Of a DNA stretch of 38,745 nt, positions 1-38,745 are shown piece by piece (the stretch's first letter is position 1; each line of letters opens with the position of its first letter). Under the pieces are notes generated by a model, which saw nothing but the letters and a program-made list of their open reading frames with translations, searched no databases and had not been told where the DNA came from. The position numbers and the translations under genes are program-made. The DNA comes from a virus: IMG/VR virus record IMGVR_UViG_3300047668_001250, positions 1 to 38,745 of that record; one strand, written 5' to 3'.

Positions 1-129
1 ATTGATTGGTGGGAACATGCATTTATATGTGACTATGGATCAGATAAGAAAAAATATCTTAAAGAGACATGGAAGATTATTAACTGGAACGTAATTTCCA
101 CACGATGGGGGCATTCGATAAGAAAATGA
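1..129 (+). CDS. C-terminal fragment of an unknown protein (5' end outside window)
   Basis: An open frame runs from the window edge to a TGA at 127-129 and gives 42 residues rich in Trp, Lys and Asp (it begins IDWWEHAFICDY and ends WGHSIRK). No family is recognised from this fragment. Its stop overlaps the ATG at 126 (ATGA), so it is translationally coupled to the next reading frame and belongs to the same + strand transcription unit as the Cys-rich protein and the ErpA-like gene. Confidence 0.6.
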   Translation: MDWWEHAFICDYGSDKKKYLKETWKIINWNVISTRWGHSIRK

Positions 130-221
130 ACGAATTATTAGAATTTTGGAACAAACATACATTTAAAATCACAGCAGTAATAGTAGCACCTTTGCTACTA
201 GCATTTGCAGGTAGTTTATAA
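126..221 (+). CDS. Signal-peptide-encoding frame cut off by an in-frame TAA
   Basis: This 31-codon frame starts at an ATG coupled (ATGA) to the preceding stop. It encodes a classic signal peptide: a charged start (MNELLEFWNKHTFK), a hydrophobic core (ITAVIVAPLLLAFAG) and SL, then TAA at 219-221. Reading through the TAA in the same frame gives AQEHIPLGIDSHMQ and continues without a break into the Cys-rich protein at 258. SLxA-Q looks like a signal peptidase I site. The two frames are therefore probably one gene, 126-857, with a nonsense codon at the signal cleavage region. Alternatives are a sequencing or assembly error, programmed readthrough, or a real truncation. Confidence 0.55.
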   Translation: MNELLEFWNKHTFKITAVIVAPLLLAFAGSL

Positions 222-257
222 GCACAAGAGCATATTCCACTGGGCATTGACAGTCAC

Positions 258-857
258 ATGCAACATGCGGCTCCAACACCGCCACCTGGTTTAACTATTT
301 GCCAAGGAGAGTTTGCTCTTTGCGCCGCTAGTACATGTAAGCCAGTAATGAATGAAGACGGAACACAGAGAATGATTACTAATTCATCGGGAGAATCATA
401 TCCTGAAGTAGTATGTCGTTGTCCTATTTTGAATGGTCCAAACATTGCTGATACATCTCTAGGTAACATGCAAGGTAGTTGTGAGGCTACTGATAAGAAT
501 CACGTTTGGAGTACATTCTTCCCAAGATTAGAGTACCCACAAGAAGCAAATAACTTTAGCCACAAGCCAGAAGACATGAAAGTTGTTATACAAAATTGTC
601 CAGCCAAAGATTTACAAGGCTACAATGCTAGTAACTGTTTTAGTTGGAACTGTGTCAAAGGACCAGACGGTATTGCAATATGTTCTTGCCCGATGGGACA
701 AGTACCGCCAGCTACTGGATTTTTAATTGAAGCAGGTCAAGGTGATCCTGAAGCATGTAATCAACATCCGGTTAGTTTTCCGTATTCCCCGGCAGGTTCA
801 GTGTTAGAAAAATATGGAATTACTGTACAAGAAATTACAATTGAGGACGCAAAATGA
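258..857 (+). CDS. Cys-rich secreted protein, intact downstream part
   Basis: The 199-residue product has 12 cysteines spread over its length, including a CRC, a CFSWNC and a CSC cluster. That pattern suits a disulfide-bonded protein exported to the periplasm or surface. The frame has no Shine-Dalgarno before the ATG at 258, but it is in frame with the signal-peptide frame that starts at 126, separated only by the TAA at 219-221 and twelve sense codons. The native protein is thus probably about 243 residues with a cleaved signal peptide. The 3' end overlaps the ErpA-like gene by 4 nt (ATGA). No known family is recognised. A function in the envelope is inferred only from the export signal and the cysteines. 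Confidence 0.75.
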   Translation: MQHAAPTPPPGLTICQGEFALCAASTCKPVMNEDGTQRMITNSSGESYPEVVCRCPILNGPNIADTSLGNMQGSCEATDKNHVWSTFFPRLEYPQEANNFSHKPEDMKVVIQNCPAKDLQGYNASNCFSWNCVKGPDGIAICSCPMGQVPPATGFLIEAGQGDPEACNQHPVSFPYSPAGSVLEKYGITVQEITIEDAK

Positions 858-1177
858 TTACTATAACTGAATCAGCACAAAGCAAAATTAAAGAAGTATT
901 AGAAGACGAAAGTCCTGAAACTAGTCTACGAATGTATGTAACAGGCGGTGGATGTTCAGGATTTCAATACGGTTTTTCTATGGAAGAAGGACAAAACGAT
1001 GATGACTTTGAAATTCCGGCTGGCGTAACAAACGTATTAGTCGATTCATTATCTATGCAGTATCTATCAAATGCCGTAGTAGATTTCAAAGATGATCTAC
1101 AAGGATCTCGTTTTTCTATTAGCAATCCAGCGGCACAGACCACATGCGGTTGCGGTAGTTCTTTCGCTCCATACTAA
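854..1177 (+). CDS. erpA: A-type iron-sulfur carrier, ErpA/IscA-like
   Basis: The 107-residue product has the full A-type carrier signature: Cys34 in TGGGCSGFQYGF, and Cys98 and Cys100 in TTCGCGSSF, the three cysteines that bind a [2Fe-2S] or [4Fe-4S] cluster. SMQYL and GSRF before the C-terminal motif are typical of ErpA rather than SufA. A-type carriers pass clusters from the IscU scaffold to apo-enzymes in the cytoplasm. Length is normal for the family. The start overlaps the previous stop by 4 nt. An IscU homologue lies at 29499-29879, so the window encodes both a scaffold and a carrier; no cysteine desulfurase is seen. The family assignment is firm; ErpA versus IscA is a judgement. Confidence 0.93.
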   Translation: MITITESAQSKIKEVLEDESPETSLRMYVTGGGCSGFQYGFSMEEGQNDDDFEIPAGVTNVLVDSLSMQYLSNAVVDFKDDLQGSRFSISNPAAQTTCGCGSSFAPY

Positions 1178-1190
1178 TTAACCTTATTGA

Positions 1191-1196
1191 TAAATA
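1191..1196 (+). promoter_or_regulatory. Late-type promoter element (TAAATA) before fibre-like gene
   Basis: GATAAATAC lies 25 nt before the ATG at 1222, followed by an AAGGAAC ribosome site. It resembles the T4 late element TATAAATA recognised by the gp55-type sigma. The hexamer is common in AT-rich DNA, so the call rests on its position. Confidence 0.5.
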
Positions 1197-1221
1197 CATC
1201 ATATAAGGAACTTATACAAGT

Positions 1222-2139
1222 ATGGCTATTACAGGAAAACAATCGATAAATGTAGGACTACCGAATGAATCTGTCGGTAGTGATTCACTATACACTGCAT
1301 TTACTAAAACTAACGTAAACTTTGATACATTATTTGCTAATTCAAGTAATTATAACACCTTTAGTTCAGGTGATGCTATCAATGTTACTTCAAATGCCAG
1401 TACTGGCACTGTCACAATCACAAACACTGGCGTTGCTCGTTTAATAGCAGGGACAGGTGTCACACTAAGTGGTACTACAGGCAACATTACAATTTCAACT
1501 ACTGGTGCTAATGGTGGAGAAGGAACTGTAACAAGTATTGGAGTATCGGCGCCCGCATCACGTTTAACTGTCTCAGGAAGCCCTATAGTGTCTTCTGGCA
1601 CAATTGCTTTAGACTTAGCAACATCAGGTGTTGCGGCCGGTGCGTATGCACAAGCAAACGTCACAGTTGACGCATATGGAAGAGTTACCGCTATTGCAAA
1701 CGGTACTGCAGGTGGAACAGTAACTAGTGTCGGGTTAAATCCTAGCACAGGTATCTCAGTTTCAGGTGGACCAATCACAACTAACGGCAGTATCACGGTT
1801 ACAAACACCGGTGTTACAAGATTAAACCCTGGTGACGGTATTTCACTCAATTCAAGTAACGGAAACGTAACTGTTAGTGCTACTGGATCTACTGGTACTG
1901 TACAAAGTGTAGGTCTTACAAGTGATACACTAACTATTACAGGTGGTCCTATCACATCTATCGGAGATATAGATGTCGAGTTTAACAAAGTACCAGTATA
2001 CACAATCGCAACTAAGCCTGGAGCAGGTGCAGTTGGACAACTAATTGCGATCAGTGATAGCACACCGGGCGGCAAAATGGCATACTATGATACAACAAAT
2101 ACACGTTGGTCTTATGTCAGTGATGACAGTGCTGTTTAA
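1222..2139 (+). CDS. Repetitive tail-fibre-like virion protein (305 aa)
   Basis: The product is low in charge and rich in Gly, Thr, Ser, Val and Asn. It is built of beta-type repeats such as GTVTSIGV, GTVTSVGL and GTVQSVGL, alternating with SGGPITTNGSITVTNTGV-like units. This composition is typical of phage fibres or adhesins that form elongated beta structures. The N terminus (MAITGKQSINVGLPNE) may be the virion-attachment part and the non-repetitive C terminus (GKMAYYDTTNTRWSYV) a tip. The gene has AAGGAAC upstream and a late-type element 25 nt before the start. It is followed at 43 nt by a second repeat protein. No catalytic motif is seen; the fibre role is inferred. Confidence 0.75.
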   Translation: MAITGKQSINVGLPNESVGSDSLYTAFTKTNVNFDTLFANSSNYNTFSSGDAINVTSNASTGTVTITNTGVARLIAGTGVTLSGTTGNITISTTGANGGEGTVTSIGVSAPASRLTVSGSPIVSSGTIALDLATSGVAAGAYAQANVTVDAYGRVTAIANGTAGGTVTSVGLNPSTGISVSGGPITTNGSITVTNTGVTRLNPGDGISLNSSNGNVTVSATGSTGTVQSVGLTSDTLTITGGPITSIGDIDVEFNKVPVYTIATKPGAGAVGQLIAISDSTPGGKMAYYDTTNTRWSYVSDDSAV

Positions 2140-2152
2140 GTCAATAAAAGAA

Positions 2153-2158
2153 TAAATA
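2153..2158 (+). promoter_or_regulatory. Late-type promoter element (TAAATA)
   Basis: GAATAAATAATA lies 23 nt before the ATG at 2182, with AGGGGATAATAG as the ribosome-binding region. Same element and similar spacing as at 1191. Confidence 0.5.
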
Positions 2159-2181
2159 ATACTATTAGGGGATAATAGAAA

Positions 2182-4344
2182 ATGGCAACAAATATTAAAA
2201 TAACAGCACTTACAGATATAACAAGTGCAAACATGACCTACAACGATTTAGTCGCTGTAGTAGACATGAACGGGACACCAGAAACCAAGAAAGCAACAGT
2301 ACAATTACTAGGTAACTTGATTTTAGCTGGTGCAGGTGGAAGCAGTTTTGTTAAAGCCGAAATCGCAAATTTAGCGGCGACAGTTACGACTGCCGCACAA
2401 CCAAACATTACATCTACAGGAACACTAACTTCATCAGCAGTTACTGGCAATGTGGTAGCGGGAAATCTTACAGCCAATGCTACTGTAGCAGGCACTGCAG
2501 GTGTATTCACGTATGTATCTGGAGATGGTGCTAACTTAACAAACTTACCTTCTGGTTCAAATTCAGCCGCAATTGCAAACGGAACATCTAATGTAAATAT
2601 CCCCGCAGTAGATGGAAATATCAATACTTCAGTTGCTGGCAACGCAAATATTTTAATCGTCACAGGTACTGGCGCAAATGTTACAGGTACATTCAATGCT
2701 ACAGGCAACGCAGTTGTTGGAAACATTAGTGCTACTAACTTAGGCAATGTTTCTGCTGTCAATTTAGACGGCAATGTCTTAAATATTTTACATGGTGACG
2801 GATCTTGGAGTGCTGACGCAACGTCTTATGGTAACTCAAACGTTGTTACGTTATTAAACGCATTCGGCTCAAACACAATTACAACTACTGGTGTGATCAC
2901 AGGTATTGGATCTGGCTTATCTGCTATCGCAGGTGCTAATGTAACAGGTAGTGTTCCTTTAGCAACTCTAGCCGGAACAGCAAACGCAGTGGCAGGTGCA
3001 AACGTATCAGGTGCTGTTGCTTTAGCAACAAGTGCTACAACAGCAAATGCAGTTGCTTTAGCAAACGTCTCAGGAGCAGGAAATATTGCTTCTATAAATT
3101 TAGATGGTAACGTTTCTAATGTTCTCAGAGGAGACGGAACGTACACCGCAGATGCAGGCGGTACATATGGTGATTCAAATGTTGTAACCTTAATGGGAGC
3201 ATTTGGAGTAAACGCAATTTCAACTACTGGTTTAATTACTGGTGATGGTGGCGGACTATCTAATGTTAGTTTAGCAACATTCGCAGGAACAGCAAACGCA
3301 GTAGCATATGCTAATGTTTCTGGCTTAGGAAGTATAGCAACTATAAACATCGACGGATCGGCTGCAAACGTATTATATGGTAACGGTGTATTTGCGGCCG
3401 CATCAAGCCCTGCATTAACTGGAGACGGTTATCAATTAGCAAACCTTACAGGTGCTAACGTAACTGGCGCAATTGCTTTTGCAACTACAGCGAATGCAGT
3501 AGCATATGCAAATGTATCAGGTACGCCAACATTAGGTAACATTTCTACAATTAACATTGATGGTTCTGCATCAACTGTATTATACGGAAACGGGGCATTT
3601 GCCGCAGTAGCATCAAGTCCATCAACTCAGATCGTAAACGGAACATCTAATGTAACTATCACGGGCACAGACGGCAACATTGATTTACAAGTAGGTAGTG
3701 CTAACGTTGGTAGAATCTATACAACAGGTGCCGCCGCTCCCGCATTCTGGGCTATCGCAGGTAATATCGAAGCAGTTAATGACATCGAAACAACTGGTGG
3801 TACATTCAAAGGAATTGGTTCTGGCTTATCTGCTATCGCAGGTGCGAATGTAAGTGGAACAGTTGCATTAGCAACTACATCAGGAACAGTTTCGACTGCC
3901 GCTCAACCAAACATCACATCTACAGGCACGTTAACAAGTTTAACAGTGACTGGTGCTTTAGGAGTCACTACAGGCGTTATTACTGGTGACGGCGGGGGCA
4001 TATCTAATGTCGTAGCCGCAAATATTTCTGGCACAGTCAATACAGCAGTACTTGCACAAGAAGTTATAAACTCAGCACAACCAAACATTGGTAGTGTTGG
4101 AACATTATCTACATTAATAGTATCAGGTAATGTTACTGGTCAAAGTTATGTTTCTGCAACTACAGCATTACAAACTACTCCAGTCATTACTTCAGCATTA
4201 CCGGCAGCCGCAACAGCAGGTGCTGGAGCAAGATCAATGGTAACTGACGCAGATGCAGGTAGCGTATTCGGAGCTGTCTTAGTAGGAGCAGGAAGTCTTA
4301 CACTTCCAGTATTCTCAGACGGAACTGATTGGCGTATAGGTTAA
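2182..4344 (+). CDS. Large repetitive tail-fibre-like protein (720 aa)
   Basis: The N terminus (MATNIKITALTDITSANMTYNDLVAVVDM) is followed by at least ten degenerate modules rich in Ala, Gly, Asn, Val and Thr. These include AQPNITSTGTLTS, GDGGGLSNV, ATFAGTANAVAYANVSG and SNVVTLMGAFG units. The C-terminal segment (DAGSVFGAVLVGAGSLTLPVFSDGTDWRIG) is non-repetitive and ends in a TDWRIG tip also seen, in looser form, in the neighbouring 305-residue protein (TRWSYV). Modules such as 2911-2936 and 3820-3845 are identical at DNA level. Composition and repeats indicate an elongated structural adhesin; the receptor is unknown. A strong terminator follows 17 nt after the stop, ending the + strand block. 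Confidence 0.75.
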   Translation: MATNIKITALTDITSANMTYNDLVAVVDMNGTPETKKATVQLLGNLILAGAGGSSFVKAEIANLAATVTTAAQPNITSTGTLTSSAVTGNVVAGNLTANATVAGTAGVFTYVSGDGANLTNLPSGSNSAAIANGTSNVNIPAVDGNINTSVAGNANILIVTGTGANVTGTFNATGNAVVGNISATNLGNVSAVNLDGNVLNILHGDGSWSADATSYGNSNVVTLLNAFGSNTITTTGVITGIGSGLSAIAGANVTGSVPLATLAGTANAVAGANVSGAVALATSATTANAVALANVSGAGNIASINLDGNVSNVLRGDGTYTADAGGTYGDSNVVTLMGAFGVNAISTTGLITGDGGGLSNVSLATFAGTANAVAYANVSGLGSIATINIDGSAANVLYGNGVFAAASSPALTGDGYQLANLTGANVTGAIAFATTANAVAYANVSGTPTLGNISTINIDGSASTVLYGNGAFAAVASSPSTQIVNGTSNVTITGTDGNIDLQVGSANVGRIYTTGAAAPAFWAIAGNIEAVNDIETTGGTFKGIGSGLSAIAGANVSGTVALATTSGTVSTAAQPNITSTGTLTSLTVTGALGVTTGVITGDGGGISNVVAANISGTVNTAVLAQEVINSAQPNIGSVGTLSTLIVSGNVTGQSYVSATTALQTTPVITSALPAAATAGAGARSMVTDADAGSVFGAVLVGAGSLTLPVFSDGTDWRIG
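2911..2936 (+). repeat. 26-bp exact direct repeat (copy 1) in fibre gene
   Basis: The 26 bases encoding SGLSAIAGA are identical to 3820-3845, about 0.9 kb downstream in the same frame. Recombination between the copies would delete an in-frame block of repeat modules. Confidence 0.8.
3820..3845 (+). repeat. 26-bp exact direct repeat (copy 2) in fibre gene
   Basis: Second copy of the 2911-2936 repeat, in the same reading frame of the 720-residue protein. Flanking sequence is also similar but diverged (AGTAACAGG.. versus AAGTGGAAC.. contexts). Confidence 0.8.
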
Positions 4345-4361
4345 ACAAAAAGCGAACCAAT

Positions 4362-4389
4362 AAAAAAGGGCCCTAAAGCCCTTTTTTTG
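4362..4389. terminator. Strong Rho-independent terminator, bidirectional
   Basis: An A-run and GGGC stem, a short CCTAAA loop, then GCCC and seven T form a symmetric hairpin with A-tract and T-tract on opposite sides. It can therefore stop both the + strand fibre unit (stop 4344) and the - strand gene ending at 4402. Confidence 0.88.
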
Positions 4390-4401
4390 TGGCTGTAGTT
4401 A

Positions 4402-4764
4402 TTAACTAACTACTGCATCAAGCACTGATTCTAACGTCTCAGTATCTTGTTGCTGTTGCTTACCGCGTTCACGGATAGCATCAAGTGACATATTCACTTT
4501 ATAAGACTTGCTAGACGTTGAACGATCTGCAATAGCATCTGAGATGGTTGCTTGATCTTCAGCAGACGAGAACATGTCATGCGTAAGCATAAATTGTAGC
4601 CCGTCTAGTTTCGTCATTGCTTCAGGCAAAGTGATGAATTCACATCTAGTTGCACCACCCTTACTGAATTGTTTAACACGCCTTACCATGTCATCAGTGA
4701 AACGAACTTTCGTATTGTCATTGTGTGTAGTAATACCAACTACCGAAAAAGTTTTGTTTGTCAT
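4402..4764 (-). CDS. Conserved phage hypothetical protein (120 aa)
   Basis: The product (MTNKTFSVVGITTHNDN..., with KVRFTDDMVRRVKQF and FITLPEAMTKLDGLQFMLTH) is soluble, with a charged, Gln-rich C-terminal part (RGKQQQQDTETLESV). It resembles small early-region proteins I recall from marine T4-like phages, but I know of no function. The ATG at 4764 is chosen over an upstream ATG because TTTGGAGAAATAATT gives a good Shine-Dalgarno at the right distance. The 104-nt leader before it can form a 6-bp hairpin (ATGCAA/TTGCAT). It ends at the shared terminator at 4362-4389 and probably continues transcription from the 5114-5142 promoter. Confidence 0.8.
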   Translation of the reverse strand: MTNKTFSVVGITTHNDNTKVRFTDDMVRRVKQFSKGGATRCEFITLPEAMTKLDGLQFMLTHDMFSSAEDQATISDAIADRSTSSKSYKVNMSLDAIRERGKQQQQDTETLESVLDAVVS

Positions 4765-4868
4765 AATTATTTCTCCAAATATATAAACTAAGTTTAAACT
4801 CATTAAAATACATGCAACTCCCATTGCATCCTTACTAATACAGGGCTAGTGTGCCCTACACTAATTCT

Positions 4869-5081
4869 TTAGCACCTGGTTGCGTAACTATTAACCAGTT
4901 GACTGCCATAAATTGATTTGAAGATGTTTTGTGCTTCAAATGAATTAGCCGCCGTGCAATAAACTTTTTGTGGATATCCACCGATGTTCGCAACTGTCCA
5001 CCATTCATGTACTGCGTTGCTGTGACTATATGTTGCTTGACCATCCCAACCCCTTACTTCTCCTTCCTGATTCCAAGACAT
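4869..5081 (-). CDS. Small hypothetical protein (70 aa)
   Basis: The protein (MSWNQEGEVRGWDGQ..., then WTVANIGGYPQKVYCTAANSF and AQNIFKSIYG) is soluble with aromatic-rich segments and no recognised domain. The ATG at 5081 is chosen over one seven codons upstream because AAAGGAGAAGCAAG sits just before it. It is the first gene after the sigma-70 promoter at 5114-5142 with about 25 nt of leader, so it should be expressed early. A second frame (4856-5044) overlaps it and is rejected. Confidence 0.75.
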   Translation of the reverse strand: MSWNQEGEVRGWDGQATYSHSNAVHEWWTVANIGGYPQKVYCTAANSFEAQNIFKSIYGSQLVNSYATRC

Positions 5082-5113
5082 TCTTGCTTCTCCTTTATTC
5101 AATTTATACAGCT

Positions 5114-5142
5114 ATTATAACGCATTGGGTACCCAATGTCAA
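5114..5142 (-). promoter_or_regulatory. Consensus sigma-70 promoter with palindrome in spacer
   Basis: Read on the - strand this is TTGACA (5137-5142), exactly 17 bp, then TATAAT (5114-5119): a perfect host-type promoter. The spacer and its flank hold the perfect 14-bp palindrome ATTGGGTACCCAAT (5124-5137). A protein bound there would block RNA polymerase, so it is a candidate operator. It drives the gene starting at 5081. Related elements lie at 5692 and 10601. Confidence 0.92.
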
Positions 5143-5147
5143 GCCTT

Positions 5148-5414
5148 TTATGAATATTTTTGACATTTTTTTAGGTCCCATTTTTCGACTACCGGGAGAC
5201 CAAACTCATCTTCATCAACCACAACATATGCAACAGTCTTTTTGACAGTGCCGTATCTGTAAGGAGAACCGATCATATCACCTACCCAAATCTTGTGATC
5301 AAAATCTTCGCACAATGCCATTGAATCGTCATTGACAGACCATTCAAAGTGATTCCCGTGATCTTTCTCAACGAAAAATCCAACTGGCTCGACAGTATGA
5401 GTATAATATCCCAT
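5148..5414 (-). CDS. Small hypothetical protein (88 aa)
   Basis: The product (MGYYTHTVEPVGFFVEKDHGNHFEWS..., with DHKIWVGDMIGSPYRYGTVKKTVAYVVVDEDEFGLPVVEKW) looks like a small beta-rich acidic protein. VGDMIG...YGTVKKTVAYVVVD suggests a compact barrel, but no named family is recognised. AAGGAATAATTC before the ATG is a usable ribosome site. It lies between two palindrome-bearing promoters and follows the 80-residue gene by 10 nt, so it is probably transcribed from the 5692-5720 promoter as an early gene. Confidence 0.75.
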   Translation of the reverse strand: MGYYTHTVEPVGFFVEKDHGNHFEWSVNDDSMALCEDFDHKIWVGDMIGSPYRYGTVKKTVAYVVVDEDEFGLPVVEKWDLKKCQKYS

Positions 5415-5424
5415 GAATTATTCC

Positions 5425-5667
5425 TTATGCAGTTTGTTGAAGACGATCAGCAAGAGTGATATTGCCAAGATAGCAATCAGCCAGATAGTTAAACTGACGA
5501 TTATAACCAGTTAAAGTATCGATATACGGGATACCTAGATCCATATGTATATCAGCATCTACAAAGTTCCAGTTGATAGAATCATCAGTGTCGATGTTTT
5601 CTGAATTGGTTACTGCTTTATTGAAGGCTTTTGCTAGTTGAGTATTGATTTGCATATAATTTCCCAT
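5425..5667 (-). CDS. Small conserved phage protein (80 aa)
   Basis: The product (MQINTQLAKAFNKAVTN..., then INWNFVDADIHMDLG and FNYLADCYLGN) resembles small proteins I recall from marine T4-like phages with the same QLAKAFNKAV and WNFVDAD core; no function is known. Two in-frame starts are possible (5667 and 5655). The first is used here although neither has a strong Shine-Dalgarno. It is the first gene after the 5692-5720 promoter, about 20 nt from the predicted transcription start, and precedes the 88-residue gene by 10 nt. Confidence 0.75.
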   Translation of the reverse strand: MGNYMQINTQLAKAFNKAVTNSENIDTDDSINWNFVDADIHMDLGIPYIDTLTGYNRQFNYLADCYLGNITLADRLQQTA

Positions 5668-5691
5668 TGCTTTATTGTTGAATATGTATAT

Positions 5692-5720
5692 ATTATACTG
5701 GAATGGGTACCCAATGTCAA
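5692..5720 (-). promoter_or_regulatory. Consensus sigma-70 promoter with palindrome in spacer
   Basis: TTGACA (5715-5720), 17 bp, TATAAT (5692-5697) on the - strand. The spacer carries TGGGTACCCA (5704-5713), sharing the GGGTACCC core and its position with the promoter at 5114-5142. It drives the two small genes at 5667 and 5414. Confidence 0.92.
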
Positions 5721-5749
5721 CCTTTTTCTCGCCTAATTACGAAAAAAGA

Positions 5750-6322
5750 TCAATAAATTGGGCGATTTGTGTAAAATATGTGTCGGCCGACGGTTGCTAC
5801 GGGTGTCATTTTGCGTGACCAGTGAGGACTTACGTAGTCTGCATGATAGTATTCGGAGTGTTCTAGCCCTTTTACTCTATGATTTTCATAGATTACTCGC
5901 TTGGCGATGGCTTTTGATCTGTCCCAATTGATACCTTTTGGGTGTGTCCAGTGCTTGGACTTCTGATTTGCCCATGAGAATTGGTACCTCTGTAGGACTA
6001 CTTTACATATAGTATTGGGGTATTTTTTACTTTTGACACGATTGAGTGTAACTTGAGCAACAGCGTATTTGCCCATATCAGTCTCAATTCCTGCTTCATG
6101 GAAAACATTCTTTGCTAAACAGAATAGATCGACATCTTCGACTACCAACTGTTCATCTGCTATAATTGTTACATGAGGAGACTTATTCTCTATGATTGTT
6201 GGAATTTCAATAACAATAATCTCATGTATAACTGTTTGTTCTTGTTCTTGGTCCTTCAATAGATTATCTATACTGAATACAATCAATACTAGCACACAGG
6301 CCTTCATTAGTTTATCTTTCAT
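5750..6322 (-). CDS. SleB/CwlJ-type cell-wall hydrolase, probable endolysin
   Basis: The 190-residue product starts with a signal-anchor (ACVLVLIVFSIDNLL). From about residue 65 it carries a Hydrolase_2 (SleB/CwlJ) domain: CLAKNVFHEAGIETDMGKYAVAQV contains the conserved Glu of the catalytic helix (FHEAG), followed by LNRVKSKKYPNTICKVVLQRYQFSW, a family hallmark. Such enzymes cleave peptidoglycan glycan strands. The signal-anchor suggests export by the host Sec system. CAAGGAGACTAGAT precedes the ATG. It has both a sigma-70-like and a late-type promoter upstream (6350-6405). It is the last gene before the early small-gene cluster. Use in lysis is inferred from family and late control. Confidence 0.85.
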   Translation of the reverse strand: MKDKLMKACVLVLIVFSIDNLLKDQEQEQTVIHEIIVIEIPTIIENKSPHVTIIADEQLVVEDVDLFCLAKNVFHEAGIETDMGKYAVAQVTLNRVKSKKYPNTICKVVLQRYQFSWANQKSKHWTHPKGINWDRSKAIAKRVIYENHRVKGLEHSEYYHADYVSPHWSRKMTPVATVGRHIFYTNRPIY

Positions 6323-6349
6323 ATCTAGTCTCCTTGCAAGAGTGTACTG

Positions 6350-6405
6350 TATTTAGACACTCTACAAATTGATAGTAGTTTACTTTAAAGGCCTGTGTTT
6401 GTCAA
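6350..6405 (-). promoter_or_regulatory. Tandem sigma-70-like and late-type promoters of the hydrolase
   Basis: On the - strand TTGACA (6400-6405), 17 bp and TAAACT (6377-6382) form a good -35 with a weak -10. The late-type TAAATA lies at 6350-6355, 27 nt before the ATG at 6322. Two start points could give early low-level and late high-level expression. Confidence 0.6.
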
Positions 6406-6408
6406 TAG

Positions 6409-6798
6409 TTAATGGATAGATTTACTTACTTCAGTTAGATCATGTTCTCTATCTAAATATTTCCATTCAACCTTTGTTGGATTAAATTGTTCAAGGTCTT
6501 CAAAAATTGTATCCATATCGAATGGGCCGCAAGTATAAACATCTAATTGTAACAATGCTGGCTCGGCTTCGTCCCATACATGAATTGCGATATGGCTTGT
6601 TTCGATTACTACTACACCGGTGACTCCTGAGTTACCTGGAATGTCTACATATGCTGTATGAGGCCCACTGCATATTTTCATACCGATCTTATCTACTAAT
6701 TTTGTCATCCACTCCTTAACCCAATCAGGATCTGTGGGCGGCTTGTGTACTTCAGCACGAACTATCAAGTGTTTATGTTCTGGTACTATCTTTTCCAT
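6409..6798 (-). CDS. speD: S-adenosylmethionine decarboxylase-like pyruvoyl enzyme
   Basis: The 129-residue product matches bacterial class 1b AdoMetDC in length and motifs: Ser68 (would become the pyruvoyl group), His73 and Trp75 in SHIAIHVWDE, and Cys90 in VYTCG. These proenzymes self-cleave before the Ser. The residue before Ser68 is Thr67 (IETSH) where Thermotoga-type enzymes have Glu-Ser, with Glu moved to 66. The known product is decarboxylated SAM for aminopropyl transfer. However, some SpeD homologues, including viral ones, have been reported as arginine or ornithine decarboxylases. With agmatinase next door and no SpeE, arginine decarboxylation is a real alternative. The start overlaps the agmatinase gene by 13 nt. 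Confidence 0.9.
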   Translation of the reverse strand: MEKIVPEHKHLIVRAEVHKPPTDPDWVKEWMTKLVDKIGMKICSGPHTAYVDIPGNSGVTGVVVIETSHIAIHVWDEAEPALLQLDVYTCGPFDMDTIFEDLEQFNPTKVEWKYLDREHDLTEVSKSIH

Positions 6799-7562
6799 AA
6801 CTTTACCTTTTGTTGTTTAAAACTTTCATTCAATATATGGTAGCATAACTTTGCAACTACAAAATCATATGCTGGTATGTTTTCGATTGGTGCAAATTCA
6901 ACTACATCTACTGCTACAATTCTATTTTGATAGCATATTGTTTTAATTAATTCTATTGTTTCTTCCCACAACAAACCTCCCGGTTCTGGCGTGCCTGTTG
7001 CAGGCATTATCGATACATCAAGTGCATCAACGTCAAACGTTAGATATAATTCTTTACCCTTTGGTAGTCTGTTTCTATGTATTCTGTGGTTGTTCTGATT
7101 GATATATTCATCTTCACTACGACTCATGTTACGAATACCAAAACTATACAGTTCAGTATCTTCATTTAACTCTACACATCTACGCATAGCACATGCATGA
7201 CTTTGAGAGTTGCCTTCATAACTATCACGTAAATCACAGTGAGCATCGAATTGTACAATGTCTGTGTTATAATGTTGATATGCATGAGAGGTTAAACTAT
7301 GATCTCCTCCTAATATAAAAACAAATTTGTTATCTTCTTTTGCTTGTTTAACTGTTTGACTTAGATCCTTTGGTTCAGTCATTGTATGTATTTTTAAATA
7401 ATCTGGGTAAGGGTGCAGTTCTACCTCTTGACTAGCACGTAGAATGGCCTGCGGTCCGTTCTTTGTTCCGCCGCCCCATGAGACATTGCTTTCTATACCG
7501 TAAGGTACTACAACTACATCACAATCTTCGTAATTGTATTCTTTAGTTCCGAATAAGTTCAT
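6786..7562 (-). CDS. speB: Agmatinase/arginase-family ureohydrolase
   Basis: The 258-residue product has the full binuclear-Mn ureohydrolase signature: His88 in GGDHS, Asp106, His108 and Asp110 in DAHCD, and Asp177 and Asp179 in TFDVDALD, followed by MPATGTPEPGGL and VDVVEFAP. Agmatinase splits agmatine into putrescine and urea; arginase and formiminoglutamase share the fold. The agmatinase call rests on context: it is fused by overlaps to a deoxyhypusine-synthase-like gene (20 nt) and a SpeD-like gene (13 nt), making a compact polyamine operon. The protein is somewhat shorter than typical agmatinases (about 300). It should be cytoplasmic. Confidence 0.9.
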   Translation of the reverse strand: MNLFGTKEYNYEDCDVVVVPYGIESNVSWGGGTKNGPQAILRASQEVELHPYPDYLKIHTMTEPKDLSQTVKQAKEDNKFVFILGGDHSLTSHAYQHYNTDIVQFDAHCDLRDSYEGNSQSHACAMRRCVELNEDTELYSFGIRNMSRSEDEYINQNNHRIHRNRLPKGKELYLTFDVDALDVSIMPATGTPEPGGLLWEETIELIKTICYQNRIVAVDVVEFAPIENIPAYDFVVAKLCYHILNESFKQQKVKLWKR

Positions 7563-8517
7563 TTAATTTTTGTGCTGACCTTGGTAATGAATTTACATAA
7601 ACATAATTTGCTATGATAGGTAAGATATGACTTGCTTCGGCATACACCATTTGAGTCTGTTGATTACTTACCTTACCCCAACTACATGCTTCATCTAATG
7701 TGCTACTTGAACATGCTCCGTCTCTTACATCTGCTACTGTAATTTGAACCGCGTACTTATGCAGTGGTACCTCGGTTCCTAACATTTCAGCCGCGACTAC
7801 AATATCTTGTGCAAAGTTTTTTGGTACTCCGCCGCCTACCATAAACAATCCTGTATCTTTTGCTTTAATCTTTAACTCAGTTAATTCTTTAAGGTCTGCT
7901 ATACTATCGATAATGCAGTAGTATTCTTCTTCTATTCTATGTTTAAGCAAACCGAATCCTGCGGCACTGTCATTCAAAGCAGGACAGAAGATGGGTACGC
8001 CTGCTTCATAACATTCATTGACTAAACTGTTTGGAGTATGTTTACCTAAAAGATTTAGAAACTCTCTGGAACTCATTATACTACCTTCACTATACCGAGT
8101 TGCAATATCACAAACATATTGATCGACTTTCTTTAAATCTTCTTCATAGATATACGTATCATAGATTCTATCGATACCTTTTTGTCTGAGTTCATCATCA
8201 TCGACTTTTGTTGTTCCTTCGTAATGATGATATCCTAAAGCCTCATACAAATCCATGTCAATAACACTTGCTCCAGTAGCAACTATTATGTCTACCATGT
8301 TAAGTCTTACTAAGTCTCTATATAGTTGAAGACAACCAGCGGCTTGCGTTGAACCAGCAATTGTTAGAATGATTGTACAGTTAGGATCCTCATTCATTTG
8401 CTTGAATAATTGACAAGCATTATAGAGTTCTCTGGAAGTGAAAGATGTGTGTGCTAATGATTCTACATAATCACTCACGTCCATTTTAGTAAAGTCGATA
8501 TGTTCTATTTTATTCAT
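7543..8517 (-). CDS. Deoxyhypusine synthase-like, probable homospermidine synthase
   Basis: The 324-residue product belongs to the deoxyhypusine synthase family. SWGKVS holds Lys282, the equivalent of the catalytic Lys that carries the aminobutyl group, preceded by DGACSSSTLDEAC. GGGVPKNF and TGASVIDMD are NAD-site motifs. In bacteria, which lack eIF5A, such homologues make homospermidine from putrescine or spermidine with NAD. As first gene of the cassette it would use the putrescine made by the adjacent agmatinase. The ATG lies 5 nt after a late-type TAAATA and lacks a Shine-Dalgarno, predicting a leaderless mRNA. Product identity is inference; the family is firm. Confidence 0.9.
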   Translation of the reverse strand: MNKIEHIDFTKMDVSDYVESLAHTSFTSRELYNACQLFKQMNEDPNCTIILTIAGSTQAAGCLQLYRDLVRLNMVDIIVATGASVIDMDLYEALGYHHYEGTTKVDDDELRQKGIDRIYDTYIYEEDLKKVDQYVCDIATRYSEGSIMSSREFLNLLGKHTPNSLVNECYEAGVPIFCPALNDSAAGFGLLKHRIEEEYYCIIDSIADLKELTELKIKAKDTGLFMVGGGVPKNFAQDIVVAAEMLGTEVPLHKYAVQITVADVRDGACSSSTLDEACSWGKVSNQQTQMVYAEASHILPIIANYVYVNSLPRSAQKLNELIRN

Positions 8518-8522
8518 AACAA

Positions 8523-8528
8523 TATTTA
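8523..8528 (-). promoter_or_regulatory. Late-type promoter, leaderless arrangement, polyamine cassette
   Basis: CACTAAATATTGTTATG on the - strand: TAAATA ends 5 nt before the start codon at 8517. If transcription begins 6-7 nt after the element, as in T4, the mRNA starts at the ATG. Confidence 0.65.
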
Positions 8529-8544
8529 GTGAGATTTCAGCAAC

Positions 8545-8850
8545 CTACACATTTTTATTCGCCCTTTTTTTGTTATCAAACTTTTCATCTATGGGTTGTA
8601 ATGTCCATCGGTCATGTACTACTTCACATACAGTACACTTCCAGTAACTGACACCATCGTATTTGCCTCGTACTTCAATGCCAACTACGTTTTTACCAAA
8701 GTGTTTTGGTGCACCTGGTTTACAGCCGTACATTGATCCAGTCTGCATTGCTTTACGCAGAGTATAGCCTTTACGTTCAAAGTGTTCAGTAATCGTTTCC
8801 TCTTCTTCCCATGCAATATTGCAACTTGGACATTGATTTGGACTACTCAT
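8545..8850 (-). CDS. Zinc-ribbon-like small protein (101 aa)
   Basis: Two CxxC pairs, CPSC near residue 8 and CTVC near residue 73, could bind one zinc. Between them is a basic, Gly-containing stretch with TITEHFERKGY and VGIEVRGKYDGVSYWKC, and the tail is Lys/Asn-rich (DNKKRANKNV). The arrangement suggests a nucleic-acid or protein-binding zinc ribbon, but no exact family is recognised. Its start overlaps the stop of the 59-residue basic gene (ATGA), and GGAGACGAGGA provides the ribosome site. It is transcribed toward the polyamine cassette, 27 nt away. Confidence 0.7.
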   Translation of the reverse strand: MSSPNQCPSCNIAWEEEETITEHFERKGYTLRKAMQTGSMYGCKPGAPKHFGKNVVGIEVRGKYDGVSYWKCTVCEVVHDRWTLQPIDEKFDNKKRANKNV

Positions 8851-9026
8851 TCCTCGTCTCCTTTTCGTAATTCGTCTTTTTGAACTCTACGGAAACGTTT
8901 GTTGTATCCACGTTTGATTGACTTAGCAACACCACTGTTCGTTAGATAGACGTAAAACCCACGTGCCTTGGTTAGTGCATCATACTCTGCACCGCCCTTC
9001 AAGGGTATTCGTTTTTTCTTAGACAT
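8847..9026 (-). CDS. Small basic protein (59 aa)
   Basis: The 59-codon frame begins MSKKKRIPLKGGAEYDALT, then ARGFYVYLTNSGVAKSIK and RGYNKRFRRVQKDELRKGDEE. It is strongly basic (many Lys/Arg), so nucleic-acid binding is plausible, but no family is recognised. It overlaps the next gene by 4 nt (ATGA) and the previous one by 8 nt, typical of a real phage operon member. The GGAG of the next gene's ribosome site is inside its last codons. Confidence 0.7.
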   Translation of the reverse strand: MSKKKRIPLKGGAEYDALTKARGFYVYLTNSGVAKSIKRGYNKRFRRVQKDELRKGDEE

Positions 9027-9180
9027 CGGGTTTGTACTCCAAAAAAGTATAGAACTTAAACCATAGAAATGAAATATCTAAACAATGCTCAACTAATGAT
9101 ATTGAGATAGAAGGAAGCAAGTAGACAGTCTTTTCATACGTCCACTGATTGCTGAAACGATATACTCTTTTACTTGTCAT
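9019..9180 (-). CDS. Small hypothetical protein (53 aa)
   Basis: The frame MTSKRVYRFSNQWTYEKTV, then a hydrophobic-aromatic part (LLPSISISLVEHCLDISFLWFKFYTF) and LEYKPDV, starts 11 nt after an AGAGGTC ribosome site. Its end overlaps the 59-residue gene by 8 nt. It lies 16 nt downstream of the tRNA-Arg(UCU) gene, so it is probably co-transcribed with it. No family is recognised; the hydrophobic stretch could be amphipathic or membrane-associated. Confidence 0.6.
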   Translation of the reverse strand: MTSKRVYRFSNQWTYEKTVYLLPSISISLVEHCLDISFLWFKFYTFLEYKPDV

Positions 9181-9196
9181 AATGACCTCTGTTAAT

Positions 9197-9272
9197 TGGT
9201 CCGCCCTCCAGGATTCGAACCTGGGACCTACTGCTTAGAAGGCAGTTGTTCTATCCACTGAACTAAGAGCGG
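9197..9272 (-). tRNA. tRNA-Arg (anticodon UCU)
   Basis: Cloverleaf on the - strand: acceptor CCGCTCT/AGGGCGG, anticodon stem ACTGC/GCAGT with loop CTTCTAA (anticodon TCT), T-arm GGTTCGAATCC, discriminator A and encoded CCA. AGA is a frequent codon in this AT-rich sequence, so the phage probably supplements host decoding. Confidence 0.95.
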
Positions 9273-9293
9273 TAAAACTTTCTTTGTGTTGAT

Positions 9294-9370
9294 TGGCGCG
9301 CCTGAAAGGATTCGAACCTCTGACTTCCTGGTTCGTAGCCAGGTACTCTATCCAGCTGAGTTACAGGCGC
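9294..9370 (-). tRNA. tRNA-Arg (anticodon ACG)
   Basis: Cloverleaf on the - strand: acceptor GCGCCTG/CAGGCGC, anticodon stem CCTGG/CCAGG with loop CTACGAA (anticodon ACG, needs A-to-I editing), T-arm GGTTCGAATCC, discriminator G and encoded CCA. Its first ten bases are also the last codons and stop of the gene ending at 9361. Confidence 0.95.
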
Positions 9371-9675
9371 GGGGTTGTATTAATTGATGTAATGTTTCTA
9401 ATTAAGAAACTTCTCCACCCTTCTGCTTTTGTATCAAAGACTGCAAGACTGTTTTCAGGATTCTTAATAACCCTTTCTTTCTTTTCTTCGCCTTCTTTGA
9501 TTACCACTTTAGGTAAGGTTTCTGGTTGTAATGTACAAGTCATTACACGTTCATCGCCATTGATCTTTGTAAAAGTAACTTCTACTAGGTCTTTGACAAG
9601 AACATCTTTAACTTCTGATCTGAAATTGTTCCATTCTTCATCAGTCCAATTTTGATCTGGAGTCAATATAGTCAT
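9361..9675 (-). CDS. SH3-barrel (WYL_2/Sm-like) phage protein (104 aa)
   Basis: The core LVKDLVEVTFTKINGDERVMTCTLQPETLP followed by SLAVFDTKAEGWRSFLIRNI is the pattern of the WYL_2 or Sm-like SH3-barrel family common in T4-like phages: a short barrel with GDxRxMxCTL and a terminal VxDxxxxxWRSF strand. It may bind nucleic acid; the actual role is unknown. The stop codon (9361-9363) falls inside the tRNA-Arg(ACG) gene, overlapping it by 10 nt, so RNase P cleavage at the tRNA 5' end would remove the stop from this mRNA. It follows the 46-residue gene by 3 nt. Confidence 0.85.
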   Translation of the reverse strand: MTILTPDQNWTDEEWNNFRSEVKDVLVKDLVEVTFTKINGDERVMTCTLQPETLPKVVIKEGEEKKERVIKNPENSLAVFDTKAEGWRSFLIRNITSINTTPRL

Positions 9676-9678
9676 AAA

Positions 9679-9819
9679 CTATCCTTTTGTTTTTTGTGAT
9701 TTATAATAAGCCATCAAATCTTCCCAACGAAAGAGTTGTCTTCTGTCGGAGCACCAGAACCAACCTTTATAGTATGGGTCGTTTGCTTTTGATTTGTTAT
9801 TTTCCATTGTTGCGTACAT
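9679..9819 (-). CDS. Small hypothetical protein (46 aa)
   Basis: The frame MYATMENNKSKANDPYYKGWFW, then CSDRRQLFRWEDLMAYYKSQKTKG, is basic and aromatic (PYYKGWFWCSDRRQLFRWEDL). TAGGAACAAAT upstream is a ribosome site; a second ATG is four codons in. It sits 3 nt before the SH3-barrel gene and just after the candidate structured RNA, so that RNA may be its leader. No family is recognised. Confidence 0.65.
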   Translation of the reverse strand: MYATMENNKSKANDPYYKGWFWCSDRRQLFRWEDLMAYYKSQKTKG

Positions 9820-9836
9820 ATTTGTTCCTAAAAAGA

Positions 9837-9953
9837 GAGTCTCTAACAGTGTAAATCTTAAGACTTACCTAACCCTTTTAATGGGCTCCTGAAGAGACTC
9901 AGAATGTTTAACGCAACCCTTAGCAATAATTAGCAATTTAACGTTTTGCGTTA
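9837..9953 (-). ncRNA. Candidate structured RNA or 5' leader
   Basis: This stretch without a gene can form two domains on the - strand. Domain 1: TAACGCA (9947-9953) pairs with TGCGTTA (9909-9915), enclosing TTGCTAATTATTGCTAA. Domain 2: AGAGACTC's partner arms at 9893-9900 and 9837-9844 pair (8 bp) and enclose a small AGCCC/GGGTT hairpin (9871-9887) plus the near-palindrome 9851-9868 (GTAAGTCTTAAGATTTAC). TATAAT (9962-9967) just upstream could be a -10, but its -35 is poor. It does not match any riboswitch I recognise. Alternatives are a leader of the 46-residue gene or an independent small RNA. Confidence 0.4.
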
Positions 9954-9971
9954 TGTGTAGTATTATACTAC

Positions 9972-10571
9972 TTAATGAGAATTAAATAAAGCGTTTTGGG
10001 TAGCCTGATCTTTCGGAGTCGGACCGTTACCTTGAGACACCATACCTAATTTTCCGCCTTGTGCTATAATTCTGTCTACCATGTCTTCAAACTCAATTGG
10101 TTTCAAGTCAGTATGTTCGACAGATACACACAAGAATCTAGGGTCAATCGCACCGTCTAACAACACTCTGTTAGAGTGTAAGTGCCCATGTACATTGCAC
10201 CCGAATCTACCCAACTGTTCAACGTGAATCGGTATATGAGTGAACACTATACCATTAGTCACATGACAGCCTCGGATATCTTTGAATACATCTACGTACT
10301 TGTGCAACTTCAAGTTATCATGGTTACCCTTGACAAGTATCTTAATGCCGTTCATCTGCTTGACTTTATCAAGTCCTCTAGCATTGAAGGCAATGTCACC
10401 TAACATGTATACTTTATCAGTAGGCTTCACAATCTCGTTGTGGGCTTGAACCATAGCATCTTCCATTTCTTCTATAGTATCAAAATCACGGCATTTAGAC
10501 CCGTCCGGATTGGTGAAATTGATCACGTTATTGTGACCGAAGTGTAAATCTGCTGTAAAGAAATGAGACAT
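9972..10571 (-). CDS. Calcineurin-like metallophosphoesterase (199 aa)
   Basis: All metal-binding blocks are present in order: DLHFGH (residues 8-13), LGDIAF, KGNHDN, FTHIPIH and VHGHLHS. This is the phage or bacterial YfcE/MPP-type metallophosphoesterase, a two-metal hydrolase of phosphoesters; the substrate cannot be told from sequence. Similar enzymes are common in T4-like phages. It is transcribed from the consensus promoter at 10601-10629, about 25 nt before its ATG, with AAAGGAACTAAT as the ribosome site. It is therefore probably an early gene under the same regulator as the small genes at 5081 and 5667. Confidence 0.9.
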   Translation of the reverse strand: MSHFFTADLHFGHNNVINFTNPDGSKCRDFDTIEEMEDAMVQAHNEIVKPTDKVYMLGDIAFNARGLDKVKQMNGIKILVKGNHDNLKLHKYVDVFKDIRGCHVTNGIVFTHIPIHVEQLGRFGCNVHGHLHSNRVLLDGAIDPRFLCVSVEHTDLKPIEFEDMVDRIIAQGGKLGMVSQGNGPTPKDQATQNALFNSH

Positions 10572-10600
10572 ATTAGTTCCTTTGTGCGTTAATAGAGTAT

Positions 10601-10629
10601 ATTATAGCACCCTTTGGGTATATTGTCAA
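10601..10629 (-). promoter_or_regulatory. Consensus sigma-70 promoter with inverted repeat in spacer
   Basis: TTGACA (10624-10629), 17 bp, TATAAT (10601-10606) on the - strand. The spacer holds ACCC-AAA-GGGT (10609-10619): the same GGGT/ACCC half-sites as at 5124 and 5704, but in opposite order and with a 3-nt centre. It drives the metallophosphoesterase. Confidence 0.92.
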
Positions 10630-10663
10630 GCCTTTTAAAAAATTATTTGCACTATCTATTCCT

Positions 10664-10671
10664 TATAAATA
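10664..10671 (+). promoter_or_regulatory. T4-consensus late promoter TATAAATA, leaderless arrangement
   Basis: The exact T4 late consensus TATAAATA ends 5 nt before the ATG at 10677. No Shine-Dalgarno lies between. It starts the sugar-activation operon and is back-to-back with the early promoter at 10601. Confidence 0.75.
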
Positions 10672-10676
10672 TATGC

Positions 10677-11384
10677 ATGAATATATTAATACCAGCCGCA
10701 GGGAAAGGGTCTCGTTTTGACGGACACTATGACTCACCAAAAAACATGATTGATGTCAAAGGGGAGCCGATGTTAGTGGCTGCCGCTAGAAGTCTAGGAC
10801 TTGACGGACCAGATAATACATTGATCTTTGTACTCCCAGAAAACTTTGAGACTAATTCACATCGGACGATAGGGACACATTTGCAAGAGGAGTTTCCAGA
10901 CTCAGTAGTACTAGTAGTAGTCGGTGAGACTGACGGAGCCGCACACACAGCCCAATTTGCAGACAAGTATATTGATAACGATGAAGAACTTTTTATTGCA
11001 AATTGTGATCAAATCATGCATTGGGATCCTAAACTACGAGAAGAAGTGTTCGACAAGTTAAGAGAGCATGATGCAGGAATTATCACAGTTGAAAGCGATG
11101 AGCAGAAACATAGTTATCTAAATTTACAGACCGGACAGATTATTGAAAAAGAACGTCAGCCTGGAAATATGGCATTAACTGGACTTCATTACTTTAAACG
11201 CGGATCAGATTTTGTATCTAGTACACGATTAATGATGCAGTCAGGTGTAAAATCTTTAGGTGAATACTATATTGGGCCTGCATTCAACTGGTTTGAAGGC
11301 GATGCCGGATTCTATCAAATTATGCCAGAAGATATTTCTTTCATTGGCACACCAGATGACTTAAAAGTATACCTTGAAAAGTGA
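10677..11384 (+). CDS. Sugar-phosphate nucleotidyltransferase (235 aa)
   Basis: The N terminus NILIPAAGKGSRF is the nucleotide-binding loop of the NTP_transferase family (GxGxR), followed by SPKNMIDVKGEPML and the metal Asp in ANCDQIMHWD. These enzymes join a sugar-1-phosphate to NTP, releasing PPi. The sequence near LTGLHYFKRG and YYIGPAFNWF matches the sugar-site half of the fold. The specificity (CDP-, GDP-, UDP- or dTDP-) is not readable. The ATG at 10677 is preferred to an upstream frame because it begins the conserved MNILIPAAG and sits 5 nt after TATAAATA. Overlap with the cupin gene is GTGA. Confidence 0.9.
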   Translation: MNILIPAAGKGSRFDGHYDSPKNMIDVKGEPMLVAAARSLGLDGPDNTLIFVLPENFETNSHRTIGTHLQEEFPDSVVLVVVGETDGAAHTAQFADKYIDNDEELFIANCDQIMHWDPKLREEVFDKLREHDAGIITVESDEQKHSYLNLQTGQIIEKERQPGNMALTGLHYFKRGSDFVSSTRLMMQSGVKSLGEYYIGPAFNWFEGDAGFYQIMPEDISFIGTPDDLKVYLEK

Positions 11385-11701
11385 TCGTCGGAAAATTATC
11401 TGATACTACTAGAGGTTGGGTCATCGGAGACTTTGAACCTAGTCTTCTCAAAACAAAAGATTTTGAAGTAGGTATACTCACTCATCTAAAAGGTGAACAA
11501 TGGAATGCTCACTATCACAAAGAAGGCACAGAATACAATATCTTAATTAAAGGATCAATGAATGTCTGTGACACTGAATTAATAACAGGTGATACTTTTA
11601 TTATTGAGCCTAATGAAGTGGCAGACCCAACATTTTATGAAGACTGTACTATTGTTTGCATAAAAGTTCCAGGCGACTCTAAGGATAAATATCTTGTATG
11701 A
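11381..11701 (+). CDS. Cupin-fold protein (106 aa)
   Basis: A single-domain cupin: HLKGEQWNAHYHKEGTEYNILIKG gives the HxH..E metal-site motif (His, His and Glu), and GDTFIIEPNEVADPTF is the second cupin block. Such small cupins in sugar loci act as isomerases, epimerases or binding modules; which applies here cannot be told. The start is GTG at 11381, overlapping the previous stop (GTGA), and the gene overlaps the next ATG by 4 nt. Its position between nucleotidyltransferase and HAD phosphatase suggests a role in the same activated-sugar pathway. Confidence 0.8.
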   Translation: MIVGKLSDTTRGWVIGDFEPSLLKTKDFEVGILTHLKGEQWNAHYHKEGTEYNILIKGSMNVCDTELITGDTFIIEPNEVADPTFYEDCTIVCIKVPGDSKDKYLV

Positions 11702-12420
11702 ACAAATATATTTTTGATGTCGATGGTGTACTCTGCGATGCTGGTCAATATATCGATGATAACTTTCGTATCTTTTTTGAGAATTGGATAGAAGATAAAA
11801 CATATTATCTAATTACAGGTAGTCACAAAGAAAAAACTGTAGATCAAATTGGTTCAGTTATTCCTGCTAAACAACATATCGGATTTCATTGTATGGGGAA
11901 TTCTATCTACCCGCCGAATGGAGAAGAAGTTCTTATTAACCAGTTTGAATTTACAATAGAAGAACAAACTTGGATGCGAGATTTTTGGCATAGAAGTATT
12001 TACGATCAAAAACCAGATTGGAAAACAGTCATAGAAAAAAGAAAGGGAAGTTACAATTATTCATTAGCAACTAGAACTAAAAACAAAGAACTTAGACAAC
12101 GTTACATGGACCATGATAGACTTTATAACGAACGACAAAACTTTATTAAACAGTTAAATGATAACTTTCCTCGACTAGATGCATATGCAGGTGGTAGTGT
12201 TAGCATTGATATTTGTTTACGTGGTGCAAACAAAAGTCAGATATTAGATTTAATCTATACTAAAGAAGAAGAAAAGATTTACTTCTTCTGTGATCAATAT
12301 ACTAAGTATGGTATAGATACTCCTTTAATAAATGCAATGGAACGTTTAGGTGATACAGGGCAAGTATTTAAAATAGATAACGGGTATAAAGAAACATGGG
12401 AAATATTAAAGACTCTATGA
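11698..12420 (+). CDS. HAD phosphatase/phosphomutase, PMM-like (240 aa)
   Basis: FDVDGVLC near the start is HAD motif I (nucleophile Asp7 and Asp9). LITGSHKEK is motif II. SLATRTKNKELRQRYMDHD, SVSIDICLRGANKSQIL (motif III Lys) and YFFCDQYTKYGIDTPL (motif IV) follow the order of eukaryote-type phosphomannomutases of the HAD IIB class. It could isomerise mannose-6-phosphate to mannose-1-phosphate, feeding the adjacent nucleotidyltransferase, or act as a sugar phosphatase. ATGA overlaps occur at both ends. The PMM resemblance is from motif order; identity to true PMM is low. Confidence 0.8.
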   Translation: MNKYIFDVDGVLCDAGQYIDDNFRIFFENWIEDKTYYLITGSHKEKTVDQIGSVIPAKQHIGFHCMGNSIYPPNGEEVLINQFEFTIEEQTWMRDFWHRSIYDQKPDWKTVIEKRKGSYNYSLATRTKNKELRQRYMDHDRLYNERQNFIKQLNDNFPRLDAYAGGSVSIDICLRGANKSQILDLIYTKEEEKIYFFCDQYTKYGIDTPLINAMERLGDTGQVFKIDNGYKETWEILKTL

Positions 12421-12872
12421 GATACATTGCACACAGAGGAAACATAAACGGTCCGTCAGCGATGGAGAATCATCCTGATCATATTAAAGAAGCATTAAAT
12501 GCAGGCTTTGATGTAGAAGTTGATGTGTGGGTTGTAGACGGAGAAGTATTTTTCGGACATGATAAACCTCTATATCCAGCAGACATTGTTTCATTAAATG
12601 AAAGATACTGGTTGCACTGTAAGAACATAGACGCATTAAGATTCTTTGGCGGAATTGAAATGAATAAGACTCATGCGTTTTGGCATGAGAATGATGATTA
12701 CACATTAACTAATAAGAAGTTTATATGGACTAACATAGGCAAAGATTTAACTAGTCGTAGCATTATGGTTATGCCAGAAGTCACTGATCCATCATTAGAA
12801 AATACATTAGACGTAGACTGCTCAGGCATCTGTAGTGACTGGATACAAAAAATTAAAGTGATGAGAACATGA
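12417..12872 (+). CDS. Short glycerophosphodiester phosphodiesterase-like protein (151 aa)
   Basis: MRYIAHRGNINGPS holds the GDPD start motif (AHRG). It is followed by MENHPDHIKEAL, EVDVW (metal Glu and Asp) and VFFGHDKPL (second catalytic His), so the N-terminal active-site blocks are complete. The protein is only about 60% of the usual GDPD length and lacks a clear C-terminal half of the barrel. The ATG at 12417 overlaps the previous stop (ATGA) and is preferred over a start seven codons earlier. In this operon it may act on a phospho-sugar or lipid-linked intermediate rather than glycerophosphodiesters. Confidence 0.75.
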   Translation: MRYIAHRGNINGPSAMENHPDHIKEALNAGFDVEVDVWVVDGEVFFGHDKPLYPADIVSLNERYWLHCKNIDALRFFGGIEMNKTHAFWHENDDYTLTNKKFIWTNIGKDLTSRSIMVMPEVTDPSLENTLDVDCSGICSDWIQKIKVMRT

Positions 12873-13705
12873 GACTGATAGGCGTAGGAGATAGTTGGTG
12901 CTGGGGAGCAGAACTCGTAGACCCTATCATTGATCCTGAACCAATAATGAATATGCCAGGTGGAGGCTTTGAAAGACAAGCCGTACCCGAAAACATAGCA
13001 TACAGATTAAAGCATCGGTATATCAATCGATTTGCAGACATGATCGATTCTGACGAACTAGTAGACTTAAGTGAGCCGTCATTGTCAAACGATGCAATTG
13101 TCAGAGTCTTAATGGAGTACTTGTCTACAGAAGGATACTTTACAGGTAGAGATACTTCAGATTTGTTTATATCGATCGGTTGGTCTAGTCCAGAACGCAG
13201 AGAGTTTCATACTAGAAAGCCATGGCGTCATAGTGCAACAGGATTTGATGATCACAAGATTGCATTTGGTCCGTGGAGTATGGATCAAGACCATTACGAT
13301 AAAGACTTAGATCAATTCTTTCGTTTATACTTTGATAAGTTTTGGTCAGAGACTGAGTTTATTCATAGACACATTAATCAAGTCTGGCAGATGGAAAAGA
13401 TACTAAAGAATTACGGCATCAAGTTTGTCATGCATCAAGCATTCTATCATCACCATGAAAAAATGATTTATGATTGGGACGATGAAGAATACGAAAAGAA
13501 CTTTAACAAGATTACTCCCGGTGACAAAGCACTCTGGGAAGACATTGATAGTGATACATTTATCAGAGATACTACAGCATGGCAACACATGCTAACTAAA
13601 GGAACTGCTGAAGAAGTTTTTATTGTCTTTCATCCTAGTGCTGAAGGACACAGACATTGGGCTGAATATTTACATAAACATTGTATAGAGAATAAGTTAC
13701 TATGA
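12869..13705 (+). CDS. SGNH/GDSL-type hydrolase-like protein (278 aa)
   Basis: GVGDSWCWGAE near residue 6 is the SGNH block I (nucleophile Ser in GDSW). SLSNDAIVR gives the block with Asn, and HPSAEGHRHWAEYL near the C terminus supplies the catalytic His. A long Asp/His-rich middle part (FDDHKIAFGPWSMDQDHYDKDLDQ) is an insertion. SGNH proteins in phage and surface-glycan loci deacylate or acylate sugars. The gene overlaps its neighbours by 4 nt at both ends. A second SGNH-like gene is at 28380. Substrate unknown. Confidence 0.8.
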   Translation: MRLIGVGDSWCWGAELVDPIIDPEPIMNMPGGGFERQAVPENIAYRLKHRYINRFADMIDSDELVDLSEPSLSNDAIVRVLMEYLSTEGYFTGRDTSDLFISIGWSSPERREFHTRKPWRHSATGFDDHKIAFGPWSMDQDHYDKDLDQFFRLYFDKFWSETEFIHRHINQVWQMEKILKNYGIKFVMHQAFYHHHEKMIYDWDDEEYEKNFNKITPGDKALWEDIDSDTFIRDTTAWQHMLTKGTAEEVFIVFHPSAEGHRHWAEYLHKHCIENKLL

Positions 13706-13890
13706 AAAAACCAGAAGTCGGTGATCTAATTGAACACACATGTAACCTCAACGGAAAGTTTACAGGCAAAGTTGTACAAATGTTAGCAATGCAGTTTGTT
13801 TACAAAACACCAGAAGGCAATACACGTTTTTGTTTGTTTAAAGAGTCTTGGAATCATGTCGATAAATTACCAAAGAAGAAAAAGAAGTGA
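13702..13890 (+). CDS. Small basic protein (62 aa)
   Basis: MKKPEVGDLIEHTCNLNGKFTGKVVQMLAMQFVYKTPEGNTRFCLF looks like a short SH3-like barrel: PEVGDLIEH, then GKVVQMLAMQFVYKTPEG. The tail ends KLPKKKKK. It overlaps both neighbours (ATGA before, GTGA after), so it is a coupled operon member. No function is known. A role in binding a partner of the operon or nucleic acid would be a guess. Confidence 0.75.
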   Translation: MKKPEVGDLIEHTCNLNGKFTGKVVQMLAMQFVYKTPEGNTRFCLFKESWNHVDKLPKKKKK

Positions 13891-14765
13891 AGAAATTTAA
13901 AAATATTGCAGTAGTATTAAGAGGTCATGTGAGAACGTGGCATTTTAATGCACCTAAAGTATTTGACTTTTATGACAGTATTGCTGAAAATGTAGACTAT
14001 TATTTTATAACTTGGGACAGTTCTAACACTGACAGAATTGAAGGGACATTCAAAGATCAAAATTTAATTCATTTTCAAATTTTAAATTGGCAGTTAGAAA
14101 ATTCTATATTAACTGGTGGCAGTCAAGCAGGAAAATGGTACAATGGACATCTCGGTCCTCCTTTTATGAACATGTTAGCATTACCGCATATAAGAAGACA
14201 AGAAAAACACTTAGGTAACAAGTATGAGTGTGTATTTGATACACGCCCTGATGTTTTACCCGTCAGAAATATCTATATTAAAGGAGAATTTACTGGAGAG
14301 CCTGTTCCGTTAACAAAACCAAAAGACAAATCTGTGTACGTGACTGGTTTAGAATTACAGACAAATTTGTCTCCGGATAATCATAAGACAGGGTTACAAG
14401 ACATTGCAATAAAAGATTGGTGTTTGTATATGAACAGTGATGTATATGAAGTAATGACAAACCGTTATCATAAGGATCACTTTGTATACACACTAGGTAC
14501 AGGTCCTGGAACACAAATAGAATTAAGAGAGTATATTGCTGAGAATAATATGCACCTATGTACTAATGATTGGGTACAAGCATACATGATGAGACCTTGT
14601 GTGTATCAACTTGATTGGCTCGACTCTCAATCTACAGGTGCATTAATAGATTGTTCTAACACTTGGCAAAGTTTAGATCCTGTTGAAAAAATTGCATTAT
14701 GTGAAAGATATGGAATTTCTTTATCTGATTATGTTGACACACCTTCTATTACTTGCAAGATTTAA
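13887..14765 (+). CDS. Glycosyltransferase-like protein (292 aa)
   Basis: The N terminus KNIAVVLRGHVRTWHFN and the block YECVFDTRPDVLPV (a DxD-like acidic site, DTRPD) resemble the LRGHxRT/R-x-D families found in phage and bacterial surface-glycan clusters. VDYYFITWDSSNTD and AYMMRPCVYQLDW follow. It may transfer the activated sugar made by the upstream enzymes. The start is GTG overlapping the previous stop (GTGA). The 3' end overlaps, tail to tail, the - strand metallopeptidase-like gene by 17 nt. The family call is moderate; the acceptor is unknown. Confidence 0.65.
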   Translation: MKKFKNIAVVLRGHVRTWHFNAPKVFDFYDSIAENVDYYFITWDSSNTDRIEGTFKDQNLIHFQILNWQLENSILTGGSQAGKWYNGHLGPPFMNMLALPHIRRQEKHLGNKYECVFDTRPDVLPVRNIYIKGEFTGEPVPLTKPKDKSVYVTGLELQTNLSPDNHKTGLQDIAIKDWCLYMNSDVYEVMTNRYHKDHFVYTLGTGPGTQIELREYIAENNMHLCTNDWVQAYMMRPCVYQLDWLDSQSTGALIDCSNTWQSLDPVEKIALCERYGISLSDYVDTPSITCKI

Positions 14766-15195
14766 GTAATTCTTGTAAAACTTTAGGTTGTCTCTGTCTA
14801 ACATCTACCTCCCAAGGGAGCATCTGATAGTCTTTATAATGTATGTCATTTAAATTGACTTCATACGGTACAGTATCCCAGATAAAAATACCATCATGTG
14901 TAATCATCAGTTTACCTTCATGCATTTGATTAACATGTATGAGTTCATGCACCAAAGGTATCATTAGATCAACTACACGTAACGTAGAGTTAAGTCTGAT
15001 ATACTTTTTACTTTTGTTGTCTAGTGTAGAATCCCCATATACATTATTAGGCATTGATGTAAATTCAATAGTTAGTTCATCAGGCAACAACATATACCGT
15101 GACATGTTTTCACAGATTGCTTGTGCTATTTTACACTTGTTAGCATCGTTGTCATCTAGTATTTGACCTTTAGGAAAAAGAAATTTTAATTGCAT
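14749..15195 (-). CDS. HExxH zinc-metallopeptidase-like protein (148 aa)
   Basis: VVDLMIPLVHELIHVNQMHEG contains HELIH, the zinc-binding HExxH motif with the catalytic Glu. LPWEVDVRQRQPKVL near the C terminus gives a likely third ligand, the Glu in WEVD. The fold looks like minimal zincin or SprT-like peptidases; no signal peptide is seen, so it should be cytoplasmic or virion-associated. Its ATG is 5 nt after a late-type TAAATA, without a Shine-Dalgarno. The 3' end overlaps the glycosyltransferase-like gene by 17 nt. Confidence 0.75.
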   Translation of the reverse strand: MQLKFLFPKGQILDDNDANKCKIAQAICENMSRYMLLPDELTIEFTSMPNNVYGDSTLDNKSKKYIRLNSTLRVVDLMIPLVHELIHVNQMHEGKLMITHDGIFIWDTVPYEVNLNDIHYKDYQMLPWEVDVRQRQPKVLQELLKSCK

Positions 15196-15200
15196 ACATG

Positions 15201-15217
15201 TATTTACTCACTAAATA
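15201..15217. promoter_or_regulatory. Divergent late-type promoters, leaderless on both sides
   Basis: Within 28 nt between two genes, TAAATA at 15201-15206 (- strand) ends 5 nt before the ATG at 15195, and TAAATA at 15212-15217 (+ strand) ends 6 nt before the ATG at 15224. The elements are only 5 nt apart, so the two polymerases should compete. Confidence 0.65.
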
Positions 15218-15223
15218 CTGTAT

Positions 15224-15856
15224 ATGGCTACGTTGACAGATTTTATAACAAATTGGGGAGAAGTCGTAGAACTTGATTTCCCAAAGATGGATTTAAACAG
15301 AGTGAAAGATATCTGTGACAAGCATCCAGGTTGGAAAGAATACCAAGGTCATAAAAAGCCGAACAATCGTCATGGACTAAGTGTTACGAGTTTAGATGGA
15401 AAATTTGACGGGCCTGACTTAAATAGTTTGAGAGAGTGGGCAAAAATGCACGGTAAGTCTTACAATGAAGGAGACTTCAAAACAAGAACAAATGTCTGTG
15501 CATTGATACCAGAACTAGATGAGTTCTTAAACTTCTGGGAACCTAATTTAGGCAGAACACATTTTCTTAGATTAGATCAAGGCGGACACTTTCCACCTCA
15601 TAGAGATAACGGAGCGATAGTAGCAGTACCGACATTTAGAATTCTTGTGCCTATATACAACTTCGGTCCTAATGACATGAAGTGGATACAAGAAGATCGT
15701 GTGTTGAACTTAGAATTAGGTGCAACTTACTTTATCAATACAAGTAGATTGCATAGTTTATTCAGTTTTGTTGATAACTGTCTAATGTTAGTATTAAATA
15801 TCAACCAAGATGAGCATATTTTAAATAAAATGGTGAAGAAAATTGTCGCAATATAA
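15224..15856 (+). CDS. 2OG-Fe(II) oxygenase, aspartyl/asparaginyl hydroxylase-like (210 aa)
   Basis: LDQGGHFPPHRDNGAIV gives the HxD-type ligands (H-P-P-H-R-D), followed by PTFRILVPIYNF and, 50 residues on, TSRLHSLFSFVDNCLMLVLNI with the distal His. This layout is that of the aspartyl/asparaginyl beta-hydroxylase-like double-stranded beta-helix. It would couple 2-oxoglutarate decarboxylation to hydroxylation of a protein or small molecule. It overlaps the following PP-loop gene by 14 nt, so the two are one transcription unit. Substrate unknown. A second, differently built oxygenase is at 20955. Confidence 0.75.
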   Translation: MATLTDFITNWGEVVELDFPKMDLNRVKDICDKHPGWKEYQGHKKPNNRHGLSVTSLDGKFDGPDLNSLREWAKMHGKSYNEGDFKTRTNVCALIPELDEFLNFWEPNLGRTHFLRLDQGGHFPPHRDNGAIVAVPTFRILVPIYNFGPNDMKWIQEDRVLNLELGATYFINTSRLHSLFSFVDNCLMLVLNINQDEHILNKMVKKIVAI

Positions 15857-16844
15857 AACAGTTCCTTTTTATAATAATTGGTTAGACATGTCTGGCTTTA
15901 TTGCTGAAGATGGTAAAGGGCATAAACTCAATATATCTCAGAAAATGATGACTGAGTTAGGAACGTTTAATGACGAAAAATTAAAGAAGTGGAGAATAGA
16001 AGCCGCACAAAGATGTCATGCATCATTGGGCCCGTTCCCAGCATTGTGTTTTAGTGGCGGCATTGATAGTCAAGCAATGTTACATTGCTTTGCAGAAGCA
16101 GATTTAGAGGCTCATGTCGTTATCTTTACATTTAAAGATGATTTAAACAAACATGATGTTGATTCTGCTAAAGCATATTGTCATACATTTGATATACCCT
16201 ATAGAGAAATAGAATTTGATATCCTTTCATTTTTAGCAAGAGATAACTTAACAGTAACACAAGAGTATGGTGGGGTAAGTCCGCAATTTAATACTCATTA
16301 TAGATTTGTAGAAATTTTAACTCATATGGGTTACACTGGTGTATGTTTTGGTGGTAACGCTCCAGACAGAGTAAATGGAGACTACGGTAGTTCTTTTGAA
16401 AAGAATGCGATGCATTGGCTTAAGTGCCATGACAAGTTTCAGATAGCAGTACAGGGTAGTTTTTTATCATTCAGTCCTGAATTAGCATTAGCATTAGCAG
16501 TATCTACGCCTGAAGCAGGGGTAACTCTTACTGAAGATCATGCGGACTGGGACACCTATAAAGAAGTACGTCATGCAAAGTATTTGCAAAAAGTAATAGG
16601 CTATAAACGTATAGGATTTGACATTATTCAACAAGATACGAAGTATACAGGTTTTGAAAAAGTGAAAGAACTTATTGAAGAACAATCCGGAGATGGTTGG
16701 GCGTTTGAAAGAAAGTTTAGAGATCCACTAGCAAAGTTACCGGGATTGAATACAGATATGAACAAATATCAAATAGCATTAACTACAGAACAACAACTAT
16801 TCTTAGACTCAATCTACTTCAAGCACTTTCCCCCTGGGCCCTGA
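15843..16844 (+). CDS. PP-loop ATP pyrophosphatase, asparagine-synthase-like (333 aa)
   Basis: PALCFSGGIDSQAMLHCF has the SGGxDS PP-loop that binds ATP pyrophosphate in asparagine synthases, NAD synthases and tRNA thiolases. AHVVIFTFKDDLNKHDVDSAKAYC and FGGNAPDRVNGDYG follow. There is no N-terminal glutaminase domain, so it is a stand-alone synthetase that adenylates a carboxyl or carbonyl group. The likely start is TTG at 15843, with GGTGAAG upstream and overlap of the oxygenase gene; an ATG at 15888 is the alternative. The 3' end overlaps the - strand gene by 36 nt. Pairing with an oxygenase suggests a two-step modification of one substrate. Confidence 0.75.
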   Translation: MSQYKTVPFYNNWLDMSGFIAEDGKGHKLNISQKMMTELGTFNDEKLKKWRIEAAQRCHASLGPFPALCFSGGIDSQAMLHCFAEADLEAHVVIFTFKDDLNKHDVDSAKAYCHTFDIPYREIEFDILSFLARDNLTVTQEYGGVSPQFNTHYRFVEILTHMGYTGVCFGGNAPDRVNGDYGSSFEKNAMHWLKCHDKFQIAVQGSFLSFSPELALALAVSTPEAGVTLTEDHADWDTYKEVRHAKYLQKVIGYKRIGFDIIQQDTKYTGFEKVKELIEEQSGDGWAFERKFRDPLAKLPGLNTDMNKYQIALTTEQQLFLDSIYFKHFPPGP

Positions 16845-17627
16845 TCCTCTTCCTGGATTAGCAACTAAGTCAGCACCTACATAATTTACTTTTGTTTTCT
16901 GCTGAGTAGTTGCCCATATACGATTGTGTAAATGAATGTTATAAGACTTGTATGTTATACCTTCTAATCTAGGATCTTTGTACGGATTCAAATGTGTTAC
17001 AAGTATTCCGTAATGTTTGTGTGCAATTTCTTTAGTTTCCCAGTCTCTAATCATATCTTCTTGTTCAATAAATCTTTGTTGAATGTATTCTTCAGTAGCC
17101 CATTTGTCAATGTCACCGTAGATTTTTAAATTAGTGCCTGGCAAAATGTCTGAATCTAGTTTATATACTGGGATTTGACCTTCACTTATATTACATGAAA
17201 ACCATGTATCTTCCCAGTCTCCTTCGTAATCGATTATGTTAGGGAATCCAAATGCACACCAAACTGATATAGTTTGTCCTGTTTGTAATAAGATTTTTAA
17301 TCCATCTGCTGATCTAGGATCTTTCCAGTGTAGATTCTGTGGCCAATCTTCTTGTTCTATTCGTAATAGAATATTGTCTTCATATTCATAATCGCATTTG
17401 TCTACGATGCCTCTAAATCGTTCTTTATAACCTTCGTTATAAACAAATTGTATATCGGGGTATTTCTTACATACTTCTGTCGCATAATGCATACTGCGTT
17501 TGCCGTGTTCTGCTAAGTTACCATTTAATATAACAAGATCAACATCAGGTAATTCTAAATCACTGGGTTCAGTTGGCTCGTTAAAGCCGTAATCTAAATC
17601 ATGTATTAGATGTATTTTAAAGGACAT
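16809..17627 (-). CDS. Divergent metallophosphoesterase-like protein (272 aa)
   Basis: The layout follows the calcineurin-like phosphoesterase fold but several metal ligands are changed: IHDLDYGFNEP for the first DxH, ILNGNLAEHG where GDxxxxG is expected, VYNEGYKERF for GNH(D/E), then LVTHLNPYKDPRL and VGADLVANPGRGSGPRG for the C-terminal GHxH. It may be inactive, use other ligands, or not be a phosphoesterase. The ATG at 17627 is 5 nt after a late-type TAAATA; an open frame upstream to 17990 is rejected because it would run through the promoter and the subtilase gene. It overlaps the PP-loop gene by 36 nt, tail to tail. Confidence 0.6.
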   Translation of the reverse strand: MSFKIHLIHDLDYGFNEPTEPSDLELPDVDLVILNGNLAEHGKRSMHYATEVCKKYPDIQFVYNEGYKERFRGIVDKCDYEYEDNILLRIEQEDWPQNLHWKDPRSADGLKILLQTGQTISVWCAFGFPNIIDYEGDWEDTWFSCNISEGQIPVYKLDSDILPGTNLKIYGDIDKWATEEYIQQRFIEQEDMIRDWETKEIAHKHYGILVTHLNPYKDPRLEGITYKSYNIHLHNRIWATTQQKTKVNYVGADLVANPGRGSGPRGKVLEVD

Positions 17628-17632
17628 ACATT

Positions 17633-17704
17633 TATTTAATCGATAAATAGTAATGTGAATTATATCTGCGTTTATCCTACTGTATTCTGTAGTAGTGATA
17701 AATA
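17633..17704. promoter_or_regulatory. Divergent late-type promoters between phosphoesterase-like and subtilase genes
   Basis: TAAATA on the - strand (17633-17638) ends 5 nt before the ATG at 17627. On the + strand GATAAATA occurs twice (17644-17649 and 17699-17704); the second leaves a 41-nt leader with GGAG before the subtilase ATG at 17746. Confidence 0.55.
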
Positions 17705-17745
17705 CAATATAGTTATACTTACTACAAAATTTGGAGCCCAAAAAC

Positions 17746-19545
17746 ATGAGTAAATTAAAAGTTACATTTGACAGTGATGCGAATGCAAAAGCATTTGCCG
17801 ATAAGTGGAAACTGTCCGCCCCTGTAGGGGATTCACTCGATTTAGAGTGGCATTTAGCAGAAGATGCAATCAAAGATGCATCTTGTTCACTTGAGCAGAA
17901 AGATAAAGATGAACATGAATTCATTGTCAAAGGTGATAGAGCCACTATTGAAGCACTTGAAGGATCTACTGTTGAAGAAGATTTGGGCAAAGGCTTCTTT
18001 AGAGTTAAATCAACTCAAGGCTTAGCATTAGGAGAGGCAGTAGACGGCATAGATATTACAGATTCTCCAGTAGAGTTCTTAGGTACAAGTTCTGTAGCAT
18101 CAATGAGTGTAACAGAAAGTGATATAGATCCTACATCAGCAGAAGGTCAATGGGCACGTATCAGAGTTGCATCTACATATCGTCCACTAGTATCATCATA
18201 TTCAATAAATGATACAACATTTGTTCAAAAACCTGAAATATATATTATGGATACAGGTGTTGACGAGAGTCATCCAGAGTTTCAAGGTGCAGATTTAGAA
18301 ATTGAAAAATGGTGGTGTGTTCCTGGTATTTGGGAAGATGGAGATCAACTAGGTCACGGAACTTCAGTAGCATCAATGGCAGTAGGAACTAACTTAGGTA
18401 TTTCAGATAATGTTAAACTTAAAGTAGTAAAGATTGCAGGAAATAAAACAGACGAGAACGGAGACTTAATAGATCCAGGCGTCGGAAAACAAGCATCAAT
18501 TTTAGAATTAGGTCAAGCATTAGATGCAATAGAAGCAGATATTATTGCAGATCCTTTAACAACAAGAATCGTAAATGTATCTTGGGGTGTTGCTCGTTCA
18601 TCATATTTAGATGCTAAGTTTCAAGGATTAATGGACGCAGGTGTAACGATCATCGCGGCTGCTGGTAACAGTGGTATTGATGTTGAATTAGTTACTCCGG
18701 CAGGCATTGACGATTGTTTAACAATCGGTGCAAGTGATAAGTATGATATCCCAGCTGGTTTCAACAACATCTCCCCAGGAGATGAAGATTTAACAACAGC
18801 GGCAGGTTTATCATTAGACTTATTTGCTCCAGGTGAATCTGTAATGGTAGCACATACAGCAGGGTCAACACATAAATATGGTGTGACATCTGGTACATCA
18901 TTTGCGGCTCCATTAGTAGCTGGCATATGCGGTGTAGTAGGCTCAATGACAACTGGTATGGTAACTGCAACTGAGATGAAAGAAACTATAATGACTACTG
19001 CTACTCCAAACGCATTGTTATTTGAAGATACAACATTCAGTGAAATACAAAACAAATTAGCATATGTATTCACTTCTGATCCATTATCAAACTACAAAAC
19101 TTCAGGCATGGTTTCATATCTTGGAGTTGTAAACTCTGTTGAAGAAGGTGGTATGATCGTAGACTTGAACTCAAACTTAGACTTTACTAACTGGCTTAAA
19201 TTATATCCAGAAGACAAACCTGTTTATTCAATAACATTTTTAGATCCTGACATCGAAGCAAAGTATAAAGAATATACATCAGTAGACTCTGCGACAGGTG
19301 TTGTTACAATACAAACTGCAAAGGGAGTTGTTTTACCGGCTGATACTAAATTAGAAATGGTTGAGTTTATTGGTCATGGACAAACAAGCAGAGTTAAACT
19401 TTCAACTAACACTAACTTCTATTTCCATAGTAATTCATGGAATGACAGTGACCTCAATGACAGTTTACAGACTGATATTACCCTAGCATTAACAGATATT
19501 AACAGCATCAGTTTCTTTGCATACTGGGCACGAAACATTAAATAA
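17746..19545 (+). CDS. Subtilisin-like serine protease (S8 family, 599 aa)
   Basis: The catalytic triad is complete: Asp169 in YIMDTGVDESH, His204 in LGHGTSVASMA and Ser385 in SGTSFAAPLVAG, with the oxyanion Asn308 in AAAGNSG. The first roughly 130 residues look like an I9-type propeptide region (KVTFDSDANAKAFADKWKL). After about residue 430 lies a C-terminal beta-rich extension of unknown role. There is no signal peptide, so it should act in the cytoplasm or in the virion. The ATG at 17746 is preceded by TTTGGAGCCC; a TTG 15 nt upstream is rejected. Late control and size suggest maturation or a virion-borne protease, which is inference. Confidence 0.9.
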   Translation: MSKLKVTFDSDANAKAFADKWKLSAPVGDSLDLEWHLAEDAIKDASCSLEQKDKDEHEFIVKGDRATIEALEGSTVEEDLGKGFFRVKSTQGLALGEAVDGIDITDSPVEFLGTSSVASMSVTESDIDPTSAEGQWARIRVASTYRPLVSSYSINDTTFVQKPEIYIMDTGVDESHPEFQGADLEIEKWWCVPGIWEDGDQLGHGTSVASMAVGTNLGISDNVKLKVVKIAGNKTDENGDLIDPGVGKQASILELGQALDAIEADIIADPLTTRIVNVSWGVARSSYLDAKFQGLMDAGVTIIAAAGNSGIDVELVTPAGIDDCLTIGASDKYDIPAGFNNISPGDEDLTTAAGLSLDLFAPGESVMVAHTAGSTHKYGVTSGTSFAAPLVAGICGVVGSMTTGMVTATEMKETIMTTATPNALLFEDTTFSEIQNKLAYVFTSDPLSNYKTSGMVSYLGVVNSVEEGGMIVDLNSNLDFTNWLKLYPEDKPVYSITFLDPDIEAKYKEYTSVDSATGVVTIQTAKGVVLPADTKLEMVEFIGHGQTSRVKLSTNTNFYFHSNSWNDSDLNDSLQTDITLALTDINSISFFAYWARNIK

Positions 19546-19555
19546 AGGAAAGACA

Positions 19556-19756
19556 ATGGATAAAGTTTTAGCAATTTTCAGTTTTATAAAAGGTTGGGTC
19601 AGTTCAAGGTTAAAAGAACGCACATCATGGGACGGAGCCGCTTTAATTACAGCAGGCGTTTGTTTCTTGTTGTTCAAAGGCATTGCAACTCTAGTTGCAT
19701 GGGCCGCTATCGCATATGGTGCATGGACATTATGGAAAGAAGAATACAAAGACTAA
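19556..19756 (+). CDS. Small membrane protein, holin-like topology (66 aa)
   Basis: After a basic N-terminal part (MDKVLAIFSFIKGWVSSRLKERTSWDG) two hydrophobic segments follow, ALITAGVCFLLFKGIATL and VAWAAIAYGAWTLW, with a charged tail KEEYKD. This is the size and layout of small phage holins or membrane anchors, though no family is recognised. AAAGGAAAG precedes the ATG at 19556, 10 nt after the subtilase stop. The 3' end overlaps the next (lipoprotein) gene by 25 nt in another frame, a layout seen in lysis and spanin cassettes. Confidence 0.7.
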   Translation: MDKVLAIFSFIKGWVSSRLKERTSWDGAALITAGVCFLLFKGIATLVAWAAIAYGAWTLWKEEYKD

Positions 19757-19929
19757 TCAGTCTATTCGCAATATGCTTTTTAGTTAGTTGCGCCACTCCT
19801 ACTGTTGAAGACACCGGACCTACTGAGATGACAGGGGAGCCTGTCAACATCGCCCTTAAGGGACAAAAAGAAATGTGTGAACGTGAACCTGAATCTATTC
19901 TTTGCAAAGAGGAAGAAGTAGATGAGTAA
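19732..19929 (+). CDS. Small lipoprotein (65 aa)
   Basis: MERRIQRLISLFAICFLVSCATPT is a type II signal peptide with lipobox LVSC (Cys20) after a short hydrophobic core. The mature part is short, acidic and has a Cys pair (MCEREPESILCKEEE). It should be anchored in the host membrane by a lipid. The gene starts inside the preceding membrane-protein gene (25-nt overlap) and overlaps the next by 8 nt. Position and size recall Rz1-type spanin lipoproteins, but there is no Pro-rich segment and no clear Rz partner, so that is a suggestion only. Confidence 0.75.
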   Translation: MERRIQRLISLFAICFLVSCATPTVEDTGPTEMTGEPVNIALKGQKEMCEREPESILCKEEEVDE

Positions 19930-20323
19930 AGATATCGCAGACAAAGTACACAATCTAGTTGAAAGCAAGTTTACATATATACACGATGACAAACAATACA
20001 TGCAAGCCGAACATTGGACTAGTCATGCAGAAGCAGTTCTAGCAGATGAAGACTTCCAAGATGATTGTGACGGCTTCTCAAACACTTGTGCTGAACTTTT
20101 AATCAAAGAAGGTATTGACAAGAAAGATGTCTCTGTGATATACTGTGTTACTGAAACAGGCGAAGATCATTTAATATGTGGTGTTGCTATCGACGGTAAA
20201 ACTTACATACTAGAGAACAGATTCAGTAAGATATACGATTGGAAAGACAAACCAAAGTATGATTTTAAATACTTTATGAAGTTTGACGATCCAGGTCAAT
20301 GGTTCAAAGTTAATAACGACTAA
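19922..20323 (+). CDS. Transglutaminase-like cysteine peptidase, BTLCP-type (133 aa)
   Basis: DDCDGFSNTCAELLIKEGI has the DCDG(F/Y) active-site Cys motif of bacterial transglutaminase-like Cys peptidases (DUF920/PF06035). GEDHLICGVAIDGKTYILENR gives the catalytic His and the partner Asp or Asn. The family acts in the periplasm or on peptide crosslinks; here no signal peptide is seen. It overlaps the lipoprotein gene by 8 nt and is 1 nt from the sulfotransferase-like gene, so it belongs to the same + strand unit as the subtilase. Substrate unknown. Confidence 0.75.
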   Translation: MSKDIADKVHNLVESKFTYIHDDKQYMQAEHWTSHAEAVLADEDFQDDCDGFSNTCAELLIKEGIDKKDVSVIYCVTETGEDHLICGVAIDGKTYILENRFSKIYDWKDKPKYDFKYFMKFDDPGQWFKVNND

Positions 20324-20324
20324 C

Positions 20325-20933
20325 ATGATTGCCCAGCAGGCAACAGGACTATGCACATTCAAGTGGAAAATCTTTTGTTGTGAAGGTACTGCAAATTTCT
20401 TACATATCCCAAAGACAGGTGGCACTTGGTTCAGAGAGTTAGTACAAGCAACCGGCCCCAATAATCACGCATACTCAATAGAAACTATAGACAAAGATGT
20501 TATGTTTATATTAAGAGATCCAATTGAAAGATTTCTAAGTGCATTAAGACATGTATTTCAACATCATAACGGACAAGAGTTAGGAAGTCTTACAATAGAT
20601 AATTGTATAACAGAGTACAGAAATCACGGTCATCATAATCATCATTTTTTTGATACTATCAGTGATACATGGCTTGCTAACTTCAAACAACATGAACATA
20701 AAATAATAAGAGTCTTTGATTTTTCAGGACTAAGAAATAGTGTATTACAATTGATGCCATATTTAGAAGAGGAGTCGATAATTAATACACCAATAAATGT
20801 GACTAACAACAATTTTATCGGTATAGGACCAAGTGCAATTAGTAATGACAATTTAAACTGGATGCAAAACAAATTCAAAAAAGATATAGAATTGTGTTCT
20901 TATATAAAACAACAACCTTATTTTGTGACCTAA
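20325..20933 (+). CDS. Sulfotransferase-family protein (202 aa)
   Basis: NFLHIPKTGGTWFRELV contains the HIPKTGGT 5'-phosphosulfate loop, and MFILRDPIERFLSALRHVF the 3'-phosphate-binding RDPxxR...S motif of PAPS-dependent sulfotransferases. Marine phages often carry such genes in glycan-modifying clusters. It would sulfate a sugar or protein if PAPS is available. The ATG at 20325 begins 1 nt after the previous stop; an earlier TTG (20283) is rejected. No Shine-Dalgarno is obvious, so translation may be coupled. Confidence 0.8.
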   Translation: MIAQQATGLCTFKWKIFCCEGTANFLHIPKTGGTWFRELVQATGPNNHAYSIETIDKDVMFILRDPIERFLSALRHVFQHHNGQELGSLTIDNCITEYRNHGHHNHHFFDTISDTWLANFKQHEHKIIRVFDFSGLRNSVLQLMPYLEEESIINTPINVTNNNFIGIGPSAISNDNLNWMQNKFKKDIELCSYIKQQPYFVT

Positions 20934-20943
20934 AATTAGATCA

Positions 20944-20949
20944 TAAATA
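20944..20949 (+). promoter_or_regulatory. Late-type promoter, leaderless arrangement
   Basis: GATCATAAATATCTATATG: TAAATA ends 5 nt before the ATG at 20955, with no Shine-Dalgarno between. Confidence 0.65.
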
Positions 20950-20954
20950 TCTAT

Positions 20955-21728
20955 ATGATCGTTGATGAATACAAAGAAGACAAACCCAATAAGCATTGGT
21001 CAGACATTGCACAACCCCTTCATGCATATAAGTATTCAAACGTGTATGATGAACAATTCTACAAGACGTTAAAAGATACAGTTGTAACTCATTTAGATAG
21101 ACCGAACAGACTTACATATCTCACTCACAGAACTTCATTTAAACATGATAACAAGTCATTACATGTTGTATCACATAAACAAAATGCAAGAGAACAAGAA
21201 GTAGTCTACGATTTAACTGCTGAAAGAGATTGGTGGCACCAGACTCCTGATACTATCGTTGATTGGAGTTGGAATAAATTAAGAAACTCAATTCATCCTG
21301 TATTTTTTCATCACTTAAGTACATTCAAAAATCAAGCTCCACATGATGAAAACTGGATACCTTTTCGTTTTCATTTTAATTATCTAAAATATCAAAGTTA
21401 TCTTCACGCACATGCAGACATGGCAGATCAATTCTTTAACACACCTACTGCTAGAAGTGCAAGAGCAAGATCATTGACATTTTATCTACATGACCATGTG
21501 GAAGATCAAGGTGGAGAGTTGTATTTCTTAAGCGGGTATGTTTATAAACCGAAACAGAATGAAGCAATATCTATTAATGGTAATGCCGCATTTCATGGAG
21601 TTAATTCTAATATGAGTCCAGACAAAAAACCTAGACTAGCATTTACAGTACGTTGGGCACACAAAGATGATTTATATCTTCCGGGTTCATTAGACAACGC
21701 AATGTATAAATTGGATTTCCCTGAATGA
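20955..21728 (+). CDS. 2OG-Fe(II) oxygenase, prolyl-4-hydroxylase-like (257 aa)
   Basis: YLHAHADMADQ gives the HxD metal ligands; GGELYFLSG, GNAAFHGVNSN (distal His) and PRLAFTVRW (2-oxoglutarate-binding Arg) follow in the right order. This is the P4H-type double-stranded beta-helix widespread in T4-like cyanophages and pelagiphages. It would hydroxylate an unknown substrate using O2, 2-oxoglutarate and Fe(II). It starts 5 nt after TAAATA without a Shine-Dalgarno and overlaps the GNAT gene by 4 nt (ATGA), so the two are co-expressed. Confidence 0.85.
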   Translation: MIVDEYKEDKPNKHWSDIAQPLHAYKYSNVYDEQFYKTLKDTVVTHLDRPNRLTYLTHRTSFKHDNKSLHVVSHKQNAREQEVVYDLTAERDWWHQTPDTIVDWSWNKLRNSIHPVFFHHLSTFKNQAPHDENWIPFRFHFNYLKYQSYLHAHADMADQFFNTPTARSARARSLTFYLHDHVEDQGGELYFLSGYVYKPKQNEAISINGNAAFHGVNSNMSPDKKPRLAFTVRWAHKDDLYLPGSLDNAMYKLDFPE

Positions 21729-22261
21729 TTAAAATAAAAAAAATTACGTTTGATGATATATCTCCTATGTGGGGAAAGTATCTACCCAACATGTCATTAG
21801 AAGAAACTTCTGCTATGTCTTGTTTTAAAAAGAGGACACAAGATCCAGAAACAATGAGACACGATGACGTTGATCACTATGATTTAGAAAATCAAAAATT
21901 TATTCCTACGTTTTGGGGAGCATTTGATGATGATAAACTCATAGGTGTTAACTCTGGACATATGACACTAGACAGACTTTATAGATCAAGAGGTTTATTT
22001 GTTAAGAATGAATATAGAGGACAGGGTATAGGAATGAAATTATTACTTAAAACTATATCACAAGGTTACCATGAGAAAGCACATGCAGTGTGGAGTTATC
22101 CTAAAAAAGAATCTTGGGAAACATATAAGAAATGTACTTTTATTCTATGTGGTGAGAATTTTTACTTTGAATGGGAACCCAATCTTAACAGTTCAGGCCT
22201 AAACAGTCGATGCATTAAGATTCTTAATAAATTAGAATTTTATAAAGTAAAGACCGACTAA
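21725..22261 (+). CDS. GNAT-family acetyltransferase (178 aa)
   Basis: RGLFVKNEYRGQGIGMKLLLKTI is a clear GNAT motif A with the acetyl-CoA pyrophosphate loop (RGQGIG). The N-terminal half (ISPMWGKYLPNMSLEET...) forms the acceptor side. It transfers an acetyl group to an amine on a protein or small molecule, not identifiable here. It starts within the stop of the oxygenase gene (ATGA) and its end overlaps, tail to tail, the small membrane-protein gene on the - strand by 30 nt. Confidence 0.88.
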   Translation: MIKIKKITFDDISPMWGKYLPNMSLEETSAMSCFKKRTQDPETMRHDDVDHYDLENQKFIPTFWGAFDDDKLIGVNSGHMTLDRLYRSRGLFVKNEYRGQGIGMKLLLKTISQGYHEKAHAVWSYPKKESWETYKKCTFILCGENFYFEWEPNLNSSGLNSRCIKILNKLEFYKVKTD

Positions 22262-22366
22262 ACAAATTGATATAGTTCCCAAAAAGATTGATGCAAGGAG
22301 GAATGCAAATTTCAAAATATTTGTCGCACTCAATTCAATCGGTTCAGCCGGCTTACCTAAGCCCAT
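22232..22366 (-). CDS. Small membrane protein (44 aa)
   Basis: MGLGKPAEPIELSATNILKF is followed by a hydrophobic segment (AFLLASIFLGTISICLVGLYFI), so one transmembrane helix. The start at 22366 is chosen because MGLGKPAEPIEL begins a conserved-looking motif; a longer frame to 22444 has no ribosome site. It is the last gene of a - strand operon of five tiny proteins and overlaps the GNAT gene by 30 nt. Confidence 0.6.
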   Translation of the reverse strand: MGLGKPAEPIELSATNILKFAFLLASIFLGTISICLVGLYFIKF

Positions 22367-22392
22367 AAAGGCTTTAATCGCACTAGTAAAAA

Positions 22393-22560
22393 TCAAAACA
22401 AAAAACTGTTGAGAAACATTACAGCAAACATCATTGTTAAACACATGATCTGAATGATTGCTGGTACTACTACAAATAACTTCATTACATCAAAGTCACC
22501 TTTCATAAAAAAGTCAGTGTTGTTCCACTCATCAACTTCTTCAGGTGTTGCGTTTCTCAT
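22393..22560 (-). CDS. Small membrane protein (55 aa)
   Basis: An acidic N-terminal part (MRNATPEEVDEWNNTDFFMKGDFD) precedes one long hydrophobic segment (VMKLFVVVPAIIQIMCLTMMFAVMFLNSFLF). The ATG at 22560 overlaps the previous stop as TAATG, so translation is coupled; this start is preferred to an upstream ATG at 22620. No family is recognised. Together with its neighbours it suggests a set of membrane-active peptides. Confidence 0.65.
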   Translation of the reverse strand: MRNATPEEVDEWNNTDFFMKGDFDVMKLFVVVPAIIQIMCLTMMFAVMFLNSFLF

Positions 22561-22691
22561 TACATGTATGCTATTTGTGCCATGCATACGAACATCGAAC
22601 CCCAAAGCAAAGCATAACAAAATGCTTCCATCTTTCGGTCAACCTTCTTAAATATGCCTGACTTGTCTATTACTAATTTAATAGTATTCAT
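22560..22691 (-). CDS. Small membrane protein (43 aa)
   Basis: MNTIKLVIDKSGIFKKVDRKME is followed by AFCYALLWGSMFVCMAQIAYM, a single hydrophobic segment with two Cys. CAGGAGTATT is a good ribosome site. It overlaps the upstream gene by 4 nt (ATGA) and the downstream one by 3 nt (TAATG). Its short basic, then hydrophobic layout suits a membrane peptide. Confidence 0.65.
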   Translation of the reverse strand: MNTIKLVIDKSGIFKKVDRKMEAFCYALLWGSMFVCMAQIAYM

Positions 22692-22819
22692 AATACTCCT
22701 GTGTGTATATGTGTTTGTTGTAAATCTCTTAGTACTCTGTTTATCCCAGCGCCAGTCTCCATAGTATGGAGTGCTAACATTAACAGTGTATAAAAACTAA
22801 TTCGGAATGCGTGTGTCAT
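22688..22819 (-). CDS. Small hypothetical protein (43 aa)
   Basis: MTHAFRISFYTLLMLALHTMET, then GAGINRVLRDLQQTHIHTGVL: a short hydrophobic segment near the N terminus resembles a signal anchor, with a polar His/Gln tail. Its stop overlaps the next ATG (ATGA) exactly, which is the main argument that it is real; the ribosome site is weak. Confidence 0.5.
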   Translation of the reverse strand: MTHAFRISFYTLLMLALHTMETGAGINRVLRDLQQTHIHTGVL

Positions 22820-22829
22820 AGTATGTGTC

Positions 22830-22928
22830 TCATATAGGACTCATTGCCAAGATTGTAATACAAAAAATAACAGCAAGACTTATTAACTCTAATTGGTCTT
22901 TTATCTTCTGTATTTTTCTGACTGACAT
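22830..22928 (-). CDS. Small membrane peptide (32 aa)
   Basis: MSVRKIQKIKDQLELISLAVIF, then CITILAMSPI: a basic start followed by one hydrophobic segment. AAGGAATC precedes the ATG. It leads the five-gene small-protein operon, with a late-type TAAATA 63 nt upstream (22992-22997). Confidence 0.55.
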   Translation of the reverse strand: MSVRKIQKIKDQLELISLAVIFCITILAMSPI

Positions 22929-22991
22929 GATTCCTTTATATAAATGTAATTGATATTCACTTATAACGTAAGGTTATAAATGTTTCGACTC

Positions 22992-22997
22992 TATTTA
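22992..22997 (-). promoter_or_regulatory. Late-type promoter of the small membrane-protein operon
   Basis: GCATAAATAGAGT on the - strand, 63 nt before the first ATG (22928). Intergenic and in the right orientation. Confidence 0.45.
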
Positions 22998-23030
22998 TGC
23001 CTCAGAAATAAAAACTATATTTTATCCATA

Positions 23031-23063
23031 AAAAAAGCACCGTAAAATTAATTACGATGCTTT
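23031..23063 (-). terminator. Rho-independent terminator of the outer-membrane protein gene
   Basis: On the - strand AAAGCATCGTAA pairs with TTACGGTGCTTT (one G-T pair) and is followed by a T-run, 17 nt after the stop at 23080. Symmetric A and T tracts may let it act on the other strand too. Confidence 0.8.
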
Positions 23064-23079
23064 AAGATTTTGAATCAGA

Positions 23080-23736
23080 TTAAAAGTGGTAGTTATAACT
23101 CACAAATAAACTGTCTTCATCTATCATACCTGAAAAATCATCAGCGGTAAAGTCTGACCAACCTAGTGTCACATGTCCTTTTAAAAGATCGAAACCTTTT
23201 GATACAGTCCAGTGTGTTCCTATGCCTTCTCCGTCGCCATACGCCACGTCAACAACTTTTAACATTCCAGTTGAAAACTCAGTGTAGTCACCTGCATCAT
23301 CTTGTCCCATATAGTGAGACAAAGTAACACCTAGTATACTTGCTGATAAGAGTATTTCTTCATAGTCTAAAGATGAGTCTCCGTTGTATGCGTAATCTAT
23401 ATAGGCTACGTTAAAACCGATATGTTCCCAATCTTTTTTAAGACCGACAACTGTATCGATTTCGTGTGAGGCTTTGCCGTCACCGAAGTCTACTTCTGAT
23501 ACCCACACACTTCCGTACATGCCACCCCACTCTGCATCTAACGATGCTGATAGTTGATGGTTACCTACGTGTTGTGACTGACCTCTGAAGATATAGTCTG
23601 ATGATATGCCAACTGTTCCACCCATTGATGGTCCGGCGCTGACACTTGACGCAATACAAACTAATGATAATGCTATCACTAATTTAATCGCGGTATCGAA
23701 ATGAGCCGATAGTAGACTCTTTATGCTTTCTAACAT
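23080..23736 (-). CDS. Outer-membrane beta-barrel protein, Gcw_chp/TIGR02001-like (218 aa)
   Basis: A cleaved signal peptide (AIKLVIALSLVCIASSVSAG, site after VSA) is followed by GISSDYIFRGQSQ, the diagnostic SxxYxFRGxSQ motif of the TIGR02001/Gcw_chp family. Alternating amphipathic strands continue to the C-terminal SLFVSYNYHF, which ends in Phe as outer-membrane proteins do for BAM recognition. The family is bacterial and usually chromosomal, so a phage copy is unusual. It may change the surface of infected cells, for example to block other phages or alter uptake. It has its own terminator and GCAAGGAGAAATAAT ribosome site. Confidence 0.88.
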   Translation of the reverse strand: MLESIKSLLSAHFDTAIKLVIALSLVCIASSVSAGPSMGGTVGISSDYIFRGQSQHVGNHQLSASLDAEWGGMYGSVWVSEVDFGDGKASHEIDTVVGLKKDWEHIGFNVAYIDYAYNGDSSLDYEEILLSASILGVTLSHYMGQDDAGDYTEFSTGMLKVVDVAYGDGEGIGTHWTVSKGFDLLKGHVTLGWSDFTADDFSGMIDEDSLFVSYNYHF

Positions 23737-23789
23737 ATTATTTCTCCTTGCATTGAAGCAACTGTAATTATAATAAGACGGGTTAATTC

Positions 23790-23939
23790 TTATTTGCGTT
23801 TGGTTTTGTATTTAGAGATTGATCCTCTGCCGCCACCGCTTCCGGTGCCACCTGATGATTTCTTATCTTTGCGTTTTTTCATCACAAAGAATACAACTCC
23901 AGCAATAATTGCAATTGCTAATATTGTTTGAAAATCCAT
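23790..23939 (-). CDS. Single-span membrane protein with basic Gly-rich tail (49 aa)
   Basis: MDFQTILAIAIIAGVVFFVMKK gives one N-terminal membrane helix, and KRKDKKSSGGTGSGGGRGSIS with KYKTKRK forms a basic, Gly-rich cytoplasmic tail. GGAGGAACAAT is a strong ribosome site, and a late-type TAAATA lies 57 nt upstream. The layout resembles small phage membrane anchors or pinholins, but no family is recognised. It precedes the outer-membrane barrel gene by 53 nt. Confidence 0.7.
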   Translation of the reverse strand: MDFQTILAIAIIAGVVFFVMKKRKDKKSSGGTGSGGGRGSISKYKTKRK

Positions 23940-23996
23940 ATTGTTCCTCCATTAGATTTCATTACTTACGGATCAACAAATGCTTTTCCGTGTTAT

Positions 23997-24002
23997 TATT
24001 TA
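23997..24002 (-). promoter_or_regulatory. Late-type promoter of the 49-aa membrane protein
   Basis: GACTAAATAATAAC on the - strand, 57 nt before the ATG at 23939. Opposite-facing copies for the + strand lie at 24020 and 24118. Confidence 0.5.
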
Positions 24003-24117
24003 GTCGGTTTTACCCATCCTAAATAGTATTATATGTAAAATCCGTTATTTATGCCCAAATTATCCTTATTAAACCAACAATTAAAAAATACTTCTTTATA
24101 AACACCCTAAAATGTAC

Positions 24118-24123
24118 TAAATA
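24118..24123 (+). promoter_or_regulatory. Late-type promoter of the Gly-rich membrane protein
   Basis: TACTAAATATTAG, 45 nt before the ATG at 24169, with the strong GAGGAGGACT ribosome site in the leader. A second TAAATA at 24020-24025 is further upstream. Apart from these, 23940-24168 shows no gene. Confidence 0.5.
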
Positions 24124-24168
24124 TTAGTGAGGAAATGCAATAATGCAAATATTTGAGGAGGACTCAAT

Positions 24169-24390
24169 ATGAATAATGTAATGGCAATGATCAATGATAT
24201 GATCAAAGGACTTACTGGTATCGCTGTTGGCCTATTAGGGCTTGGCGTAGTAGTAGGCGTACTATTTGGCGACCTAATGGGTGTCAATGTTGTCGGTGGA
24301 TTGTTAAATTTAGTGAACAGTTTAGGCGAAGCCGGATTTGTTGGCTTACTAGTAGCAATCATTTTAATTCATTTATTTACGAAAGAATAA
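24169..24390 (+). CDS. Small two-span Gly-rich membrane protein (73 aa)
   Basis: Two hydrophobic segments, GLTGIAVGLLGLGVVVGVLF and AGFVGLLVAIILIHLF, flank a Gly/Asn-rich loop (GDLMGVNVVGGLLNLVNSLGE); the ends are short and polar. Small proteins like this recur in marine T4-like phages as I recall, without known function. Holin-like topology or a membrane-embedded virion component are both possible. GAGGAGGACTCAAT upstream is the strongest ribosome site in this region, suggesting high expression, and a strong terminator follows after 14 nt. Confidence 0.75.
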   Translation: MNNVMAMINDMIKGLTGIAVGLLGLGVVVGVLFGDLMGVNVVGGLLNLVNSLGEAGFVGLLVAIILIHLFTKE

Positions 24391-24404
24391 ATTTAAGAAT
24401 TTAT

Positions 24405-24430
24405 AAAAGCAGACTTCGGTCTGCTTTTTT
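24405..24430. terminator. Strong bidirectional terminator
   Basis: AAAAGCAGAC, a TTCG tetraloop and GTCTGC followed by six T. With the A-run on the other side it also serves the converging ferredoxin reductase gene, which stops at 24435. Confidence 0.9.
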
Positions 24431-24434
24431 GTGG

Positions 24435-25154
24435 CTATTGATCCACGAATGCTTTTTCAATAACGAACTCGCCAGTCTCTCTGTTTGACCCTTCAGTCAT
24501 GCCTAAGTCTTTGCACCATTCAACTACGTCATAGTTAAACTGCATGTTGCCACAAGCCATAACACGATCACCTGGCTGTATGAATCTATTGTCGATTCGT
24601 TGATCACCTTCGCCAGTGACTAGAGGAGTGTATATCAATTTGTCTTTTAACAATTCATGTATGTCAGGCTCGTCTTCAAAGATTGAGGTGAGTTCTTTGT
24701 TATAGGCTAAGTCATCTCTATGTCTAGCAGAATGAACTAAGTGAATACTATCAAATGATTCAATAATATCTAAGTCTCTAATCGTTGACATGAAAGGAGC
24801 AAGTCCTGTTCCTGTTGCCAACAACAATAAACGTTTACCACCTGGAGTAAGAAAAGCATTTCGTAATGTTCCAGTAGTCTTCGGTAAGAGTACAAGTTCA
24901 TCTCCTACTTTAACATTTGATAATTCATTTGTCAGAGGACCTACATTCTTAATACTTAAGAACTCTAAGTTCTCAGCCCAGGGAGGACTGACAACACTGT
25001 ATGCTCTAATGACATTTTTCTTATACTTGTCACTCATCATTCCGATCATAGCAAACTCACCGGACTCAAATCTAAAAGATTCATCTCTAGTTGTTTTAAT
25101 ACTAAAAGTCCTATCAGACCAATGAACTATATTTGTTACGTTTACTTTTATCAT
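24435..25154 (-). CDS. fpr: Ferredoxin/flavodoxin-NADP+ reductase, Fpr-type (239 aa)
   Basis: RAYSVVSPPW is the FAD-binding RxYS motif; GTGLAPFMSTIRD and MACGNMQFNYDV are the NADP-binding motifs; the C terminus GEFVIEKAFVDQ matches the (G)xYxIExAFVEK ending of Pseudomonas/Azotobacter-type Fpr. It passes electrons between NADPH and ferredoxin or flavodoxin in the cytoplasm. I know of few phage-encoded copies. The ATG is only 5 nt after the CCA end of the tRNA-Leu gene and has no Shine-Dalgarno, so tRNA processing would leave a nearly leaderless mRNA. It could feed the radical SAM enzyme at 26254 or Fe-S assembly. Confidence 0.93.
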   Translation of the reverse strand: MIKVNVTNIVHWSDRTFSIKTTRDESFRFESGEFAMIGMMSDKYKKNVIRAYSVVSPPWAENLEFLSIKNVGPLTNELSNVKVGDELVLLPKTTGTLRNAFLTPGGKRLLLLATGTGLAPFMSTIRDLDIIESFDSIHLVHSARHRDDLAYNKELTSIFEDEPDIHELLKDKLIYTPLVTGEGDQRIDNRFIQPGDRVMACGNMQFNYDVVEWCKDLGMTEGSNRETGEFVIEKAFVDQ

Positions 25155-25159
25155 AATAT

Positions 25160-25246
25160 TGGTACCCGAGGCCGGACTTGAACCGGCATGATATTTCTAT
25201 CGAGGGATTTTAAGTCCCTTGTGTCTACCAATTCCACCACTCGGGC
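25160..25246 (-). tRNA. tRNA-Leu (anticodon UAA)
   Basis: Class II tRNA on the - strand: acceptor GCCCGAG/CTCGGGT (G1-U72), anticodon loop CTTAAAA (TAA), long variable arm, T-arm GGTTCAAGTCC, discriminator A and encoded CCA. Its first base is also the last base of the preceding gene's TAG. Confidence 0.95.
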
Positions 25247-25452
25247 TAATCTAGTTTCCATTCCATTTTTTCTTCTAGTGCGACTTGCACGCCATGTATG
25301 TAATCTCTATCTTCTTCACTTAGTACTTCCCAAGCAAAGGTAACTTTGTCTAACAAATCTGTTACTTTGTCTGGGTCAGCAAGATGTTCGTTGGCTTCCA
25401 TGATACGTTGTATCTCATCCATTCTTGCATTCAACTTTTCACGTAATTTCAT
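25246..25452 (-). CDS. Small conserved phage protein between tRNA genes (68 aa)
   Basis: MKLREKLNARMDEIQRIMEANE, with LADPDKVTDLLDKVTFAWEVLSEEDRDYIHGVQVALEEKMEWKLD, is a helical, charged protein. I recall close relatives in many T4-like marine phages, also next to tRNA genes, without known function. The ATG at 25452 has AGAGAG upstream; a longer frame to 25530 runs into the tRNA-Ala gene and is rejected. Its TAG shares one base with the tRNA-Leu 5' end, so processing there removes the final G. Confidence 0.85.
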   Translation of the reverse strand: MKLREKLNARMDEIQRIMEANEHLADPDKVTDLLDKVTFAWEVLSEEDRDYIHGVQVALEEKMEWKLD

Positions 25453-25469
25453 AAACTCTCTATAGTATA

Positions 25470-25545
25470 TGGTGGAGCGAATAGGGATCGAACCTACGAC
25501 CTGCTGGTTGCAAACCAGCCGCTCTCCCAACTGAGCTACCGCCCC
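25470..25545 (-). tRNA. tRNA-Ala (anticodon UGC)
   Basis: Cloverleaf on the - strand: acceptor GGGGCGG/TCGCTCC with the G3-U70 pair that defines alanine identity, anticodon loop TTTGCAA (TGC), T-arm GGTTCGATCCC, discriminator A and encoded CCA. Confidence 0.95.
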
Positions 25546-25552
25546 AATAAAC

Positions 25553-25627
25553 TGGAGCTCCCTGTCCGATTTGAACGGACGACCTACTGCTTACAAAGCA
25601 GTTACTCTACCACTGAGTTAAGGGAGC
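25553..25627 (-). tRNA. tRNA-Thr (anticodon UGU)
   Basis: Cloverleaf on the - strand: acceptor GCTCCCT/AGGGAGC, anticodon stem ACTGC/GCAGT with loop TTTGTAA (TGT), T-arm CCGTTCAAATCGG, discriminator T and encoded CCA. First tRNA after the dual promoter at 25635-25675. Confidence 0.93.
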
Positions 25628-25634
25628 ATCATTA

Positions 25635-25675
25635 TATTTAGTGAGTATTATATCAGACACATTATTTTTTGTCAA
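25635..25675 (-). promoter_or_regulatory. Sigma-70 and late-type promoters of the tRNA-fpr unit
   Basis: On the - strand TTGACA (25670-25675), 17 bp and TATAAT (25647-25652) form a perfect sigma-70 promoter without a spacer palindrome. TAAATA (25635-25640) ends 7 nt before the tRNA-Thr 5' end. The unit may be read both early and late. Confidence 0.88.
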
Positions 25676-25691
25676 AGGTTTTCTTACCCAT

Positions 25692-25697
25692 TAAATA
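25692..25697 (+). promoter_or_regulatory. Late-type promoter, leaderless arrangement
   Basis: CATTAAATAGTATTATGG: TAAATA ends 5 nt before the ATG at 25703, with no Shine-Dalgarno. Back-to-back with the tRNA promoter. Confidence 0.65.
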
Positions 25698-25702
25698 GTA
25701 TT

Positions 25703-26254
25703 ATGGACTTATTATCATTCTCTCACGGACAAACTCAAAGTAAACTTTGGTTATGTGATACTATTGAACAGTATATACCACAAGATGCCGTAGTTTCTAT
25801 TATTGGGTGCTGGTATAATATGTTAGGTTTTATGCTTTTAACTCGTAAACGAGACATGTATCAGCACATCTTAGGTATAGATATCAACTCAGAAGCGACT
25901 AGAGGAGCTGATATACTCTGTCAGGGCTTTATGATTGGTGGAAATGCACAGTTAAGGAACGTTACGGCAGATGCTTCTACGTATCATATTCAAGGACACA
26001 GTGTAGTAATTAACACAAGTGTAGAACATATGACTGATGACTGGTTTAACAATGTTGATCCAAATGCATTAGTTTGTATTCAATCTAGTGACGTATCGAA
26101 AGAAGAAGAACCTTGGTTAGTGACGAATCCATGTTCTAATATAGAATCGTTACAAGAAAGATTTCCACTAACAGAGTTGCTATTCGCAGAAACAAAACTC
26201 TTTGATTATGGGAGTTCAAGTTACAATCGTTACATGATTATTGGTAGAAAATAA
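25703..26254 (+). CDS. Class I SAM-dependent methyltransferase-like protein (183 aa)
   Basis: VVSIIGCWYNMLGFMLL resembles methyltransferase motif I (G-x-W-Y in place of GxGxG), ILGIDINSEA is motif II with the acidic ribose-binding residue, and VVINTSVEHMTDDWFNNV corresponds to motif IV/V. It is a small Rossmann-fold enzyme whose substrate is unknown. The overlap with the radical SAM gene (TAATG) indicates coupled synthesis and probably one pathway. Motif I is divergent, so SAM binding is likely but not certain. Confidence 0.7.
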   Translation: MDLLSFSHGQTQSKLWLCDTIEQYIPQDAVVSIIGCWYNMLGFMLLTRKRDMYQHILGIDINSEATRGADILCQGFMIGGNAQLRNVTADASTYHIQGHSVVINTSVEHMTDDWFNNVDPNALVCIQSSDVSKEEEPWLVTNPCSNIESLQERFPLTELLFAETKLFDYGSSSYNRYMIIGRK

Positions 26255-27396
26255 TGTATGATTACGAGGACATAAGAACAGTACATTTAGAAATTACAGA
26301 GAAATGTAATGCCGCATGTCCTATGTGTGCTAGAAACATTAATGGCGGAGAAGATAACCCCTGGTTACAAAACGCTGAACTGTCATTAACTGACATCATT
26401 ACTATTTTCCCTGATCAATTTATTCAACAACTTAATCATATGTTTATGTGCGGTAACTACGGAGATCCTATAGTTGCTAAAGATACATTAAAAGTATTCA
26501 AACATTTTAGAAGTGTTAATCCAACAATATATCTAAGTATGAATACTAATGGATCTGCAAGAACTAAACAATGGTGGAAAGATTTAGCAGAAGTTATTGG
26601 CACTGATGGCTATGTTATTTTTAGCATAGATGGACTAGAAGATACGAATTATCTATATCGTAAAAATACTATTTGGGATAAGATAATGGAGAACGCAAAG
26701 TCGTTCATAGATGCAGGTGGAATTGCTCATTGGGAATACATTGTTTTTGAACACAACGAGCATCAAGTCGAAGAGGCCAGAAGGCTTTCAGAGCAAATGG
26801 GTTTCCAAAAGTTTCAAGTTAAAACATCATCTAGGTTCTTTTCTAGTGTCGCAGGAAGCACTAAGTCATACATCAAAACATTAGACAGAACCGGTATGGA
26901 AATCGTCATCAGAGAGCCCAGAGGGGCGGCCTACGCTAATCAATTTACTAAAGAGATGTCGAGTATAGCAGAGGAAAAAGAAATCATTTTTCCAACAAAA
27001 AAAGTAGATTTATTAGGGAAGTTAACTCCAGAATTATTTAATTCTAGGTCTAAAGTTCAACAACATTATGACTCTACACCTATAAAATGTAAGGTAAAAG
27101 AAGAAAAAAGTATCTATGTAAGTGCTGAAGGAATACTACAACCCTGTTGCTGGGTAGCAGGACAAATGTATAACTGGTATCACACACCGAGAGGTAGTCA
27201 GATATGGTCTGTGATTAATAAAGTGGGTAAGGAAAATATTAGTGCATTAGATTACACAATTGAAGAAATATTAGAGAATAACTATTTTAATTTGATTGAA
27301 GATAGTTGGGGCAAGTCTAGTTGCAATGAAGGAAAGTTACAAGTGTGTGCAAAGACATGCGGTCTTAACGATGCCTTTGCACAACAATACTTATAA
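26254..27396 (+). CDS. Radical SAM enzyme with C-terminal Cys-rich region (380 aa)
   Basis: EITEKCNAACPMCARNI contains the CxxxCxxC motif (Cys18, Cys22, Cys25) that binds the catalytic [4Fe-4S] cluster, followed by MCGNYGDPI and YVIFSIDGLEDTN blocks of the TIM barrel. The C-terminal part has further cysteines (IKCKVKEEKSIYVSAEGILQPCCW and QVCAKTC), suggesting a SPASM/twitch-like auxiliary cluster domain. Such enzymes modify peptides, sugars or tRNA by radical chemistry. It needs SAM, Fe-S clusters and low-potential electrons; the window also encodes MetK, IscU, ErpA and FNR. The 3' end overlaps the peroxiredoxin gene by 6 nt, tail to tail. Confidence 0.9.
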   Translation: MYDYEDIRTVHLEITEKCNAACPMCARNINGGEDNPWLQNAELSLTDIITIFPDQFIQQLNHMFMCGNYGDPIVAKDTLKVFKHFRSVNPTIYLSMNTNGSARTKQWWKDLAEVIGTDGYVIFSIDGLEDTNYLYRKNTIWDKIMENAKSFIDAGGIAHWEYIVFEHNEHQVEEARRLSEQMGFQKFQVKTSSRFFSSVAGSTKSYIKTLDRTGMEIVIREPRGAAYANQFTKEMSSIAEEKEIIFPTKKVDLLGKLTPELFNSRSKVQQHYDSTPIKCKVKEEKSIYVSAEGILQPCCWVAGQMYNWYHTPRGSQIWSVINKVGKENISALDYTIEEILENNYFNLIEDSWGKSSCNEGKLQVCAKTCGLNDAFAQQYL

Positions 27397-27978
27397 AGTA
27401 CAGCCACCTACTTCACGTCCAGCTGGTGTATTCGCACATGCTTGAATAGCATCTAATACTCTTAGAGTCTCTATTGCTGATCTACCTGTAGTTAAATCGT
27501 TTACAGTAACATGCTGAATCACGTTGTTTGGATCAACGATAAACGTAGCACGTAAACATGCTCCTGCAGGATGAAAGAAGATACCTAATTGTCTGCATAG
27601 ACTATAGTTATGACCTTCACCATGAGCATCTTTGTAACTTCGTTGAGTATCGGCAAACTGAGTGTGCTTGATTTCTCGCAACCCAGGATGTTCTTTTTGC
27701 CATGCTAATTTACAGAATTCATTATCAGTACTACCTGTCAATAGAACTGTGTCTCTACTTTCAAACTCATCGTTTAATGAATCATAGTCTATGATTTCTG
27801 TTGGACAAACGAATGTAAAGTCTTTTGGATAGAACATTAGAATCTTCCACTTACCTTCAAAAGATTTTTCAGTGATTTCAAAAAACTGATCTGTGTCTGG
27901 TTGACCTGGTTTAACCCCTGTTACTTTAAAAGGTGCTATTTGATCACCTACTGTTTTCATTCCCGCGTTACTTGGCAT
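27391..27978 (-). CDS. Typical 2-Cys peroxiredoxin, AhpC/Prx family (195 aa)
   Basis: FYPKDFTFVCPTEI holds the peroxidatic Cys58 in the TxxC (FTFVCPTE) motif; the resolving Cys is Cys181 in QACANTPAG. GACLRATFIVDPNNVI is the usual dimer and active-site region. It reduces H2O2 and alkyl peroxides using thioredoxin or AhpF-like partners; none is seen nearby, so host partners or the phage glutaredoxin are candidates. AAGGAGCTAAACA is a strong ribosome site with a late-type TAAATA 30 nt upstream. It may protect Fe-S and ribonucleotide reductase chemistry late in infection. Confidence 0.92.
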   Translation of the reverse strand: MPSNAGMKTVGDQIAPFKVTGVKPGQPDTDQFFEITEKSFEGKWKILMFYPKDFTFVCPTEIIDYDSLNDEFESRDTVLLTGSTDNEFCKLAWQKEHPGLREIKHTQFADTQRSYKDAHGEGHNYSLCRQLGIFFHPAGACLRATFIVDPNNVIQHVTVNDLTTGRSAIETLRVLDAIQACANTPAGREVGGCTL

Positions 27979-28008
27979 TGTTTAGCTCCTTTGTTTTGTA
28001 TGCTGATG

Positions 28009-28014
28009 TATTTA
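28009..28014 (-). promoter_or_regulatory. Late-type promoter of the peroxiredoxin
   Basis: GTGTAAATACATC on the - strand, 30 nt before the ATG at 27978, with the ribosome site in the leader. The rest of 28015-28132 shows no gene. Confidence 0.5.
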
Positions 28015-28132
28015 CACATGTTTTCTAGTGCAAAAATATTTTTTCAGTTTAAAAGGACTATATACTTATATGTCACAAATTTGTCACAAAACTGTAACAA
28101 TACATACACACGTTGACATTTACTAGGAAGTT

Positions 28133-28222
28133 ATGAAGAAGATATACAAGAAATTTCACAAAATGATGAAGTCCGGACGGTTAAACAAAGTCTGGAACAA
28201 TGCGATAGTACACTCTAATTAA
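28133..28222 (+). CDS. Possible tiny basic peptide (29 aa)
   Basis: ATG-started frame MKKIYKKFHKMMKSGRLNKV, then WNNAIVHSN, preceded by ACTAGGAAGTT as ribosome site and TTGACA without a matching -10. It is strongly basic. The 3' end overlaps the small - strand gene by 4 nt. With no family and only 29 codons it may be spurious. Confidence 0.35.
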   Translation: MKKIYKKFHKMMKSGRLNKVWNNAIVHSN

Positions 28223-28359
28223 AGTTTTTTAATTTCAGATTTTGCTTTTTCTGCTGGCTCAGCAGATAATCCACATTTTCGTTGGAGCAGTTGAACTCTC
28301 CGATTTCTTTGCTGGTTGGCCTTAAGTGATCGTGTATTTAACCTACGTCTATTACCCAT
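28219..28359 (-). CDS. Small basic protein (46 aa)
   Basis: MGNRRRLNTRSLKANQQRNRR, then VQLLQRKCGLSAEPAEKAKSEIKKL: very rich in Arg and Lys, helical, likely nucleic-acid-binding or structural. ACGGAGACGTATCTA supplies a ribosome site, 20 nt after the SGNH stop at 28380, so it is probably the last gene of the metK-iscU-SGNH unit. No family is recognised. Confidence 0.6.
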   Translation of the reverse strand: MGNRRRLNTRSLKANQQRNRRVQLLQRKCGLSAEPAEKAKSEIKKL

Positions 28360-28379
28360 TAGATACGTCTCCGTTGTTA

Positions 28380-29339
28380 CTATCTAAGTTTTATAAATTT
28401 TGGATCGAGTTTCTCGTAAAAATAATCAGCAACCATACCATTAGCCATTTTACTCATATGTCTATAATCTCGGTTGCGGTAAAAATAACTTTTGCATCTA
28501 GGTATAAGTTTCTGTAAAAAGAAATACCTATCTGAATCACTTAACATATTGTCCATGTGATTGTGTGCGGCTAATTGTGTATAGATAGAATCTAATGAGG
28601 GCCATTTAGGTGTAGAGAATGTTTGATACTCTTCCCTGCATAAAAGCATAAAAATATCATATGGGATATCGGCATATTTAAAGTCATAATCTCTCACATA
28701 AGCATGAGCATCTGGGAAATGTCTATGTAGAATTTTTTGCATTTCAGGATCCCAACACCACGGGGGAATAAATGCAATTTCTGATCCATGCGGCCATTCA
28801 TATGATTTGAGTATATGTATCTTTTGTTCAGTAGAGTTAGCATCTGCAAGTTGATCTGCTGTTGCTCCACCGTGTAGATTAAACAAACAGAATGTATGTT
28901 GAACATCAAAATACTTTCTCATTTTATCTACGATTAGATGATAAGAGTCAGGTCCTAAGCCATCAACTCCACCATTAAGAATTGGAATGTTGACTCGTTC
29001 TTGTAATTGACTAGGCCAACTATGTTCTAATGGGCCGCCGACATTCATAGTGAAACTGTCACCGATTGCTAATATGATTTTTGCTTTTTTGCCGTTGTCA
29101 TTTAATGCTTCATAATCATAGTCAGCACGAAATCCCCATGAATTGAATGTGTAATCAAAATCTCTGTCTGGGTGCAATTGCATATATGCAGAGTAAAAAG
29201 CCATTTGACTAAACATCTTGTCTGATGCACATTCTTTTACTGTTTTGTTTCTATACTTTAGAAGCTGGCGCCAAAGTTTTTTTGGCAAACCGAAACCCTT
29301 AGGTGTCATATCCATTCTTTGTTGCTCAGTGAGTTGCAT
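28380..29339 (-). CDS. SGNH-like hydrolase (319 aa)
   Basis: IILAIGDSFTMNVGGP is SGNH block I (GDSF with nucleophile Ser), LNGGVDGLGPDSY supplies the block II Gly, and DYRHMSKMANGMVADYF near the C terminus gives the Asp/His region. It probably deacylates a glycan or lipid; the substrate is unknown. N-terminal residues 1-80 form an additional region with FNSWGFR, typical of SGNH proteins in phage and surface-sugar loci. It overlaps the DUF1289-like gene by 34 nt, which ties it to the iscU unit. Confidence 0.78.
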   Translation of the reverse strand: MQLTEQQRMDMTPKGFGLPKKLWRQLLKYRNKTVKECASDKMFSQMAFYSAYMQLHPDRDFDYTFNSWGFRADYDYEALNDNGKKAKIILAIGDSFTMNVGGPLEHSWPSQLQERVNIPILNGGVDGLGPDSYHLIVDKMRKYFDVQHTFCLFNLHGGATADQLADANSTEQKIHILKSYEWPHGSEIAFIPPWCWDPEMQKILHRHFPDAHAYVRDYDFKYADIPYDIFMLLCREEYQTFSTPKWPSLDSIYTQLAAHNHMDNMLSDSDRYFFLQKLIPRCKSYFYRNRDYRHMSKMANGMVADYFYEKLDPKFIKLR

Positions 29340-29545
29340 TTAATTTCGGTAATTCGTTTTTTTGCATCTTCATTTGCTAATATTTTGTCTTCATTTGTAT
29401 AAACAGACCAGTTTGCAATATCATTGATCGATCTACCGCATCCTTGACATATATCAGTTACATCAAAATCAATATTACACGATCCAATACAAGGAGACTC
29501 AACTGTGTTTGTCTCTGTAATTATCGACGGCTGACTTAATCGCAT
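29306..29545 (-). CDS. DUF1289-like Cys-motif protein (79 aa)
   Basis: SPCIGSCNIDFDVTDICQGCGRSINDIANWS carries the DUF1289 pattern SPCIxxC...CxGCxR, four cysteines able to bind a metal or cluster. Bacterial DUF1289 proteins are small and of unknown function. The tail (ANEDAKKRITEIKCNSLSNKEWI) is helical. The ATG at 29545 overlaps the iscU gene by 47 nt and the SGNH gene by 34 nt, so the three are coupled. Its Cys motif fits the Fe-S theme, but cluster binding is inferred. Confidence 0.8.
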   Translation of the reverse strand: MRLSQPSIITETNTVESPCIGSCNIDFDVTDICQGCGRSINDIANWSVYTNEDKILANEDAKKRITEIKCNSLSNKEWI

Positions 29546-29879
29546 CTTCGGCTAGTACCGAGCAGTGGATCTTGACCGGCGGGAGTGCGAGTTCTTCCGC
29601 GATTTCAGTGTTTCTAATTGTTTCTGCTTGTTCGATGTGTTGGCCTTTGACCCATTCTGTGAGGAGACTACTTGATGCAATTGCAGACCCGCACCCATAT
29701 GTTTTAAACTTAGCATCTTCTATGACTCCTTGGTCATTAACTTTAATCTGTAGTCGCATCACATCTCCACAAGCGGGTGCACCTACCATTCCAGTGCCAA
29801 CATCAGGATCGTCAGCATCCATTACACCTACATTACGAGGGTTTTCATAATGATCTATTACTTTATCACTATAAGCCAT
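29499..29879 (-). CDS. iscU: Iron-sulfur cluster scaffold protein IscU (126 aa)
   Basis: The product is very close to bacterial IscU over its whole length: MAYSDKVIDHYENPRNVG, Cys37 in GAPACGDVM, Cys63 in KTYGCGSAIASSS, Cys106 in VKIHCSVLAEDAI, and the LPPVK motif (99-103) that HscA recognises. These positions equal those I recall for E. coli IscU, including the cluster ligands and Asp39. It assembles [2Fe-2S] clusters from a cysteine desulfurase and hands them to carriers such as the ErpA-like protein at 854. No IscS, HscA, HscB or ferredoxin is seen here, so host partners are needed. ATG at 29879 is preferred; ATG 29885 and TTG 29888 are also in frame. Confidence 0.96.
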   Translation of the reverse strand: MAYSDKVIDHYENPRNVGVMDADDPDVGTGMVGAPACGDVMRLQIKVNDQGVIEDAKFKTYGCGSAIASSSLLTEWVKGQHIEQAETIRNTEIAEELALPPVKIHCSVLAEDAIKSAVDNYRDKHS

Positions 29880-29922
29880 TAGCATCAACTCTTGTTGATA
29901 CTGCGTTTTTAGTCTTACTCAT
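29869..29922 (-). CDS. Possible 17-aa leader ORF overlapping iscU start
   Basis: ATG at 29922 follows a strong AAAGGAGTCGAAC ribosome site and encodes MSKTKNAVSTRVDANGL, then TAG. The frame overlaps the iscU start by 11 nt and differs from it. IscU itself has only a weak site, so its translation may depend on termination of this peptide. It could also be chance. Confidence 0.4.
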   Translation of the reverse strand: MSKTKNAVSTRVDANGL

Positions 29923-29943
29923 GTTCGACTCCTTTGTCTGACT

Positions 29944-31083
29944 CTATTTAGTCTTAGTCTTCTTCTTCGTGCTTGTTGGAGCTTCATTAGGGAATAAATT
30001 AATTTGCTCCCAAGGTAAATATTCTTTTCCAAAGTGACCGTAGTTTGTAGTCGCATGATAGATAGGAGAGAATAGATCAAATCTGTCGATAATACCTTTA
30101 GGGGATAAATCTACGTTTTCAGTGATCCACTTAGTTAAGTCTCTACTGTCTTTATCACTTTCTACATAAACACTAGTAGGTTGATCGACACCTATTGCAT
30201 AACTTAATTGAATAGTAGCCCAATTTGCTTTACCACTTGCTACAATGTTCTTAGCAAGATAACGAGCCATGTATGCCGCTGATCTATCTACTTTTGATGG
30301 ATCTTTTCCGGAGAATGCTCCACCACCATGAGGCGCACTTCCACCATAAGTATCTACAATGATCTTTCTACCTGTCAAACCTGAATCTCCGTCAGGTCCA
30401 CCAACAACAAATCTGCCTGTTGGATTGATTAAGTATTGTGTACCTTCATCTAAGAGTTCTGCTGGTAATGTTTTTTGAATTACTTCTTGTATCTGTGCCC
30501 TTACAGTCTCTATATCGACCTGTTCTGAATGCTGTGTAGAACAAACTACTTTATCTATGCGTTTAACTGTGCTATCGTCATTGTATTCTACTGTGACCTG
30601 TGATTTAGAATCAGGACCTAACCAAGGGACAATGCCTTGCTTTCTAACTGCTGTAAGCATTTCTACAATTCTATGTGAGTAGTAGAGTGGGGCAGGCATA
30701 AACGTTTCTGTGTCCTTATTAGCATAACCAAACATAATACCTTGGTCGCCAGCACCGAAATTGTCTGTTCCTAATGCAATATCAGGAGACTGTCCGTGTA
30801 GTAGATTAACAACCTCTAAGTTGTTCCAATGAAATCCGTCTTGCTCATAGCCGATATTTTTAACGACTCTGCGTACTAGATATTCAACATCTAAACTATC
30901 GATATGTCCTTTGTATTCACCTGCAACTATTACTTTGTTTGTGGTCACTAATGTTTCACACGCACAACGTAAAGTAGGATCTTTGTGTTGCATGAATGAA
31001 TCTAGTATTGCATCACTAATTGCATCTGCGACTTTATCCGGGTGTCCTTCTGAGACACTTTCACTCGTAAAATAATAACTCAT
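29944..31083 (-). CDS. metK: S-adenosylmethionine synthetase (379 aa)
   Basis: The order of motifs is that of MetK: SEGHPDKVADAISDA (catalytic His and Mg site), GAGDQGIMFGYA (ATP site), PDGDSGLTGRKIIVDTYGG and GGGAFSGKDPSKVDRSAAY (phosphate loop). The length is close to cellular MetK with a short Lys/Thr-rich tail (KKKTKTK). It makes SAM from methionine and ATP in the cytoplasm. In this phage it could supply the radical SAM and methyltransferase genes at 25703-27396 and, if the SpeD-like protein uses SAM, polyamine synthesis. The leader has TAAATA 31 nt before the ATG. Few phages I know of carry metK. Confidence 0.97.
   Translation of the reverse strand: MSYYFTSESVSEGHPDKVADAISDAILDSFMQHKDPTLRCACETLVTTNKVIVAGEYKGHIDSLDVEYLVRRVVKNIGYEQDGFHWNNLEVVNLLHGQSPDIALGTDNFGAGDQGIMFGYANKDTETFMPAPLYYSHRIVEMLTAVRKQGIVPWLGPDSKSQVTVEYNDDSTVKRIDKVVCSTQHSEQVDIETVRAQIQEVIQKTLPAELLDEGTQYLINPTGRFVVGGPDGDSGLTGRKIIVDTYGGSAPHGGGAFSGKDPSKVDRSAAYMARYLAKNIVASGKANWATIQLSYAIGVDQPTSVYVESDKDSRDLTKWITENVDLSPKGIIDRFDLFSPIYHATTNYGHFGKEYLPWEQINLFPNEAPTSTKKKTKTK
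29945..29950 (-). promoter_or_regulatory. Late-type promoter of the iscU unit
   Basis: GACTAAATAGAGTC on the - strand lies inside the last codons of metK (stop at 29944), 22 nt before the 17-aa frame. It allows iscU to be expressed independently of metK. Confidence 0.5.
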
Positions 31084-31114
31084 ATATGGTCCTCTATAGT
31101 ATATTGTATACTAA

Positions 31115-31120
31115 TATTTA
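31115..31120 (-). promoter_or_regulatory. Late-type promoter of metK
   Basis: GTATTAAATATTAG on the - strand, 31 nt before the ATG, with AGAGGACC as ribosome site. Nothing else is seen in 31084-31151. Confidence 0.5.
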
Positions 31121-31151
31121 ATACGTGTCAAGGGGTAGGTAGAAAAAGTTT

Positions 31152-34100
31152 TTAACCGATTAGGTCCCAACAATCACAGTTACAATGAATAACATGTTCA
31201 ATGGCTTCAGCAGTACTTTGTTTTGGTATAAACGGAGGTCTAGGTCCCCCTGGTTTGCCTCCTCCGTTATTGACTCCGACATTGCCGGGTCCTGAACTAA
31301 AGTTTGTAATATCGTTCGGCTTTTCTGCATTAGGTACTCGTTGTCCTGCAATTACTTCAGGAGGACCAACAGAAACAATAGGCCCTATTTGAGGATTAGG
31401 GTCACCGTTAATAAGAGGATCATACGATCCAGGTTTTTCTGAACTAATTGGTACGAATGTAGGTGAAACATATATACCACCTGGGCCTGATTCAATGGGT
31501 CCGTCTACTCCAGCAATTACTGGCCAACTCGGAATAACAAATTCTGCACCATTGATTTCGATACCTTCTTTTGCTCCTTCAACTGTTCCATTTGCTAACT
31601 GTTTGTTTTTTATATCCGGGGGAAGCAAATCAGAAATATTATTATTAACTGGTATTCCGCAGTTTGCAAGTGCTTTCTCATTGTTTTCTTGTCTTAATTG
31701 TGCTACAATATTTTGTCCTACATCACATGCTCTATCTACGATTAATTCTAATGTCATTCTTGCGCCGACGCCTTGAGGACTTTTGTAATCAGAATAATCT
31801 GGTACACTATCAACAAATGTTACTAAATCTTGGTTAGTATACACAAAAGGATCTCTTTCTATTTCTACTCGTCCCAAAACATTGTATCTAGTACGTTGTT
31901 CAACTTTCATTTGTTTACCCATTGTATTCCAAATGACGTTTAAACTTTCGACTTTTAATAAGTCCTTATCTACAGAAGTCACATTAGTAATTTCTGTATT
32001 TGCTTTATTAATGTAGTATTGAGTTACAGTATTGTAATTGTAGGCTGTTCCATTTGGCGAGTTTGTTCCGCCTGTTGCTGGATCATATCCATATGTTCCT
32101 ACAGGGGGAGTTTCAAGTACTGCTGTCGGTATATTATTTGTAGTACCTGTTCCACCTGTAATAGATATTACTCTACCGAATGTTCCTGTACTATTACTAC
32201 CTGTATCTTTATCACTTCTTCCTATAGTTGCATCACCAACCAATCCATCTGAGAACGTAATGACTGGATCTGGTGCACCACCTCTTCCATAACCTCCACC
32301 TGCATTAGTGATCGTCCAACCAGTTACTGTATATGGACCTGTACCAGTGTAGACAGGAGAAATAGTGGCTTGCTCCCATGAGACTGTTAAAAATAGTTGT
32401 TGATAAATGGCTGCCAAGGCTGATATAGATGCTTGAGCAGTTATGTTGCCGACTTCATTGTCTCCTGCAAGATAACTGTACAGTAGATTCCAAGCATATG
32501 GTTCACCAGACATATTTCCGAAGAAATCCATCATTCTAAAAGTTCCGCCTGGGCCTGAACCTAAGGCTATTTGCAATGCAACTTCATCTGCTAATGGATC
32601 TTTGACTGGTTTTTGTAAATTAGTACTAGTTGCTTCTGTACCGTTTGCCCCGGGACCAACGTCTTGCATTGTTTGTAAGAATTTTAGACAGTCGCCTAAC
32701 TCTCCTGGAGTTAACTGTTCGATATTACTAATCTGCAAGAAAGAATATCTAACTGCGGCTGCCGCTAGTCCTACAGCAGTGGGAACAACAACATTTGGTC
32801 CTCCTAAATATGAATCAAAGCCTATAGGTAACCTAGTTGTCGGTTTATCTTTTGCTTCACCTAGACTTACTGTAGGCGCGCCTGCGGTGATGAGTGACCC
32901 TACAATGTCTTTAACATTTGAAGTGTTGATTGCACTGTTTATTGATCCATCTGTGTTATAAATTAAGTAATATGTTTTTGATCCAGTCGGCCTTCCTATC
33001 TCATCATTATAAACAGGAACTGTAAGTGTTACATTAGAGTTTTGAAATAAGTACCACGGGTTTAATAGATCAGCCAAAGTACGAATCTGTGATTTTTCAT
33101 CATCAGTGGTGCATCTCCAAAGAAACCAATCACTAGATGTTAATGATGATGCACATGCAACTAAGTTGTTGCCGGTTATTCCTAAAAAAGCAGTGTATAT
33201 TTTTCGTTCTTCTTCTTCAGTTCCGTTAGTCTTTGTAGTTGATAATTTTCTAATGTCTTTTGCAGATAAACCTGCGGCTCCCAAGTTTAAATTTAAATCT
33301 TGCGTGAGTCCACCGGCATCATGTAATTGTTGAAGTAGAGTTGATGGGAAACCAAATCGATCTAATCTTCTAAAATCAAAAACTTTTTCTAATTGTTGTA
33401 AATCAAAGGCAAGTCCTTCAGTATATAAACTTACCCCAGTCATATCACCTGTAATTAAATCATCCATATTACTGAATGTACCTTCTAAGAAGGTTTTTGA
33501 ATTATTTGCTGTATTAATTGTTTTGTTAGTGAATTGAGCATAACCGTAGGCTTCATTAAATGATCCACAGAAGTTTTCATATTGTGGATCTGGATTAGAG
33601 TCTAAGTTTGCACCCTCTGATCCTACTTTTGCATGAAAGTTAAATTCGTTGTGTGCTTGTAAAGCATGACATCTAATCCATCCCCATTGAGTAATACTCT
33701 TGTTAGCATTCGTAGTGTCATATGGTAACCAGGTTGCTTCTTGTCCGTAATCTGTAGCACTACTAACTGAATATCCTGCATTTGCTGGAGCCGGTAATGC
33801 CCCTGTTATTCCTTGAGATACTCCAAACTCAACTGCTTTACAATCTGCTGAGCCTTCTGTTTTTCCTGCCCAAGAGCCTGATGGATCAACTGCTATATAT
33901 GTAGGTGGTTTTGAATTACCTAATGCATAACATTCGTTGTTGTCTCCGCTGATAGAAATAAGATTGTTATATGTAGTATCGTTGATTAGACCTCTAGCAA
34001 ACCCGTCATTGATAGCCCATGTGAGCATTCTAAGCACGGTTCCTTCTATTAGTCTGCCGTATGTGTAATCAGAGTTTGATTTACTAATACCCATAAAGAA

Positions 34101-34193
34101 TTCAGCATTAGAATTGATTTGAAGACATCTATTCTGTAAGATGCCTCCTAATACGTTTATGCCTAGTGGACTTTGTTTACCTGTATCAGCCAT
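31152..34193 (-). CDS. Very large virion structural protein (1013 aa)
   Basis: The N terminus MADTGKQSPLGINVLGGIL and the following aromatic, Asn- and Gly-rich regions resemble a large structural protein I recall from marine T4-like phages. The middle (TGTGPYTVTGWTITNAGGGYG) is beta-rich and may be trimeric fibre or baseplate material. The end is Gly/Pro-rich (GGGKPGGPRPPFIP) and closes with a Cys cluster, CNCDCWDLIG, possibly a metal site or tip. No enzyme motif is seen. It lies 8 nt after the PAAR-like gene, so it may be part of the baseplate or spike. The function is inferred from size, composition and context. Confidence 0.75.
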   Translation of the reverse strand: MADTGKQSPLGINVLGGILQNRCLQINSNAEFFMGISKSNSDYTYGRLIEGTVLRMLTWAINDGFARGLINDTTYNNLISISGDNNECYALGNSKPPTYIAVDPSGSWAGKTEGSADCKAVEFGVSQGITGALPAPANAGYSVSSATDYGQEATWLPYDTTNANKSITQWGWIRCHALQAHNEFNFHAKVGSEGANLDSNPDPQYENFCGSFNEAYGYAQFTNKTINTANNSKTFLEGTFSNMDDLITGDMTGVSLYTEGLAFDLQQLEKVFDFRRLDRFGFPSTLLQQLHDAGGLTQDLNLNLGAAGLSAKDIRKLSTTKTNGTEEEERKIYTAFLGITGNNLVACASSLTSSDWFLWRCTTDDEKSQIRTLADLLNPWYLFQNSNVTLTVPVYNDEIGRPTGSKTYYLIYNTDGSINSAINTSNVKDIVGSLITAGAPTVSLGEAKDKPTTRLPIGFDSYLGGPNVVVPTAVGLAAAAVRYSFLQISNIEQLTPGELGDCLKFLQTMQDVGPGANGTEATSTNLQKPVKDPLADEVALQIALGSGPGGTFRMMDFFGNMSGEPYAWNLLYSYLAGDNEVGNITAQASISALAAIYQQLFLTVSWEQATISPVYTGTGPYTVTGWTITNAGGGYGRGGAPDPVITFSDGLVGDATIGRSDKDTGSNSTGTFGRVISITGGTGTTNNIPTAVLETPPVGTYGYDPATGGTNSPNGTAYNYNTVTQYYINKANTEITNVTSVDKDLLKVESLNVIWNTMGKQMKVEQRTRYNVLGRVEIERDPFVYTNQDLVTFVDSVPDYSDYKSPQGVGARMTLELIVDRACDVGQNIVAQLRQENNEKALANCGIPVNNNISDLLPPDIKNKQLANGTVEGAKEGIEINGAEFVIPSWPVIAGVDGPIESGPGGIYVSPTFVPISSEKPGSYDPLINGDPNPQIGPIVSVGPPEVIAGQRVPNAEKPNDITNFSSGPGNVGVNNGGGKPGGPRPPFIPKQSTAEAIEHVIHCNCDCWDLIG

Positions 34194-34201
34194 ATATTAT
34201 C

Positions 34202-34480
34202 CTAAGGAACAAATACTGTAGCACAACCGTCAACGATCTTGTGCCCGCAATCATTGCCTGATCCTACTCTGAGAACTGGTTTGCCTTCAGCAAATACAGT
34301 TGGACTACCTTCTGTAGTCTTTGCCGCTTTATGAGGTTTCTCTTTTGGTTTGGGTTTATGAGGTGTGATATCACTGACATGAAGACCAACCGGTTTGCCT
34401 TCAGCAAAGACAGTTCCGGCGCCATTTAAAATCTTGCCGCCTGTAGTATTTTTATCGTCTTTGCGGCTCAATTTGGCCAT
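34202..34480 (-). CDS. PAAR-like spike tip protein (92 aa)
   Basis: Repeated TVFAEGKPV units (TVFAEGKPVGLHVSDITPH and TVFAEGKPVLRVGSGNDCGHK) and the final IVDGCATVFV match PAAR-domain proteins, which cap the central spike of contractile tails (T4 gp5.4 type). Conserved His and Cys (HVSDITPH, CGH, GC) suit the metal that sharpens such tips. A Lys/Pro/His linker (PHKPKPKEKPHKAAK) separates the two halves. It is immediately upstream of the 1013-residue protein. Confidence 0.85.
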   Translation of the reverse strand: MAKLSRKDDKNTTGGKILNGAGTVFAEGKPVGLHVSDITPHKPKPKEKPHKAAKTTEGSPTVFAEGKPVLRVGSGNDCGHKIVDGCATVFVP

Positions 34481-34486
34481 GTAATT

Positions 34487-34804
34487 TTATCCTACTAGTA
34501 TCTTTTTGTCGGGTACAGTTATCCCTGTAGTAGCCTCTCTATACTTGTCTTTAACTTCATCTGCTGTCGTTGCAATAAAAGAAACACTAAGAGTATTTAG
34601 TCTTACGTTTTCTGTCGCATTTGCAGAGAATACACTAGGTACTAGTGCCATTCCAGTTTGACTAGGTGCTAACGATACTGGATCTGATAGTTCAAGCCAA
34701 CCGTCAGAATTTCCTACTACTTTAGCAACAATTTCTTCACCACTAAAGATTTTAAGGGTATAGATTCCCCCTACTTTGATATCTTGTATTGCTTTGTTTT
34801 CCAT
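34487..34804 (-). CDS. Conserved marine T4-like phage protein (105 aa)
   Basis: MENKAIQDIKVGGIYTLKIFSG, with EEIVAKVVGNSDGWLELSDPV, SLAPSQTGMALVPSVFSAN and GITVPDKKILVG, matches a family I recall as very conserved in marine T4-like phages. The opening part is like an Sm/LSm or SH3 barrel (KIFSGEEIVAKVV). Its role is not known. It lies 6 nt before the PAAR-like gene and 8 nt after glutaredoxin, so it is co-transcribed with both. Confidence 0.82.
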   Translation of the reverse strand: MENKAIQDIKVGGIYTLKIFSGEEIVAKVVGNSDGWLELSDPVSLAPSQTGMALVPSVFSANATENVRLNTLSVSFIATTADEVKDKYREATTGITVPDKKILVG

Positions 34805-34812
34805 TATTGCTC

Positions 34813-35058
34813 CTAGTCGTTTGAGTTACTGTTATAATTAATCATTTCTTCTTTTAATTCCATGAATCCACCTATGTATTTCTCACCTAAAAAGATTTGA
34901 GGGGCGGTACGTGCATTAGGTACTACTTCTAATAAGTTTTCTAATGTATACCCATGACCAATTTTCTTTTCTTCAAATTCAATGCCTTTTTCTTCAAGTA
35001 GTTTCTTTGCTTGATCACAATAAGTGCAGTTATCTTTACTCCATACAATGGCTTTCAT
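34813..35058 (-). CDS. Glutaredoxin (81 aa)
   Basis: The CxxC active site is CTYC at residues 12-15 (KDNCTYCDQAKKLL), followed by the cis-Pro region TAPQIFLG and GGFMELKEEM, the GG(F/Y/C) GSH-binding motif. Length is standard. Glutaredoxins reduce the C-terminal CxxC of NrdA (CEACKL here) and so regenerate active ribonucleotide reductase. The gene lies 65 nt from nrdB with a late-type element between (35091-35096). Confidence 0.95.
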   Translation of the reverse strand: MKAIVWSKDNCTYCDQAKKLLEEKGIEFEEKKIGHGYTLENLLEVVPNARTAPQIFLGEKYIGGFMELKEEMINYNSNSND

Positions 35059-35090
35059 TTTTTCTCCTAAATAGTTTATTGTTCTATGTA

Positions 35091-35096
35091 TATTTA
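35091..35096 (-). promoter_or_regulatory. Late-type promoter before glutaredoxin
   Basis: GTATTAAATATAC on the - strand, 32 nt before the ATG at 35058 with TAGGAGAAAAA as ribosome site. It would let the downstream block (glutaredoxin to the structural gene) be read late. Confidence 0.5.
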
Positions 35097-35123
35097 ATAC
35101 GATTTTCTACAGTCAAATAAATT

Positions 35124-36227
35124 TTATGCTAACTCAGGTAACTCGTCATAGTCAAGTGATTCTGACATAACGCCGATTACATAGTTAGTTGATTCATTTT
35201 CTTGCAGTGCAGTTTGCTTCTTGCTAGTATCACTATGCTTGTTAAACCAAGGGATAGGACTTGCTTTTGGAGCAGAACTTTCATACTTAATGTTGATTGC
35301 TTTCAACGATTCTAATGCAGTATAATCTACAAACTCTTTTAGAATATTTGCATTAAGGCCGATCACAGGACCCTTTTGAAACAAGTAATCTGCCCATTCT
35401 TTTTCTTCTCTGATCACATCCATATACATATCGTATACTTCTTTCTCACATTCTTTTTGTGCTTTAGCAAATCTTGGATCTTCTTTAACAACTTGCTTAA
35501 TGATCCAGCCTGTCCAACCTTTGTGCAATAGTTCGTCTTGTAAGATTAATGAAATAATATTACCGTTGCCCATAAAGATTCTGTTCTCTACCATTGCTAA
35601 TGATGTAGCAAATGATACCATGAATCGTAATGCTTCTAAGGCATAACTTGCATGTAGAGCCATCCAGATTGCTTTGATATGTTTTTCTTCATCAATCTTC
35701 TTGCCCATTTCTTTTTGACAGTTGATTACATGTAGAGCATCATAGTATTCACATACTGAAGATGCCATGTCAGCAATTTCTTTCGTGTTGTGAATAGTAT
35801 CAAAGATATCTTTAGGTACGTTATAGATGTTTCTAATGATATGACTGTAAGAACGTGAATGTATGTTAGTCTCAAAGAATGACCAATTATACATTAGTGC
35901 TTCTAGTTCTGGTAGACTCACAACAGGAGTAAAGACTTGTACAGGGCCTCTGCCTTGTAGACTGTCTAATGCTGTTTGTCTAAGCAAGTTAGCAGTAAAG
36001 ATATGCTTGACAGCATCTGATGCATCTTTGAAGTCTCCTGCATCTTTAGTTAGACTAATTTCTTCTGGTATCCAAAAGAAGCCTCTTGCAGTTTCTTCAA
36101 AGTTTGCTATCTGATCGTACTTAACTTCTTCAAATCGTTGAATAGTTACAGGACCGGCAGGGTCTAAGAACATTTTATTGTCTAGGTAAGTTGTTTGTTT
36201 TGTTAAATCGTATTGTTCTTTGCTCAT
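35124..36227 (-). CDS. nrdB: Ribonucleotide reductase class Ia beta subunit (367 aa)
   Basis: TALDSLQGRGP supplies the first metal Asp88. WSFFETNIHSRSYSHIIRN holds Glu119, His123 and the radical Tyr127, EALRFMVSFA and QDELLHKGW the remaining Glu, Glu and His ligands. The Tyr, not Phe, is present, so a tyrosyl-radical di-iron enzyme is expected. The spacing from the second Glu to the His is E-x3-H rather than the usual E-x2-H of the E. coli-type family. It partners NrdA to make deoxynucleotides. It starts 9 nt after the nrdA stop and has AAGGAATAG as ribosome site. Confidence 0.96.
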   Translation of the reverse strand: MSKEQYDLTKQTTYLDNKMFLDPAGPVTIQRFEEVKYDQIANFEETARGFFWIPEEISLTKDAGDFKDASDAVKHIFTANLLRQTALDSLQGRGPVQVFTPVVSLPELEALMYNWSFFETNIHSRSYSHIIRNIYNVPKDIFDTIHNTKEIADMASSVCEYYDALHVINCQKEMGKKIDEEKHIKAIWMALHASYALEALRFMVSFATSLAMVENRIFMGNGNIISLILQDELLHKGWTGWIIKQVVKEDPRFAKAQKECEKEVYDMYMDVIREEKEWADYLFQKGPVIGLNANILKEFVDYTALESLKAINIKYESSAPKASPIPWFNKHSDTSKKQTALQENESTNYVIGVMSESLDYDELPELA

Positions 36228-36236
36228 TTCTATTCC

Positions 36237-38576
36237 TTAAAGTTTACATGCTTCGCAGTCATCATCTTCAAATTCTGGCTCTGCTATATATTGTTTTGCT
36301 ATGTCTTGTACTACATTTTGTTCGTCAGTTCTTTTGACCCCAGCTTTATTTATTAAAGAATAGTAAAAAGTCTTAAGTCCCCATTGATGTGCCTGCATTA
36401 AGTTCTTTGCAATCAATGTTGTAGGAACTTTTTGATCTTTAAAGTGTGCAGGATTGTAAAATGTGTTAGTAGATATACTTTGATCTACATAGGCCGCTAA
36501 TACTGATGCAGTTTTTAAATACGCATCACAGTCTTTCTGTTCCCACATCAACTGATAAGAGTTTCTTACACGTTTAATGTGATAGTCAGGCACTACTTGT
36601 GTCAACGATCCTGCTTTACTTTCTTTAACAGAGATTAAACTCATTGGCATTTCAATACCGTTCGTTGAATTGATAACAACACTAGATGATTCGACTGGTG
36701 CAATTGCCATTAGAGTTGCGTTTCTAACACCATGCTCTTTCATATCTTTACGTAATGTTTCCCAATCACATTCTGGTTTAAAGTTTGCTAATTTATTAAC
36801 ACCTTTTGCTCTACGTTCCCAAGGGAACGTTCCTTTACCATACCATGTCTTGTGACTATCTAAACACGGGCCTCTTTCTTTTGCTAATTCTACTGTTGCT
36901 TCTGTTAAGAAGAATGCTTGATGTTCCATCCATGTCTTAACATCTTGTAGAGCATCTTTGTCACCATATATGTAATCACGTTTTGCATGCCAGTATGCTA
37001 AGTTAGTAACACCAATACCCAATGGTTGTATTTCATCATTGCTTAACTTGCTTTGAATAGATAAGAAATCTTGGTAATCTAAGATATTGCACAAACTACG
37101 TTGTAGTATGCGACATGCTCTACGCATGTCCTCAGGGTGTCTGAATGCTCCCCAGTTGATCGATCCAAGTGTACAGAGAGCAATACGTCCCGTATCATCA
37201 TCTAAACGTTTAAAAGGCTTTGTAGGCAACAATATCTCACAACATAGATTGCTCTGATAGATAGGATGCTCTGTAGTATCAAACGGACCTTGATTAGATA
37301 CGTTGTCAACATAGACTAAGTATATTCTTCCTGTGTCTGTTCTTTCTTTTAAGATACCAGACTTAAAGACTTCTTCTGCTGACATGACTTTCTTCCGCAG
37401 GCTACGGGACCTTTCGTATTTGATATACAATTCTTCAAATTTAGCAGTATCTGAATAAAATGCTTCATACAGATCAGGCACTTCGTTTGGATCAAAGAAT
37501 GTAATATTGCCTTTGTCTTTAAATCGTTTCCAAAAGAATGCGTTTAGACATATACCATAGTCCATGTGTCTGACTCTTGTCTCATCTGTTCCTTGATTGT
37601 TTTTAAGTACAATCAAATCATCAAACTGATGATGCCAGATAGGATAAAATACTGTAGCACTAGCATTACGAATACCACCTTGTGAGCATGAACGTAAGTC
37701 TCCGAACCACTTCTTTAGAAAGGGTATCATTCCCGTATGCATGATCTCTCCGCCTCTTATAGGCGATCCTAGGGGTCTTAAACGCCCTATTTCAAGACCA
37801 ATGCCTGCACGTTTACTTGCATACTTGGCCATCATCTCACCAGAAGCAAAGATGCTGTCTAAGTCATCATCACTCTTAATAAGAACACAAGAACTAAACT
37901 GTTTAGTAGGCGTTCCGAGTCCTGCAAGTACTGGAGTTGCTAACGTAAATAGTCCTTCACTAGCACATTGGTAATATTCTTTAATGTATCTCATTCTTGC
38001 AATTGCTGGTTCTTCTTTATGAAATACAGTTGCGGCCGCAATCATGTATCTTACTTGTGGTGTTTCATATATTTGACCCGTCGATCTGTTTCTAACAAGA
38101 TACTTACCAATCATCTGCTCAATTGCGGCATAAGATGCATTCTCATCTTTTTCATGGTTGATAATTTTATCCATCTTGTTCCAGTCTTCTTCTGAATACC
38201 ATTCAAGTAACTCTGGAGTATACAAGCCTGATTCTACATTGGTCTTTACAATCTGATATAGATGAGGTGGTTGATATTGTCCATAAACATCTTTTCGTAG
38301 CATAGATAAACGTTGTTTTCCTGCAACAAACTGATAATTTGTATGTCCTGTCTCTGGACTTTGTTCTTCATCGATAAGATCAACGATAGCACGTAGTGTT
38401 AGACCATCAATTTCTCTAGTAGTAATACCATCAAAGAAATGAGGTTGTGATGTGATCTCAATCATTGACTGTGATACATCAGATACACCTTCACATACTT
38501 TTGCTATTTGGGCTTGCCACTTTTCTAAATTTAACTCTACTATTTTTCCTGATCTTTTAGTGACTTTAATGTTCAT
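36237..38576 (-). CDS. nrdA: Ribonucleotide reductase class Ia alpha subunit (779 aa)
   Basis: The N-terminal ATP-cone-like region (NIKVTKRSGKIVELNLEKWQ) is followed by the catalytic barrel. FSSCVL has the active-site Cys that pairs with ALCTLGSINWG, and SNLCCEILLPT the Asn, thiyl-radical Cys and Glu of the reaction. The C-terminal CEACKL carries the CxxC that glutaredoxin reduces. Length matches E. coli NrdA (761). It converts ribonucleoside diphosphates to deoxy forms with NrdB. Part of the nrdA-nrdB-grx unit; whether an upstream promoter exists is hidden by the window edge. Confidence 0.97.
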   Translation of the reverse strand: MNIKVTKRSGKIVELNLEKWQAQIAKVCEGVSDVSQSMIEITSQPHFFDGITTREIDGLTLRAIVDLIDEEQSPETGHTNYQFVAGKQRLSMLRKDVYGQYQPPHLYQIVKTNVESGLYTPELLEWYSEEDWNKMDKIINHEKDENASYAAIEQMIGKYLVRNRSTGQIYETPQVRYMIAAATVFHKEEPAIARMRYIKEYYQCASEGLFTLATPVLAGLGTPTKQFSSCVLIKSDDDLDSIFASGEMMAKYASKRAGIGLEIGRLRPLGSPIRGGEIMHTGMIPFLKKWFGDLRSCSQGGIRNASATVFYPIWHHQFDDLIVLKNNQGTDETRVRHMDYGICLNAFFWKRFKDKGNITFFDPNEVPDLYEAFYSDTAKFEELYIKYERSRSLRKKVMSAEEVFKSGILKERTDTGRIYLVYVDNVSNQGPFDTTEHPIYQSNLCCEILLPTKPFKRLDDDTGRIALCTLGSINWGAFRHPEDMRRACRILQRSLCNILDYQDFLSIQSKLSNDEIQPLGIGVTNLAYWHAKRDYIYGDKDALQDVKTWMEHQAFFLTEATVELAKERGPCLDSHKTWYGKGTFPWERRAKGVNKLANFKPECDWETLRKDMKEHGVRNATLMAIAPVESSSVVINSTNGIEMPMSLISVKESKAGSLTQVVPDYHIKRVRNSYQLMWEQKDCDAYLKTASVLAAYVDQSISTNTFYNPAHFKDQKVPTTLIAKNLMQAHQWGLKTFYYSLINKAGVKRTDEQNVVQDIAKQYIAEPEFEDDDCEACKL

Positions 38577-38583
38577 TCTTTAC

Positions 38584-38745
38584 CTAATTAATTTTGTTAT
38601 ATAATGTCTCTATATCAATATGCTTGACATTTGTAAAATCCGACAGCACAGTATTTACTACTGAGTCGGGCCAATAATTCAACACATACTTTGCGTTGTC
38701 CACTAAGACTAATACTACTTCTGTGTTATTATAATCGATTGCTGT
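38584..38745 (-). CDS. C-terminal fragment of an unknown protein (start outside window)
   Basis: A - strand frame enters from the right edge and ends at TAG (38584-38586), giving 53 residues: TAIDYNNTEVVLVLVDNAKY, then VLNYWPDSVVNTVLSDFTNV and KHIDIETLYNKIN. It looks like the end of a small alpha/beta protein. It stops 7 nt before nrdA and so is in the same unit. No family is recognised. Confidence 0.65.
   Translation of the reverse strand, partial: TAIDYNNTEVVLVLVDNAKYVLNYWPDSVVNTVLSDFTNVKHIDIETLYNKIN

What the first reader, a model, noticed from the sequence alone, without database searches (positions are those of the whole stretch)
8517..25703. TAAATA placed 5-6 nt before ATG at seven genes: predicted leaderless late mRNAs
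Starts at 8517(-), 10677(+), 15195(-), 15224(+), 17627(-), 20955(+) and 25703(+) all have TAAATA ending 5, 5, 5, 6, 5, 5 and 5 nt before the ATG, with no Shine-Dalgarno. At 10664 it is the full T4 consensus TATAAATA. T4 late transcription starts about 6-7 nt after this element, so these mRNAs should begin at or next to the start codon. Other genes (for example 27978, 31083, 35058) have the same hexamer about 30 nt away and a Shine-Dalgarno. The hexamer alone is common in AT-rich DNA, but a near-fixed spacing in seven first genes is not expected by chance.
Basis: partly seen in the sequence, partly recalled or inferred. Interest (0 to 1): 0.8.

Follow-up and report, generated by a model that had tools for sequence, protein, structure and literature searches.

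The report
Late promoters that make leaderless mRNAs
In an uncultured T4-type phage lineage, and in two Pelagibacter phages, the viral late-gene switch TAAATA sits exactly five letters before the start codon of many genes, so their messages probably begin at the start codon itself and are read without the usual ribosome-landing sequence.

Summary
All seven TAAATA-N5/N6-ATG starts are in the window; shuffles give about 0.35. Across nine other fragments of the lineage the distance from TAAATA to start ATGs is bimodal: a sharp spike at N5 (54 starts, against a mean of 2 for other arrangements of the same letters), nothing at N7-N9, and a broad group at N20-32 whose genes carry Shine-Dalgarno sites. 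The spacing persists in 72 of 94 homologues while flanking DNA diverges. Leadered promoters show a pyrimidine-purine step 5/6 nt after TAAATA, exactly where the ATG falls in the leaderless class. The lineage is T4-like, related to RaK2/PA5oct jumbo phages, with a gp55-type late sigma. HTVC008M and Mosig show the same spike, on genes such as gp2, gp4, gp48 and gp3; T4, Syn9, RaK2 and PA5oct do not. Best reading: a gp55-type late promoter fused to the start codon, making leaderless mRNAs. 5' ends and timing are unmeasured. New variant of a known kind; confidence 0.84, interest 0.62.

The parts
8523..8528 (-). TAAATA late-promoter element, N5 before ATG 8517(-)
   Evidence: kept at N5 in the 3 close homologues with the same start
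7543..8517 (-). predicted leaderless gene, deoxyhypusine synthase-like protein, 324 aa
   Evidence: Pfam PF01916, E 5.3e-87; no SD
10664..10671 (+). TATAAATA (full T4 consensus), N5 before ATG 10677(+)
   Evidence: 8 of 14 homologues keep N5, including 3 below 65% identity
10677..11384 (+). predicted leaderless gene, MobA-like NTP transferase, 235 aa; protein begins MNILIPAAG, so translation must start at or next to this ATG
   Evidence: Pfam PF12804 matched from residue 4; phrog_3980
15201..15206 (-). TAAATA, N5 before ATG 15195(-)
   Evidence: 11 of 11 homologues keep N4-N5
14749..15195 (-). predicted leaderless gene, unknown protein, 148 aa
   Evidence: phrog_16532 / phrog_10499, unknown function
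15212..15217 (+). TAAATA, N6 before ATG 15224(+); back-to-back with the 15195(-) promoter inside a 28-bp intergenic gap
   Evidence: 12 of 14 homologues keep N5/N6
15224..15856 (+). predicted leaderless gene, 210 aa, weak Asp/Arg beta-hydroxylase similarity
   Evidence: Pfam PF05118 E 0.017, below cut-off; 41% identical to a Mosig protein annotated Asp_Arg_Hydrox
17633..17638 (-). TAAATA, N5 before ATG 17627(-)
   Evidence: 14 of 14 homologues keep N4/N5
16809..17627 (-). predicted leaderless gene, 272 aa, no family match (N-terminus resembles a metallophosphoesterase by eye only)
   Evidence: the ORF can be extended to 17990 with TTG, but homologues align from M at 17627
20944..20949 (+). TAAATA, N5 before ATG 20955(+)
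   Evidence: 11 of 14 homologues keep N4/N5
20955..21728 (+). predicted leaderless gene, unknown protein, 257 aa
   Evidence: no PHROG or Pfam match
25692..25697 (+). TAAATA, N5 before ATG 25703(+)
   Evidence: 13 of 15 homologues keep N5
25703..26254 (+). predicted leaderless gene, unknown protein, 183 aa
   Evidence: no PHROG or Pfam match
28009..28014 (-). contrast: TAAATA of the leadered promoter of 27978(-), N30, with an AAAGGAG SD
   Evidence: kept with an SD in a 92% homologue
31115..31120 (-). contrast: TAAATA of the leadered promoter of 31083(-), N31, with an SD
   Evidence: the gene is MetK-like by its N-terminus, phrog_1569
35091..35096 (-). contrast: TAAATA of the leadered promoter of 35058(-), N32, with an AGGAG SD

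Best explanation
TAAATA is the -10 element of a T4-type late promoter read by the phage's gp55-type sigma factor on host RNA polymerase. In T4 the element covers -13 to -6 of the transcript (PMC1524935). Five intervening bases therefore put +1 on the A of the ATG, and six put it one base before. Transcription of these genes thus starts at the AUG. The mRNA has no leader and no Shine-Dalgarno site, and is translated by direct recognition of the 5'-terminal AUG. The same phages use the same promoter element with a 15-27 nt leader and a Shine-Dalgarno site for other genes, so the lineage has two fixed modes of late gene expression. Shown here: the motif, its fixed spacing, its conservation, absence of an SD, the shared start-site signature, and presence of the late sigma in the lineage.
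For: Spacing: 54 N5 starts in nine kin fragments against mean 2.07 and maximum 8 for permuted hexamers, 0 at N7-N9, and a second broad group at N20-32. One hundred N5 starts in 16 genomes fall into 43 protein families. Conservation: 72 of 94 distinct homologues of the seven window genes keep TAAATA-N4/6-start, while flanking DNA is unconserved. No SD: median anti-SD energy +0.9 kcal/mol in kin leaderless genes versus -6.2 in leadered TAAATA genes, p 2e-18. Start codon is ATG in 67 of 70 N5/N6 cases, and in all 54 at N5. Initiator: the base before ATG is C/T in 31 of 31 non-redundant leaderless sites. In leadered promoters a pyrimidine-purine step peaks at exactly that place, 33 of 60 against about 16 elsewhere, and T4's own late promoters show the same T/A at that place. 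Regulator: a 317-aa protein in G002 matches phrog_12791 'sigma factor for late transcription', E 3.7e-71, also found in G015 and G017. HTVC008M N5 genes carry annotations such as gp2 (end protector), gp4 (head closure), gp48 (tube cap), a baseplate wedge subunit and tail completion; these starts were chosen by other annotators. Protein logic: the NTP transferase begins MNILIPAAG, leaving no room for another start.
Against: No 5' end has been mapped in any of these phages, as far as I could find. The window itself is a 38.7-kb fragment without gp55, and its seven genes are mostly enzymes or unknowns, so lateness is not shown for them. gp33 and gp45, the T4 co-activators, were not detected in the kin fragments by Pfam models, although the same search also misses them in RaK2 and PA5oct. 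Some homologues (L129 and L130 for 15224; distant DHS and NTP transferase relatives) lack the element, so it can be lost or replaced. The host is unknown.
Confidence: 0.84

Rival explanations
1. TAAATA-N5 is an RNA-level translation signal (an A/U-rich Kozak-like context as in Bacteroidota) inside a longer transcript that starts upstream.
For: The hexamer is A/U-rich and close to the start codon; SD-less A/U-rich initiation regions are known in Bacteroidota (own knowledge). Two window genes follow same-strand ORFs by 21-27 nt.
Against: The same hexamer also occurs in a second class about 25 nt upstream with an SD, where a translation signal makes no sense. Both classes share the pyrimidine-purine step 5/6 nt downstream. 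The spike is one base wide. The other genes of these phages clearly use SD sites. About half of the N5 starts (34 of 70) face a divergent gene, against 160 of 915 for all genes, as expected for promoters.
Confidence: 0.06
2. The hexamer is a host sigma-70 -10 element rather than a gp55 late promoter; mRNAs would still be leaderless, but the genes early or constitutive.
For: TAAATA differs from TATAAT only modestly; a weak T/A-rich patch lies at -38 to -35 relative to the ATG.
Against: No TTGACA-like element stands out upstream. The +1 implied by T4 late promoters fits exactly. In HTVC008M the class falls on T4-type late structural genes. gp55-type factors are present.
Confidence: 0.07
3. Chance: AT-rich DNA gives frequent TAAATA and the reader picked the matching cases.
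For: The hexamer occurs 53 times in the window on both strands.
Against: Shuffle and permuted-hexamer controls, conservation in homologues, and occurrence in pelagiphages; T4 and RaK2, also AT-rich, show no spike.
Confidence: 0.01
4. The real start codons lie elsewhere (upstream GTG/TTG or a downstream ATG with an SD), so the promoter only appears adjacent to the start.
For: 10677 and 17627 have upstream in-frame TTG codons.
Against: Homologues at 40-90% identity align from this methionine onward, and the DNA upstream of it is not conserved. The NTP transferase motif starts at residue 2. HTVC008M starts chosen by other annotators agree.
Confidence: 0.02

Closest known systems
T4-type late promoter (TATAAATA, gp55 sigma, gp33, gp45)
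   Same: Core element TAAATA; pyrimidine-purine step at -1/+1 in both; gp55-type sigma in the lineage.
   Different: T4 and Syn9 place the element 20-32 nt before the start codon with a leader and have no N5 class. Here about half of the TAAATA sites near gene starts are at N4-N6. gp33 and gp45 were not detected in kin.
ATAAATA late promoters predicted in jumbo phages CBB and GAP32 (PMC5259590)
   Same: Same element ahead of structural genes and a gp55-like sigma; the kin capsid protein is 66-69% identical to this group.
   Different: RaK2 and PA5oct show no N5 excess, nor do CBB and GAP32 by pattern count. The CBB paper passages read here do not mention leaderless mRNAs.
Leaderless mRNAs of phages and bacteria (lambda cI; the many leaderless mycobacterial mRNAs, PMC4633059; 5'-terminal AUG recognition, Brock et al. 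2008 as cited in PMC5312081)
   Same: AUG at or next to the 5' end, no SD, AUG strongly preferred.
   Different: In lambda it is a single repressor gene (own knowledge); here it is a recurrent promoter arrangement across more than 20 gene families of one phage lineage, built into the late promoter itself.
Pelagibacter phages HTVC008M and Mosig EXVC030M
   Same: Same N5 spike (11 and 6 starts), same element; gp2 is of this class in both.
   Different: Different T4-like branch (Kyanoviridae); HTVC008M gp33 matches its Pfam model and gp45 is annotated with only a weak match; element context ATAAATAGTA is more uniform. No paper found reports this feature.

Membership tests
T4-type late promoter | TATAAATA-like element with TAAATA core | tested here: met
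   the full 8-mer is present only at 10664 among the seven
T4-type late promoter | no -35 element | tested here: inconclusive
   only a weak T/A-rich patch at -38..-35 from the ATG, small sample
T4-type late promoter | transcription start 6 nt after the element | tested here: inconclusive
   sequence signature agrees; no 5' end data
T4-type late promoter | phage encodes gp55 late sigma | tested here: met
   in kin G002, G015 and G017; the window is a fragment without it
T4-type late promoter | gp33 co-activator and gp45 clamp | tested here: inconclusive
   not detected in kin fragments by Pfam models; fragments and divergence limit the test
T4-type late promoter | expression only late and coupled to replication | not testable with these tools
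   needs an infection time course
Leaderless mRNA | 5' end at or within a few nt of the AUG | not testable with these tools
   predicted from spacing; needs 5' end mapping
Leaderless mRNA | no Shine-Dalgarno | tested here: met
Leaderless mRNA | AUG as start codon | tested here: met
   kin: 67 of 70 N5/N6 starts; GTG/TTG only at N6
T4-like phage (gp23 capsid superfamily) | gp23-type major capsid protein | tested here: met
   PF07068 in kin G002, G003, G005, G013-G015, G017, G018; not in the window fragment itself

The most novel reading that the evidence does not exclude
These phages run a two-mode translation programme late in infection: one set of late mRNAs is leaderless and another carries SD leaders, and a change to the ribosome late in infection (host stress, or phage factors such as the bS21 that several of these phages encode) shifts output between the two sets. 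Leaderless promoters would then be a regulatory class and not just compact packing.
Probability: 0.15. Interest if true: 0.85.

Novelty: new variant of a known kind. Interest (0 to 1): 0.62.

Why it matters
It predicts, to the base, the 5' ends of dozens of phage mRNAs and says that a well-known viral promoter can be fused to the start codon so that one short element sets both transcription and translation start. It gives a ready experimental system (HTVC008M on Pelagibacter) for asking when and why leaderless translation is favoured. It also bears on gene-start calling in such phages: an SD-based caller may misplace these starts. T4, Syn9, RaK2 and PA5oct lack the class while phages of distant branches have it, which points to repeated origin or to a host-linked preference.

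Tried and rejected
Chance: rejected by shuffles, permuted hexamers and conservation. 11698(+) as an eighth site: rejected, since its closest homologues do not keep the hexamer. Host identity through the deoxyhypusine synthase: 80 cellular hits from many phyla at 55% or less, uninformative. Link with phage-encoded ribosomal protein bS21: present in G001, G004, G009, G011, HTVC008M and Mosig, but also in PA5oct, Vibrio 2.275.O, Phosso and G023/G025/G026/G028, which have no N5 excess, so not specific. Alphaproteobacterial hosts as the cause: Rhizobium phage RHph_I1_18 has 4 N5 starts against 0.07, but phiM12 and Cr30 have none, so not general; some RHph hits are not at annotated starts. Literature searches for leaderless T4-like late mRNAs found nothing relevant.
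Full report
CHECKING THE OBSERVATION. TATAAATA starts at 10664. The contrast genes 27978, 31083 and 35058 (all minus strand) have the hexamer 30-32 nt upstream and an SD. Dinucleotide-preserving shuffles of the upstream regions give 0.35 N5/N6 cases on average, maximum 4 in 2000, against 8 observed. The eighth case, 11698(+), is accidental. Five of the seven genes face a divergent neighbour; 8517 and 20955 follow a same-strand ORF by 27 and 21 nt.

WHAT THE WINDOW IS. It is a 38.7-kb IMG/VR virus fragment with ribonucleotide reductase, an endolysin, five tRNAs and many unknowns. Relatives of the seven genes lie on contigs of up to 128 kb. Several of those contigs carry a gp23-type capsid protein; that of G002 is 66-69% identical to jumbo phages RaK2/PA5oct/CBB/GAP32 and their kin. 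G002 also encodes a 317-aa protein matching the 'sigma factor for late transcription' family phrog_12791 with E 3.7e-71, followed by a phosphoesterase-like gene in a gp55-gp47-like order (the gp47 reading is mine from the sequence). So the lineage is T4-like and related to RaK2-type jumbo phages.

SPACING DISTRIBUTION. I called ORFs in the window, in 14 further environmental fragments (close and more distant kin) and in named phages, and measured the distance from every TAAATA to candidate start ATGs. In nine close-kin fragments (612 kb) the counts at N0..N12 are 0 2 5 4 6 54 11 0 0 0 2 4 2; the second group is broad, at N20-32. The 14 other arrangements of four A and two T give a mean of 2.07 and a maximum of 8 at N5. 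More distant kin (G009-G012) give 13 at N4 and 24 at N5. HTVC008M gives 11 at N5 (control mean 0.5), Mosig 6 (1.07), Rhizobium RHph_I1_18 4 (0.07) and P-SSM2 4 (0.43). T4 gives 1 with its peak at N28, Syn9 0, RaK2 1 and PA5oct 2. The 100 N5 starts of the 16 genomes counted belong to 43 protein families, 21 of them in the window and close kin. The empty zone N7-N9 is what one expects if a leader shorter than an SD region is useless, while no leader at all works (inference).

CONSERVATION. For the seven genes, 72 of 94 distinct homologues with an aligned N-terminus keep TAAATA-N4/6-start (15195: 11/11; 15224: 12/14; 17627: 14/14; 20955: 11/14; 25703: 13/15; 10677: 8/14; 8517: 3/12), in several cases at 38-60% protein identity, while the rest of the upstream DNA has diverged. 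The contrast genes keep their own arrangement, TAAATA far upstream plus an SD, in the close homologues. The 15195(-)/15224(+) pair is striking: two back-to-back promoters fill the whole 28-bp gap, the arrangement is kept in many relatives, and HTVC008M has the same design, with 26 bp, between its gp2 and gp4 genes.

NO SHINE-DALGARNO. Anti-SD duplex energy has median +0.9 kcal/mol for kin leaderless starts (1% at or below -4.5) and -6.2 for leadered TAAATA genes (69%), p 2e-18; random positions give 0.3 (6%). Start codons at N5/N6 are ATG in 67 of 70 cases, and the three exceptions are all at N6.

WHERE TRANSCRIPTION SHOULD START. In T4 the element covers -13 to -6 (PMC1524935), so N5 puts +1 on the A of ATG. 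The leadered promoters of the same phages carry an independent trace: a pyrimidine-purine step peaks at nucleotides 5/6 after TAAATA in 33 of 60 sites, against about 16 at other offsets. T4's own late promoters have the same preference, T 53% then A/G 78%. In the leaderless class the base before ATG is a pyrimidine in 31 of 31 non-redundant sites, although A or G precedes the first ATG of nearly half of the other genes. In the more distant kin the step in leadered promoters peaks one base earlier (16 of 36 at 4/5), which matches their extra N4 class. An RNA-level translation signal would explain none of this.

LATENESS. Not shown for the window genes. In HTVC008M the N5 genes carry independent annotations that include gp2, gp4, gp48, a baseplate wedge subunit, a baseplate wedge initiator, a tape-measure candidate and tail completion, plus a few others, while capsid, sheath and tube genes have SD leaders. 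In Mosig the class includes gp2 and an Asp/Arg hydroxylase. In the close kin it includes a virion structural protein (phrog_12928) and a superoxide dismutase. gp33 and gp45 were not found in the kin fragments by Pfam models, nor in RaK2 or PA5oct, and the CBB authors also failed to find them.

COMPARISON AND NOVELTY. The promoter is of a known kind, and ATAAATA late promoters have been predicted in CBB and GAP32 (PMC5259590). Leaderless mRNAs are also known. The combination, a T4-type late promoter systematically set so that +1 is the start codon in a whole class of genes, was not found in the literature available here, with the caveat that most subscription papers are not held. I rate it a new variant of a known kind.

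LIMITS. No transcript data exist here; ORF calls are simple; related fragments are not independent, which is why I give family counts; the host is unknown.

Noticed in passing
window 15195-15224: Two back-to-back late promoters fill a 28-bp gap between divergent starts; polymerases at the two would probably exclude each other. HTVC008M gp2/gp4 has the same design with 26 bp.
   Followed up: partly
window 11698(+): TAAATA-N6-ATG that looks like a coincidence: AGGA SD just upstream, and the hexamer is not kept in the closest homologues.
   Followed up: yes
window 7543-8517(-): Phage-borne deoxyhypusine synthase-like gene; nearest cellular relatives only 55% identical and scattered over phyla.
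   Followed up: partly
G001:37195-37350(-), G004, G009, G011, G022, HTVC008M, Mosig, PA5oct: Phage-encoded ribosomal protein bS21 in most large contigs with the N5 class, but also in phages without it.
   Followed up: partly
L226:904-1857: gp55-type late sigma is 317 aa with a long N-terminal part, against 185 aa in T4; family shared with RaK2-type jumbo phages.
   Followed up: partly
G009-G012: N4 is common beside N5, and the pyrimidine-purine step in leadered promoters is one base closer, suggesting a start-site shift in this branch.
   Followed up: partly
L168:12144-12719(-) (G001): Iron/manganese superoxide dismutase gene with a predicted leaderless start.
   Followed up: no
G002:56498(-): A 6429-aa ORF with TAAATA-N4-ATG at its start, probably a very large structural protein.
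   Followed up: no
kin N5 starts, -38 to -35 from the ATG: Weak T/A-rich patch upstream of leaderless promoters; could be an upstream contact or homologue redundancy.
   Followed up: no
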